DNA of 64,000 nucleotides. It comes from Paracyclopina nana. Lineage: Eukaryota; Arthropoda; Copepoda; Cyclopoida; Cyclopettidae. How positions within the stretch are numbered: the stretch's first letter is position 1; each line of letters starts with the position of its first letter. Of this stretch, positions 1 to 64,000 are shown piece after piece. Both the position numbers and the translations under genes were made by a program. The stretch is taken from assembly GCA_019096065.1 (NCBI GenBank), contig JAGUCH010000002.1:16876501-16940500 (forward strand). Reading direction: 5' to 3'. The notes below the pieces were generated by a model, which was given only the letters and a program-made list of their open reading frames with translations, ran no database searches and was not told the DNA's origin.

Positions 1-323
1 TACTAATGCGCGTTAGACAAGGGGAGATTTATCGAGAGGTAATTGGACCATAACCACCATATACTACTAGCTATGAATACCCAGGCACTACTTCTCTCTG
101 CCTCTCTCTCAAAAAGTTCCGTACTATTATGCATTTCCTTCCATTAGGAACAAATCACAACCACTTAGGCCAGATTATCCCATTATTGGAGAGAGTGAAA
201 CAAATGGAGGCATTGCGTGTCTGCACGCCAAACCTCAGTCGTAACTAATTTCGTCGGTCATGCACAGGCACTTTCCGATGGGACTTCTTTTTATTTCCAA
301 GTTTTACAATCATCTACGTACTA
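1..323. other. Intergenic, nothing recognised
   Basis: I see no reading frame with gene-like composition, no RNA gene and no clear repeat here. Confidence 0.5.
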
Positions 324-712
324 TAATAAGGCAAAGGCGTACAGTTGCTAGAGTCGCAGCGCCATCTAGCCCGGCAACTTGAGCAAGTACATTTGACATG
401 GCTGCGTTACATAGATGATCAAAAGTTGGCGATTGTTTCGCTTTGGGAGCGCTTGTGCCAAAAACTTTACTAATATGACATAATCTAGTATGTACGAAAT
501 TGCACCCTTTCAAGCCGTATCACCATATATGCGGAAAACGCAAATTTACTAGTTTTTCATTGTTGAAAGATGCTTTTTATAGCCTCTCCTCATTGATCAG
601 CCAATCAAATTGCCGCTCTTGTTCACATGACAAGTTTCACGCATGGCAGTTTCTCCAAAAATACTTGCTTGCAAAGCGCCATCTGTCGAAAAAGTTAGTA
701 CCTCCATAGTCT
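324..712 (+). mobile_element. MITE family B copy (CTCF-like motifs)
   Basis: About 390 bp, copy of a family also found at 2855, 4783, 13070, 24570 and (truncated) 25095. Better copies have inverted ends resembling TATAAGCCA..GGCGTAAA. GCGCCATCT occurs near both ends (about 359 and 676), inside a CTCF-like context. No coding capacity; short frames across it are chance. Confidence 0.75.
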
Positions 713-1621
713 CATACCAAGCTTAAATATGGAACACTAATAGGCTTGTTATTACAACTATGGTTGTAATGCAGTTGGCTGTCTTAAAATATTCTGCCAT
801 GACATTTATCGCATAAATAAATGTACCAGCCATCAATTCAGCTTAGAAAGCTTAGCCGAACTAATGGAATTTCTAATGTGAAGCAAATGGCAAAGGCAAG
901 CTAATTCAGTGTTTTTCAAAGATTTTATTTTGATCTACACCAAATTTTGAAAATTACGCAGAGTTTGCTTTTTTTTCTACTTTTGACCCAAAAATAACAT
1001 TGTCATAATTAATAGCTAGTCTGAAAATTTGCCCGTGAAAACGCGGCTCGGCTCTATTCACACAACGTGTTTTGAAAACCGATCACTACTTTTTGGGGCA
1101 GACATGAAATTTTGATACGCAAAGTTCAGGCATTTTATCGATGCTATTTCTCCATTTATGGATTTCTATATTGGAAAACATATTTGAAAGTGCAGGAATT
1201 CAAAGATTATTGATCTCTCTTTTTCGTTAGAATCAACGATCAAAACTTGAGTACTGGATCGAGGCTTTTAAATGTTGCACCTCATTTTTCACTTTTCAGC
1301 TGATTTCGCTGAAGCGAGAACAATCATGATTTGTGCTTGGAATTGTGAAAAACGGGCGTGTGATGATATTACTGAAATGATAAAGTGCAAGACTCGTTAA
1401 AGCCTTTTAATGTTTGCCGAAGAAAAAGCCTTTTCGGGCAAGTTTCCACAAGATCCAAGGTAAGCCCAATTTTGCCTACACCATGCATAAATATGAATTT
1501 CTTTGTATGTCCTAGAAGCAATCTTACAATGCTTACAATTCAACTTTAAATTATTCTGTTTGTATTGCAACTATGGAAATGTGAAAAATATTGTCTGACT
1601 AGGAAAATATGAAAATTCACA
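713..1621. other. AT-rich intergenic
   Basis: No gene, repeat unit or RNA recognised. The composition is AT-rich and all frames are broken. Confidence 0.45.
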
Positions 1622-2035
1622 TTTGTATCATAACAATAACATTCATGTAGGGCGATCCTAGCGGCCATTTAGGGCAACAGCTGGGATTGTCGGTTGACAC
1701 TGCTTGAGAAAACAACTGACTGAATTGCTGCGTTTTTTCGATTCAAGTCATCGTTCTAAATAAGAACCCTAACAAATTAGTGCAGTTCATGCTTATATCA
1801 TTTCATGACACGAAAACAATGTGGTTTTAAATCTTGAACATTCTTAATACCAAGATGACAGAGTTATGAAAGCTTAAGCAAAGTAAAAGTAACCATTTTT
1901 AAAACGTACTTTCTCTTAATTTAAATGTGGATCAACTCATTGAAATGAAGCTAGATTTTGAGCTCAACTCCCAAGTGTTTCTTCAATAATGTCGGTAGAT
2001 GGTATGTCTTTGTTATGATGCTGTTGTCTATGAAA
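1622..2035 (+). mobile_element. MITE family C copy
   Basis: About 410 bp. The left end contains ATCATAACAATAACAT and the right end the inverted form around TGTCTTTGTTATGAT. Hallmark internal segments are GGGCGATCCTAGCGGCC near the left end and CTCAACTCCCAAGTG near the right. Other copies lie at 13.0-14.2 kb, 23.2 kb and, inverted and interrupted, at 37.1-38.9 kb. It supplies the uninterrupted version of the site into which MITE B inserted at 13.07 kb. Confidence 0.7.
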
Positions 2036-2854
2036 TTAAAAACGGTTGCCTGTATCCTTAAAAGTGAGCCGTTTTTCAATGAGGCTTTGAGGGAGAGAGC
2101 TTTCCTTCGCAGAATTAGCTACGCTGTAAAATACAGACTATAGAGCTTGCAAGTGCTCAATTCTGTTTGCCAGCCAACTTAGATGTCGCCCATAAAAAGT
2201 AAGAAAGCCATTATCCTATTGCTCTCTGGTAGCAGTTGACAACAATGAAGGGGCTTTCTTTTTATAACTTCCGCTGCCGTCGTAGTTAAATTCCAAGTCT
2301 GGATAGAGAGGCAATCGGTGTGCCAATCGAGTTGTGAAATCGGATGATGTTCACACATGTTCATCTGCTTATTAGCAGATGTTATCAACTGCAACAAGAC
2401 TATTGGGTTACTGCCATGCTCATCACCATAATGATGATTTTATTGGAGCACTGCACTGCACTGGCAGCATCTCTTGATGAAGAAGAAGAAGAAGGGCTTG
2501 CATGCCAACAATAATACTTGATGGTTTCCCTCCCGCCATAGAGCAAGATAAATTGGCTTTATCCATTAGTGGTGGTGGTGGCTCTGAGACTAATTCGTGG
2601 ATTTTCACAGCGCCAGTCCCCAAAAAGTGGGCGATGGAGCGGAATTGCTTCTTTCAAGTCCCCCCTTACAACAGCCAGTTTCGAGCTACAGATTCCCATT
2701 AACAGTCTATGACAATCCTGATTTTGCACCACCCTCCTCCATCTCCAATCTCTCTCCCCCCTTTTCATAAACAATTTGGGAGTTTGTCTTGTCACACACT
2801 GGCGTGAAAAATGAGCGCTTTCTTTCAGCTCTGCGGTTTTTTATGAGCCAATGA
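2036..2854. other. Intergenic, no supported gene
   Basis: Short open frames overlap on both strands around 2423-2795. Neither shows a domain, a splice context or a start signal, so I do not call a gene. Confidence 0.4.
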
Positions 2855-3226
2855 TGATAAGCCAGTGGGGGGACACACTTTTTCGCTAGATGGCGCTTCT
2901 TGACCGAGCTCTTTTGGAGAAACTGCCATGCGTGAAACTTGTGGATTGGTTACAAGCGACAATTTGATTGGCTGATTCGCTGGATTAATTAGGTCTCGAC
3001 TGCGAAAAGTTGGGAAATAAGCGTGATTTGGATCATGTTTTAAAGGGTGCCACTTTTGTCTGTAGATTGCGGCATTATTATTGAAGTTTTTGAGTTAAGT
3101 GCTGCCAAAGCCAAACAATTGCCAATTTTTTATCGTTCATGTAACGCAGTCATGTCAAATGTACTCGCTCAAGTTGCCGGGCTAGATGGCGCTGCAAACC
3201 TAGCAACTATACGCACTTGGCTTATA
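2855..3226 (-). mobile_element. MITE family B copy, inverted
   Basis: Inverted copy relative to the one at 324, running from ATAAGCCAGTGG at the left to GGCTTATA at the right. It carries TAGATGGCGC at about 2887 and 3181. It is followed by an 80-bp flank that reappears inverted beside the copy at 4783. Confidence 0.75.
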
Positions 3227-3307
3227 GTGATGAACTAATCCGCTAGAGGGAGTTGTGATATGCTTTTGGCGGAAAAATCTAAATCATCTAGAGCATTGAT
3301 AAATCAA
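3227..3307. repeat. Inverted repeat arm (partner 4704-4782)
   Basis: About 80 bp, beginning GTGATGAACTAATCCGCTAG, repeated in inverse orientation immediately left of the MITE B copy at 4783. Together with the two MITE B copies this forms arms of roughly 450 bp around a 1.4-kb centre. Confidence 0.7.
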
Positions 3308-3900
3308 GAGGGCCACTCGCCTCTCAGCAACGCCAAGAATTAGCAACATTATGCCTTTAAATTATTTAGACACTAAATTAAAATTCAAGCCTGATTTTAT
3401 ACCTTGAAAGAATTGATTTAGCGCGCGCACGGTATAAACTTAAAGAAAGCTTAATGCAGCCGGTCAATCCTTGGCTTTCTTTGCGTTTGAATAGCCAAAT
3501 GGGCGCACTGATCCGTGATGATTTATGCTCAAGACATTTCCGATTCGTCAATAGCGGCACTAAAAGGGTTGCTGCATGCAGCTATAGCTCCATTTGTTCC
3601 GTCTCGTGAAAGGATTTTTAGCCCTTTAACCAGCATGAAGCTGAATATGGCCGCAGATTGAATGATGCAGTAGTCCATTTCGGGGTTGAATAGGTCCATA
3701 TTTTCAATGCTGGTTTTTTCTAAAATGCTCTCCTTTGATCGTTGCATACACGGTTGTGTGGAAAAGCTCTCGGCTATCAGCCACCCGTGACTAGTCAATA
3801 GCAGAGGAGGGTCTCGAATTTCTTGGACTACTTTTACATTATTGCTGATATTATCATTATAATGCCACCCTAAGCTGCTTACTAATACAGCTTCTACTAT
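3308..3900. other. Centre of inverted structure, no supported gene
   Basis: A 133-codon frame runs on the minus strand (3529-3930), but its beginning lies in the end of a MITE D copy and no domain is visible. I treat it as chance. Confidence 0.35.
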
Positions 3901-4302
3901 AGGGCGCTCCCATGTTGACTTGTTAGTCAAGTTAAGTTAGGAAGAAAGTTGAGCTTAGCTCAGCTCCGTTCTCAGATATTTATTTGGGTACGTCCTAACT
4001 TTGCTTAATTTTATGTATTACCTGCATGCTTGCCTAGTTAAGCTAAGTTGCGGAACTGAGCTTGACTACACTAAGTGTGCTTAGAAGCGTAGCAAGCAAA
4101 GCGAAGCTTGCTCTATTGAGAGTAGCTAAGTTAGCTCTTCAGCCGCTTATATCAAATATGCGTTGGTGCGTCAACAAAGCAGCCAACTTCACTTTGCTTA
4201 AACCAACTGAACTTGGCTCGAGCGAGCTGAACTCAACTCATCAAGCAAGGTTGCTGATTTGGCAAGGTAACTTGGCTACAAATTCGAAGATGGGATCGCC
4301 CT
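3901..4302 (+). mobile_element. MITE family D copy, 3-bp target duplication
   Basis: About 400 bp, from AGGGCGCTCCCAT to the inverted end GGGATCGCCCT. Directly flanked on both sides by TAT, read as a 3-bp target-site duplication. Related copies are at 39689, 40519 (inverted) and 42106. Interior rich in AAGTTAAGCTAGCT-type words; non-coding. Confidence 0.75.
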
Positions 4303-4703
4303 TATGTGTACTCCTCGTTCTGGCCAATATGTATATATATACATGTGACCACCGTGTATAATATAGGAATTATTATGATTATTGTTATTGCACACACCGA
4401 ACGATTTGGGTGAGTAATGGTATCGATGGCATTAATGTGGTCAGTCCTGCCAAGAAAAGGTTGGTTTGATTTATGAAAGTCCAAATTGTGCAGAGAGGGT
4501 CATGAGTGTCACGTGCCTTTCGCACATAAATTGCTTTTATTGTCCGACTTATTATTGCTATCATTTCCATGCCACAAAGTAGTATCTATTCAATGGCCAA
4601 GAGATTTAGTTATATTTTTTCAATTCTTCGCTAGATGGCGCCACTGTTGTAGAGGGGCGCAAAGTTACAATGGTAGCCATTTTGGCGTTTTTGAAAGGCG
4701 ATT
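4303..4703. other. Intergenic
   Basis: Contains a TATATATATAC run near 4331 and a stand-alone CTCF-like CGCTAGATGGCGCC at about 4630. No gene seen. Confidence 0.4.
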
Positions 4704-4782
4704 GATTTATCAATGCTCTAGATGATTTAGATTTTTCCACCAAAAGCAAGTCACAACTCCCTCTAGCGGATTTGTTCATCAC
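4704..4782. repeat. Inverted repeat arm (partner 3227-3307)
   Basis: Reverse-complement counterpart of 3227-3307, ending ATTTGTTCATCAC just before the MITE B copy at 4783. Confidence 0.7.
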
Positions 4783-5161
4783 TATAAGCCAAATGCGTTT
4801 AGTTGCTAGATTCGCAGCGCCATCTATGCCGGCAACTTGAGCTATTACATTTGTCATGGCTGTGCTACTTTAATGATAAAAAATTGGCCATCGTTCAGCT
4901 TTTTGGGTCACTTGTGCCAAAAAAACCTCATCGATATTATGCCATATTCTAAATGGAATCCGAATGGCAATGAAATGCAACTTGCGCTAATTATCAAGCT
5001 TTTCTTTGCCGAAACCAAATTTTTCTTGCCTGTCCCCGCAGATCAACCAATCAAATTGTCACTCGTAATCAAGTGACAATTTTCACGCATGGCAGTTTCC
5101 CCAAGAGATTTCGGTCAAAAAGCGCCATCTTACGAAAAAGTTGCTCCCTCCACTGGCTTAT
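4783..5161 (+). mobile_element. MITE family B copy
   Basis: Plus-oriented copy from TATAAGCCAAATGCG to CCACTGGCTTA, with GCGCCATCT near both ends (about 4818 and 5122). It ends about 80 bp beyond the stop codon of the minus-strand Gasp-like gene and 48 bp past its polyadenylation signal, so it may overlap the end of that transcript. Confidence 0.75.
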
Positions 5162-5208
5162 TCAGAGCCATGAAAGTCAGTATAAAGAAGTAGGCTAGGA
5201 AATATTCT

Positions 5209-5214
5209 TTTATT
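5209..5214 (-). terminator. Polyadenylation signal of the Gasp-like gene
   Basis: TTTATT on the plus strand reads AATAAA on the minus strand, 28 bp beyond the stop codon at 5242. Confidence 0.5.
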
Positions 5215-5241
5215 GCTATCATTCGGCAAAAACGAACGTGT

Positions 5242-6782
5242 TTACTCTTCTGGGCAAGAACAATCGCTTCTGCAGGATTGAGGGCAGGCGGAGTTGGAAA
5301 GGCACTCGTACCAACATTTGCTGAAAAGCAGAGAAAAAAGTGGTGAGAAAGCGGAATTTTCAGCGAGGAAGGTTGCGCGAGTGATCGGAGCAATTGTTGC
5401 GCTAAATAAAGATTTACCAATCTTCGGGTCCTTCCTCGGGCAGCGAGCATTTGCCAGTGATGTGGTCATACACTTGGCCCTTCATGCAGCCGAGCTCTTT
5501 GATGTCTTTGCCGAAATAGCAGGTGAGAAACTTCTGACACGAAGAAGGATGGGGAAAGCTGGGATGAGCCAATTTCTGGCCATGTGGTCCTAGCACATCT
5601 TCTTCCGGACAAAAGAATCCATCAATGTCCTCTAAAAAAAGGAATAAATGAACATCATTAATTGATTTTTGGAAGGATTTTTCTCCTCACTCTTTTCTTC
5701 CTTGGCTTCGCATTGCTTGGCATAGACAGAAGCCTGCTCCGGCCTCACACAAGTTCCTTGGGCCTCGTCGAAAATGAGAGTTGTTGCACACGGAAGCTCA
5801 TGTGGCTTGCCATAAACGCAGTTGTAGAACCTGAAAATGCACATTTTGCACGTATGTGGATCCCAACATGTGGTACATATACCTCATACCCCAAAATAAC
5901 CCTCAACGAAACTTGTACGTCTCATCAACATCGAATGTATGTCGTCATGTTACATTAACTGCCTTGACGCTAAGTAAATTCTAAAGGACCGTTTTGCTGT
6001 TTCACCTATGATTTCTCTTCATAGGTGGTTAGGCAATTAATGTTACCTAACAACATAAACTCAACATGGGTAAAACAAAGGAGTGCCAACACACAACAAG
6101 AATGCTCCGAAAACTTGGGCGAATTCTGGTTGGGTGCAGTCAGCATATACACATGTATACTGCACTGAACTTTCGATTTGCCGTCAATGATTTAAGGCAA
6201 TGTTAAAAAACGACATGAACTCAACATGGGTAAAACGAAGGAGTGCGAACATGTAACAATTACATTCAGGAAACTTGGGCAAATTCCTGGTTGGGACGTA
6301 TATGGCTAGCTTACTTGTCACACACTGCAGGATCCTCGTGATTGAAGAACCCATTGGCCCTGTAGCACAGTGGATCGATGTCTTTTTCGGGCTCCTCTGA
6401 AAAAGTGCCATGGATTAAAGTAGGTCATTTGAAGCACGGCACCGTACCACAAAATAATTCAACTTACGGACATATTCCCGAGTGCCACACTCCACGTTGA
6501 AGGGATAGTCGCACTTTTCCAAGTTGGGGTTGCCGTCCTCGAAAAGGAGGCCGTCCGGGCAGAGCTTGGCCTCGGGGACTCCATCGACGCACTCGTAGTA
6601 CAAATCGCATTGTTCCGGATCGGCAAAGTAGCCATTCCTCTCCGGGCATTTGAAGGGCGCTAGCTCAAATTACATGAACTCATTACTGCCACACTAGATG
6701 AGGCAATCAGTAACTTACGCGCGTCCTGGGCCCTAGTGACGAAGGCCAATGCAATGGGCAGAAGGAGAACACGCATCCTCAT
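5242..6782 (-). CDS. Secreted chitin-binding protein, Gasp/obstructor (CPAP3) type, six exons
   Basis: Exons by splice signals and frame: 6719-6782, 6468-6659, 6315-6396, 5691-5830, 5418-5631, 5242-5320, joining to 256 codons plus stop. The start MRMRVLLLPIALAFVTRAQ is a signal peptide. Three CBM14 (peritrophin-A) domains follow, at roughly residues 22-85, 95-155 and 165-232, each with the six-cysteine spacing and aromatic YxC core. Three such domains after a signal peptide is the CPAP3 layout of Gasp/obstructor proteins, which bind chitin in cuticle and tracheal lining. The tail is odd: after the last domain cysteine it adds six more cysteines in about 22 residues. It lies head to head with a paralogue at 8021; both share a 192-bp second exon, a phase-1 first intron and a phase-2 last intron. 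Intron 3 holds MITE A copies. Exact orthologue unresolved. Confidence 0.9.
5880..6295 (+). mobile_element. MITE family A copies in intron 3 of the Gasp-like gene
   Basis: Two adjoining partial copies, ending in CTGGTTGGG at 6134 and 6295. They share AACTGCCTTGACGC, AGGTGGTTAGGCAATTAATG and ACTCAACATGGGTAAAAC with the other family A copies in the window. They fill most of the intron between 5831 and 6314. Confidence 0.7.
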
Positions 6783-6888
6783 GTCCGATCAGTAACTGAT
6801 AAGCTGAAGCAGGTCCAAAAGTTGCACACAGAGTGGATATCGAGAAGCTGCGAGTAGTAAACTTTCACCTTTAGCCCAAAAAGCTGCC

Positions 6889-6904
6889 CTGGATTTCTAT
6901 ACTG
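6889..6904 (-). promoter_or_regulatory. Possible TATA element of the Gasp-like gene
   Basis: The minus strand reads CCAGTATAGAAATCC about 110 bp upstream of the start codon. A start site 25-30 bp downstream would leave a short leader. It is a weak match, judged by position only. Confidence 0.25.
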
Positions 6905-7103
6905 GCCGCGGCCTGGACCAGAAGGGCCAGCCTTGCTGCATTGCACGTACCCGAACGAGAATTTCTCTATTGAAGATACATTTAGGATATGCCAAGGTCA
7001 ATCATCAGCTGGGGGGCTTGCAAAAGATCCAGTTGACCCAAGGCTACCACCTCGCATAATTCAAATGTCTACTCGCATATATATACATATATACACATAC
7101 ATA

Positions 7104-7757
7104 GACCAGAAACTCTGAGCCCTCGTACTCCAAAATAGCCATCAGTGAAACTTGTTTGCTTTATCAACATAGAATTTATGTCATTATGCGACATTACCTG
7201 CCTTGACGCTTAAGTTAAATCTTAAACACCATTTTGACGTTTCACCTGTGATTTCTTTTCATAGGTGGTAAGGCAGTTAATGCTACAAAATGAAATTGGC
7301 ATTAACTGCCTTGACGCCCATGCTAAATTTGAAAACACCAATTTTTCATAGTGTCGCCATCATTTTTGTTATGCAGGTGGTACAGAAGTAAATGTTGCAT
7401 GACAACTTAAATTCAACATGGGTAAAACATAGGAATGCTAACGCATTACAATAGCTTTCAGAAAACTTGGGAAAATTTCTGGTTGGGCCAACCAGAAATT
7501 CTAAGCCCTCATAATTCGAAATAGCCCTCAGTGAAACTTGAACATTTTATCAAAATGTATGTAGTTATCTAACATTCACTTCCTTGACGCCTAAGCTAAA
7601 TTGAAAACTCCATTTTGCCCTTTCGCATTTGGTTTTTTTGACACAAGTGGGAAGGCAGCTAATGTTACATCACGACATAAACTCAACATGGGTAAAACGA
7701 AGGAGTGCCCACACATTACAATTACGCTCAGAAAACTTGGGAAAATGTCTGGTTGGG
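7104..7757 (+). mobile_element. Two abutting MITE family A copies between the Gasp pair
   Basis: Copies at 7104-7487 and 7488-7757 meet end to end at CTGGTTGGGCCAACCAG with nothing between. Each has CCAACCAGAAA-type ends, an arm carrying AACTGCCTTGACGC and an arm carrying GGCAGTTAATG. The second ends 46 bp before a TATAAAT box upstream of the plus-strand Gasp gene. Confidence 0.75.
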
Positions 7758-7803
7758 ACGTGACCTCGCCCGGGGTCTTACGTAGTATAATTGAGCATAT
7801 GTG

Positions 7804-7811
7804 CTATAAAT
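7804..7811 (+). promoter_or_regulatory. Candidate TATA box of the plus-strand Gasp gene
   Basis: CTATAAAT lies 210 bp upstream of the start codon, shortly after the MITE A pair and just before an alternating GC/CA run at 7830-7850. Called on motif and position only. Confidence 0.3.
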
Positions 7812-8020
7812 GGTCCTTTAAAGGACCATGCGCGCGCACGCGCGCGCCGCTCGCTTTTGCAGTTGTATATACACACTCTGAAAATTGGGAAAGAGCATGG
7901 GAGAAAACGCATCCAGGTCGAAATAATCCCGCGCTCAGCTCTAAGGACATCCCCCCCGATTGGAAACCCCATCTCTCGCGTCAGTAGCTCCAAGAACCTG
8001 ATACATATAGCATATACACC

Positions 8021-10120
8021 ATGCGACCCGTTCTCCTACTCGCTTTGGCCTTCACGGCCGTCTCAGGTATGTGAAAGATATGCCCAATTTAATCAGTTAT
8101 TCCCACACTTCTACCCTCAGCCCAATTCAATTGCCCGAAGAAGGATGGCACCTTTGAAGATCCGCGCCAGTGCGATAAATACTACGAATGCTACGATGGC
8201 ATTCCGGAAGAAAGGCTCTGTCCGGATGGCCTTGTTTTCGACCCTTTCAGCAACAAACGCGAGCCCTGTGACCATTACTTCAACGTCGATTGTGGAGATC
8301 GTCTTGAGCTTCGTAAGTTGCCATAATTCAGATTTAATGCAAAAAACCCAATAAAATAGCTGGAATTAGACAGGCCTGAATTTTTGGGGAGAATAAATAG
8401 GGAACTTTACGCAAAAGCTTTGCCTCGCTCCGCTCAAATTATGTAATAGCCTATGAGGAAATTTTCCATGATTGGGCAATAATCGTGCGGGCTGCTTCGT
8501 CACGACGCGTATATTTAACGTTCACATCCCAACCAGAAATTTTCCCAAGTTTTCTGAACGTAATTGTGATGCGTTGGCACTCCTTCGTTTTACCCAAATT
8601 GAGTTTATGTTGTGATGCAACATTGACTGCCTTACCACCGATGAAAGAAAAATCAAAGGCGAAGCTGAGAATTGGTGTTTTCAGTTATACTGTTACATAA
8701 CGATCCGTGCCACATAGAGTTATGTAGCTATGTGACATTAACCACCTATGAAAGAAAAACCAATGGCGAAACTGCTTACATAGTGTTTTCGATTTAACTT
8801 ACGCTGCAAGGCAGTTAGTGTTACATTACGACATTGATTCGATGTTGATGAAGCGTACAAGTTTCACTGAGGGTTGTTTCGGGGCATGAGGGCTCAGAAT
8901 GTCTGGTTGGGATGCAGTCAGGATGTGTATTTATAGTGCAATGAACTTTCGTGTTAAGAAATAAAGACGGTGAGAGAGAGAGAGAGTTGGTTGCTAACTG
9001 TTCTATTTTCTCCTTTGACGCGTTCAGAGACCCCTAAGGGCCCCAATGACCTGTGCCCCAGGTTGAACGGCTTCTATGCCCACCCCGACCCCTCGACATG
9101 CAACATTTTCTACGCCTGCGTCGAAGGCGTGGCCGAGGAGTACACCTGCTCCCCTGGCCTCTGGTTCGACGAATACAGGGGAGTCTGCAACTGGCCCGGA
9201 GAAACCGAGAGGTCCAGCTGCAGCGCGGGTAATTAAGCTAATTACACTCTTAATTGCAATAATGACCATTCACTGTAATGGCAGAGAGGGAAGCCCACGA
9301 GAGCGGATTCAAGTGCCCTGAAGTGAGCAACAAGGATGCCTTTGGCATCTCCGATCCTCATCCCAAGTACGCGGATCCCTCCGATTGTGCCAAGTTCTAC
9401 ATTTGCCTCAATGGAGTCACTCCACGTGAGCAAGGCTGCGAGCTCGGCCTTGTCTACAATGAGAACACACAATCTTGCGATTCCCCCAAGAACGTGGCCG
9501 AGTGGTAAGCCTTCATTCCCGACCAGAAATTTTCTGAAAGTCACTGTGTAACTTTGGTTTCACCCTTATGGAGTTTTTTTTTGTTTTGCAACATTTACTG
9601 CCTTACCAACTATGCACAAAAATCAAAGTCGAAACTGCAAATTGGTGTATTCGATTATGCTTCTGCGTCAAAGAAGTTAATGATACATAACGACATAAAC
9701 TCTATATCATAAAATGTAAGAGTTTTACTAAGGGTTATATCATCGCTCAGAATTTTCCCAAGTTTTTTTAACGTAATTGTAATGTGCTAGCTCTCCTTTG
9801 TTTTACACATGTTGAGTTTATGTCGCTATTTAACATTAACTGCTTAACCACCTCTGTACTTAAAATCAAAGGCGAAACTGCGATTTGGTGTTTTCGATTA
9901 TACTTAAGCGTCAAAGCAGTTAATGTTACATAACGACATAAACTCAATGTGGATAAAACGTACAAGTTTCACTGATTGTTATTTTGGCGCATGACGGCTC
10001 AGAATTTCTGGTGGGGCATTGTTACACAATTCATTAAAGCTACATAACAATTCTATTATTTGCAGCAAGGACTACTACGCTTTCCTGGAGGAGGAAGAGG
10101 GCAAAAAGCTGGAAAACTAG
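8021..10120 (+). CDS. Gasp: Gasp/obstructor chitin-binding protein, five exons
   Basis: Exons: 8021-8066, 8121-8312, 9028-9228, 9285-9504, 10066-10120, giving 237 residues. The start MRPVLLLALAFTAVSAQ is a signal peptide. Three CBM14 domains follow, one per middle exon: CPKKDGTFEDPRQCDKYYEC, then LCPRLNGFYAHPDPSTCNIF, then a third with CPEV..YADPSDCAKFYIC. The last ends in a CKDYYAFLEEEEGKKLEN-type tail, close in length and order to insect Gasp (about 250 residues), a secreted cuticle and tracheal chitin-matrix protein. The start is the first ATG and opens the signal peptide. Introns 2 and 4 are largely MITE A sequence, in intron 4 beginning 12 bp after the donor. The symbol is by overall likeness; a related obstructor paralogue is the alternative. 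Confidence 0.92.
8528..8911 (-). mobile_element. Full MITE family A copy in intron 2 of Gasp
   Basis: 384 bp, the clearest full copy. It begins CCCAACCAGAAATTTTCCCA and ends TCTGGTTGGG, so the termini are inverted. Inner arms around GGCAGT..AATG are also inverted, making it a foldback-type MITE without coding capacity. Confidence 0.8.
9517..10016. mobile_element. MITE family A, two merged partial copies in intron 4 of Gasp
   Basis: Begins CCCGACCAGAAATTTT and ends AATTTCTGGTGGGG. Two rounds of the internal segments CTTTGTTTTACACATGTTG and GGCGAAACTG are present, so copies have inserted into or recombined with each other. Confidence 0.65.
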
Positions 10121-10587
10121 TTCTCGTGCCATTTTCTAGCTGGCCAAACATGAAGCATATCAAAATATCCATATAATCCATGTGTGTGTAAAACTCCTTC
10201 TAGTACATAAACATATACAATTTCAATGTCTATTTCTTGTTGCTCGCGCATTGCATGTGGTGCATGCAGTCATGTAGTGCATTATTTCAGCAAAAATCGA
10301 TGCATTGTAGGTTTAGAAAGCAACCTCGTGGTCTTGGTGGAGCCGCCCTAGCTGCCATGCAGCTGGCCTTCACAACCTCGAAGGACAGCTGAAGCAGCTA
10401 GCAGCCTTCTTCATCCAGAGAGGGCACCATTAAATGTGTACATCGTCCCGAATGGCCTCACTCTCTTCAATGGCGAGGATGCCACCAAAGCCTCCAAACA
10501 TAGCATAAAAGTGTTGACACTCGACAAACACAATAATAAGCGATAAGAGAAAGCCCATCATCATTCAACACTCAATTCTACCAAAGC

Positions 10588-11511
10588 ATGTCCACTGATG
10601 CGTTAAAGGCCAGAGGCCGCAGCCTCGAACGCTTCGAAGAGTCGCTCAAGAGGCTCGACCCGCCAGCCTGGATGAAGAAGCCAGCAAGCCACCAATCCGG
10701 ATCCGGATCCGGATCTGCAAGCCTCAGATCCACGACCCCAAACGAATCAAGCAGGCCCAGATACAGTGACTACAAGCGGAGCTGCTCCGCCCAACGCTCC
10801 GCAACCTCGAACTCCTACTGGAGGACCAGCGAGGCCGCTCGCACGCCCTCGAGCCGAGGCCCGAGTCCGGGCCCTGGCTCACGACCTGCCACTGCGGGCG
10901 GACGCTTCCAAAGCTCCTCTTTCAGCCGATGGAGCGCTTCCACACTCTGTAGTGATGGTGGAGGCCAGTTCAGCAGCAACGGCAACAACACGCCCACGGA
11001 CAGCGTGGCCAGTGCCTTCTCCATGCGGAGCAGCCTCCACGGGGTGCTAACGGAGCCCATCACTGCCAGCCATCATTATGGCAACCACAGAACGCTTCCA
11101 CTACACTCGCGACCTTACTTGGGCTGGCGGAGTCAGGACTCGCTGATTGGCGAGGACGACAGAGGCCGGGGGAGGCCCATTATGGCCACACCGGCCGAAA
11201 GGCTGGCCTTTTCCTATCGCCATGGAAGCAGAGCGTATCATCATCGAACTAATCTAAGCCACTCTGATCAACAGCCCTTGTCGAAGAGCCAAGCTTCGGA
11301 GCTGCACGTGCACGAGTCCATCAAGTCTGTGTCCACTGCGATTATGGAGTTTTGCCAGGCTGATGATGTGCCAGCCATGCCACCATTCTTGGCCGCATCC
11401 TCAGTACCCAGTAGCAGCACAAAAGGACGATCGCGAGCCCAAATTGTGTGGCTGGAGAGCAGCTTTGTGTCCGCGGCAGCAGCCCCAGAAACAACCAAGT
11501 CTAAGCTGTAG
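10588..11511 (+). CDS. Serine-rich protein of unknown function, single exon
   Basis: A 307-codon frame from an ATG in an AAAGCATG context. The N-terminus SLERFEESLKRLDPPAWMKK is compact and charged. Residues 35-150 are rich in serine, arginine and proline with few order-promoting residues and look disordered. Residues 170-300 include WRSQDSLIG, TPAERLAFSYRHGSRAY, SIKSVSTAIMEFCQADDV and IVWLESSF. No known domain is recognised. Reality of the gene is supported by length, start context and the fact that its C-terminal part was duplicated downstream with the frame kept. Upstream exons cannot be excluded. A CATAAAAG at 10504 may be a weak TATA element. Confidence 0.65.
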   Translation: MSTDALKARGRSLERFEESLKRLDPPAWMKKPASHQSGSGSGSASLRSTTPNESSRPRYSDYKRSCSAQRSATSNSYWRTSEAARTPSSRGPSPGPGSRPATAGGRFQSSSFSRWSASTLCSDGGGQFSSNGNNTPTDSVASAFSMRSSLHGVLTEPITASHHYGNHRTLPLHSRPYLGWRSQDSLIGEDDRGRGRPIMATPAERLAFSYRHGSRAYHHRTNLSHSDQQPLSKSQASELHVHESIKSVSTAIMEFCQADDVPAMPPFLAASSVPSSSTKGRSRAQIVWLESSFVSAAAAPETTKSKL

Positions 11512-11540
11512 CAGAACAAGAAGCGTAATGTGATGTTCAT

Positions 11541-12450
11541 CTAGCACACTTTCTACCCTGGATGATAGGCTGGCCTCTTCCCATCACCGCAGCTTAATAT
11601 CACCATCAAGCTAATTTAGGCCACTTTAATCCCCAGCCCTTAACAAAGGATTGTGTCTGCTGCAGTAACCCCAGAAACTAACAAATTTCTAAGGGCCTAA
11701 AGTGATGTTCATCTAAATTACGTAATTTTTGATTTGCTTGACCAGGGCCAGTTGGCAGCTCATGCATTGCTAAGGATTCACTACTTCCCAATTATTACAG
11801 CTTAGTATCAAAGGAGCTGCAGAATAAGAGGCCTAATGTGATGATCATCTAATGTGCTTTCCTCTGCGGAAAGGCTGGCCTTTTCCTATTGCCATGAAAG
11901 TAGAGTGTGCCGTCATCATCGAACTAATTTAAGCCACTCTAATCAACAGCCCTTATCGAAGAGCCAAGCTTCAGAGCTGCTTGTGCTCAAGTCCATCAAG
12001 TCTGTGTCGACTGCGATTATGGAGTTTTGTCAGGCTGATGATGTTCCAGCCCTGCCCCTATTCATGGCCTCATCCTCGATACCTAGAAGCAGCTCAAAAG
12101 GACAATTGAGAGCCCCAATTGTGTGGCTGGAGACCCAAGTCTAAGTTGTAGCAGAATAAGAGGCCTAATGTGATGTTCATCTGGCACACTTTCTACCCTG
12201 GATGAAAGGCTGGCCTTTCCCTATCACCGCAGCTTAATATCACCATCAAGCTAATTTAGGCCACTTTAATCCCCAGCCCTTAACAAAGCATTGTGTCTGC
12301 TGCAGTAACCCCAGAAACTAACAAATATCTTAGGGCCTAAAGTGATGTTCATCTAAATTACGTAATTTTTTATTTGCTTGACCAGGGCCAGTTGGCAGCA
12401 CATGCACTGCTAAGGATTCACTACTTCCCAATTATTACAGCTTAGTATAT
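11541..12450 (+). repeat. Tandem duplication, 640-bp period, of the serine-rich gene's 3' end
   Basis: Sequence from 11541 (CTAGCACACTTTCTACCCTG) reappears at 12181 at an offset of exactly 640 bp, and the match continues to about 12450. Each unit also holds a more decayed version of the coding 3' end, so up to four generations of the same segment are lined up. Confidence 0.8.
11854..12144 (+). pseudogene. Partial duplicate of the serine-rich gene's C-terminus
   Basis: Open for 96 codons and parallel to residues ~205-300 of the upstream gene: ERLAFSY, RTNLSHSNQQPLSKSQASEL, KSIKSVSTAIMEFCQADDVP and IVWLE are kept. It lacks the N-terminal two thirds and has its own early stop after IVWLETQV. 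It could only be expressed by read-through or as an alternative 3' exon; more likely a fragment. Confidence 0.7.
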
Positions 12451-12855
12451 GTAATACGTGTTTGATATAACTTTCTCATGGTAATTAATACCAACACTCA
12501 TGAGAAATGATGCTACCAATCATCTATTGAGTTAAACTGTTACAAAACTTGATACATGATAAGCCTAGCTACCATTACCTATATTGACATCAACGAGTTT
12601 ATTTTAGGAGCCTTGTTGTGTGATAAACTTACGCGCGTGATTTATCTAAGAGATGCTAAATAAATGGAGTTTATAGCCACTACAATCATTTGTGTATTTG
12701 TCAATCATCACATCAATAATCCAGGGAAGGGCAAATTGAGCCAGGCAGGGTAATTTTACTTAGAATCCAGCTCAATTTCTAAATTGTGCTGGGGCAAAAG
12801 CACACCTAGGTTAAACCATGAATTGTACAGCAAATTATGCTCTATACGTCAATTT
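12451..12855. other. AT-rich 3' flank of Lim3
   Basis: Likely 3' untranslated and intergenic sequence of the minus-strand Lim3 gene. TTTATT at about 12597 reads AATAAA on the minus strand, some 255 bp after the stop codon. Nothing else seen. Confidence 0.4.
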
Positions 12856-15800
12856 TCATTCATAAGGGATGTGAACCCCCGGGGGTCCACCAGACCCGCT
12901 TGGTTCCATGCCTGATCCTTCGCCTATCCACGATTCGGGACTTGGAGGATAGTCACCAGCACCAGCAGCCTCTGGATGTTGATACGGATCAGTGTCATCT
13001 AGAAATAAACATATTAGAATCATAACAATAACATTGATGTAGGGCGATCCCAGCGGCCGTTTAGGGCAATAAGCTAAAGGCGTAAAGTTGCTGGATTCGC
13101 AGCGCCATCTAGCCAGGAAACTTTAGCAAGTACATTTGACATGGCTGCACTACATAGGCGATCACAAATGGGCTATTTTTTGGCTTTTGGTGCACTAATT
13201 CCAAAAACGTAATAAATATGACATAATCTACGGATAAAATGGCACCCTTTCAAGCCATAAAACCATATTAACCTAATTTTTCTAGCCTGGCTCCGCTGAT
13301 CAGCCAATCAAATTGCCGCTCGTGATCACGTGACAAGTTTCGCGCACGGCAGTTTTTCCAAATATGCTTGCCCAAAAAGCACCATCTAGCGAAAAAGTTA
13401 GTCAATCTAATGGCTTATAGCTGGGATTTTCAGCTGACACTTCTGGAGAAAAAAACTGAGTTGCAGCGTTTTTGCAACTTGAGTGATAGTTTGAAAAGAA
13501 AACCATGCAAATTAGTATCATGAAACTTTTAGAAGACTAGTGTCACAACAGTAACATAACAATAACAAACGCAAGTAGCACGCCTAGCGGACGGAAAGTT
13601 GAAACATTTGGGATTAGGGAGTAGTCGATTCAAAATTCAGTGCTACAAGATCCCTTGATGTGCGCGTGCAGTGAATTTTGGATCGCTTACATCATCTAAC
13701 AAGAAAAGGATAAAAAAGGACCGATCTTAGGGCAATTTTTGTGTGCATTAGCTATTTTTTTAGTTTCGTGTTGGCTACAAGTTTTCTAAACTGTTAGAAA
13801 TCATCAAGATCAATGGAGCAAGTTTTTTGGCACGCCAATTGAGAAGTCTGCAGATTATTTTGATTCTTGTTTTTATATTTCAGCCTAAAAAAAGTAGTAC
13901 GGTTGTGTAAACCATGAACCCTGAAATCCCAAGTATTTCTTCAGTAATGTCACTTGATGGCGCATCATTGTTATGATACTTTTGTCTATGGCGCAATGAT
14001 TTTATAAGTGCTTTTAAATCTATAGTAACCATGAGATTATGATATTACAATGTTGGATTCCTGATGCTAAAAAACTTAAGTAATTACTCGCCCTTTAAAA
14101 AAAGTGGCTTGACTCGTGGAAATGAAACTTGATCTTGATCTTTACTCCCAAGTATTTCTTCAAAATGTCGGTAGATGGTATATCTTTGTTATGACACTGC
14201 CCTCTATACGCAGGGTAATGAAAAATATATCGATTTTCGGAACATTTGCTAACACATGCTTAGAAACCTCTCGAGTTGCTTTCTCGCCGCTATTTGCGCA
14301 CCGCATTCCTGTCTGAAGCTTACCAAGATATAAAACAATTTTTGTCTGTTCCCACTAACATCATTAACGGCTTTCCATTTTTAGAAAAGTAAAGATATTC
14401 ATATTCGAGAATTTTCCATATTTTTATGTTGTGTAGGAAAAACGTACAATTATTATGTAAAATATGCAAATTCTTGAAAGTTGGAGCTAAAAAATGTTTC
14501 TTGCTCTCTAAGCCATTTATCAAAACCGTTTTTTGAAATATTTATCCATTATCTTTTAAGGTTGGCACAATTCCTATAGTGGCTGATAAAATTGAACTTG
14601 CAAATTTAGCTTTGCACAAACGAAAAATTCCCAGCCCTGGACTTCTAAGTTGAAATTGTTTCATAGAAGATTTAAAGGAAGCTTTTATCCAACCTACGCT
14701 TAGATTAGCCTCGATGATATTTGCACAAATTGGAATTTGCTTTGTGTAATCAAATTATTTACGAATGAAAGTTGCTGCAATCATCTTGGCTGCAATCATA
14801 TTAGGCAGCAAAGCAAAGCAAAGTAACTTTGTTGGCTCATTTCTCATAAACTTTTAAACCGATTGGTGCCATATTGCATGGGATTCATAAGAGTTGCCGT
14901 ATATTTGCTCAATTTAAAATCTGAGCAGCACCCAATTTTCCTTTGATAGGCTCAGCTTTGCTTTGCCGCTACAAAGCCATCTTTTTGTTGCCTCCTCGGA
15001 ATTGAGCTAAATAAAGCATGAAAAATTTTGAGGCAAATCTGATGAATCTCACCGATATTGATTCGGATCAGTTGAGAAGCAGCTGAGAAATGAGCAATCA
15101 ATGTTACCTTGCTTTTTCTTAAGCTTAGCTGCCTTATTTACTATTTATGCGCATGTACTATGTTTTTAAAAAAGCCAAAAAAAATGTCGTATGGCAACAG
15201 AGTTTTGCATTTAGACCACTTAAGAAATGCCTCTTAACTAGTTGAACCAAGGAACGAGTAGACAAAGCTAAGGCAAAATTAGGAAAAACTTTCAATTCAT
15301 CAGCTGGATCTTTGCAGCAATAAACCTGCAATCGGTTAAGTTGGTTCTTATTAATTCATGTAATGCATGCACAGTGGCTCAAAATGCCTTCTGGACGCGC
15401 ACGGGAAAAAAACTCGCGAAATCGTAGGAGTCAATTTTCATAGGGCCGTAAGCTAAAAACTAACATTCTGGGCTCCCAAGTCCGCAAATTTCCGCAGGCA
15501 ATTTTGATGAATAATCATTAAATGGGGTCTTATTGACCTCGCAGCCATAAAAGAAAAATTCAATTCGATTCCAATCAAAAGTTATGGATGCCAAAAAAAT
15601 GGCAAAAAATGGCTATTCTACCATTTTCTTGCTGAACACTTTTTCAAGGAAAGTTTGATTTCGTAGTCAAATTTGAATATGTATCTGTCAATTCAAACCA
15701 TTTTTGGCTCTTTTCTTTGCCTAGAAGTCAACCCAATTATAATTTGAAAATTGGTGGTTAAATGAGAATTCGGGCGATTTGGCGGATTTTCTCGTGCGCG

Positions 15801-18800
15801 TGAAAATGGCTTTTTGACCCACTGTGGCATGGTAATTTTTGCAACCAAAGTAGCTTCAAAATTCCAATTTTTCGTCCCCATGTGAAAATGGTAAAGTGCT
15901 TTCACTTTTTCAGATGGATAGCAGCCATCCATTTAGCACGTTTTGCACTGAAGAAGACCATGAATGGCAATGTTAGTGGGAACCATGTAAAAAGGGAGAG
16001 TGTCACTGCAATTGATCCCCGAAAACAGACAACATCTTTACGTAATTCAATAGAGAGAACCCAGAACAGACGGTGGCATTAATTGCAGCAGTAGCTGCGC
16101 TACGCGGCTGCCATCTGTTGGGAGTTTTGACTTCGTGACTCATGGGATCGATAAAGAGCTCTATACTGCAGGTGAATTGTTCACCACATGCCGGGAGTTT
16201 CTTAGAATGCGTGCATCACTTACGGGGAACCATGTAGCCACTCGGATTATTGGGGAACCGTTGAAGTAGCTCAGATCCTGGTGGTATATGATGGGGGGGC
16301 AGGGGGGGCACAGGGGGCACCTGCCCCACTGAGGAAGAAGGGGGGTACGAGCCCAAGTCCTGACCTGGCTCGATCAAGAGGTTGCTGTTGAAGCTGTCAT
16401 TGCTGTCCACTGTACCTGCAACAAGCAGGAAATGAGGATTCCTGAGCTTTTCCAAAGATTCATGCATTAGGCTGGGAGAGAAAGCAGTGCGAATTTATGG
16501 GGCTTTTGGATCGACTCTCACGCAACAATTAGGTAGCTAAGCAAAGCAAAGCTAAGCTGCTTTGTTGGCTCGTTGCTCAGTAACGTCTGCTTTGATTGGT
16601 ACCAAAGACGGCGGGATTCATAAGAGTTACCTAATAATTGTTGATGTCAAATCCGAGGCTCCTTTATGGTGCCCTATTTTCTTTCATGTAGCTCAGCTTG
16701 GCTTTGCTTAATTCTGATCTTTTGATTGCTGCCTTGGATTTGGACATAATAATGCTTAAACAATTATTAGGCACCTCTGACGAATCCCACCAATTTGGGT
16801 TCCAATCAGTTGAGAAGTTGCTGAGAAATGCGCAATCAAAAGGAGGATCCAGCAACATTAGGCAGCTAAGCTTAAGAAAAAGCAAGTTAACTTAGATTGC
16901 GTATTTCTCAGCTACTTTTTAACTGATTTGAACCAAAATTGGTCGGATTTGTCAGAGTTGCCTTACAATTGTTCATGCATAATTCTAATAATAATAATAA
17001 AAGATTGGTTTTAAGCAAAGCAAAGCTGAGTTAAGCGAAAGTAAATTGGGTACCCCACTTGGCAGCCTCGAATATGCACCATATTTTATATTAACAATTA
17101 TTATGTAACTCTCATCAATCCCTCCAATTTCAGTTCCAGTCAGTTGAGAAGTTGCTGAGAAATGTGCAATCAAAGTTACCTTGCTTCTGCTTAAGCTTAG
17201 CTGCGTAAAGTTGTTAGATCTCCCTAAAATTATGAAAAGCTACATTCAATAGTAGTAGGAAGATCTCACAATATTTAAGCAGCCAAACATAAGTAACATT
17301 AGTAACTTTTTTCTCAGCAACTTCTCGATTGAATGGAGCCGACATTGGTGGGATTCATCCGAGCTACCTATTAATTGTTGATGTTTAATTCAGTCCAATT
17401 CCGAGGCGGCAATCAAAAGATCGGTTTCAAGCTAAGCAAAGCTGAGCTTAGTGAATGAAAATAAGTCACCACTTCGCAGCCTCGGATTTGCACAAAGCTA
17501 TTATGAGGCAACTCTCATGAATCCCACCGACTTTGGTACCAATCCGTGCAGACATCACTGAGTGACGAGCCAACAAAGCTACTTTGCTTTGCTTTACATC
17601 GCTGCCTAATTGAAGAGCTTGCGAACGAGCTCTTGTTTTTAAAACTCACATTGGTTGTAATCCAGCTCCAACTCGGAATCCGACTCTCCTCTCTGCTTGT
17701 CACCACCAGGAGTTCCACTCGATCTGGTTGGGGACGAGGATGGCTTGAGGCCACGGAAATATTGGCCCCAACGAGTGCGGCCGGCGTCCTTTTTCAGCCG
17801 TTTCTCCTTAGCTCTGCGATTTTGAAACCACACTTGCACCACTCTCATGTCAAGTCCGGTATCTTGGGCTAGCTGCTCCCTTACATGCCTGGCTGGCTTT
17901 GGGGAATTTTTGTAGGCCTCCTTCAACACTTCCATTTGGCGAGCAGTTATTGTCGTGCGAGGACGTTTGTTCCCATCCACTCCGTCTGAGAAATAAAAGT
18001 GGATATAAATTGAAAATCACCCTGGCTTTTATGTGGTGTTCATCTACATCATCTTGAGGATATTTTAGGGGCTCAAAGTTGCATTATTTGTTCACACATT
18101 GACCTGCCAACACCCAAAAAAATATTTCTGAAACCCAACCAGAAATTTCATTCCGCAATATGAGATCAACTCGGCCACAAAAAATATGTGACTGATTTGA
18201 GGGACTTTTGGGAGTCACAACTTAACCACAAAGTTGTGCTACTCAACAAAAATTTTGCATTCCACAAATATGTGGAATAATTGTAGCATTGAAGGTTACA
18301 CAATTTTGTGTAACACAAGGTTGGGCAAATTCTGAGTCACACAATTTGACAACAAATTGAACACAACTCTTTTTTTAATTAGAAGTCGAGTTCCACAAAC
18401 AAATGCCATTTCGTCACGGATTTCAGCCTCAAAATGCCCGATTTGAGTTACTCTTAAGTAAGTCTCAAAAGCACCAGTGAAGCTTGGGGAAAAATCCAAG
18501 AATTTAGTAGTCTAGCTTAGCAAATTATTAAGAGATGGCTCTGCTATCAAATCCATATTATCTAAAAGTAATTATGTTAACAACTTTGCTATGATTAGAG
18601 AGTTTCAAAAACATTGCTAATAGCTTTAAGTCCAAACTAAATTAGTATTGAAGCAAAAATAATTTTTTTTCAAAATTATTATGGAACTATGAAATATTTA
18701 AACCAAATCAATAAGCCAGTAAGTTAGATAAGTATGTAGACTAAAAATATTTTCCATCTGCCAAGTCCTACAATTGATGGACACTTGCACATCTTGTCTG

Positions 18801-21444
18801 ATGTGGGAAAGACTTGCAAAGTCCGCCATCTATTGGCAGAAAGTCTAATTTTATAGATGAATGATACTCTCATTCCTTTTTCTAAATAGATAATGTTTCA
18901 AAAAATGAACTGACAAGTTAGTCACAAATTCTAACCAATACTATCTGAATTTTGATTACATATTGTGCCAGAATTGTAAATTGTAACAGAGCCACAATGT
19001 GGATGGTTTATTCAAGAATTGTGACAGCCTCTTTAGACTTATCAAAACTGAGTTCCACAAAAATCTGTAATTCGTCACGGGTTTTCGCCCCAATTTGCCA
19101 AAATTGAGGGATCTCTGAGTTACCCATAAGTCCCACAGAAGCTCCTCAAAATTTTCAAAAATTTCTGGTTGGGAAGCTTATGTTCTTAGGGTTCATTTGG
19201 TTGTATTCTTAAAAATCCCAGCCTATAACATAGATTTTCAAAGTTGTCTAGATCCTACAGTTTTTTGAATTTTGGGATTATTAATATCAATGATCCACTC
19301 TGAAAACAGTAGATCAAACTTTTTTTAATTCATAAGCAAGTCTGTGAAATGCACTCAAATTGAGATATACAAAGCTTATTTATCAATATTAATCAAATTA
19401 GTAGTAATCATGTTTTAGCATGGCTGTTCCTCCATTTCTGTTGATCCTAGCCATTTTACTATGAGATAACAAAAGTTTTATTTCCAAATTTAAGTGGGGG
19501 TCATTGAAGCAAATTAGCCCTGAAAAATGAACCGTTTTTGCGCAGAAACGTTTTTAAGAATGTTATGTTATTGAAAGCGATAAGCCAGGATTTTTATATT
19601 ACTGCATAAATAAGTCCTTGGCAATCACACTTTATCAGAAAAAAAATAATTCTTGGGTGTTACTTCACAAAGAAGAGGCCAAAATCAGGATTTGATCCTC
19701 AGCTGAATTACGTAAATACAGCTAATAGAAGTTAGCTTCATAAAAAGCTGTCCTTGCTATCTTTAGAAAGCCATGATATGGCTTAAAAGTGTCAAAAAAA
19801 TACATAGGCCAAAATTCTCAAAAGTAATTTTACTCTATCATTTCAATTGTTTCAAAGCTGAATTTCCATAGTAGGAGAACTTTAGATTGACTCACCTTTG
19901 GACTTGGATGTTTCATAGTCGAACTTGCAGAGTAGTTTTTTGTCTTCCATCAAGTAGAATTCGTCTCCTGTGTCCAATTTCCGCCCACAGATTATGCATG
20001 CAAAGCAATCCAAATGGTACACATTGTCCTGAGCCCTTCTCACAATATCAGAAGGTGGAATATGAGAGCTGCAAGAGCCACACTTTGGCCCGAATTTCCT
20101 ATAATTCATGTTAATTCAGCAGAGTTCCAAAAAATATCTAAGAGTGCACAAACCTGAAAAAGTCCTCTTTGCAAAAGACCTCATTTTCCCTCACGAAGCA
20201 CTTGTCTTTGAGTGACTCGTTGCAGTGGGCACATTTGAGGCACTTTGAGTGCCAATTGTTGTCCAAGACCTTGAGGATGTACCGGTCAAGAATGAAGAGT
20301 CCGCAACCGGTGCACTTTGGGAGACTCGCTACAAAAACAATACACAATTTTCCTTCTAAAACTGCATATAGATGTCCATGGCTGATATTAGGGTCCTTGG
20401 ATAATTTGAGCGTTACAGTTGGTGAAATTGATGCTTTATCTTTTATTATTTGTTATTGAATTAGATGAATCCCACAACAATAAGGCAGCTAAGCAAAGCA
20501 AAGTAACTTTGCTGGCTCATTTCTCATTAACTTTTATGCTGATTGGTACCATATTTCATGGGATTCATAAGAGTTGCGGCATAATTGCTCATGTTAAAAT
20601 CCGAGTGGTAACCAATTTTCCTTTGCTTGGCTCAGCTTTGCTCTGCTGATACAAAGCCATCTTTTTATTGCCTCCTCGGAATTGAGCTAAAAAAAGCATG
20701 AACAATTTTGAGGCAACTCTGACAAATCTCACAGATTTTAATTCCGATCAGTTGAGAAGCTGCTGAGAAATGAGCAATCAATGTTTCCTTGCTTTTGCTT
20801 TAATATACTAAGCTTTGCTGCCTTATATGCCATTCATGTGCATGTACTATGTTTTTAAAAAAGCAAAAAAATTGTCATACGTCAAATGAGTTTTGCAATT
20901 AGACCACTTTAGAAATGCCTCTCAGCTAGTTGAACCAGGGAGCGAGTAGACAAAGCTAAGGCAAAATTCGGAAAAACTTTCAATGTATCAGCTGGATCTT
21001 TGCAGCAATAACGCTGCAATTGCAAATCTTGGTTCACATTAATTCTTATAATGCATTGCAATACAATCATCACAATGTTAGAACAGAAATCGAAAGAACA
21101 ATTTGAGCGTTTACGTCAAAAGGGGTCTCAAAACTGACCCATTTTCTCCAAAGCTACTCGCATCAGCAGACGTTTACTTTACAGTTTTCTCACAACGCAA
21201 TTTTTCTCCTTTCGTTAAGGCACTCAACCTGCATTATCTCAAGGCGTGTGGGAGTACATGAAGTGGGCATTAGTTAAACCGAAATAAGAGCTTAAAAATC
21301 ACCTCCAAGTGCTTTGTTCTGTGACAAAAGTGACAAGAGGACCTCAGTGGTCTCCGCATGCCCCGGGTCGTCCTCGGGTATGTGGCCATGATGTCCAAGG
21401 TGGTGAGGGTGCAAAACTTGGTGGTGTATGTGATGTTCGTTCAT
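12856..21444 (-). CDS. Lim3: LIM-homeodomain transcription factor Lim3 (Lhx3/4), six exons
   Basis: Exons: 21303-21444, 20154-20328, 19896-20098, 17650-17985, 16224-16415, 12856-12998; the joined frame has 396 codons. A His-rich N-terminus ([20 protein letters not shown]) leads to [20 protein letters not shown]1 (about residues 53-105) and LIM2 (110-168) have the eight zinc ligands each; LIM2 carries [14 protein letters not shown] and [16 protein letters not shown]. The homeodomain (about 180-239) starts [10 protein letters not shown] and ends [15 protein letters not shown], followed by RWGQYFR, the Lhx3/4-specific motif. The C-terminal exons are Pro/Gly-rich. This family specifies motor neuron and interneuron identity with an LDB co-factor in the nucleus. 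I chose the ATG opening the His-rich stretch; alternative first exons are known in this family and cannot be judged here. Introns 1 and 3-5 are packed with transposons. Confidence 0.93.
13012..14208 (+). mobile_element. MITE family C cluster, one copy split by MITE B
   Basis: The left end of a C copy (ATCATAACAATAACATTGAT) starts near 13012, runs to 13069, is interrupted by MITE B, and resumes with AGCTGGGATTTTCAGCTGAC. Two further C right ends follow at about 13925-13990 and 14100-14208. Lies in Lim3 intron 5. Confidence 0.65.
13070..13417 (+). mobile_element. MITE family B copy nested in MITE C
   Basis: Runs from TAAGCTAAAGGCGTAAAG to TAATGGCTTA. The flanks TTAGGGCAA and TAGCTGGGAT are contiguous (with one base differing) in the C copies at 1660 and 23260, which act as empty sites. 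CTCF-like CAGCGCCATCTAGCC is at about 13097. Confidence 0.8.
14800..15135 (+). mobile_element. MITE family E copy with duplicated flank
   Basis: Begins TTAGGCAGCAAAGCAAAGC and ends with the inverted form AAGCTTAGCTGCCTTA; about 335 bp. The next 230 bp (to about 15365, containing GAGTAGACAAAGCTAAGGC) are also shared with the copy at 20477-21060, so the repeated unit is about 570 bp. Confidence 0.65.
15370..15826 (+). mobile_element. Transib-like MITE (family F), 457 bp, TSD GCATG
   Basis: Starts CACAGTGGCTCAAAATGCC and ends GGCTTTTTGACCCACTGTG, so the termini are inverted. The five bases GCATG stand directly on both sides (15365-15369 and 15827-15831), a perfect 5-bp target-site duplication. 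A CACAGTG end with a 5-bp duplication is the pattern of Transib elements. No coding capacity. Lies in Lim3 intron 5. Confidence 0.85.
16527..17600. mobile_element. Cluster of MITE family E copies and fragments
   Basis: At least three overlapping or abutting E-type segments in alternating orientation, recognised by GCTAAGCAAAGCAAAGCTAAGC, ATTGGTACCAAAG-type and GTTGAGAAGTTGCTGAGAAA words. The most complete runs about 16527-16870. The cluster fills Lim3 intron 4, between the homeodomain exon and exon 5. Confidence 0.6.
18136..19174. mobile_element. Longer element with MITE A-type ends
   Basis: About 1.04 kb from CCCAACCAGAAATTTCATT to AAAATTTCTGGTTGGG. The termini match family A but the interior differs. 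It contains a direct repeat of about 130 bp (18340-18480 and 19020-19150, sharing GAGTTCCACAAA and CGTCACGG). No open frame of note. Located in Lim3 intron 3. Confidence 0.65.
19185..19615 (+). repeat. Dispersed repeat H
   Basis: About 430 bp that reappears diverged and inverted at 46975-47395. Shared words include CAAATTGAGATAT, GAACCGTTTT and AAAAATCC. Class unknown. Confidence 0.5.
20477..21060 (+). mobile_element. MITE family E copy with duplicated flank, Lim3 intron 1
   Basis: Begins AATAAGGCAGCTAAGCAAAG; the E part ends near 20828 and is followed by the same 230-bp flank as at 15135-15365. This duplication of about 570 bp within one gene suggests a larger element or a segmental copy. 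Confidence 0.65.
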
Positions 21445-22084
21445 TTCTGGTCGTTGTTCCAATAATTCTGCTTCTTTGTCTGGTGGCTCTCTTCTGATCG
21501 CGGCCAAATCTTCTTCTTCTTCGATGCGTGTAAACGGAGGGTGGAGCCTCCGAGGTCCGTCCTACTTTCATCGATTTTGACTGCGAGCGCACTGTTACCT
21601 AACACCAAAGAGCTGCTTTGAGAGCTGGCACCAAGAAAGAGAGAGAGAGCCAGGCTTGCAGACAAATGGGAAAGCTGAGGGGGAAATGGAGTTGTTGGCC
21701 TCCATTTCCTAAATTAGTTTTTTCCATCTAATCAAGCAACACTAAAATTATACAAATGCTTTGAATGATTAATAAAAAGAGAAGATTTCTTGGGGGGCTT
21801 TTTTTCAGTAAGAAAAGTGGCCTCTCCCCCTCAGCTTTCATTAAAGCCATGTGCTTTTTCTTCTCCTTTCCGTCCTTTTTAAAAATGCTCTTCATCTACT
21901 ACCACGACAAAATCAGTCGTAGATTTAGCAGCCTTAAATCAATGAATGTGAAGTTAAAGCTGTCCTTTTCTGTTGCATGTTTAGGTAATTTGTGACAAGT
22001 TGACATTTTTGTAAGATTGAAATGTGAAAAATAGCTTTTTCTAAAAAAAAAAACTTTGGATCTCTCGAAAACATTTCAAAAAGC

Positions 22085-22420
22085 TGAAAATACCAGAATT
22101 ACAATAGCTTACCTTTTTCTACTGTATAAGGATGAGTCTTGAATAAGTAAAGTTGTACAGCTCAAGCAAGCGAGTCAAACAAGTTGAGCGATGGCTTCTT
22201 TGGCTTGCTAGGGTTGGTTAAATCAAACTTGCTTTGCCTTCAGTTGAGATTTAAGCTACCAGAATTACAACGAGTCTTGATTAAGAAAACTCTTCAGCGA
22301 ATGACTCAGGTAAGATTGTCAAACAAGTTGAGCGCAGGCTCGCTAGGGTTTCTTAAATCAATATTGCTTCGCCATCAACTGAGAGTTCAGCCACCATAAT
22401 TACAATGGTTCACCTTATCC
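22085..22420 (+). repeat. Two-copy tandem repeat, about 140-150 bp
   Basis: Words AAACAAGTTGAGCG, GCTAGGGTT, TTAAATCAA and CCAGAATTACAA occur twice in the same order. Diverged, non-coding, between Lim3 and the third chitin-binding gene. Confidence 0.45.
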
Positions 22421-22811
22421 TTACATATTGATCAGTTAAACAAGTATGTTGAAAAAAAAATTCTTTTCGCGCCCTCAACTTCAGCAATCTAGTTAGCTCC
22501 CATCATTAGTTTAGTCAACCCTAGCAGCAGCCATTGTGAAGGTGCGCGCTAAGCTAGTTCTTAATGGCTGTGCTGTAACAGCTTATAGAAATCCGTGGAT
22601 TTATGACAACTCTATGCTTATGGCAAGTTGCGTTAAAGTAGCGTAGATGAACGGGGCATAACAGAGATATGTTGATGTCCATCATCGCATGAGTGTGTGT
22701 GTATTGATGGCATCTTGGAATAGCTTTGGTACATATCAACTTTGCCATTGACAAAAACAATGATTAACAACAATTATATAAAGGGCAAGTGATAATAATA
22801 TAAATGGTGGA

Positions 22812-25800
22812 TTATTGGGGCGGGACTGGTCTGACAGCTCCAGAGGGAATGTCAAAGGGTAGGCCGCCATCTTGGAATGACTGCTGCTGTTGCTGCTGGA
22901 ACCGTCTCCTGTTTTCGGGGTTGTTTCTGGGGTCGGGGCGTCGGGGTCCGCTCGTCAGGTCGTCGCTGAGGTCGCCTCCCTCGTCCTCAGAGTCCGGTTG
23001 GGGAGTGGTTGAGGGCACATCACAATCAGCGGTTGGTGGGGATACGCACCTTTTGCGTTCCTTGTCGAAAACCAGCATGGCAGGGCACCTTTGCAGGCGG
23101 GGATATCCCCCCTGGCAAGCCCAGTATCTGTTGCAGGATTTTCCCAGGGGCACGTTTCCATTGGGATCATCCTTGCAGAGAGCTAGAAATAAGCGCATTT
23201 TTAGCATTCACATCAGTGTCATAACAAGAATATTGCTGCAGGGCGATCCTAGCGGCCTTTCATGGCAACAGCTGGGATTCTCGGATGACGCTGCTTGAGA
23301 AAAAAACTGAGATGCTGCGTTTACCCGACTCGATTTGTAGCTCCAAATAAAGACGTATGGAAATTAATGTAACCTAACTTTTTAAGGAATTACTTCATGA
23401 CACAAAAATAAAGCGGTTTTGAATATATCATTAACATTAGCGAGACTTAATATCGATTCCTGATGCTTTTAGGAAAATAAATGTAACCATTTATGATAAT
23501 TGCGCGCCCTGAAAAGAGTGGCTTGACTCATTGAAAGGAAACTTGATTTTAAGCTCAACTCCCAAGTGCTTCCTCATTAATTTCGGTAGATGGTTTGCAT
23601 TTGCTATGATGCTTTTGTCTATAGAAGAGAAGCGCTACAATTCCTACATTCTCTCTGCGAGCGCGAAATGCTACGCGCGTGATTTTGATAACTTTTGGGT
23701 CAGCCCAGGGGGGTCTCGTAAGTGAGTTCTTGACGCAAGTTTTGCATGCTAAAATCACCAAATCTGTTTGTCTTAGCCTAGGTGGCGCTAGTAGTTCTTA
23801 CTACATAGCGCGTGAGCTCAAGTGACGTGTCAATCATGGAAGCAAGCGGGCTAATCTCACGCGTCTTCAACAGAGCTCCTAGATAAGTTCTGTCTTTTCT
23901 AAAAAAGTATGCAATTTGGGCACTTTTTGATAATTTAAGGCTGGTTATGGAAATTTTTGGAAGTGAAATCCACAGAATTCTATTGAAATTTTGTCTTGAA
24001 GCCTACCACAGCTCAGTCAGACTGTGTGCTATAGTAAAGCAGCGACAAGAACTCACCTTATTACTATAGATCATCTTGGGTCAGCCCTTTGAACAAATAA
24101 TCAAAATCTGTTTTTGCAAAATTGGAGCATAATGGGATCCCACTAATTTCTACCTGATTTCCGCCTTTTGCTAGTCAAAAATGCCAAAAAGCATTAGTAA
24201 GGAAAATGTCCACTTCTGGTATTTCTCAAAAAAAGGCCTAAAGTTTCTATCTGGAAATATGTACTCACGGTGCTTTTGGCAGCCGCCCACATTTTGAGGC
24301 CAGTCACAAGCATGCGTTTCCTCGTTGTAAAGGAGGCCTCCAATGCAAAACTGCTCCGTGGCAGTTCCGTTCCAGCAGGTCCAGTATCTGGTGCAAGAGG
24401 TTTCATGGCCGAAAATTCCGTAGAGCCAGTCGCAGTGCTCGGTGCTGATTGGCGGATCTAGGCAAAAATCGAGCTTTACCACCATAGCAATATGTATGAT
24501 TATTTAAATAATATATATATTATTAATTAGTGTCCTGGTGGCGATGAGATGAGTTAGGCATGGTTGACACTATAAGCCATAGGCGTAAAGTCGCTAGATT
24601 CGCAGCGCCATCTAGCCCGGCAAAGTGAGCAAGTACATTTGACATGGCTGCGCTACATCAATGATCAAGAATTGGCAGTAGTTGGTCTTTTGGAGCGCTT
24701 GAGCCAAAAACTTCACAAATATGACTTCATCTACTCACAAAAAGACACCCTTACAAGCCATTAAACAATATGTGTCTCACACAAATTTTCAAGCTTTTCA
24801 TCATTGAAACCAAATGCTTCTAGCACGTCCCCACCTATCAGCCAATCAAGTTGCCTTTATCAATCACTTGGCAAGTTCCGCACTCTGTAGTTTATACAAA
24901 AATGCTCGCTCCAAAAGCGCCCTCTATCGAAAAAGTTTACGCCTCCACTGGCTTATAGAGCCTTACGAGCCAGGTCATCGCTACTCACTTGCGAGGTCCT
25001 AGCCTATAAAAATGGTGGGATTCCTCCAGGGGTAATCGCATCCATCGGCGATGCCCCTGTTCTTGCCTACCCAGACGAGGCCGTTGGGGCAGTCGTACAG
25101 ACAAGATGGCACCCTTTCAAGCCGCAAAACAATATGCGTCTCACACAAATTTTCAAGCTTTTCATCGTTGAAACCAAATGTTTCTAGCACGTCCCCACCT
25201 ATCAGCCAATCAAGTTGCCTTTATCAATCACTTGGCAAGTTCCGCATTCTGCAGTTTATACAAAAATGCTCGCTCCAAAAGCGCCCTCTGTCGAAAAAGT
25301 TTACGCCTCCACTGGCTTATAGAGCCTTACGAGCCAGGTCATCGCTACTCACTTGCGAGGTCCTTGCCCGTACAAATGGTGGGATTCCTCCAGGGGTAAT
25401 CGCATCCATCGGCAATGCCCCTGTTCTTGCCTACCCAGACGAGGCCGTTGGGGCAGTCATACAGCTCTCGCTGCCCCGTGAGGCATTCCCAATACCTGTC
25501 GCAGTAGGTGGCATCTGCCACCACCTTGGACTTGGCCTGGCAGGGATCCTCCTGCTCGACCTCTTGGCCTCGGACGAAGGCTGCAAAATGAGAATTGACT
25601 TACTATGTCTCTCGCGGCCGCCGCTGCACTCGGCCCGGTGGGGGTAGTCGCACACCCCGATCAGCCCGTGCCGCCCGTTGCCCGTGTACACGAGCCCGTT
25701 GGGGCAGGCCCTCAGGATGGCCTGGTCGTCCGAGCCCGAGCACCCGTTGAGCTGGTAGTAGTGGTCGCAGTACTTTTCGTGCGCCAGCGTGCGCTCTTTG

Positions 25801-27612
25801 GACTTGCAGTCCGTCGCGTAGTAGTTGTTGATGATTTGCTTTGGTGGCAAAGGCTGCTGCTGCTGTCTTATGGAGTCAGGGCTGCTGTAGGGCTGGTCAT
25901 TGCCGCCCTCAGAGTCGTCGTCCTCGTCGCCATAGTCATAGTAGGACCTCTCGTCAGCCTGCTGCGGAGGCCGGTAGCGTTGTCCAAGGACAGCTGAACA
26001 AGAAGTGTGTCAGAAAAAGTGCAGCAGCATCCTCATCAGCTCAGGCATCAGGATGCAGCAGGCCCAGATTTCTCTGGTTGACCTGGTTTCAGAATCCCAA
26101 CCAGAAAATATGCCAGAAGAAGAAGCCTCAGAAGAGAAACGTTTGCATGTTTCAGCTATGCTGAGTTTATGTCGGGGAGTAACATTAACTGCCTGCACGA
26201 CTGAGTACAATCGAAAACACCAATGAGCAGTTTCGACTTTGATTTTATTCACTTGGGTGGTAAGGCAGTTGATGTGACGTGACAAAGTAAACTCAACATA
26301 TGTGAAATGAAGGGGAGCTAATGAGTTACAAGTACTATCAGAAAACTTGGATTCAAAGTAACGCTCAGTAAAACATTTTAACTACAAAGAGTTCATGTCG
26401 TTTTGTAACATGAACTGCATTGATGCTAAAGTAATGTTGAAGACACCAATTTGTACGTTGCGCCTTCGATTTTACTTACATAGGTGGTAAGGCAGTTAAT
26501 GTGATAAGACAAAATGAACTCAACATGGGTAAAACGAAGGAGTGCCAACACGTTACAATTACTTTCAGAAAACTTGGGAACATTTCTGGTTGGGTATTCA
26601 GCTACACATGCGGCACGACAGAGCACCAAAGAGGAAATTCAGATAGTCACGACTCAAGAGAGATGTGTCGTGTTCAGAAAATACTCAAAATAACGCTCAG
26701 TAACACTCCGATATGTTCACTACAAAAGAGTTCATGTCGTTATACAGTCTGACCGCTCAAAATTGGACGGTACGGGAATCTAAACTTTTTGTCACATTTT
26801 CAATAAATACAGGACTTTTAAATGATATTGTTGGAAAGATTGAGCCTTTTTCCATCTTTTTTGTAAAAGTAGAAAAAATCAATTGAAAGAGGAATAAACC
26901 GGGAAAATTGAATTTTCAAAAAGCAACCCATAAAATTGTAACAAAAACTGATGCATCATTTATTTTTTGTTGTCACGCGGAATTCTCAATAATATTTTTC
27001 ATTTTGTCAGAAAACAAAAAAGATGTCCAGAGGTTCAAGCTTTCCAATGATACCCATTAAGCCTCAAAATTCATGAATTCATAACACTAACTTTTGATTC
27101 CCGCACCGTCCAATTTTGAACGGTCAGACGGTATAACATCAACTGCCTCGACGTCAAATCAAAACCACCAATTTGTATGTTGTGCCTTCGATTTTTCTTA
27201 CATAGGTGGTAAGGCAGTTAATATGACAAAACAAAATAAACTCAACATGGGTAAAACGAAGGAGTGCCAACACGTTACAATTACTTTCAGAAAACTTGGG
27301 AACATTTCTGGTTGGGTATTCAGCTACACATGCGGCATGACAGAGCACCAAAGAGGAAATTCAGATAGTCACGACTCAAGAGAGATGTGTCGTGTTCAAA
27401 GAGTGAAATTTGCGCGGCCGTAAAAAGAGAGCGAAATGCCAAGGATTTCGTAGCGTATACATAGGTGGTAAGGTCGTCTACTAGTTCACACATAAGGTCA
27501 CCCCACAGGATATACAATATACACATATGTGTACATATGTGCGCGCGCGTAAAATGTATGTCGGCTGCCACGTACCTGTTGCTAGGACGAGGACAATCAA
27601 GTACTTGTCCAT
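22812..27612 (-). CDS. Secreted three-domain chitin-binding protein (CPAP3/obstructor family), five exons
   Basis: Exons: 27576-27612, 25604-25993, 25353-25580, 24269-24457, 22812-23182; 404 codons in frame. MDKYLIVLVLATAVLGQ is a signal peptide split after codon 12 by a phase-1 intron. An acidic, Tyr/Gln-rich stretch (YYDYGDEDDDSEGG, RQQQQPLPP) precedes the cysteine-rich part. CBM14-like units follow: CKSKERTLAHEKYCDHYYQL; CQAKSKVVADATYCDRYWEC; HCDWLYGIFGHETSCTRYW; and a last one with SCNRYWACQGG. Four cysteine-rich blocks are thus seen, of which the first two and last two may be counted differently by profile searches. The tail is Pro/Gln-rich. Expected role is chitin-matrix organisation in cuticle or trachea. 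Intron 1 holds MITE A and G; intron 3 holds a duplicated dead copy of exon 3 plus MITE B. Exact obstructor class unresolved. Confidence 0.88.
23217..23630 (+). mobile_element. MITE family C copy in the last intron of the CPAP3 gene
   Basis: From GTCATAACAAGAATATTGC to ATGCTTTTGTCTATAG; carries GGGCGATCCTAGCGGCC and CTCAACTCCCAAGTGCTTCC. Begins about 35 bp upstream of the exon acceptor on the minus strand. Confidence 0.7.
24570..24961 (+). mobile_element. MITE family B copy with the clearest ends
   Basis: Runs from TATAAGCCATAGGCGTAAAG to TTTACGCCTCCACTGGCTTATA, a good inverted-terminal-repeat pair. GCAGCGCCATCTAGC lies at about 24602. Confidence 0.8.
24736..25460. repeat. Tandem duplication of 364 bp (MITE B plus exon end)
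   Basis: The right part of MITE B and the adjoining end of exon 3 occur twice at an offset of 364 bp (AATGGTGGGATTCC at 25011 and 25375). The junction lies inside MITE B and inside the exon. Confidence 0.8.
24990..25094 (-). pseudogene. Dead partial copy of CPAP3 exon 3
   Basis: Matches the end of exon 25353-25580: DCPNGLVWVGKNRG and DGCDYPWRNPTI are readable. The copy then reads FIG and a stop where the true exon reads CTGKDLA, and the exon's 5' two thirds with its acceptor are missing. The donor-like GCAAGTGAGT is kept. Confidence 0.75.
26096..26594. mobile_element. MITE family A, merged copies in CPAP3 intron 1
   Basis: From CCCAACCAGAAAATATGCC to CATTTCTGGTTGGG with two rounds of AACTGCC/GGCAGTTAATG arms. 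Confidence 0.65.
26685..27316 (+). mobile_element. MITE family A copy split by MITE G; part of a segmental duplication
   Basis: The halves 26685-26744 and 27132-27316 read as one A copy. Segment 26345-26680 and this region, including the non-MITE tail with GACAGAGCACCAAAGAGG and GAGAGATGTGTCGTGTTC, are nearly the same, so a block was duplicated before MITE G inserted. Confidence 0.7.
26745..27131. mobile_element. MITE family G, 387 bp, TA target
   Basis: Ends CAGTCTGACCGCTCAAAATT and the inverse of CCGTCTGACCGTTCAAAATT, flanked by TA on both sides within an A copy whose uninterrupted form reads GTTATGTAACAT. CAGT-type ends and a TA target fit the Tc1/mariner group. Confidence 0.8.
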
Positions 27613-28552
27613 ATCTCAATTTACGAGCTGTTTCCGCGTTGGTGCGCAACTTCGGACTGAAGATGTTGGTGGCTTCTTTGGTGGCTGCGTGAAGAACGAG
27701 AAACGCTGCCGGCCAACCTATAAGATCTGAGCACGGCCCACAAGTACCAGTGAAAGTTAACAAGACAGAAATCGCCCTTATCACCCCAACAAAGCTATAA
27801 ATACCTAGGTACTAAATAAACTAAATAAATACCTTAACTTCAAGAAACAGGCAAGCTGCTCAAGTATCCCGTTTTTCTGGCTAAAAGTAGACTTTATTTA
27901 TATACCGTACGTACATACTGTACGCGCTCGAAATTAAGTCGGACTTGAATTTTGCCATTTTCGAGCGGCGCAGACTTGAATTAAAAAATTTCAAGACTAC
28001 CTGTCTCGGTTCGCCTACAAAATGACGGCCTGACTTTAGGCAGATTTAATAATACTAGCTATTTTAAATTGGGTAGATACACCTTTTGACATTTTTTCTT
28101 ATAAATTGAAACACTAAGGTCAATTAAAAATAATGTAGGGCCAAAGCCTGCAGTTTACTCAGTTCAGTTAATGTTTTGTAGGTGAACCGGGCCAAATTTC
28201 TAATTTTTTTTTTTGAAGCCTTGAAAATGGGTGACTTAATTTCGAGCGTGCTTATTCCCGGCCTAAATTAGCGAGAGTGCGGTAAGCCAAAAGAAAAAAA
28301 GCCATTTCAAGATCCGCGAGGACTCAAGTACGAGCCGGACAAAACGCGGACCGGGTCCGCGTGCTGCTATACCCCACCGAAATCCAATCGGAGGTCAGGG
28401 ATGCCTACGGCCTTCGCATTTCATATATGCTTGCGCGAAAAGGAGATGCCACCTTATTTAACGGTGGATCCGAACGAAGGTCACAACGACTTGGTGGTGG
28501 TGGGGGGGAAACTTTACTATCATCTTCTGAAATAAGCGGATGATGATCAGGA
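27613..28552. other. Intergenic between the CPAP3 gene and CABIN1
   Basis: Holds the CPAP3 5' flank (a minus-strand CTTATAGG at about 27720 and an AT-rich box GCTATAAATA at 27794 are possible promoter parts) and the CABIN1 3' flank. A polyadenylation signal could not be fixed. A GGTGGTGGTGGGGGG run lies near 28495. Confidence 0.4.
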
Positions 28553-31500
28553 CTAATCGATGCAGATCACGTCATCATCGTCGTCATCCACGTGGATCAT
28601 CGTCGGATCCGCTGGTGGCATGGCAGCATTGCTGAATTGAGCTGAATGCGGCCTTGGTCTCTTTGGCGGAGGAGGAGGTGGTGCCACCTTCTTCAGAGCG
28701 CCAGGCAAACTCGAACGAAACGACTTCAGCTTGTCGAGAGCTTCTTGCGCTGCTGATTTCGACGTGGACGGAGTTATCTCTATCGTAGTCGTCGTCGTGG
28801 CTGGCCTCTGTGATTTCGCGCCTGACAGCTTGGCTCGTTCTCGCATGAGGAGATCGTTGGCCGAGGCCACCGCGGCCGCGCTCACGCTACTGCTAATGCC
28901 ACTGGTCGTTGGAACTCTGGTGATGGATGTGGAGATTCGCTTGGCAGAGGGCTGCTCCTTTTTTCCCACCTCGGAAACGATCACCTTGGACAAAGTGATT
29001 CCGGAGAGCAGGGCCGGATTCTGCTTGGCCTTGATCACTTGCGCTTGCGCTGGCTTCTTCGTCTCAGCCTTGGCCATCAGGACCTTGGTGGTCTTGGTCA
29101 GGCTGACTGAAGGTGGGAGCAGAGGCGTGGACGTTTTGATGCCACTGGATTTGCTCGCTGTCACCGTGACCGAAGCTTTCTTCTTGGGCACAGGCGAGGA
29201 CTGCTTGGAGGGAGGACATGCACCGCTTCTGGATGATGATGACAATGACGCTGGTGAGGAGGAGGACTGGGCCTTTTTCTCCGACTTTGTCACGGAAATG
29301 GTGCTGGGGAGCGAGGTCAGCAAGCTGGTGTAGGAGGCCGTGGCCGCGGCAGCATAGGCACTCAGGTACGCCTGTGCTTCAGCGGTGTAGGAGGACTTGC
29401 CGCTGCCTCCAGCATTGCCGCCTGCCATCATGGTCACGAGCTCGTTGTAGTAGGACGCAGCGTTCACGTAATCGATGGCAGCCTTGACGGAGGTCGCATC
29501 ACTGATGCCCAATGCTGCCAAAGCCGCACTGCTCGAACTCGCGACGTTGGCCGAAGATGACGAAGGTGAGGATTGCGATGCTCCGGAAGATGTCCGATTG
29601 CTATTTTTGAGCAAGGAGGACACCGTTCCGCTCGACCCAGCCTTGGAGGGCCGATGGTCCGCACTTGTCATCCGGTTGCAGTAGGCGTTGACCTCGTCGA
29701 ACGAGGCGCTCGCGTTGGCGCTGATCGACTTGTACAAGTCCACCATGTGGCCCATGAGCGCCTCGTCCCTGCTCTGCCCTCCTCCGACCTTGCGCAGCCG
29801 GCTGAAGATCTGGTGCACCTCCAACAGCACGGCCACTTGCGACTCTTTCGGCTTGCTCCTCACGCACATCTCCGCCTTGGTCTTGATGATCTGACGCATG
29901 AGGGCGTAGGCCTGCTTCGAGAACGACCTCCGTTGGCTCTCGAAGAGGTACTTTTGGTCGTTGCTCGGCGGTTTCCGCAGCAGGATCGAAATGTCGGTGA
30001 GCATGCTGGGGTCGTTCAGCTCCGTCGCCAGATCCAACACGGTGCCCACGCACTTGCTCATGTGCGTGGAAAAGCTGCCAGCTCGGTCAATTTCCGAGAG
30101 TGGCATCCGCCAAATGCCATTAAACAGATTGTTGGCTTTTCGGTCTCCGAACAGGCAAACGCTATTATAGTTGACTTTGGCGCTCGGAGCCACCACCTCG
30201 TTCCCCCATAGGTACTTCCGAGCCTTTCGCAAGTCCTTGTGCCGCCTCGATTTCAAGTGGTACTGGCCAAGGAGATGCACAGCCTTGAAGTGAGCGGAAA
30301 ACCGATGAGTCACCGTCTCCAAGGCTTTCAGGCAGGCTTTCGCGATGCCGTTCCACAGGGAAGCACTGCTATCCTCGTCCGGATTGGGGACTCCGTCAAT
30401 CTTTGGCTTCTTGGCAGGCGGTGGATCGCTGTCACCTAAAGCATTATTAGTCTCTGCAGTTTGCGCAGGCTGCTTCCCGTCAAACACCACTCTGGCCACA
30501 TTGTCCAGGCTGGTCAGCATCTCCCAGATCTTCCGGAGCTCATCGGCCGGGGGCTGGAAGGTGTCATCGGCCCTCAGCTCCAACTTGAGGACAGAGGCGT
30601 GGATTCGATAGTAGACTTCGATCAGCTCCAAGGCGTGTTCTGGTGGAGAATTGAAGTTGATCCTCTTGGGCACGGCAGCTCCTTGAGCCACCAGATTCTC
30701 AATTGCCCGAAAGTAGAGCTCGAGAGAGGCTACGAGAGGCTTCTTCCTTTTCTCAAACAGTTTGCCCTTCATCATGTAGAGCAGCCATCGTTCATCGTGC
30801 TCGTTGCTCTCCTCCTCCTCCATGGTGCCATCCGTGGCCTTCTCCTCGGTGATCCGCAGGGCAGCGTCGTAGTTCTCCTCGGCGAAAGCCATGAATTTTG
30901 GCTTGATCTCATCGATAAGGGTGAAGAGCTCCATCGAGAGATTCTCCACGTTCTCTTCGCTCACTTGACGCACGCAAAACGAGTGCATCATGTAGGCAAA
31001 GTTCCCACTCTCGATCCGGATTGTCGTGCTTCGCCCACTGAGCTTGATGCACTTTCGGAAACACTTCATGATAGCGTTCGACGTCGACAGAATCAGCTTC
31101 ACGGTGTCATTATTGAGCTCGGCAGCTTTGCCATTGTTCTCCCCATTCATCTCGTTGATTTTCGTCTCCAGCCCATTGACGAGGGAGAGGGTCAACGGGA
31201 CCCAGGAGTCGATCCGCTTCTTGTTCCAAGACAAGTCAACCATGTAGAACTCGACAGCTTGCTCAAATTCGCTGTTCTTGAAATAGTAGTCGGCAAGGAG
31301 GTAGAACAGGTCCAGCATCTCCACAGGGAACGGCTCTCGGTGGTCATCATCAGCCTCTGCTATAACGCTGTCTTCGTCATCACCCTCTTTGGCAGTGAGC
31401 ATGCGGTTGTCAAAGGTGGGAAACTTGAAATCCGCATGCGACAGGTACTTTTTCATCAGACTCGTTCGCTTGGCAATCCGAAACCGATCGGGCACAAGCG

Positions 31501-34480
31501 CAACGATCCTCCGGAAAAAGACCACCGTCTCCGAGCTGATGGAGGCCGACTTCAAGTCGTCATATTCGGGCAGCTTTTTTGGCCTCAAATACAGGTAGGG
31601 GTGAAGGGACCGGTCCCAGGTGAAGGCAACATTCGATACGCTGTGGTCCACCAAATGCCTCGCTTTCGACTTCTTGCTGGGGTGGGCATACAGGCAGAAA
31701 AGCGCTTGCTCCACACTTTTGCACAGCTGGTCGCTGGTTCCCTTGTGAGACACTCCCTTGAAGAGCACATCGACAATCCCTTTGACGAGGAGGGTGAGCA
31801 ATTTTCCGCCCTCCACAGTGCACAGGGACAGAGGCCCCAAGTAGTCGTGAGCACTGCATAAAAAGTTGACTGAGCAAGGCACATCGTCTTCAAACTCCTC
31901 CATGGACTTTTCGTCGTGAGCAATGAGGTGGTACAACAGGACCCAAGGCAGAATCGTCTTTTCGCCCAAGTCGCAATCCTCTTTGCCGTCCACTTGGCTG
32001 AGCACCAACCGGAGCAGATTGCTGGCCAGACGCGGCCTTTCCTCCAGGGACGAAAGGTCGCCGTCGAGCATGACAAAGCAGCACTCGAGAGACTTGAGCA
32101 GATTCAGCAGGTCACTTTGGTAGGGCTCCAAATCATCATGGTGGCAGGTCAAGATCTCGTGCACGGCCTGCTCGATCCAGGCCATCGAGGACTCGTAGTC
32201 ATTCAGATGCCACAGAGCATCGACCATCATCAAGAGGTGGAAGAGTCTGGTTCCGGTCAAAACTGGTGCCTTGCTGCAATTCGCCACCTCGAGGTTGGCC
32301 AAAAGGACATCTTTGACCAGCCTGTACTCCTGCTCTTCGTAGAGCTGGTTGACTCTTGAAATGAGCTGCCTGTTCCTCTGTGTCTCTATGAAAGCGTCCA
32401 CCTTTTCCTTCCGGAATATCTCACAATCTAATATGGGAGACTTTAATTCCTGTGCGTCCACCGCGTCCAGGAATGGCTTCATTCGGTCGGCAATACCAGA
32501 GGCCTCGAGAACCTTTTATTAAAAAAGAATGGCTAATGAATTTGGTAAATAGAAAAACTCAGGTCATCATCTTACCTTGCCCTTAAATTTGTAATAGTGC
32601 ATATGTAAAGAAAGGATTCGCACAGCCATTGGTCGTGAGACACGAAAGATGTTGAGAACTAAATGCTGGAGATCGTCCCACAAAAACTCGTTCAGTTTCT
32701 CAACCTGCGAAACGACCGCTTCGTCCTCAGCCTCGTAAAAGGACACGGCAGCCAAGTCTCTCATGATGATCTCATTGGCAACGAGCATTGGTTGGAGGAA
32801 CTCGTGCGGATCCTGGGGAACGCACTCCTCGGGCGGGATAAAATGGGGCCGCCAGCACATGTAGAGTTCCAGGTAGAGCTGGTCAAATGATCGAGGCCAA
32901 TGGTAACAAGTTTGGCCAAGCTCGGCAGTGACTCGCAGCAATAGATCCGAGAGGCAGCTGTTCAGGCAAGTGTCGGTCATGCAGCTTTCAATCAATTCAC
33001 CAGCCAATTGCTCCTCCTCCTCACTGGCCAACCAGGACACTTCCATAGGGGGCTGCCTACTCTCGCTTTTCACTGGTGACTTGGCGACTGATTTTTTAAC
33101 TGGAGTGCTGGTGACATTGTCGTCACCTTTTTGCCTGAGCAGGCTTGGTGGGAACAGGGACTCGATCAAGGCCCTGGCAGTCATGTCATCACCTCTAGGA
33201 CACTCCAGCATCGATTCAGAGTTGCTGTCCACTCCGGCCCTGCCGCCAACGCCACGCATGCGAGAACTTCGCCGTTTCTCGATTAGATCCATAGGGACCT
33301 CATTTAGGAAAGACGCAGCTGCACCTTTAGAGCACCGCTTGCTCATGCTGTTGGCATAGCTTTCGCCCACTGCAAAGTCCGCTGCCTTGAGGATGATTTG
33401 CTCCATGAAACCGTAATTTATGGCATCCAGTATAATTCCATCCGCAATGGGCGCAACGATTTCCTCGGACTCTGTTAAAGTTGGCACAGGCAATAATGCA
33501 ACATCATCATTATCGGTTATCATCTGTTCTTCTGCCTCCTCAATCTTGTCCAGGATTTCGTTCATGACATCGCTGACATCCTTCATATCGACCTCATTTT
33601 CTTCTATAGTTGATGGGCTGCTTTCAAATTCCACCGTGCAGGGCTCGAGCAGATCCTTCATTCTTCCATTGCCTCCAGAATTGTATTCTGCGACGACGCA
33701 AGCTATCAGCTGAGATATGGACTTTTTGTCCACTTTGAGGACTTTGGGTGGTGGAGGCTGTTTTGCCTCGACGAGTTGCTGTATTTCAACTACTGGCCTT
33801 GGCACCATGGGCCGTTTCTGCACCTCAGGATCAGGATGGAGGAAGGGGTACTCCTCATAGATTTGATCCTTGAGACGGTGGCCTTTTTCATAGTTGGGAT
33901 CGTTGGCCAACGCCAACTCGATGTACCGCAGGCAGGAAATGCAGTCGTCCAGCTTGTACGTGATGGAGATGACAAGATCAAGGCTGGGCCAATGGCGAAT
34001 CGTCCGGAAGCCCTGCTTGTCGTTCAAACGGAAAGAGTGCTCAAGGGCATTCCTCGCTCGAAGGAGTTGTCCAGCTTTGACAGCGATCACGGCAAATTTG
34101 AAATGCAGGGTGGGATCGGAGTCGTCAATGTCGAGAGCCTTTTCCAGCTCAGTGAGGGCCTCGGAAAAGCTCTCTTTCCTGGACAGGCAGAGGCCCAAAT
34201 ACCGATGGGAATTGAACTGGAGCTTGATGGCGATCGGTCGGGGCTTTTGAGAGTGGAAGCCACATGATGCGAAGTAGGCGTGAGTGGTGAGGTCTCTGAA
34301 CTCATTTTCTGCCAATTCAAAGTTTCCCTCTCCATAGCACAGCAGGGCACGGTTGTAGAGGGTCAAATAGTCGTCATCGCGGAATTCCAGACTTTCCTCA
34401 CCCTTGGACGATCCCTCGGAGGTCTCACCCTCAGAGTCAATGTAGGAAGACTCGTTGAGAGCGCAAAAAGTTGACAGCAT
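28553..34480 (-). CDS. CABIN1: Calcineurin-binding protein CABIN1, two exons
   Basis: Exons 32576-34480 and 28553-32512, separated by a 63-bp phase-0 intron, join to 1954 residues; vertebrate CABIN1 is about 2200. The N-terminus MLSTFCALNESS lines up with the conserved CABIN1 opening, so I take the ATG at 34480; the frame stays open nine codons further but without another ATG. Tetratricopeptide-like helices follow, for instance YLTLYNRALLCYGEGNFELA at about 40 and LTELEKALDIDDSDPTLHFK at about 115. The middle part keeps RWLLYMMKGKLFEKRKKPL and the C-terminal third is Ser/Ala-rich and basic, ending in an acidic HVDDDDDDVICID. CABIN1 is a subunit of the HIRA/UBN1/CABIN1 chaperone that deposits histone H3.3 outside replication. 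The vertebrate calcineurin and MEF2 docking tail is not obvious here. Confidence 0.92.
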
Positions 34481-34585
34481 CTTGCCGCTAATTTGAGCGA
34501 ATTTCACCCCATCACTTTCGCAGAATTTTTATTGTCAACATTGTTATGAACCGCTTTGACTGCCAGCGCTACCAGACTTGTCAAA
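34481..34585. promoter_or_regulatory. Compact divergent promoter interval, CABIN1 / small plus-strand gene
   Basis: Only 105 bp separate the CABIN1 start codon (minus) from the candidate start at 34586 (plus). No TATA box is evident, as is usual for divergent housekeeping promoters. Depends on the small gene being real. Confidence 0.3.
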
Positions 34586-35305
34586 ATGAAACGTAAGTTA
34601 ATTTTGGCTACTTTGAATACTTTTTGGCTTTTTGCGGTTTTTAAATATATATAACTCAAATTTCAGACGAGCTGAGGCGGCGAAACATTCTCAGTTCTCA
34701 TATATGCGTGCTTATTTTCAACGTGAACTTATTTTGTAAACTCCAAGTAATCAATGGTAAGTCTACATTTCAACCTTTGCATTTTGTGTGAAATCGGATC
34801 ACTAGATATTTATTTGGCAAGCGGAACTTTTGAGTTCCGCAAAACTCACGCAACCTCTTAAACTATAAAAGTGACAGCTCAACTGAAGGCCTTTTTAAGC
34901 CTGAAAATCATGCAAGTCATTATTGACTCCAAGACGAATCTATTTTTAGACTCGATGTTCGTCACATGCTCTCTGGCAACTCTTGGAGAATAATTTGATT
35001 CAAGGCTTTCGTGCCAGCTCTTGGTTGAATGCTACCATGCTTTTTTCATTATGCAGTCACTGCTTTTTGCATTGCGCATCATGACAATTGCGACGACACC
35101 TTCATCTTTTCAATTGAAAATACCCAAATGCAACGCCTACTCTTGGTGCATCACATGCAAAATAACTAATGAATGCCCAAGTCTAGTTAGAACTTTTTGC
35201 AAATAAATGAAAAGTCTGTTAACTTTAACAGTACTTGAAATCTTCCTTTTTTCCTTTTTGAAATTTTCGTGCGCTAATCCAGGTCCATTCGAATTTAAGG
35301 TTTAA
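34586..35305 (+). CDS. Candidate 39-residue microprotein, three exons
   Basis: Exons 34586-34592, 34667-34756 and 35283-35305. Both donors are GTAAGT; acceptors are TTTCAG and a CTAATCCAG preceded by a long pyrimidine tract. The frame passes through both junctions and ends at TAA. The product begins MKHELRRRNILSSHICVLIF, continues with NVNLFCKLQV and ends PFEFKV: a basic head, one hydrophobic segment (about residues 10-30) and a short tail. It may be a small membrane protein, the start of a longer gene if the third exon is wrong, or a non-coding divergent transcript. I do not recognise the family. Confidence 0.35.
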
Positions 35306-35526
35306 GGTTAAAGCTTACTTACTTGGCTTGATCAGCCTGAAATGAGAAACATTTTAAATGAAAAATAATAGTTGTCAAAGTATTTCAAAAGAATGAACCT
35401 CTTTTTGGCTATGCGCATATGTCCAGTTTTACAAAAAATTGCAAATTACTATTTTTATATTCTTGGAACATATTAGAATGTTCCATAGCCAATGAGGTAA
35501 CGAGGCTTTATTGTTTTTACTAAGGA
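35306..35526. other. Intergenic
   Basis: AT-rich; nothing recognised. Confidence 0.4.
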
Positions 35527-36050
35527 AAGCAAATTGTCACATAGGCATTTGTCACATAGCAAATTGTCTCATAACACAATGGCCCTTAGCATATTGTCTC
35601 ATAGCAAATTGTCTCACAACACAATGGCCCATAGCATATTGTCTCATAGTATATTGTCTCATAGCAAATTGTCCCATAGCAAATTGTCTCATAGAACATT
35701 GGCTCAAAGCATATTGTCAAATGGCATATTGTCTCATAGCATATTGTCACATGGCAAATTGTCTCATAGCATATTGTCACATAGGATTTTGTCACATAAA
35801 GTATATAGTTCCATAACAAATTGTCTCATATTAATTTGTCTCATAACAATTTGCCATGAGACAATTTGCTATGAGACAATAAGCTATGTGACTATATGCT
35901 ATGAGACAGATGCCCATGTGACAAATCCCTATGTGACAATTTGCTGTGAGACCAAATGATATGGGACAAAATGCTATGAGACTATCTGCTATGTGACAAT
36001 ATGCTATGTGACAATTTGCCATGAGACATTATGCAATGTGACATTGAGAA
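35527..36050. repeat. Minisatellite arranged as a large inverted repeat
   Basis: Units of about 21 bp of the type CATAGCAAATTGTCTCATAG fill 35527-35850; the same units run inverted (CTATGAGACAATTTG) in 35850-36050. The track could form a long imperfect hairpin. It gives long periodic open frames on both strands, which I do not regard as genes. Confidence 0.85.
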
Positions 36051-36186
36051 TAGGCCAATCCAGCAGGGTATATAGCCCCTGCCGTCGAGGGTAAATAGCG
36101 CCCCCTATTGTGAAAATAGAGCTAGTATCAACGCAGCGGCGTAGCAAAGGGAAATAAGGATTTTTGAGTTTTTCTTGAGACCTATG

Positions 36187-36643
36187 CACAGTGGGTCAAA
36201 AAGCCGATTTCACGCGCACGAGAAAATCCGCCAAATCGCCCAAAGTCCCATTTTACCACTAATTTTTGTCATCTGATTTGGTTGACTTCTGAGCAATTGA
36301 AATAGTCAAAACTGGTTTTAATTGACAGATACAGATTCAAATTTGACTTCAACATCAAACTTTGCCTGAAAAAGTGTTCAGCTTGGAAAATGCTAGAATA
36401 GTTATTTTTGCCCATTTCTTGGGCATCCATAACTTTTGATTGGAATCGAATGTAATTTATCTATGATGACTGAGAGGTCAATCAGACCACATTTAATGAT
36501 TATTCATCAAAATTGGCTGCGGAAATTTGCGGACTTGGGAGCTCTGAATGTCTGCTTTTAGCTTACGGCCCTATGAAAATTGACTGCAACGATTTTGCGA
36601 GTTTTTTTCCGTGCGCGTCAAGAAGGCATTTTGAGCCACTGTG
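36187..36643 (-). mobile_element. Transib-like MITE (family F), 457 bp, TSD CTATG
   Basis: Same family and exactly the same length as 15370-15826 but inverted. Starts CACAGTGGGTCAAAAAGCCG, ends GCCACTGTG. CTATG stands on both sides (36182-36186 and 36644-36648), a perfect 5-bp duplication. Confidence 0.85.
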
Positions 36644-37131
36644 CTATGGAGTATTTTCGAAAATGATGAAAGTAAACTTATTAGTATTTTTATCAACAAC
36701 AATTTTGGTAAAAAATCTCTGTTTGTGCATGGCATATTCATCCAAGAACTCAATATCAATTGGAACTATGCTTTTGGCAAAAAGAAAATTCTCTGAAAAC
36801 ACTAACATTTTGCAAATGTCTTCAAATGACTGCTCATGTTTTGGTTTTATGCTACACTATCATCAGTTTTTATATGAAAGCAAATGGAAAAGGTGCTGCA
36901 TTCAGAGGCCTAAGATCAGCGGAGGAATTTTCAGAAACGCAGGAAATGAGCTCCCTCTATATTTTCCTACGCTCAAATGCAAGGCTTATTATTGGATGCT
37001 TTAAGAATGTTAGTCGATAGAGCTTAGTGCTATGACATGTGACAATCAAGGCACTTGCAATGATCAAAACTTTGGGCTTTTTTCGTGGAGCTGGACACAT
37101 GCGCGTAGCCCTCTTTTTCGTCTCTTTATAT

Positions 37132-38872
37132 AGGCAACAGTATAATAACAAAGACACCCCATCTAAAGACATTTTGGGGGAAACACTTGGGAGTTGAGCT
37201 CAAAATCCACTTTTTAGGGCTTTTTATTATTATAAGTGGTCATTTTTATTTCACTAATGCTTACGTGTATATCATATTACTTATTACATATTTGTAACAT
37301 ACGTATTACTCATAGTAATTGTAATAGATACTTTTATTTTTCTTAAGCTTATCATCAGGACTTGACATTAAGTATCTTATGGTTATTATTAATTTAAAAA
37401 ACCATGCTATTTTTGCGTCATGAAGCAATTCTTTAAAAAGTTTTATTACCTCAATTTGCTTGGGTCTTTCTTTGAGGATATAGGGAACCGTAAATCGTAC
37501 CATATTTATCCTACCGGCAAGCTCATAAGATTTCAGACGGCTGATTGCTGACTTCGTAGCGCCGTCTGAATGAGCAAAATGCCTTATTTTCTTGATTATT
37601 TTTCGTAAGGTATAATTTTTACAAGCTTAAGTAGTGTCTAAGATTCAATTTGACCAATTATATTTACATCTCACTATATTTAGAGAGCTATCTTTCCTGA
37701 AATTCCATCTTTTCCTCAAATTACAGGCTGGCCTTTGGGCTGGCTTACGGGCAAGCTAGAACACTAATTAAAAGTGTATCCAGATTGACCCATTATATTA
37801 AAGTGGCGTTTTTGTACGAGGGAGCTGGCTCTTTTTGACTTTTTAATATAGTTCACATCTGGCAGTTCATTTGTTAAACGTGTCAACTACGCGCGCGCAC
37901 TGATGACGTCAAGCCGTCTGAACTCAGTGCCATCTAGTGCAGTCAGCTTGACTTCGGGTTCCTATACTAAAATGCGCGACATGCACAACTGTCAACTCAA
38001 ATGCAAAAAATGTGTCTACTTATCACTTCTTTAAATTTTTTATCTATTTCTATTTATTATTGGTAACATTTTTTCATAAAAATTACATTGATAGAGCTTA
38101 CTCTGCTCACCTAAAGTTACGGCCGAAATTATGGCATAGTTTTTTACTGACAAGAATAAACTGTGGCGTTTTTGGCCACAAATTATCCTTTATTAAAAAA
38201 AACATGAACTTTAATTAATTATCAAGATAGATCTTCTTTTAATTGTCGCGCATAATATTAGATACTAAAATGATGGTTATGCAGTCATGATTAAGCAATT
38301 TGCAATTTTTCCGGGCTAATCAGAGAAGATATAAAAGAATGTTAGATTAGAAAAAATGTATCTTTTTTTGGACTTTGTATTTAGAGTTAATTGAAGTGTT
38401 TTTTTACTGACTTTATGAATTATTACTATAGAAGTGATAGTGGATTAATAATCCACCTAATTTTAGTAGTCGCGCATTTTAGTTGCTACTAAAATGCGCG
38501 ACAAGCGCGACAGTAGCCAAATCTTGCAATTTGATTGTGAAAATCGCTCTCAAATTACCTAATTATACTTATCAATAGCTTCAGTTTAGGCAATGAAAAC
38601 ATTCAAAAGACATGCAAAAGTTTCAGGCCATCCCCAGTATTTTTTGTGATTTAGAATCTACTTTTCAAACATGAAATATAATAAAACATAATGTGTCTTT
38701 TGAGTGCTGTGCATGTCGCGCATCTTAGTATGTCCCTTTATTTTGGAACTATTTCCAAATCGAGTTTCCAAAACATTTTTTTCTCAAGCAGTGTCATCTA
38801 AACATCCCAGCTGTTGCCCTCAAAGGCCGCTAGGATCGCCCTACATCAATGTTATTGTTATGATACTAATGT
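37132..38872 (-). mobile_element. MITE family C copy, inverted and interrupted
   Basis: The C right end (ATAACAAAGACAC..ACTTGGGAGTTGAGCTC) is at 37132-37262 and the left end (CAGCTGTTGCCC..GGCCGCTAGGATCGCCC) at about 38790-38872, both inverted. About 1.5 kb of other sequence lies between, including an element with inverted ends at 37966. Confidence 0.6.
37966..38731. mobile_element. Element with TACTAAAATGCGCGACATGC inverted ends
   Basis: The left end TACTAAAATGCGCGACATGC returns inverted at 38710-38731 with one or two mismatches. A further head-to-head copy of the same word lies at about 38468-38507 as a palindrome. About 765 bp, AT-rich, non-coding. Target duplication unclear. Confidence 0.6.
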
Positions 38873-38879
38873 GCATTGA

Positions 38880-39688
38880 AATACTCAAGTTTTGGCTTGC
38901 ACTTTGCTTCATAACTGAAGACTCATGACTAAAAAAGCACTATGTGAAATGCAATTGAAGAGATCTTATGTTTATTGACATTGTAGGTATACAAGCATCT
39001 ATTTTAGGTCATTTCACTAGCGCCCTTTGGGATAAATCTAGCTGAATTGCCCACCCTTTTCTATGCTATATAAGTGAAGAGTGAGCATTCTACGATTCCC
39101 CTTTTCAGCTAAGTTGGGAAAAAACGGGTCATAGATAACCAAGGATGACTATGCACTTCTTATGGGGTCAACTGCTATATATACGTTTGTGACCGAGTCC
39201 TTTCACTGCTGGTGCATTTGTTCATTGTTAATGGTTGACGAATTTCTACTTTTGTTGGTCTAAGGATGTTTGCTTTTGCTATTTGCTCTTTATTACTGAG
39301 GTCTTCTTGCTGTGTTGGTTATATGCCAACCATACCTACTTTCCAACATCGTTAATATTGACCTATTTTTCAATATGTTCCAGCAGCTACATTTTGCCCC
39401 CATTTGATGCTTCAAATGCATCAAAGGGGAGATATGCTCCTGCCACTCAATTGAGGAATAAATGTGCATTCTAACACCATTGGGCTTTTTTTAATTGAGC
39501 ATATCTTTGCAGTTTCTGTACTATTCCATGCTCAACAATGGCACAAAGGGGGGAAGGGTTAATGTTCCCCAAAATCGCGACAAAAAGCTTAGTCAGATGC
39601 ATGGAAATAGGCCAAGGACCATACACAAGATCTGTCGTTTTGAGTGCCTTGATCCATTCACTTTCGAGGACTGCGAAAGCAAGATTGT
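38880..39688. other. Intergenic
   Basis: No gene supported. GCTATATAAGTGAAG at about 39065 looks like a TATA box but no convincing reading frame follows it. Confidence 0.35.
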
Positions 39689-40140
39689 AGGGCGTTCCCA
39701 CATTGACTGGTTAGTCAAGTTACATTAGGAAAAAAGTTGTGCAGAGTTCAGTTCCGCTCTCAGATATTCATGCAGGTACATCCTAACTTTGCTTAATTTC
39801 TTGCATTACACGCTTGATTTTAGCGTCTTGTTAGGTTGTCGAATGTAACTTGTCGGCAATAGGTGTTGCTTAATTTTATCTTGTAGTAGCTAGTGTGCTG
39901 AGTTAAGTTAACGAAAGCTACAAATAGTGTTCACAGATCAGCAACTGAAGCTGGCTCGATTGAGAAACGCTAAGTGAGCTCATCAGCTGCTGATATCAAA
40001 TGCATTGGCGTGTCAGCATAGCAGCTAGCTTAACTTGGCTTAAACCAACTGAACTTGGCTCGAAGAAGCTGAAAGTAATTGAGTAAGGTTGCTGTTTTAG
40101 CTAGGTATCTTGACGAAAAATTCAAAAATGGGATCGCCCT
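39689..40140 (+). mobile_element. MITE family D copy, TSD TGT
   Basis: From AGGGCGTTCCCACATTGACT to GGGATCGCCCT, flanked on both sides by TGT. About 450 bp. Confidence 0.75.
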
Positions 40141-40518
40141 TGTGTATCATGAAGCTCTTGGTTCTTGCAGAGGGGGAAAAAGTCCTTCCGTGTCTTGCAT
40201 TAATAATCGAACTAATTTTAATCGCATTATTTTGTGCTGCATGACTCAGTTACTGCATGGAAAGCGAGTAGCTGGGGGAGGGAAAATTCGAAAAGTCAGA
40301 ACAGCTTGCAGCTCTTGACCGAAACACAATGAGAAACAGAAGTGCATTTGTCCCTTGTAACAATTGTTCTGTTGTCCATCCCAAATAAGAAAAAGGAGCA
40401 CTTGTGTCAGGGAATCAATACTGCTTTTTTTCCTCGCAATTACTGGAGAAAAAGGGCATAAGTGCTACACAATATGCTACATAATTGTCTTTCCCATATT
40501 TTACCACTTCTAGGTTAT

Positions 40519-41006
40519 AGTGCGAGCCCATATTGAAATTATTAGTCAAGTTACCTCGCTTAAACAGTTGCCCTACTTAGATTAACTGAGCTTGTTCGAG
40601 CAAAGTTATGTTGGTTTGAGCCAAGTTAAGCTAGCTGCTATGCTGACACACCAACACATTTGATATCAGCAGATGATGAGCTCACTTAGCTATAATTGAT
40701 CGAGCAATGTTTAGTCCCCAATGTGAGAACACTTTTTGTGGCAAAGTTCAGCTCGGCAACCAAACTCATCAAAGACAGCAAGCGGGTAATAAATAAATTC
40801 AAGCAAAGCTTTGCCTGCCAATGTGAGAACACCTATTGCTGACAAGTTACATTCGACAACCTAACTAGACGCTGAAATCAAGCGTGTAATGCATGAAATT
40901 AAGCAAAGTTAGGATGTTCCAGCATGAATGTCTGAGCACAGAATGGAACTCTGCTCAACTTTTTTCCTAGCTTAACTTGACTAACCAGTCGATGTGGGAA
41001 CGCCCT
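40519..41006 (-). mobile_element. MITE family D copy, inverted, TSD TAT
   Basis: From AGTGCGAGCCCATATTG to GATGTGGGAACGCCCT, flanked on both sides by TAT. About 490 bp. Confidence 0.75.
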
Positions 41007-42105
41007 TATATCAAGGTTAATGGCTTTCCAATAAAGGACGTGCGAAATCTATCAAGCCGTTTCCCAGCCCCAATTTCATTGATTTTCCTCAAATGTTTAT
41101 CCAGCTGGCCCACGACAACTTCCTCCATTTAATGGAGAACTGAATTTGCACCATCTTTGGAAATCGAGCATATAAATAACTGCTGCCACGTGGCTTTCAC
41201 ATGCTCAAGGCTTGGACGAATTCTGCTGCAAGAGTCTAGTAAGCTGGCATTATTCAGCAGAGAGCTTAATCGTGTAAGAACAAGGGGTGGCTTTATCGGC
41301 TCTTTTCCCCAGCTGCTAAGCTGACTAGAGGAGAAATATTGAAGTTGCTAAAAGTGCTAGCATATAGGTATTATTGGGAAGGTGGTGGGGGGAGATTCAA
41401 TTTTGGCCATGCTCGAGCAGAAAAAGCTTTCGAGTTATGCAGTGGAAGTTTGCTTTGGCCACCTTCTCCCCCTTTTACAGCCATGATCTCTCTAGGAACC
41501 AAGAGAGCCATATTCTCTATTTTCATTAGAGTCAATCGTTGAGGTCGTCATAATTTTCGACTTCAGCTGTAGGAGAGGCTTTTCCCCCTGCTGAGGCTGC
41601 TAGCTAGGGCTGCGAGACCATGTATTGATTCTCCAAAGGGGAAAAGTAGCACACTCAGTGAGCACTTTTTTGGCAAGCCACATAAGTGGGATAGTTATGG
41701 AGAGTACATGAATATTACGAATATGAGCTGGAGTTGAAGCAATTGTGGGGCTTTCTAAAAATACAGGGATAACACCATTGAGAAGAGTAAGGTGCAAAGG
41801 GGGAGGATATTTCGCATGCAGTACGTGGTACATGGTTGTAGTACGTAGTAGTACATATGTAGGCCGCGCGAGCATTAGGGGCAAAAATCAATAGGAGCAG
41901 GCGAGTTTGTCGGCCACTTTTGGTTACTTCTCTCCTTCCTCTGAAGAAGAAGACGAAGAAGAACCAGCTCTGCTGCTCTTCTGTGGCTGCTGCTGCTGAA
42001 TCGCAGGGTCCTTCGGCCCGCTTGAAAGACATACCCTGTATGCTCTCCTCTCTGGTGTCCTATGGCATTTTGTAGTAGTATTTGACTTGGTACTATATCC
42101 ATAGG
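41007..42105. other. Intergenic, no supported gene
   Basis: Short frames on both strands lack domains. A GAAGAAGAAGACGAAGAAG simple repeat lies near 41945. GCATATAAATAACTGC at about 41168 is TATA-like without a following gene. Confidence 0.35.
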
Positions 42106-42591
42106 GCGTTCCCACATTGACTGGTTAGTCAAGTTAAGCTAGGAAAAAAGTTGAGTCGAGTTCAGTTCCGTGCTCAGATATTCATGCAGGTACATCCTAA
42201 CTTTGCTAAATTTCATGCATCACACGCTTGATTTCAGCGTCAAGTTAGGTTGTCGAATGTAACTTGTCGGCAATAGGTGTTCTCACATTGGCGACTAAAG
42301 CTTGCTCGATTAATAATAGCTAAGTGAGCTCATCGTCTGCTGATATCAAATGCGTTGGCGCGTCAGCATGGCAGCTAGCTTAACTTGGCTGGAACCAACT
42401 GGACTTCTGCTGGAACGAGCTCATTTAAACTAAGTAAGGCTGCTGTTTAAGCTAGGCAACTTGACTTCACATTCGAATATGGGATCGTTTCTCTAGCCTA
42501 AACCTGGCTGAAACCAACTGAGCTTGGCTCGACTAATCCATTAAGGTTACTGTCTCAGCAGGGTAACTTGACTCAAAACTCGAATGTGGCA
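42106..42591 (+). mobile_element. MITE family D copy with decayed right end
   Basis: Starts AGGGCGTTCCCACATTGACT like the copy at 39689. A first right-end-like GAATATGGGATCG is at about 42474, and the region continues with a second D-like tail to about 42591. Confidence 0.6.
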
Positions 42592-43293
42592 TATATGTAT
42601 ATATGGCAGCTAGGAGGACCAGCCTTGGGCCACTTCGTGCTGGCTCTCCTGCCGTGAGGAGTTGGTAAGACCCGAGAAAGGCTTCTGCAGTAGCAGCTTT
42701 CTAGCAATTGGAGAGCCGCACCAGGACTACTGACTGCACTGCTCAGAGATGGTGGCAGCAGCAAACCTTTCTCAATCTGCCGAGGCTGGCTACTCCGGCG
42801 GCCTCGCCTCCTTCTTCTCCTCCTCTTCTTCTTGGTCGTCGTCATCGACGTAGCATGGCCACATCTGGCCCTGGCCTGCAGCAGTGAGCAATGCCACACC
42901 ACAAGACCAAGAGGATCGTGGATTGCAAAGTGATCTTCTTCTTCATCCAGCATTGTAGTAGTGTTAAAGTGTTCAAGCCATCGATCCGGACCTGAGAGGT
43001 GATTGTCCAAACGCAATTCTTGGCTCAGATCTGTTTCACTTTCAAGAGCTGTGTCTGGACATCGCCCTTCGCGACCGGATCTTTCCCCGCCGCCAATCAT
43101 GGAAGACCATTTCCAATCACCATATAATAATTATTCGCGAATAATAAAAAACCTGATGTGTATCTTATCATTGTTTTGAAGTTGCTTTATTGTTGTTGGC
43201 GTTTTCGTCATATTTGATATGCAATGAGAAAATTCCAAGAGCTAAATCATAGTTATTATTATTATTATTGTAGTAGTATTGGTTGCATTTTTG

Positions 43294-43457
43294 CTAGATC
43301 TTGAACACAACTGAAGAGCTTTGATCATCATCCATGAAAATCTCTTCTTCTTCCGGATTCGTTCGCATCATGGCCGCCATCATCTGGAGGAGCTGATTGG
43401 GAGGCCTCTGCTTTCCAGGCTGCTCGGCCGCCACCAAAGCCTCGTTTGTACTTGAAT
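43294..43457 (-). CDS. Orphan candidate terminal exon, gene unknown
   Basis: After a CTGAG that could be an acceptor, 53 codons lead to TAG: Ala/Gln-rich, then NQLLQMMAAMMRTNPEEEEI, then FMDDDQSSSVVFKI. AATAAA occurs about 100 bp further on the minus strand (near 43190). The acid-hydrophobic ending resembles real protein C-termini, but the pyrimidine tract is poor and no upstream exon was found in the window. Confidence 0.25.
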
Positions 43458-43725
43458 CTCAGTGATCGTCGCCAATGGTGAAGATGATGATGGTTGCGGA
43501 GGAGGGCAGTAGTATCAAAAGGGATATCTCTATCGTCTAGCAGTTTATGTGTGTTATAGCATATTCGAAAGGAAACTTGTATATAGAGCGATGATCATTA
43601 GTATTATTGGCATCATAAAGAAGATGGGGAGCAAATTTTCTTGGAAGATGATAATACAGAGCTAGAGATGATGAAAGTATATAGGCGCCGCCATTAATGA
43701 GCCGCTTTCGAACTACTCGAGTCAT

Positions 43726-43741
43726 GCGCGCGCGCGCGCAT
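43726..43741. repeat. (CG)n run
   Basis: Uninterrupted alternating GCGCGCGCGC, capable of Z-DNA, about 110 bp beyond the innexin stop codon. Confidence 0.6.
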
Positions 43742-43847
43742 GGATATGCGGATGATGCATGTTTCCATTCATGTTCTTGAACTGATAGCGTCTGGACGGG
43801 ATTTCAGTGCGATCATCATCATCATCATTGTATGCATGTCCAAAGTT

Positions 43848-45338
43848 CTAGGCCTCGTCCCCGCGGAAGTCCTTGCTCTGGTGTCCGAGCCTCCGGGCGA
43901 GCTCGTGCATGACCTCCTTGAAGATAATACTGTCGACGTTCTGGCCGAGCATGTAGAAGAGGAACCAGTCGCCCATCTTGCTCTTCTTGACGATGGTGTT
44001 GATGACCTCGCGCTTGATGAGCCTGAAGCGGATGTAGAGGAGGTAGGCACGCATCCGCGGACTGATGATTATCACGAGTCGGTACACGACGACGAGGGCC
44101 GACAGGACGCCGAGGATCAAGAACCAGAACCAGAGGAAGATGTAGATCTTCTCGTTGACAATGTTCAGCGGCAAAATGCAGAGCGCGTCGTGCTTCTCCA
44201 CCTCGCCAGAAGCACCGAACTTGTGGAACGTGCACTTGGTCATCCGGGGGAAGATGTAGACCATGGGGTCCAGCCGGTCCTCCTGGTCGCGCTCCGCGAA
44301 CGCTATCACCTCCAAGCCGAACGTGAAAAAGGCACCGTCGAAGAATCTGTCCATCAAGAACATCTGACCTGCAATCATCATTGAGAGGTGTGACGAATGA
44401 AGCTTTTGAAGCAGCATTAACTGCCTTAATTGCCGCCCAAGTCAAATCCCAAACGCCAATGTGCAGTTTCACCTTCGATTGATTTACATATAACTGGGTG
44501 GTGAGGCAGTTTATGCTGCACAACGACATGAACTCAACATGGGTTCAACGAAGGACGTAAGAGACATTTTGGTCATACCTATAATGTTAAGGAAGGCGAG
44601 GAGCTCGCAGAAGAAGTACCGATACGCCCACCAGTTGTGGTTCTTGAGGTTGTCGTACAAGTAGTCGAGCAGGAGCTTCTTCTTCTGCTTCTTCTCCACC
44701 TCGGACACGACCCCGATGTCGAGGTCCATCATCAGGGCAGTGATTTTGCCGGCCTCCCAGTTCTTCCAAAGCCACCGCGGAATGTAGAACAGGATAGACT
44801 GAAACAAAGTATATATAGTAATACTAACTGCCTTAATTGCCGCCCAAGTCAAATCCAAAACGCCAATGAGCAGTTTCACCTTTGATTGGTTCACACATAA
44901 CTAGGTGGTGAGGCAGTTTATGCTGCATACCGACATGAACTCAACATGTATTAAAGTATATATAATATCAGTTACCTGGAAAAACAGAGTGAATCCGACC
45001 CACTGGTAGTAGGAGACGTAGCGCCGCTCGTCCTCCTCGTCCGAGTTGGAGGTGATGACGCCGGGGTGGGCGACCTCGTCGCCCACGTGGAGCGACAAGG
45101 CCCTGGGGATGGTGTAGGTGGAGTGGATCCAGCAGTAGAGGTCGAAGACGTCGTCCGGCACGTCGTTGGTGTGAATGCAGTCGATGGGGTTGCCCACATA
45201 TTGGCGGGTGGTGATGATCACCGAGAAGGTGAGCAGGATCACAGAACTGATGCACCAGTGCAGACGGAACACTGACGAGTCAATGTGGATGTGGCTGATC
45301 TTCACCAAGGTCTTGAGCCTGAGGAAAATGTCGAGCAT
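43848..45338 (-). CDS. Innexin gap-junction protein, three exons
   Basis: Exons 44976-45338, 44579-44798 and 43848-44368 join to 367 residues, the usual innexin length. Four membrane segments are visible: about 27-47, 112-132 (with the innexin signature YYQWV at 110-114), 178-202 and 268-290 ([20 protein letters not shown]). Both extracellular loops have the expected paired cysteines: 54 and 69 in loop 1 ([13 protein letters not shown]), 240 and 258 in loop 2 ([19 protein letters not shown]). Six to eight such subunits form a hemichannel. The first ATG gives the canonical N-terminus [11 protein letters not shown]. Both introns contain MITE A remnants. Closest to the Inx2/Inx3 group by eye; numbering not assigned. 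Confidence 0.95.
44405..44555 (+). mobile_element. MITE family A remnant, innexin intron 2
   Basis: Carries CATTAACTGCCTTAATTG, GGTGGTGAGGCAGTTTATGC and GAACTCAACATGGGTTC. The outer ends are lost. Confidence 0.6.
44818..44950 (+). mobile_element. MITE family A remnant, innexin intron 1
   Basis: Nearly the same sequence as the remnant in intron 2 (CTAACTGCCTTAATTGCCGC, GGTGGTGAGGCAGTTTATGC), more alike to each other than to other A copies. Either intron-to-intron conversion or two insertions of one subfamily. Confidence 0.6.
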
Positions 45339-46734
45339 GCTGCGACCGCCTGTGGGGCCGGCTGGGCCCCGCCTCCTCCTTCTTCGAGTGGTGGTGGCAC
45401 TCCGCCCTGCTGCTGATCCTCGCTGGTGATCGCGCTATGTAGTTAGTCCAGTGCATTAGCAATTATGTGTGTGGTGTAATTAGAGGCACTTATTCTTCTT
45501 CGGGCTGATGATACTGAGGCTGGCGCATGCACCACACATATGGGGATTGGCAGTGATGGCATAGCACTGATCCGGACTCCTCACAGATTGCGGATCACAC
45601 ACACACTATGTATATACGCACGGCTTCAAACTCTTGTCATAGTCATAGTCGTCGACAGCGGTCCTTCCACTACTACTACTTCTTCGCAGATCGCTACTGC
45701 TGCTGCTGCGGCCGAGGCCGTCGAGGCTGGTCGTCGTGTGTGTGAGTTCCACATACTCAGAGCTGGCAGCTAGCCTCGCGGAGGAACCACACCGTAGTCG
45801 TATGTAATGGTCGCGCGCGTACAAGTAGCTGCCAAGAAAGAGAAAGTAGATCAATATCACGCAGTGCTGCGCATTCGAGGCCGCCGCAGAAGCGGCGGCC
45901 TCGAGGCTTTCTCCACGATCATCAGCGCGCCCGCAGAAGCCGCCAAATCCCCATGCGAGGATGCTCCTCTCCGCGGCCTCCAACTCTCCTTGGCATCACC
46001 TCTTGGGCAGCCGAGTCCGGAGAGGAGCGAGCGAGGAGCCGTGACAGCTCCTCCAGCACAAGAAAGCTCGCGCATGTATTTTTTGGAGGATCTCGATGAC
46101 GTACTAGATGAGTTTAAGCACCCATATTCTGCATAGAGGGAAAAACTCCTCGCGTACGGGATGATGGTGCATCAGATACGGCCAGATGCACACGAAAAAG
46201 CCCCAATTGCCATACACATATATCGACATGAAGATCGACTGCCCTGTGCTCCATTAAAGGCGAAATCTTCCCAGGCTGCTGCTGCAGTATACGCGGATTC
46301 CGGAGCTGCATGGAGATGGATGAAGAAGAAACAGCTATTTTTACTCCGCGCGAAGGACAGAAATAGCACGCGCCGCGTGTGCATGGGCTTCAAAGGCTAC
46401 TCCGACTGCTGCATAAAGAGAAAGCCCCTTCCCCCGCAATATGACTGAGATCGTGCCCGCAATGGCAGCAGCAGCAGCAGCCTCGAGCTTCTCACGACGT
46501 GTCCAATTGTGGTGGGCTGCTTGCTTGGGGGCAGCAAAAAAGGGCTAGCCTTGACCTCGCTGATTCCGCAACAACTCATTAGTCCATCTGCATAGTTCAC
46601 TGATTGAGAAATAAGAGCAAAATTAAAATTTCTTCTAGCATAGCATTTCTGAGGCTGCGCGATGACATGACATTAGTGGTTACTATAATCGTAGTTGTAG
46701 TAAAAGTCAAGCAGATATGTCTGCTTGCAAGCTG
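45339..46734. other. Innexin 5' flank, no supported gene
   Basis: GC-richer than most of the window and with CAGCAG/GCTGCT simple repeats near 45690 and 46465. Frames at 45606-45983 (minus) and 45807-46136 (plus) overlap each other and show no domain. Probably innexin leader and promoter. Confidence 0.35.
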
Positions 46735-46935
46735 TCCTCCCAAGTTGAGGATCCCAAGTTTTCTCTGGTGAAAGTTAGTGTCATTTTACCCATGTTGAGT
46801 TCACGTCGTTGCAAAACATCAACTGCCTTACCACCTATGAAAAGATCGAGAAATCAGAGGTGAAACTGCAAATTGGTGCTTTAGATTTTGCTTGGGCGTC
46901 AATTAAGGCAGTTAATGCTTCATTGACTTGGCAAA
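46735..46935 (-). mobile_element. MITE family A fragment
   Basis: Carries CCCAAGTTTTCTCTGG, TTTACCCATGTTGAGTTC, AACTGCCTTACCACCTATG and GGCAGTTAATGC; outer termini missing. Confidence 0.6.
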
Positions 46936-46974
46936 GGACCTAACCCAAACTTTTAACAACACCCAAGAATTTTG

Positions 46975-47395
46975 TATTTTCTGAAAGCGTGTGTCCCAAG
47001 GGTTTAAGTGGCGATAAAATAAAAATCCTGGCCTATCGCTTCCTATAACATTAACATTTTGAAAACGGTTCATTTTTCAATGACGCAAAATACAATTTAA
47101 GTTACTTCAGAGTAAAATAGCTAGGATGAACAGAAACGGAGATATAGCCCTGCTTACAGTTGATTACCAACCAACTTGATTAATTACGCATAATATGTGT
47201 GATAGCAAATATCTCAATTTGAGTGCATTTTACAGACTTGCTTAATTATGAAGTTAAAAAATTTTGATCCTCTTCTTTTCAGATTGCTATTGATAATATC
47301 AAAAAGCAACAAACTGTAGGCGCTAGACATTTTTGAAAATTCTATGCCATGGGATCCCAGGATTTTCAAATTACTTCCAAACGAGCCCTAAGCAC
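46975..47395 (-). repeat. Dispersed repeat H, second copy
   Basis: Inverted, diverged match to 19185-19615 (TCTCAATTTGAGTGCATTT, AACGGTTCATTTTTCA, GCTAGGATGAACAGAAA). Confidence 0.5.
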
Positions 47396-47516
47396 AAAAG
47401 CTTTCAGAAAATGACTATTTTTGGGGTGTTGAAAAGAGTTTGAGTCATCATAACGACGCAAACTCAGTGTTGGCAAAACGTTTCGCTTTTTCGGCTTCAT
47501 ATGTATGGGTCAGAGC

Positions 47517-49874
47517 CTATTTTTTCTTGAAGAAGTCGAGGAACTCGTCCATAATATTATGCTTATGGCTGCTGGAGGACTGGGCCAGAATGTCCCTATT
47601 GGCGATCATTGCCTTGATCCGATCGTCCTCGGCAATCTGCTTCTCCTGGCTGTCCTGAGCATGGACCAGCTCGTTGCGAGCATTGACCGCCTCCACATAC
47701 TGGCTGAGCAGCTTCTCCTCCTCGAGCCGCATGGCCTCCGTCTTTTGAGACTCGTCGAGATCGGAGAACTTTTGCAGTTGGCGCTGCAGCCGGTCCTTCT
47801 TATGCTCGATCGCCCTCTCCTTTTCGGCCAGATTGAGTTGCATCTGGCGCCTGACCACCGAGTTCTTCTGGTTCACCAGGCTCACGTAGCGCTGCAGCAT
47901 GGCCTCGAAGTCCGACTCGTCGGCCTCACTCTTGTCCTGACTCCGGAGCGACACCTCCAGCTTTTCGATCTCGGCCGAGATCGCCTCCTCCTCGCGCGCC
48001 AGCTCGCTCAACTCCTCCAAAATGGTCATGCTCTGGGTGAGCCGACCACCGCCAATGACATCCTCATTGTGACCGACATTGACATCGTCATTGTCATCGT
48101 AGCTGGAGGAGTCGTGAGCGGCCGCGATGAGCCGTTTCACCCGGTCTCGGCTGCTCAATTCTTCCAATCCTTTGGCAGCCTCCGGGGAGGACGTCACGGT
48201 CGATGGACCAGATGATGCTGCGTCTTCTTCTTCTTTGGCAGGCGGAGGCGAAGACGGAAGAGTCGTCCCAATGCTGTCATCCGGATCCGTCCTGGCTTTC
48301 TCTTCCTTGATGACAAGGTGTCCCACCTCGTTTCTAAAGTACTTTCCGCGGACGTACCACTTCTTTTGGAAGCATATCACAGCCTCGGCGTCGATGGCGG
48401 ATTCGCTCGTGGCGGCTGGAGCGAGGCGAGCGCGCAGATCATTGAGGAATGCGCTGACGACACTCTTGTCCGTCGAAGTGGTGCAGCCTCGAATGGCCGA
48501 CGTGTCGACACCTCCCAACAAGTCCGCAGCGTCGAAGGCGATCTCATTGTTCTCAGCCGCATTGTCCGAGGAGAGATCTGCCAAGGGGATGAGTGAGGGA
48601 GCCGCCTGGTGAATGATGGCACAAAAGCCGAGGCCGTTGCGCCAAGAGCTCGTCAAATTAGTGACTTTCACTTGGGGCTTGGAGCTCGCGAGAGATGCCC
48701 TCGCCCACTCAATTAGATCCTTTTCTGCGGACTTCATTATCTTTGGACTGCTCGCGCACTTCATCATGGAGCCCACTGCGGGCACATTGATTCCGATCGA
48801 ATGCTCCTCCATCTCTATCTCTTCCTCATGCTCGTCATTCCAGTCGATCTCTTTCAACTTGTTCGGGCTGCTCTTCGCTGTTGGCCCCACCAAATTGGTT
48901 CCAGGCTTCTTCGCCGGAGACGAAGGAGGGAGTGTCAACTCCTGTGACTTTGACATCACCAGGGGAGTGCTGGTGACCAAGTGCTCTGCCTTGATCCCGT
49001 TTGGAGTGGTGGGCGGAGAGTCCTGGGAGAGTATCTTTTGGCGAGGGGGCAACGGCGGAGGGGTGACGACGTTTGGCACGATCTTCGATCCGGAAGGCTT
49101 TTTGACGACCGGTGAAGATATCACGAGCAGGCTGTCATCAGCGTCGTAGTCTTGGTTGTCCAGCCGGTCCAGATCCCCGCAAGAGCCCCTCGGTGTCGAC
49201 CCGGGCGTAGTTGGATGACTAGGTGCCAAAAGCGATCCGGTCTCCTCCTCCTCCGCGTCCTCTTCGTCCAAGCAGGGCTCGGACGAGTCTTGAGCGGGAT
49301 CCCGGACGCTCTTGCGAATGGTCAAGTCGACCGAGGCCGAGGACACCTTCGAGGACTCCGGATGCAGCTTGAGGCGAAACGAGACGTCCTTCTCGGCTGC
49401 CGACTCGAAATACTCGCTCAAATTGAGGCGCGCCTTGGCCAGCAACTTTCGCTTCTTCCCCTTCTTCTTAACGTCGACGTTCTCGATGCTGATGTAGGCA
49501 TCTTTGTGTCTGAGCACCTGCGCGCTGCTCTTCTTCGCAAACTTGGGCACCGTGATGGACAACGCGACCACGAAAGGGGGATGCCAGACGGCCGACCCCG
49601 TCGACGTGCACTTGAGCGAGGGCTCCCAAAGCACTGGCTCCGAGGCTCGCGTCTTTCGCCGCCTCTCAACTATGGCCGAGATGTGAGAGGGTTGGTAGCC
49701 GTTCAGCGTGGACACCAGGACATCCTTGCAGGACACGGTGAAGTAGGCCTTGGCGGCCGCCACCGTCGGAGCCTTCAAAGTGTTGGTGGCAGTCGGTGAC
49801 AACTTGTCTCCCTGACTTTTTTTCCGACCTCGCCGACTCAGACGCAGAGAGCCAACCCGGCGGAGTGTGTCCAT
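47517..49874 (-). CDS. EHBP1: EH-domain-binding protein 1 (EHBP1), single exon
   Basis: A continuous 785-codon frame from an ATG. Domains in order: N-terminal C2-like (NT-C2) about residues 43-190, with YFTVSCKDVLV and AYISIENVDVKKKGKKRKLL; an acidic and Pro-rich linker including PPPLPPRQK near 273; a single calponin-homology domain about 385-485 (DLIEWARASL, TSSWRNGLGFCAIIHQ); and a C-terminal bMERB coiled coil about 610-755 (EAMLQRYVSLVNQKNSVVRR, QYVEAVNARNELVHAQDSQE). NT-C2, CH and bMERB in this order define EHBP1, which couples Rab8/10-family membranes to actin during endocytic recycling. Two features are odd: no NPF motif, the ligand of EH domains, occurs in the frame, and there is no intron over 2.36 kb. 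It is shorter than usual for the family (above 1000 residues) and lacks a C-terminal CaaX box. Confidence 0.93.
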   Translation of the reverse strand: MDTLRRVGSLRLSRRGRKKSQGDKLSPTATNTLKAPTVAAAKAYFTVSCKDVLVSTLNGYQPSHISAIVERRRKTRASEPVLWEPSLKCTSTGSAVWHPPFVVALSITVPKFAKKSSAQVLRHKDAYISIENVDVKKKGKKRKLLAKARLNLSEYFESAAEKDVSFRLKLHPESSKVSSASVDLTIRKSVRDPAQDSSEPCLDEEDAEEEETGSLLAPSHPTTPGSTPRGSCGDLDRLDNQDYDADDSLLVISSPVVKKPSGSKIVPNVVTPPPLPPRQKILSQDSPPTTPNGIKAEHLVTSTPLVMSKSQELTLPPSSPAKKPGTNLVGPTAKSSPNKLKEIDWNDEHEEEIEMEEHSIGINVPAVGSMMKCASSPKIMKSAEKDLIEWARASLASSKPQVKVTNLTSSWRNGLGFCAIIHQAAPSLIPLADLSSDNAAENNEIAFDAADLLGGVDTSAIRGCTTSTDKSVVSAFLNDLRARLAPAATSESAIDAEAVICFQKKWYVRGKYFRNEVGHLVIKEEKARTDPDDSIGTTLPSSPPPAKEEEDAASSGPSTVTSSPEAAKGLEELSSRDRVKRLIAAAHDSSSYDDNDDVNVGHNEDVIGGGRLTQSMTILEELSELAREEEAISAEIEKLEVSLRSQDKSEADESDFEAMLQRYVSLVNQKNSVVRRQMQLNLAEKERAIEHKKDRLQRQLQKFSDLDESQKTEAMRLEEEKLLSQYVEAVNARNELVHAQDSQEKQIAEDDRIKAMIANRDILAQSSSSHKHNIMDEFLDFFKKK

Positions 49875-50400
49875 TTTGCGGGAAAACTTACCCGAATTGG
49901 CTGCTGGCAGCGCTCCTCATCTTTTTGTCTGTTTCTGTTTTGTTTTTGGGCCTTTTTAACAACTCTCTCAAGATAATAAAGCGTAGCGAATGACAACACT
50001 TGTTTTTCCGCCGAAAAAGCCGCCAAAGCGCCACTTCTTGTTTATTTTGCGTCAAATCAACTTGGAGCAACGATGACGTCACGCAACTGCTGTCCGCACC
50101 CTGCGATCTGCCATTTAACGCAAGATTTAATTTCCGACGCGCAACTTACCCGTTTATGTAAACAAATTAACATAATCATGTGACACTTGAAAGTGAGCAT
50201 TGTTTTTGTGTACAGTATTTTTCAGAAAATTATTCTTTTTTTGTCGTTTGCAGTTCTTGGGATTTTTCCTTAAAAAGTATGGGTACGAATTCAAAAATGA
50301 ATTGACTCAGCTATTTTAGCTAAGCTTTACTATTATTATTAGTAAATCAAACCAGATGTACCCGACCACATTGCATAGTGGGCAGATGGGAGGGAAAGGT
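49875..50400. other. EHBP1 5' flank
   Basis: Presumed promoter and leader of EHBP1 with no other gene. Contains ATGATTATTATTAGT-type AT-rich stretches and nothing else recognised. Confidence 0.35.
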
Positions 50401-50479
50401 CTGAGTAATAGATTTCTAATGAGGAAATATGTATTTTTCAAAAAAGGGCCAGAAAGGTGAAAGGAAACGATTGGTGGTC

Positions 50480-51480
50480 AGAAAGACAGACTTAAAATTG
50501 GGTGAAAAAAGTTATTTGAAAATATGTCAAAAGTGATCCAATAGTGATAAAAATGTTTCTGATAAGGAGTTGGTAGAGTCATTGGTGAAAAGTGTTTGGG
50601 AAAAGTGGTCATTATAGTGGACGGAAACAGTGGCCAGAAAAGTGGTCAGTAAAGTGGTCAGAATAAGTACTTAGAGAAAGTGGTCAGAAAATGTGGTCAG
50701 AAAAGTGGTCATATAAGTGGTCAGAGAATGTGGCTAAAAAGTGATCAGAAAATGTGGTCAGAGAAAAGGCCCCGAGAAGTGGTCTGATAAAATCGTCAGT
50801 AAAGTGGTTAGAATAATTAGTCAGAGAAAGTGTTCAGAGAATGTGGTCAGATTAAGTAGTCAGAGATAGTGTTCAGAAAAGTGGTCACAGTTTGTTGCAA
50901 AATAAAAGTGGACAGAAAAAGTGGTCAGTAAAAGTGGTCTGAGAAAGTGGCCAGAGAAGTGGTCAGTAAAGTGGTCAGAGAATGTGGTCAGAATAATTAG
51001 TCACAGGAGGTGGTCAGAGAATGTGGTCACAATAAGTACTCAGAGAAAGTGTTCAGAAAAGTGGTCTGAGAATGTGGCCAAAAAAGTGGTCAGAAAAGGT
51101 GGTCAGAAATGGTGTACAGAAAATGTTGACAGAAAAAGTGGTCAGAAAAAGTAGTCTGAGAAAGTGGCCAAAAAAGTGGTCAGAAAAGGTGGTCAGAAAT
51201 GGTGTACAGAAAATGTTGACAGAAAAAGTAGTCTGAGAAAGTGGTCAAAAGTATGGTCTGAAAAGTGGTCAGTAATGTGGTCAGAGAATGTGGCCAAAAA
51301 AGTGATCAGAAAAAGTGGTCAGAAATGTGGACAGAGAAAGGAGCAAGAGAAGTGGTGTGAAAAGTGGTCAGAAAAAGTTGTCTGAAAAAGTGGTCGGAAA
51401 AGTGGTCAGAGAAAGGGGCTAGAGAAGTGGTCTGAAAAGTGGTCAGTAATGCGGTCACACAATGTGGAAATGTATCTGAG
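50480..51480 (+). repeat. GTGGTCAGA minisatellite
   Basis: About 1 kb of imperfect units of 9-14 bp such as GTGGTCAGAAAA and GTGGTCAGAGAAT. A 75-bp block repeats once more (from 51083 and 51174, with GAAATGGTGTACAGAAAATG). Periodic frames through it (KWSENVV-like) are artefacts. Confidence 0.85.
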
Positions 51481-52739
51481 GTTCTTCGTATTAGCGTAGA
51501 AGGGCCCAACCACGGCTCAACCAGAATTTTACCAAAATTATCAGTTAGTGTTCGGGATTATTTTGGTAACAAAGATCTTGAAAACTATTTTTAGCAGAAA
51601 ATACTCTAGATGGAGCTAGCCTACATTCCAGAAGTAACTGATTAGTTCTTGACTGTTCAAGATGCATTCATGATTGAAAGGTTACTGAAATTAAAAGTTC
51701 ATGAACAGCTCTTGAAATTGTGAAAAAGTAGATTATTTCCCAAACAACTGTTAGTGAACAGTTCTTGAACATTGAATTAATATCCATCCTTGAAATGTTA
51801 TTGAAGGAACCTGCTAACTCTAGAGGTTTTTTTTGCTGTAGAAAGCAGCAGAATAAAAAATTTTAAAGCAATTTTCTGTGTTTAAGTTACTGTGGGTTTT
51901 GTTATGTTTTACATTCTACAATCATATTTTTGAGATCTAAGGTAGAGTAGCTAGTGACAATTTTGTACCTGCTTCTTGCTTACTCAAAATCTGAAACTAG
52001 ATAATTTGGAATCAGACTTCGTATTGCCACCCAATTCTTCAAGTTCTTAGTAACATGAATAGATCTTAAAACCTAGTTATTTAGATGTTAACACACAGGT
52101 ACGTAGGTCAAAGAACTAAGGTAAACATGTTACCAAATAATCCAATATAAACCTTAACAGCCAGTATTGTTAAAAATCAGCTAGTGGTGATACAGCCCCC
52201 CGAAAAGTGAAATCCTGTCAAGTGGTCTAGTACCTTCAGATCGATATGATTGGTGGTCTAGTTAAGGTAATTTGACCACCCGACCACTTTTGAGTGGTCA
52301 AATCAAGCCCTTAATGAGTGGTCGCTTTTTCCAATGGGGAAAGGCCACTGGGTCCAGAGCAGCCCCATGAAAGGAATCAAAATCAATTATCCCCCACATT
52401 TTGACACCTTGGGAGGGTAGATGTTTGCTGGGAAAGAAAAAAAAAATTTGGGAATTAATTGTCTGTCAAATGGCCAAAAAATCCCTTTTTGGTAGGGCTG
52501 GAAAATGGCAAATATCTCCCAAGACCCTGGATGGATTTTTGATTTTTTTTGTTTGTTGGAGAGATAAAGATTGGGTCTAGCACTGAGAGTTGAAAGCACG
52601 AATATATATTTCAAAATAAGCATTTAATTTGCAGCCAAAGTTTGGTAAAAATTACTATTTTAGAAAACAAGGCATACAGCCACTATAGAGAGATCACAAA
52701 GACAATTTGATCCTGATCATGCATGGATCAAACATTTTA
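51481..52739. other. Spacer between the minisatellite and the large element
   Basis: No gene. A short cluster of GTGGTC words, some inverted as GACCAC, lies at 52195-52330. The segment 52380-52560 contains AAGACCCTGGATGGAT and a CCTTGGGAGG-like word and may be an eroded outer unit of the satellite that follows. Confidence 0.35.
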
Positions 52740-53735
52740 TGACTCCCCTGGATCACTTGGTATACCCTGAGGTATACCTTCCCATGACTTATGTGATTGG
52801 TATATTTCACACCAGTTATAAATCGCTCATGTATTATAAGACCATAGCATCCAGAAATAAGAGTTCAATGGCTTTCAGGAGCCCAAAACCCTGGATAGAT
52901 TTGGTATATTTTCATTCCCCTGGCACCATTGGGACCATGAGGGGCATTCAAATTCAAAATATTTGTGGTATATTTTATACCCGTCCACATTAGCTGAACC
53001 ATATTCACTTATATACCACTGTAAGCAGCAACTGGACAGAGATCAATGGGGCCCAGAGGCCAAGACCCCGGATGGATCCTGCTTTTTTCACTCCCTGGCA
53101 CCCTTGGGACCCGGAGGGTTGGCCAAGCAAAAACATTTTTGGTATACTGTATACCAGGCCCAAATTCAGCCAGGCTTAATATAGCCAATGTACCACTGTA
53201 AGCAGCAACTGGACAGAGATCAATGGGGCCCAGAGGCCAAGACCCCGGATGGATCCTGCTTTTTTTCACTCCCCTGGCACCCTTGGGACCCGGAGGGGTT
53301 GGCCAAGCAAAAACATTTTTGGTATACTGTATACCAGGCCCAAATTCAGCCAGGCTTAATATAGCCAATGTACCACTGTAAGCAGCAACTGGACAGAGAT
53401 CAATGGGGCCCAGAGGCCAAGACCCCGGATGGATCCTGCTTTTTCACTCCTGGCACCCTTGGGACCCTGAGGGGGTTGGCCAAGCAAAAACATTTTGGTA
53501 TACTGTATACCAGGCCCAAATTCAGCCAGGCTTAATATAGCCAATGTACCACTGTAAGCAGCAACTGCACAGAGATCAAGGGGGCCCAGAGGCCAAGACC
53601 CCGGATAGATCCTGTTTTTTTTCTCACCCCTCCCCCTTGGGACCAGAACGAGTTGCCCAACCAAAACCATATTTGGTATACTGTATACCAGGCCCAAATT
53701 CAGCCAGGCTTAATCTATCTAAAGTACCACTGTTC
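52740..53735 (+). repeat. Left satellite array of the large element, ~180-bp unit
   Basis: Four clear units of 177-180 bp (ATACCAGGCC at 53151, 53331, 53508 and 53686) preceded by diverged units back to about 52740. Each unit contains the palindrome GGTATACTGTATACC. The array is the inverse of the one at 63340-64000. Confidence 0.85.
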
Positions 53736-54357
53736 CGATAGGAGCTGTACAATTTACATCTTTTTGGATACTTTTATTCAAGCTATAATACATTTTCAGA
53801 TCAGTGAAAGGCATGAGCTGGGGCAGTTGTCTTTGACAAATCTATAGATGGCTGTGGCCATATCAAAGCTGGTACATTTTTGGGGCATGGAATGGATAGG
53901 TTTTCAAGTATCTTTCTCAATGTGGCTTTCCAAACCCCAAATATTTGGGCTCGCTTGCTTTCTTGCTTGGCTTTGAAGTCTAGGGCTAATGTGCAGAGGT
54001 CAAGTCCACATGCCTACAAAAAGTATGTTGAGATTATTTATGATATTGTCTGGAATATGCTTTACTTGAAGTGGGTACAGATGTCCAATGTGTCAGAGCT
54101 CAAGGCTTGGATGAATTTTGCCTTGCCACTGAATTTTCCATTGCATGCATATCATCTTGGGCTTCTTCTAATGCCTCATCAGTCACATCAAGACTTCCCT
54201 TTTTCAAGATGACCAGAAATTTGGAAAAAAGCCCTTAATCTAAAATTAGAGTCTCAAAAATGAACTTGTGAAATAATTTCCCAATTTACCTGAGCCTCTG
54301 TCAGCCACTCGTTAGTTGAGAATCTTGGGGATCCATTTGGTAGCTTTGCAACCCTCA

Positions 54358-57300
54358 TTAGAGCAACAACATCCTTAGTCTTTGTTTTCTGTCCTGACAT
54401 TTGGCCCTGATGAAAATGTCATGAACAAACTGTTCTTGATCCTTGGAGAAACTGGTGTGGGCTCTCTTTTCAGGCAAAGCAAATCCTTGCTGAAAGTGTT
54501 CTTGCATGATTGAATCTTTCATTGGAAAGTCATAAGGAAACTCAAAAAGCTTCAACTCCTCCAAATGACTTCCTAAAGTGCTTTTTCTGCCACTGGCTAG
54601 ATCTTTCATTACCAGAGGAGAAGCCAAACTTATCAAAGTAAAGTTTCCTCAATTTAGACGATGCTGACTGCCTTGGTAATAGGATGCTGACAAATCCCGC
54701 TCATCACATGCTCTTCTAAGCCCTTGTTGGTGAGAAACTGTCCATTGCATTGGCTTGTTGGGCACTGAAACAAGGCTCCATCACCATAAGTCAAAGAAGA
54801 ATCTTCTTGATCATCAGCTCCTAAGTCCAATCTTTCAAGCTCTTCAACAGCACCTTGAGGCTTCAATTCCCTCTTAGTAATTGTTTTGGAGGGTGGCAAA
54901 ACTTAGCATCAATTTGAGGCCCATATTTTACGCTAGGTCCATGGGGCTGAAGAATGACACAATCATAGATTGCTGTTTGCACAACCTTGTCAATCTTGAT
55001 TACTTCTCCACTCCCGATTCCACTCTGTTTGTGAACACGTAAGCCATCATGCAAGAAACTCAAAGTCATTGTACATCTTGATGCCCTTAATTTGCCTTTT
55101 CTTTGGTGAGGGTGCAGCATCTTTCACAGTTCCAGCAAATACCTAATGAATTGGCAACAGGATTTGACCTAATAAAACAGGTGATGGTGAAGATATTTTA
55201 TTTTTACTCTCCATACCTAACAAGGGCCTCTGAGAACTCAGCTGGTGTAGTTGCCTTGTTTCCATTTTGGATGTATTGCCAAACTGCTCTTCATAACAGC
55301 AGTGATCTATATAATAAAAAGAACTATAAAGTGCATTACTATAGTGGGTTTTTTAAATTATACCCCATCGGCCTTAGACTTTCCAGCTCCTGGAGTGCTA
55401 AAAATATATCGCATGATTTTCATCTGGCCAAATTGATCTCTCATTGCAAGGAGGGGCAGCAGAAAATTTTCAGAGTGATACGTTCTACAATAAAACAGTT
55501 GTAATTTATGAATTAGACTTTTAAATAGAGCATGCTACCCTGCATTGTCAGATTTGATGTAGAGCTTTTTTTATGCCAGGGTTAGCTCGAAAATACTCTC
55601 CAGTGCTGTTTTGATCAGTGCCACATTGACACTGCTCTCCTGATTTTCAGCATTTGTCAGAACAGACATGAGAAGTTATTTTGGTGCTCCATGTGCCATC
55701 ATCATTGCAAACTTGCTGCTGAAAACAGAAATGTGCCATGGAATACCAGATTTTCCAAACCAGTTCTTCTGAGACTCTCTGAACTCAGTAGGAATGAATT
55801 TCATTGCCCAGTCAATTGTCAACAATGCCACAGACTCATCTTGTTGACTGGCTATTAGGTCCCATGCTCTATTTTGACAGAATGACTGAATCAGATGGTG
55901 CTTGTAAAGAATGATTTTCTCAGAGCACACTGGATTTCATATTGTTGCTCAGCAAAGCTCTCTGGGCTCATATGACCTTTCTTCAAAGCTAGCTCAAGCA
56001 ACCCTTCAAACGATTGAATGACCTTGTCAAGAAGACTGCAGTAGAGGCATAGTTCTTCATGATCATAGCCACAATTTGATGCAAATGCCTCGCCTATGTC
56101 ATCACTGAGAGCATGGGTGACACAGTGAGATGCAATAGGACTTGTCATTGACAAATTGAACTGAAAATGATTCTTGATGTATGCCATCACCACGGAGATC
56201 CCTGCTGTTAGGACTTTCACTTGAGACTCTTCAATTGCATGGTGTGATAGTTGGCCAGCAATGTCAGATAGCAAACCAAAACTGCTCATGCACTCCTCCT
56301 GAAAAAAGTACTTTTCTTAGCACAACTTGTTTGGAAAATATTAGTGCTCTTATTACATATGTTGAATTGATGCCTCTCATCATTTTGGGACTTGCTGCAG
56401 GCATTGCATTGAGGAATCGAAAAAGTGTGCTTTCACTTGGAACTTTCACACCTTGCTCAGCAAGGAAGAGGCGACACAATCTCACAACTTCAGTTTTCTG
56501 CTTGAGTCGTATAATTTTGGGTATTGTTCCCTTTGTACCAGCTTCATCTTTCACAGAAATAGTGCCATAGGCAACATTTTGAATGATGCTGGGAGAGGTT
56601 AAAAATCAAAGATAGAGAAACAACCTCTGGCTCAATCCTCATTCTTTCCTTAGGAGTAGCCCAACCTCCATGAAGCCTCTTTGGAATCGATAATAGTGAA
56701 GCTTGGCCTTTCGATACAGATATCTTGTCAAGGGTGGGTTCCATTCTGGACCAGAGTTCAAAACAAACCTCATCTCGTCAAGGTCATCTTCTTGGTCACT
56801 TTGGTCATCATCAGGGTAGACATCATAGTCTCCAGATGGCAAGGTCAGAGGTTGAATCAGGCTAGCTCTAGCAAAACCATATTTTGGGACCAGAATAGAG
56901 AGAATTTGAACTCTTTCTCTTCCTGATTTAGCATAGTTAAAGGCCTTCAGATCTCCTTCAATATAGGATCAACACTTTGTCCACCTAACCTGCTTTCAAC
57001 AGCTTCTGAGTCTTTCAATGCCTCCCAGATCAGTTTGTCATTTCTGGAAGAGTAGAAATGGCATGTATAACTGCAGCCACACTTGCAGCCATCACACGCT
57101 TGACTTCTCTTTGGGTGGATGAGGGACCCAATTCATCAAAGGGCTTGCTCAACCTAAACCTGCATCGTACATGCTCATGATTTTCTTCCAGCAACTGGTT
57201 CAATGTATTGAGATGATTAGGCTCATCCCCAAACGAAGTGATGAGTGCATTTCCTCCTTCCTCATCAATCTCCATCAAATCACTTTCAGGAGCTGAGGGT

Positions 57301-57401
57301 AGACTCCAGCCACTACTTGTTGCCGGTAGAGAAGGAAGTGAGCTTGCACTACTCTTTGTTGGCTCATTTTCATGTTCCATTGTTATTGGTTTGGCAATCA
57401 A
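54358..57401 (-). pseudogene. Decayed mobile-element protein, probable transposase-type
   Basis: Fragments in several frames on the minus strand, in order: an acidic N-terminal part (57030-57401); YDVYPDDDQSDQEDDLDEMR; IPKIIRLKQKTEVVRLCRLF followed by VPSESTLFRFLNAMPAASPK; a segment with CGYDHEELCLYCSLLDKV; then LLTIDWAMKFIPTEFRESQK and WFGKSGIPWHIS; a zinc-finger-like FQCPTSQCNGQFLTNKGLEE; and finally SFSKDQEQFVHDIFIRAKCQ. This order matches, from memory, a large uncharacterised family that is multi-copy in many invertebrate genomes. The conserved Asp in DWAMKF and the repetitive distribution suggest a transposase, but this is inference. Some breaks may be introns (GTAAGT- and CAG-like sites exist); several look like frameshifts. 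Confidence 0.6.
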
Positions 57402-58205
57402 AGTTGTCTATGAAACTTGATGTAGTCTGAGTTGCAAATTAGGGCCTCCAGCTGGGATGAGAATGTTAAGACACTCCATAGGCTGACTGACTCATCTGCT
57501 GGCTAATAGGCTTCAATTGGTGCTTGGATGATAGGCGTCGCCCTCCATTATGATTTGGCCACATGCAGTAGAATTTAGTGTTGTATCTAACATGAAAGGC
57601 TTTTGTCAGGTTGTTCAAATGAGCCTCACAAACTTCCCAGTCCTCCGCAGCATTTTGATCTCCAAATATGCCACATCTTTACAAGGAAAACAAACCTGAC
57701 ATCTTCAGGGACTTCAGATATTGGTGAAACTTTTCCAACACATGACGACTCCATTGGAGTTCCTGAGATTTCCCTTCCAACATGGCAGCCCTAAAAACGA
57801 TGGAAGAGGGTATTTTTTTAAATCATTCATGATCATCATTCCTCAACTTTTTCTACCGTTTGTACCAAACCAGCTTGCTTTTGGAACATTTTGAACTTCT
57901 TTCAAGATGGCAGCCTGTTGATCATTTTTCAGCTGTAGAAAGCCTGCTCTTGCCATTTCTGTAATGCATTGAGCAAGCATGGATTCAAAGGATGAGTCAT
58001 TCCGCTTGCTGAAAGATCTTGCATCACTGACAACACTTTTGGACTCATATACAGTGCAACTAAAGGATGATTTCAACTTGATCTCAATATAATTGGGAAT
58101 TATCCATATTTTAGTTGTGATAGAAGGCCTAAGATTTTTTCAGCCTTTTGAGAATTGGGTTGCAACATCTCTCAGCTCACTGATAAAATTGAAAATACCC
58201 CTCTG

Positions 58206-59231
58206 CACAGTGGGTTTATTTGCCGATTTCACGCGCACGGAAAAAAGTCGCGAAATCAACGTAGCACCTTTTTCTTATTAGCAGAGTTATCAACGGTGGT
58301 CGGAAACGACCAAAGTGGTCGTTTTTGACTTACTTTGGTCGGAAAAAATTGGTGGTCGGTGGTCGGAAAAGTGGTCGTTTTGAAAATGACCAAAACAAGC
58401 TAAAATAGGCACTTTTAGTCAAAAAAGGAGCAAAATTCCAATTCAAGCTTGCCCATTTTTCCTTTGGGAAACAATCTTTTACGTAGAAACGTAGCAAATA
58501 AGATTAATCTCAATATAAATATGAAATGAAAGCTCATTTTGATGAGAAACAGCTTCTTACTTTTTAGGCTACTTTTTGCTCAAAGAAGCGACATCAAGAT
58601 AAAAGTTATCTTATAGAAATTTTCCTAAGTAACATATTTTTACAACAGACATTGCTAAGAAGGCTTTGTAGTTGAAAAAAGGACATTTTAAGCGTAAATT
58701 GTGTGAGTTTCGGCCGTTTTTGGGTAGGTGGTCGGTAAAGTGGTCGTTTTTGAAATGGTCTGAAAATTGTGGTCGCAAAAGTGGTCGTTTTTGGCCAAAA
58801 AGGTGGTCGGAAGCCTAAAAATCCGTTGATAACACTGCTTATTAGCGGTAAGCTAAAAATATGCCATCCTGGCACCCGGGAGAGCAAGTAAGACAGCCGA
58901 TTCTGGTGGATTATCAATTTATGCTATAAGCTTGACTTCCTGACTTGGTCACTCAATTGGAGTCGTTTGGAATCAAAAGTTATGGAGATTCAATTTTTGC
59001 TCAAATTGTGCAAAGTTGCTGTTCTACTGAATTCGCCAAAATCAACTTTTGCCCAAAATTATGTTTTCTTCACCAAAATTGAACCTTTATCTGTCAATAA
59101 ACATTAATTTGTGCTCTTTAGGTAGCCTAAAAAGTCCTACAAATTAGAAGCTGAAAATGGGTGCTAAAATCGGAAATCTGCGATTTAACATAATTTCCCG
59201 TGCGCGTAAAATCGGCTTTTAAACCCACTGT
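58206..59231. mobile_element. Transib-like MITE (family F), TSD CTCTG, interrupted
   Basis: Starts CACAGTGGGTTTATTTGCCG and ends TTTAAACCCACTGTG; CTCTG stands on both sides (58201-58205 and 59232-59236). Without the nested 556-bp hAT-type MITE and one copy of its 8-bp duplication it is about 462 bp, matching the 457 bp of the other two copies. Confidence 0.85.
58282..58837. mobile_element. hAT-type MITE, 556 bp, TSD CTTATTAG, nested in family F
   Basis: Ends are CAGAGTTATCAACGG and CCGTTGATAACACTG, inverted. CTTATTAG is repeated on both sides (58274-58281 and 58838-58845). CAG-type ends and an 8-bp duplication are typical of hAT elements. The interior is rich in GTGGTCGG and GTGGTCGTTTT words. 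Confidence 0.88.
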
Positions 59232-59669
59232 GCTCTGGAGAAATTTCCCAACTGCCCTTTGCACATTTTTTAGCTCTTTCTTCAAATCCATTCATGCTAC
59301 CAAAAACCTCAAATATCTCCAACTCACTTCAACTTGATTATACAATTTCTAACTATCTGACACGAGCACCAGGCTGAGGAGCTTCATTGATTTTTTTTGT
59401 ATAAGATAAGGTGTGTTGCAAAAAGTGTCCAATTTCTGTCGCACAGAGCTTAGCACCAAATACGTCAGTTGAATCATAACTGATTGAAAGAAAGGAGTGC
59501 ATCATGGAGATGCACTTCATATTTCTGTTTTCCTTCGTGGAATTAGTGATTGGCGATCGAAGTGTATGGCATCAACCAGATCTTTCATGAAGATAGAAGT
59601 TGAAGCTTTCAATTGCAAAGATCCATCAACAAAGGTAAGAGGAAATATATGAATAATTTGATGATAGAG

Positions 59670-60275
59670 AAAAAACGCGTCGACGCACCCTTTTGCTTTG
59701 TAGTAAACTTGGCTGCAAGGTAAAAATTACTTTGAGGCATCTCACGACCCAAAACTGGCCACTTTCCATGAGTTGGGTCCCTATGGCACCAAAAGTGGGC
59801 CTAGCTCAAATTTTTACTCTTGGGCAAATATGGCTAGAGCCAAAAACGCGTCGACGCACGCATTGTGGAAAACTTGGCTGCAAGGTAAAAATTACTTTGA
59901 GGCATCTCATGACCCAAAAACTGGCCACTTTCCATGAGTTGGGTCCCTATGGCACCAAAAGTGGGCCTAGCTCAAATTTTTTACTCTTGAGCAAATATGG
60001 CTAGAGCCAAAAAACGCGTCGATGCACGCATTGTGGTAAAACTTGGCTGCAAGGTAAAAATTACTTTGAGGCATCTCATGACCCAAAAACTGGCTACTTT
60101 CCATGAGTTGGGTCCCTATGGCACCAAAAGTGGGCCTAGCTCAAATTTTTACTCTTGGGCAAATATGGCTAGAGGCCAAAAACGCGTCAGCACGCATTGT
60201 GGTAAAACTTGGCTGCAAGGTAAAAATTACTTTGAGGCATCTCATGACCCAAAACTATTTGCAGGTTAAAAATGG
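59670..60275 (+). repeat. Tandem array, ~166-bp unit
   Basis: About 3.5 units beginning AAACTTGGCTGCAAGG (59704, 59870, 60038, 60204). Each unit joint holds AAAACGCGTCGACGCACG or a variant. Lies in the centre of the large element, between its two coding halves. Confidence 0.85.
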
Positions 60276-60759
60276 TGGATTTTAGATACACAAAATTTCT
60301 TATTATCAGATTTAATTGTGCAAGAAGTAAAAAAAAGAAGGTATTGGAATGTTAATTTGATCTGCAGAAATTCAATCCTATAGTCAATCATGTACATAAA
60401 TCTCAGCACACACAGAACAAATTACTACTATAAATAAGGATGTCTTGCAAACTACACTTCAGCAATCTACTTATTTTTGTGATTTGCCAAGGTCAATGGC
60501 GGCAGAGCTACCAGATATTGAGAAACACCTCATATTTCAAAGAGGATATGGAGGTTCGAAGTCGATTTTGAATTAAAAATATAAATCAAAAGTTTGTCTG
60601 CTAGCTTAGCTACAATGATTGAGTCTGATTTTAAACAAAGGAGTTGTATTGATGAATTTTATAAAATGAAGTGACAAGTCAGGACTAGGAAACCAAAACA
60701 GCATGCTCATCATGCTATTGTTGCTCGTTATGTGTAAGGCATTTGGTTATTGTGTTTGA

Positions 60760-62900
60760 TATACTTTCAGGTTTGGAATTTTGATGTTTCCCAAGTAGAA
60801 GAGTGCAAAAGCCCTGACTATGATGAATCAGCCACCAAGCACACCGTTCAGGTCATCAGCCAAGCTGAAATCTTCCCTCATGTTTTTCAGAGTACTTTTT
60901 CAGGAGTAACATGAGACTTAGGTGAGTTTTTGTACACATTTAGCTTAGTTACAGAATCATTGAGCAGTAATTGAAAGTTAGAAGCTAAAAGGCCACCGTG
61001 GTGATGGCATACATCAAATTTGTAATTTGTCAAAATTAAAGACATTTGCAACTCTACTTAAATATATTTTAGAGCAAAGAAGGAGAGCCTTAATATATAC
61101 TTAACTTCAAGGATTCAACATTTTTGGGAAATAAAAGATGATAGGAAGCATCTCCCTCACAATCATGATAACAATAAACTATTTATGCTATGGAATATTA
61201 TAGAAAGCATGTCTATGAGAATGGGCATTTTCCAGGATTAGCTTTCACTGTGGATGCATCATCACATCAGTGGATTGGAAATTCTTGAATGGGGCCCAGT
61301 TGAGCAAACAGTTGGCTACTGTAAAGAGCTTCACAGGAGGCGAATCTTCAAACCTATTCCAGATGAGATTCACTTACTTATGACTTGAAAGATGCAGTCA
61401 CAAGGTTTCGAGTTCCTATGCGTGGGTATGTCAACAACTGGTTTGGAAAATGCTTTGAGAGTGGTTGCTGTTTTGGAGCAAGATGGCAAGACTTTTGACG
61501 ACTTTATTGGTATGCACTATCTTCATAAAGGTTCACTTTTAACAAAAACATGATTTTAGTTGTGGACTACTATGAAGTTGCCCTGAAACATTCACTGGAA
61601 GTGGAGTCTAAGGGACGTTTTAAACTTCCCAAACACAAGAGTGACTGCCCGAGCTCAAGGTTTTGATGAGGAGCTAGGTACCTATTATGCCGAAGTGTCT
61701 AGGGTAAGAATTTTGAAAATTTTCTGCAATGCAACTTTCTTTACAAAATACCACTTAGACTTGCGAATCTGGATATCAAGAGCAGTACTTTGGAGCTTCT
61801 GTTGGACCAAAAAGGCTAAGGCCGATGGAGCCATCATCATTACTGCAAACAATGAGTCCATGCAGTATGCAGCAGTTGAACTGAGAAAAAGATGACTCTG
61901 TTGTGGACACACAGTGTAATGAGACATCTTTCAAAATGGCATTTGGTACAACTTCATTGATGCCTACTCAGAGAGAATTGAGCTTGATCTGTTGAATCCA
62001 CTGAATGTTCGCCTAAATCACACCAGTTGGGATGCTCTCTTCTGTATGTCCATGAAGATGTCATGAGGAAAATGACCCTCACCAAGTCTATGAGGATACT
62101 TAAGGGCACAAGCATTGTGAAAGCACAAGATCCTGGATTTTGGTAAGCTCAATTTTGATCTGCAATAGTGATTCCATATGACTGTATTCAACCATTTGCA
62201 GGAACACTTGCTGTTGCAATGGGGATCCTTCCAACTCATATCTTGCCTTTGGCCCTGGATACCTCATCAAGCCTCGAGGCTCCCTTCTTGAAGTGGCTCA
62301 ATGTGCACCTGCAACTGGAGTCAGAATTCGACTACAAATGGATGCTATGAGTCTCTTCCGGTGTGGTTCAATGGAGAACAGCTTGGACTTTCGGGATCCC
62401 AAAACTAACATTCTTCTGGACACTTCTGCTTATGTGTGACTGTGACCTAGATTACAAAGTCCACAGGATTGGTCAGCTCTATGCAATGGACAATTTCTCA
62501 AAGGGCCACAAGATCCATGTGATGAAAATGCCACAGTTGAGCAGCTCAGCCCAGCAAACTACAATGCCAACAACAAGACAGTTCTGAATCACCAGTTCCA
62601 ATCCTCTGGAACATTGAAAGATCAGGCACTGCTATGGACCAATTTACGAATGCTCTCCTTTTTGCTTTCACCAAGAAAATGCTTAGCCAGGATGTCCAAT
62701 GAAATGAATGTTGGAATGGGGATTTCAAGAGATGCAAGAATCTCATCAATGATGTGCTTTGCCTGAAAAGTCTACCAAATGCTCCAAGGCACATTTGAAC
62801 AGTGTTGTTCCATGAGCATTTTCTGGTGAAGTATTCTGGAATGGTCTGTCTTTGTATTTTGGCCTTTGTGATTGCTCTGATCTTGATCACTTGGTTATTG
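60760..62900 (+). pseudogene. Decayed second coding region of the large element, function unknown
   Basis: Plus-strand fragments in changing frames: VWNFDVSQVEECKSPDYDES (about 60774), TVDASSHQWIGN (about 61250), FEFLCVGMSTTGLENALRVV (about 61408), LNVRLNHTSWDALF (about 62005), HEDVMRKMTLTKSMRILKGT (about 62053) and RIRLQMDAMSLFRCGSMENS (about 62324). These look like former protein but I do not recognise the family. Possible introns with GTAAG and AG sites occur between some fragments. Confidence 0.4.
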
Positions 62901-63339
62901 GCAATTGCAAAATCTATCGTGGTGAATGGAGTCCGACACAGTGTAACTGCAGTTGTTTGTTGCTCTGTTGTTTTTAGATGGTGTGGGACATTCTTGTTGT
63001 AATTGCAAGGGCAGTTGGACTAATTGGCCCCAAGAACTCAAGGTCCCATTGACATTGAAGCCAATTCAGTGGAGGAGCAAAGAAGTGATAACCCATCCTC
63101 CAAGCCCAAAACAAAAAGCTCGAATTGGTGGTGAAACTCAAAGAAGAGCAAAAAAACGAAGTGTCCCCACCTCCTAGACCGAAGAAGAAATCATCTGATG
63201 ACAAATACTGGTTTTGAGATGTTCAAACTGGCCAAAGATTGAAGAAGAAAGCTGTCAAGAACAATTATAATTCTCATTAATTTTTGTTACCATGAGAAGA
63301 AATAAAAATATATATAAGAATATATGTGAGAGATTGGCC

Positions 63340-64000
63340 TGGATGAATTTGGGCCTGGTATACAGTATACCAAATATGTTTTTGCTTGGCCAACCCCTCC
63401 GGGTCCCAAGGGTGCCAGGGGAGTGAAAAAAAGCAGGATACATCCGGAGTCTTGGCCTCTGGGCCCCATTGATCTCTGTCCAGTTGCTGCTTACAGTGGT
63501 ACATTGGCTATATTAAGCCTGGCTGAATTTGGGCCTGGTATACAGTATACCAAATATGTTTTTGCTTGGCCAACCCCTCAGGGTCCCAAGGGCCAGGGGA
63601 GTGAAAAAAAGCAGGATCCATCCGGGGTCTTGGCCTCTGGGCCCCATTGATCTCTGTCCAGTTGCTGCTTACAGTGGTACATTGGCTATATTAAGCCTGG
63701 CTGAATTTGGGCCTGGTATACAGTATACCAAAAATGTTTTTGCTTGGCCAACCCCTCAGGGTCCCAAGGGTGCCAGGGGAGTGAAAAAAAGCAGGATCCA
63801 TCCGGGGTCTTGGCCTCTGGGCCCCATTGATCTCTGTCCAGTTGCTGCTTACAGTGGTACATTGGCTATATTAAGCCTGGCTGAATTTGGGCCTGGTATA
63901 CAGTATACCAAAAATGTTTTTGCTTGGCCAACCCCCCCGGGTCCCAATGGTGCCAGGTGAGTGAAAAAAAGCAGGATCCATCCGGGGTCTTGGCCTCTGG
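63340..64000 (-). repeat. Right satellite array of the large element, ~180-bp unit
   Basis: Units at 63351, 63531, 63709 and 63889 (GGGCCTGGTA), inverted relative to 52740-53735 and still continuing at the window edge. Each contains GGTATACAGTATACC. Confidence 0.88.

Follow-up and report, generated by a model that had tools for sequence, protein, structure and literature searches.

Three short elements in the genome of Paracyclopina nana are very probably Transib MITEs that were moved by a Transib transposase, a relative of the RAG1 core, acting through CACAGTG ends, a 5-bp staggered cut and target sites resembling C-CANTG-G. The elements lie in a window of 64,000 nt, by which we mean the whole stretch of DNA that was analyzed (GCA_019096065.1, contig JAGUCH010000002.1, positions 16,876,501-16,940,500 of the forward strand), and the searches for their relatives covered the 92-Mb genome assembly in ten contigs. 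The transposase would recognize ends headed by CACAGTG and excise the MITE, and insertion through a 5-bp staggered cut, with C-CANTG-G-like sites favored, would then leave a 5-bp duplication. A resident transposase, or an unseen close relative, may have moved the MITEs in trans. Cleavage could have followed the hairpin route, which has been reported for both HzTransib and RAG (PMC6941560).

MITE copies in the window and across the genome

Direct reading of the window bore out the preliminary description in that all three copies start with CACAGTG, stop with CACTGTG and are flanked by duplications of GCATG, CTATG, and CTCTG, respectively (Table 1). The coordinates given there were exact for copies 1 and 2, whereas the end of copy 3 had been placed at 59231 and is really at 59232. 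Two copies had been described as 457 bp long and the third as about that length without its insert, and the measured values are indeed 457, 457, and 463 bp, the last after subtracting the 556-bp insert and one copy of the 8-bp duplication that brackets it. We labeled this nested insert hAT-like on the basis of an 8-bp duplication and CAG-type ends, which are typical of hAT elements.

Table 1. MITE copies, target duplications, and nested insert in the window, and transposase elements of the genome closed on both sides
Feature	Position	Strand	Description
Transib MITE copy 1	15370-15826	+	457 bp; ends CACAGTG..CACTGTG; basis: sequence and genome matches
GCATG target duplication around copy 1	left 15365-15369, right 15827-15831		direct reading
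Transib MITE copy 2	36187-36643	-	457 bp; sister subfamily of copy 1, orientation opposite to copy 1
CTATG target duplication around copy 2	left 36182-36186, right 36644-36648		direct reading
Transib MITE copy 3	58206-59232	+	1027 bp including insert; third subfamily; ends CACAGTG..CACTGTG
CTCTG target duplication around copy 3	left 58201-58205, right 59233-59237		direct reading
Nested hAT-like non-autonomous element in copy 3	58282-58837		556 bp; ends CAGAGTTATCAACGG / CAGTGTTATCAACGG
8-bp duplication bracketing the nested element	58274-58281 and 58838-58845		CTTATTAG
Transposase element L104			3109 bp; duplication GGTTG; CACAGAA ends; closed both sides
Transposase element L106			3136 bp; duplication GACTT; CACAGAA ends; closed both sides
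Transposase element L107			3180 bp; duplication GCCTG; CACAGTG ends; closed both sides
Transposase element L110			3163 bp; duplication CTGTG; one CACAGAG and one CACAGTG end; closed both sides

The MITE ends have the form CACAGTGG(N)TCAAAA, and the 19-bp end pattern CACAGTGGNTCAAAAWGCC was found at 308 exact occurrences genome-wide, against 0 for its reversed control. Within the window this end has 5 matches with three mismatches or fewer versus 0.01 expected, the left end of copy 3 being too diverged to count. Copy 1 as a query retrieved at least 40 scored matches from the genome, the best other copy being 97% identical. When copy 2 was used as the query, three additional copies were recovered at 99-100%, and members of the copy 1 group matched at 87-89% on the opposite strand, which defines two sister subfamilies. 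The subfamily of copy 3 is more distant, with 66-67% identity between copy 2 and the relatives of copy 3.

Further copies were drawn, by search or by place, from the best 40 scored matches of each of three queries. A copy was included if one alignment reached both ends (within 20 bases) and 19 bases of flank were available on each side, and copies with the same flanks were removed. The sample of 77 copies that resulted is biased to young copies, these being best-scored, and does not extend to copies that carry large inserts, copy 3 itself among them. The preliminary description had proposed tabulating the 5-bp duplications of further copies, and these hold up well: an exact 5-bp duplication flanks 69 of the 77 distinct copies, one copy has a duplication with one mismatch, and seven have neither. 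By eye, a 5-bp duplication shifted by 1-2 bases can be read in three of the eight inexact copies (L020, L056, and L096). Identity of the flanks over 4, 6, 7, 8, or 9 bases was observed in 0/77 copies at each length, and over 2 or 3 bases in 1/77 each. Among the copies with exact duplications, both ends read CACAGTG in 37/38, 6/7, and 21/24 members of three groups, and all 69 measure 447-469 bp, copies with large inserts falling outside the alignment rule.

The elements are short, numerous (as the 308 exact ends attest), and without coding capacity, as expected of MITEs; the longest inner frame is 51 aa in copy 1 and 63 aa in copy 2. Like Transib elements, they make a 5-bp target duplication and have inverted ends headed by an RSS-like CAC heptamer. 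Two pairs of copies (L078/L079 and L097/L098) have identical interiors at different targets, and copy 2 of the window, at 36187, is 0.2% different from two others that sit at different targets. That identical copies occupy different targets implies that the MITEs moved recently.

One place in which exact ends lie 2792 bp apart (L103, C2:7339321-7342112) was considered as an autonomous partner and rejected, for it is made up of a pair of MITE pieces with other sequence between them and has neither a matching duplication nor a frame longer than 99 aa. At about 385-945 of this locus there is a stretch whose ends are similar to those of the nested insert of copy 3.

The window also contains a mir-219 microRNA precursor (42992-43072, plus strand; Rfam RF00251, 64.1 bits) and, near it, an innexin frame (43848-44417, minus strand), both in keeping with an invertebrate source. 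Long frames on the minus strand include an EHBP1-like one of 785 aa with NT-C2, CH, and bMERB domains (47517-49874) and two that bear TPRs, of 1309 aa (28553-32482) and 646 aa (32567-34507). Since these three frames are uninterrupted, coding exons here can be long.

Resident transposases and the partner of the MITEs

The genome was queried with a Transib transposase sequence, and the 15 matches, which lie at 13 loci, include ten stop-free frames of 453-703 aa. To make the homology independent of this query, a profile was built from the genome's own proteins, for which seven of the eight loci read were aligned and L109, a near-copy of L107, was omitted. The exon-2 profile of these seven proteins matches HzTransib (PDB 6pqn, residues 45-485) at E 1.2e-63 and RAG1 and RAG1L chains far more weakly, from E 9e-5. 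The RAG1 chains matched are of zebrafish type and of mouse and lancelet. A DDE triad (D69, D173, and E385) is invariant in 7/7 aligned proteins and aligns onto the HzTransib triad, which is D126/D225/E436 in PMC6941560; on our own reading, the numbering of the chain is offset by 17 from that of the paper. The preliminary description took a current or past Transib/RAG-like transposase in this genome to be implied by the MITEs, and Transib transposases do match at 13 loci. The second catalytic Asp lies in CDQK in families B-D (L107, L108, L110, and L111), in CDGK in family A (L104, L105, and L106), and in IDGK in HzTransib.

The Pfam RAG1 cut-off was exceeded by one of four exon-2 proteins; in the genome itself the Pfam RAG1 model had no match, but it had none in 14 control genomes either and is hence uninformative. 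A low-confidence structure model of exon 2 (mean pLDDT 54) ranked HzTransib first, at E 1.6e-13 and TM 0.37, and we give weight to these fold matches solely because the sequence search agrees with them. Upstream of exon 2, all seven proteins have a first exon of 229-248 aa, followed by a GT-AG intron at one common position. The structure model of the first-exon protein is likewise of low confidence (mean pLDDT 62). With the nonamer-binding domain of RAG1 in mind, the first-exon proteins were compared with solved structures, among which none was significant (best E 9.1, a chance level) and no RAG1 chain was matched. One further locus, L112 (C1:2178674-2179738, plus strand), carries a 703-aa Transib transposase frame that is long enough to be without the intron common to the seven other copies. 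The 221-base read beside it has a CACAGTGGGCC right end at C1:2180495, on the right side only. This intronless copy may represent either the ancestral form or an intron loss.

Four transposase elements are closed on both sides, and in 4/4 a 5-bp duplication surrounds the whole element (Table 1). Another three (L108, L109, and L111) were read with one CACAGTG end each and one (L105) with one CACAGAA end, and these are not closed. Outside the two exons, the four closed elements have no stop-to-stop frame longer than 116 aa, so that, judged by frame size, they encode one protein and lack RAG2, as Transib elements do, and do not have the adjacent RAG1L and RAG2L genes of RAGL elements. In 11/11 ends of families A-D (two of these ends are identical), an A-run with a C after it begins at position 22-25. 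Its spacing is alike on both sides of an element, which is not the arrangement of 12/23 recombination signals, where an A-rich nonamer lies 12 bp from the heptamer on one side and 23 bp from it on the other. The same feature is found at 36-37 in 2/6 MITE ends, whereas the right end of the intronless copy lacks it. Because their DDE transposase is homologous to HzTransib and 5-bp duplications surround whole elements, we classify the transposase elements as Transib on sequence grounds, and the genome has several such families that look intact.

The preliminary description had suggested looking for a transposase of the RAG1-core type bounded by the same ends as the MITEs. RAG1-core-like DDE transposases do lie between CACAG-type ends with 5-bp duplications, but the exact MITE ends were found on none of them among the places listed. 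Specifically, all exact MITE-type ends among those places (100 of 308, 100 of 103, and 32 of 32 for the three lists) are more than 5 kb away from the transposase loci, and the nearest exact end among them is about 7 kb from one, on contig C9. Since no transposase with exact MITE ends was found among the places listed, the partner is one that we infer. Past their first eight bases, 6/6 MITE ends of the window resemble one family C end, with z of 3.8-5.0 relative to 300 simple letter shuffles. The block common to the MITE and family C ends is subterminal, at about 36-54, around GAAAAA and CGCGAAATC. The MITE ends resemble families A and B unevenly (z -0.1 to 5.0) and show no likeness to family D (z -0.9 to 1.0). 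End likeness is not unique to family C, as a family A end also resembles the left end of copy 2 (z 5.0).

It is also conceivable, if rather unlikely, that the Transib transposase responsible for spreading the MITEs has since been lost or broken or is missing from the assembly, and that the resident ones are inactive on them. The lack of exact MITE-type ends near any of the 13 loci, among the places listed, fits such a history, and so do the MITE interiors, which appear unrelated to the eight transposase loci they were compared with (nothing below E 0.4 among the matches listed). However, the identical and near-identical copies at different targets call for a recent source, one family C end does resemble the MITE ends, and 5/13 transposase loci lie outside the set that was read at both ends.

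Target sites and the nature of the duplication

For the insertion through a 5-bp staggered cut that we favor, the 69 sites with exact duplications provide a view of the target. Their commonest bases are C before the duplication (33 sites), then C (45), A (47), none clear, T (43), and G (52) within it, and G after it (43). The preferred target is C-CANTG-G and is GC-enriched, with 49% GC inside the duplications versus 33% in the flanks. The S-Y-N-T-G pattern formerly proposed for the target is true of the three window copies but fits only 10/69 of the exact-duplication copies genome-wide. The supposed contrast with the GC-rich targets usually reported fails, as the duplications here are richer in GC than their flanks. 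At 29/69 sites the first and fifth bases of the duplication are complementary, fewer than the 35.8 expected from the columns.

At the boundaries of the 69 sites, TGG occurs on the right in 19 and CCA on the left in 18, both in none and neither in 32. The co-occurrence of TGG and CCA, 0/69 versus 5.0 expected (Fisher p 0.0015), is a contrast that was picked after the data had been seen; a looser GG/CC contrast gave 5 co-occurring sites versus 10.7 expected (p 0.004). We regard the mutual exclusion of TGG and CCA as a post hoc lead. A directional target motif was tried and dropped: its held-out score of -1385.9 was worse than that of the symmetric model (-1371.2), and the directional model's score of -13.3 fell inside the range of 30 half-shuffled controls (mean -19.6, best -5.1).

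These observations can be combined into a single reading that we nevertheless think improbable. According to it, Transib ends here would be bipartite like V(D)J signals, with a CACAG heptamer followed at a set spacing by an A-rich AAAAACTCGC-like block, which starts at 22-25 in families A-D and 13-14 bp deeper, at 36-37, in one type of MITE end. The block would perhaps be read by the extra N-terminal part encoded in the first exon, the two spacings would be a naturally occurring parallel to the 12/23 difference, and targets would perhaps be chosen via a single TGG half-site.

Ends that start with CAC are also common to the CACTA, Mirage or Chapaev, and Chapaev3 superfamilies, in any of which the 5 bp would be a misread combination of a shorter duplication and longer ends. 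Taken alone, the duplications of the three window copies would also fit a 3-bp reading within constant bases. This attribution is very improbable, however, as over the 69 sites none of the five duplicated positions is constant, identity over exactly 3 or 4 bases occurs in 1/77 and 0/77 copies, and Transib is the superfamily of those resident transposases that have CACAGTG ends and 5-bp duplications. That the copies are segmental duplications or chance palindromes instead of inserted elements can practically be dismissed: a few copies do have flanks in common (L069/L070 on the right side, L033/L034 on both sides), but 69/77 copies, after same-flank copies had been removed, have different flanks and exact 5-bp duplications, and the reversed end pattern had 0 matches.

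Comparison with known systems

Transib MITEs moved through CACAGTG ends with 5-bp duplications have a place among systems that are already in print. Earlier work (PMC6941560, PMC8355894, PMC9033116, and PMC7204232) describes Transib MITEs, 5-bp duplications, Transib ends whose heptamers are similar or even identical to that of the RSS, and nonamer-like blocks that follow symmetric spacers. The general picture is therefore unchanged, and the elements reported here are a clean example of it. The antibody-gene recombinase and the Transib transposons are related, and a genome that combines several Transib families of intact appearance with hundreds of short passengers ended by the exact V(D)J heptamer and with signs of recent movement offers material for testing how ends and targets are recognized.

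One of the closest likenesses is to the HzTransib element of Helicoverpa zea (PDB 6pqn, with five other entries), and it consists of the homology of exon 2, the catalytic triad, and the 5-bp duplications. HzTransib also has heptamer-like symmetric ends (PMC8289069), as do the elements here, whereas a first exon of 229-248 aa and a GT-AG intron are additional in 7/7 of ours. CACAGTG is the consensus heptamer of V(D)J recombination signals (PMC8289069); the MITE ends have this same heptamer, and the transposases are weakly similar to RAG1. In contrast to the V(D)J/RAG system, the elements here have neither a RAG2-sized frame (in the four closed elements) nor a 12/23 spacer pair. A GC bias of targets is stated for ProtoRAG, Transib, and RAG in PMC8289069, and the GC-enriched MITE sites agree with it.

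Among MITEs, Transib N1-N3 of a mosquito (so named in PMC8355894) and the Transib MITEs of Helicoverpa (PMC9033116) are short and gene-less and have 5-bp duplications, as here. The Helicoverpa elements are given as 83-386 and 75-564 bp in PMC9033116. These insect MITEs differ from ours in host and in sequence. They differ in copy number as well, since the 308 exact ends of the P. nana genome compare with 16 and 5 sequences given for two Helicoverpa genomes in the same source (PMC9033116).
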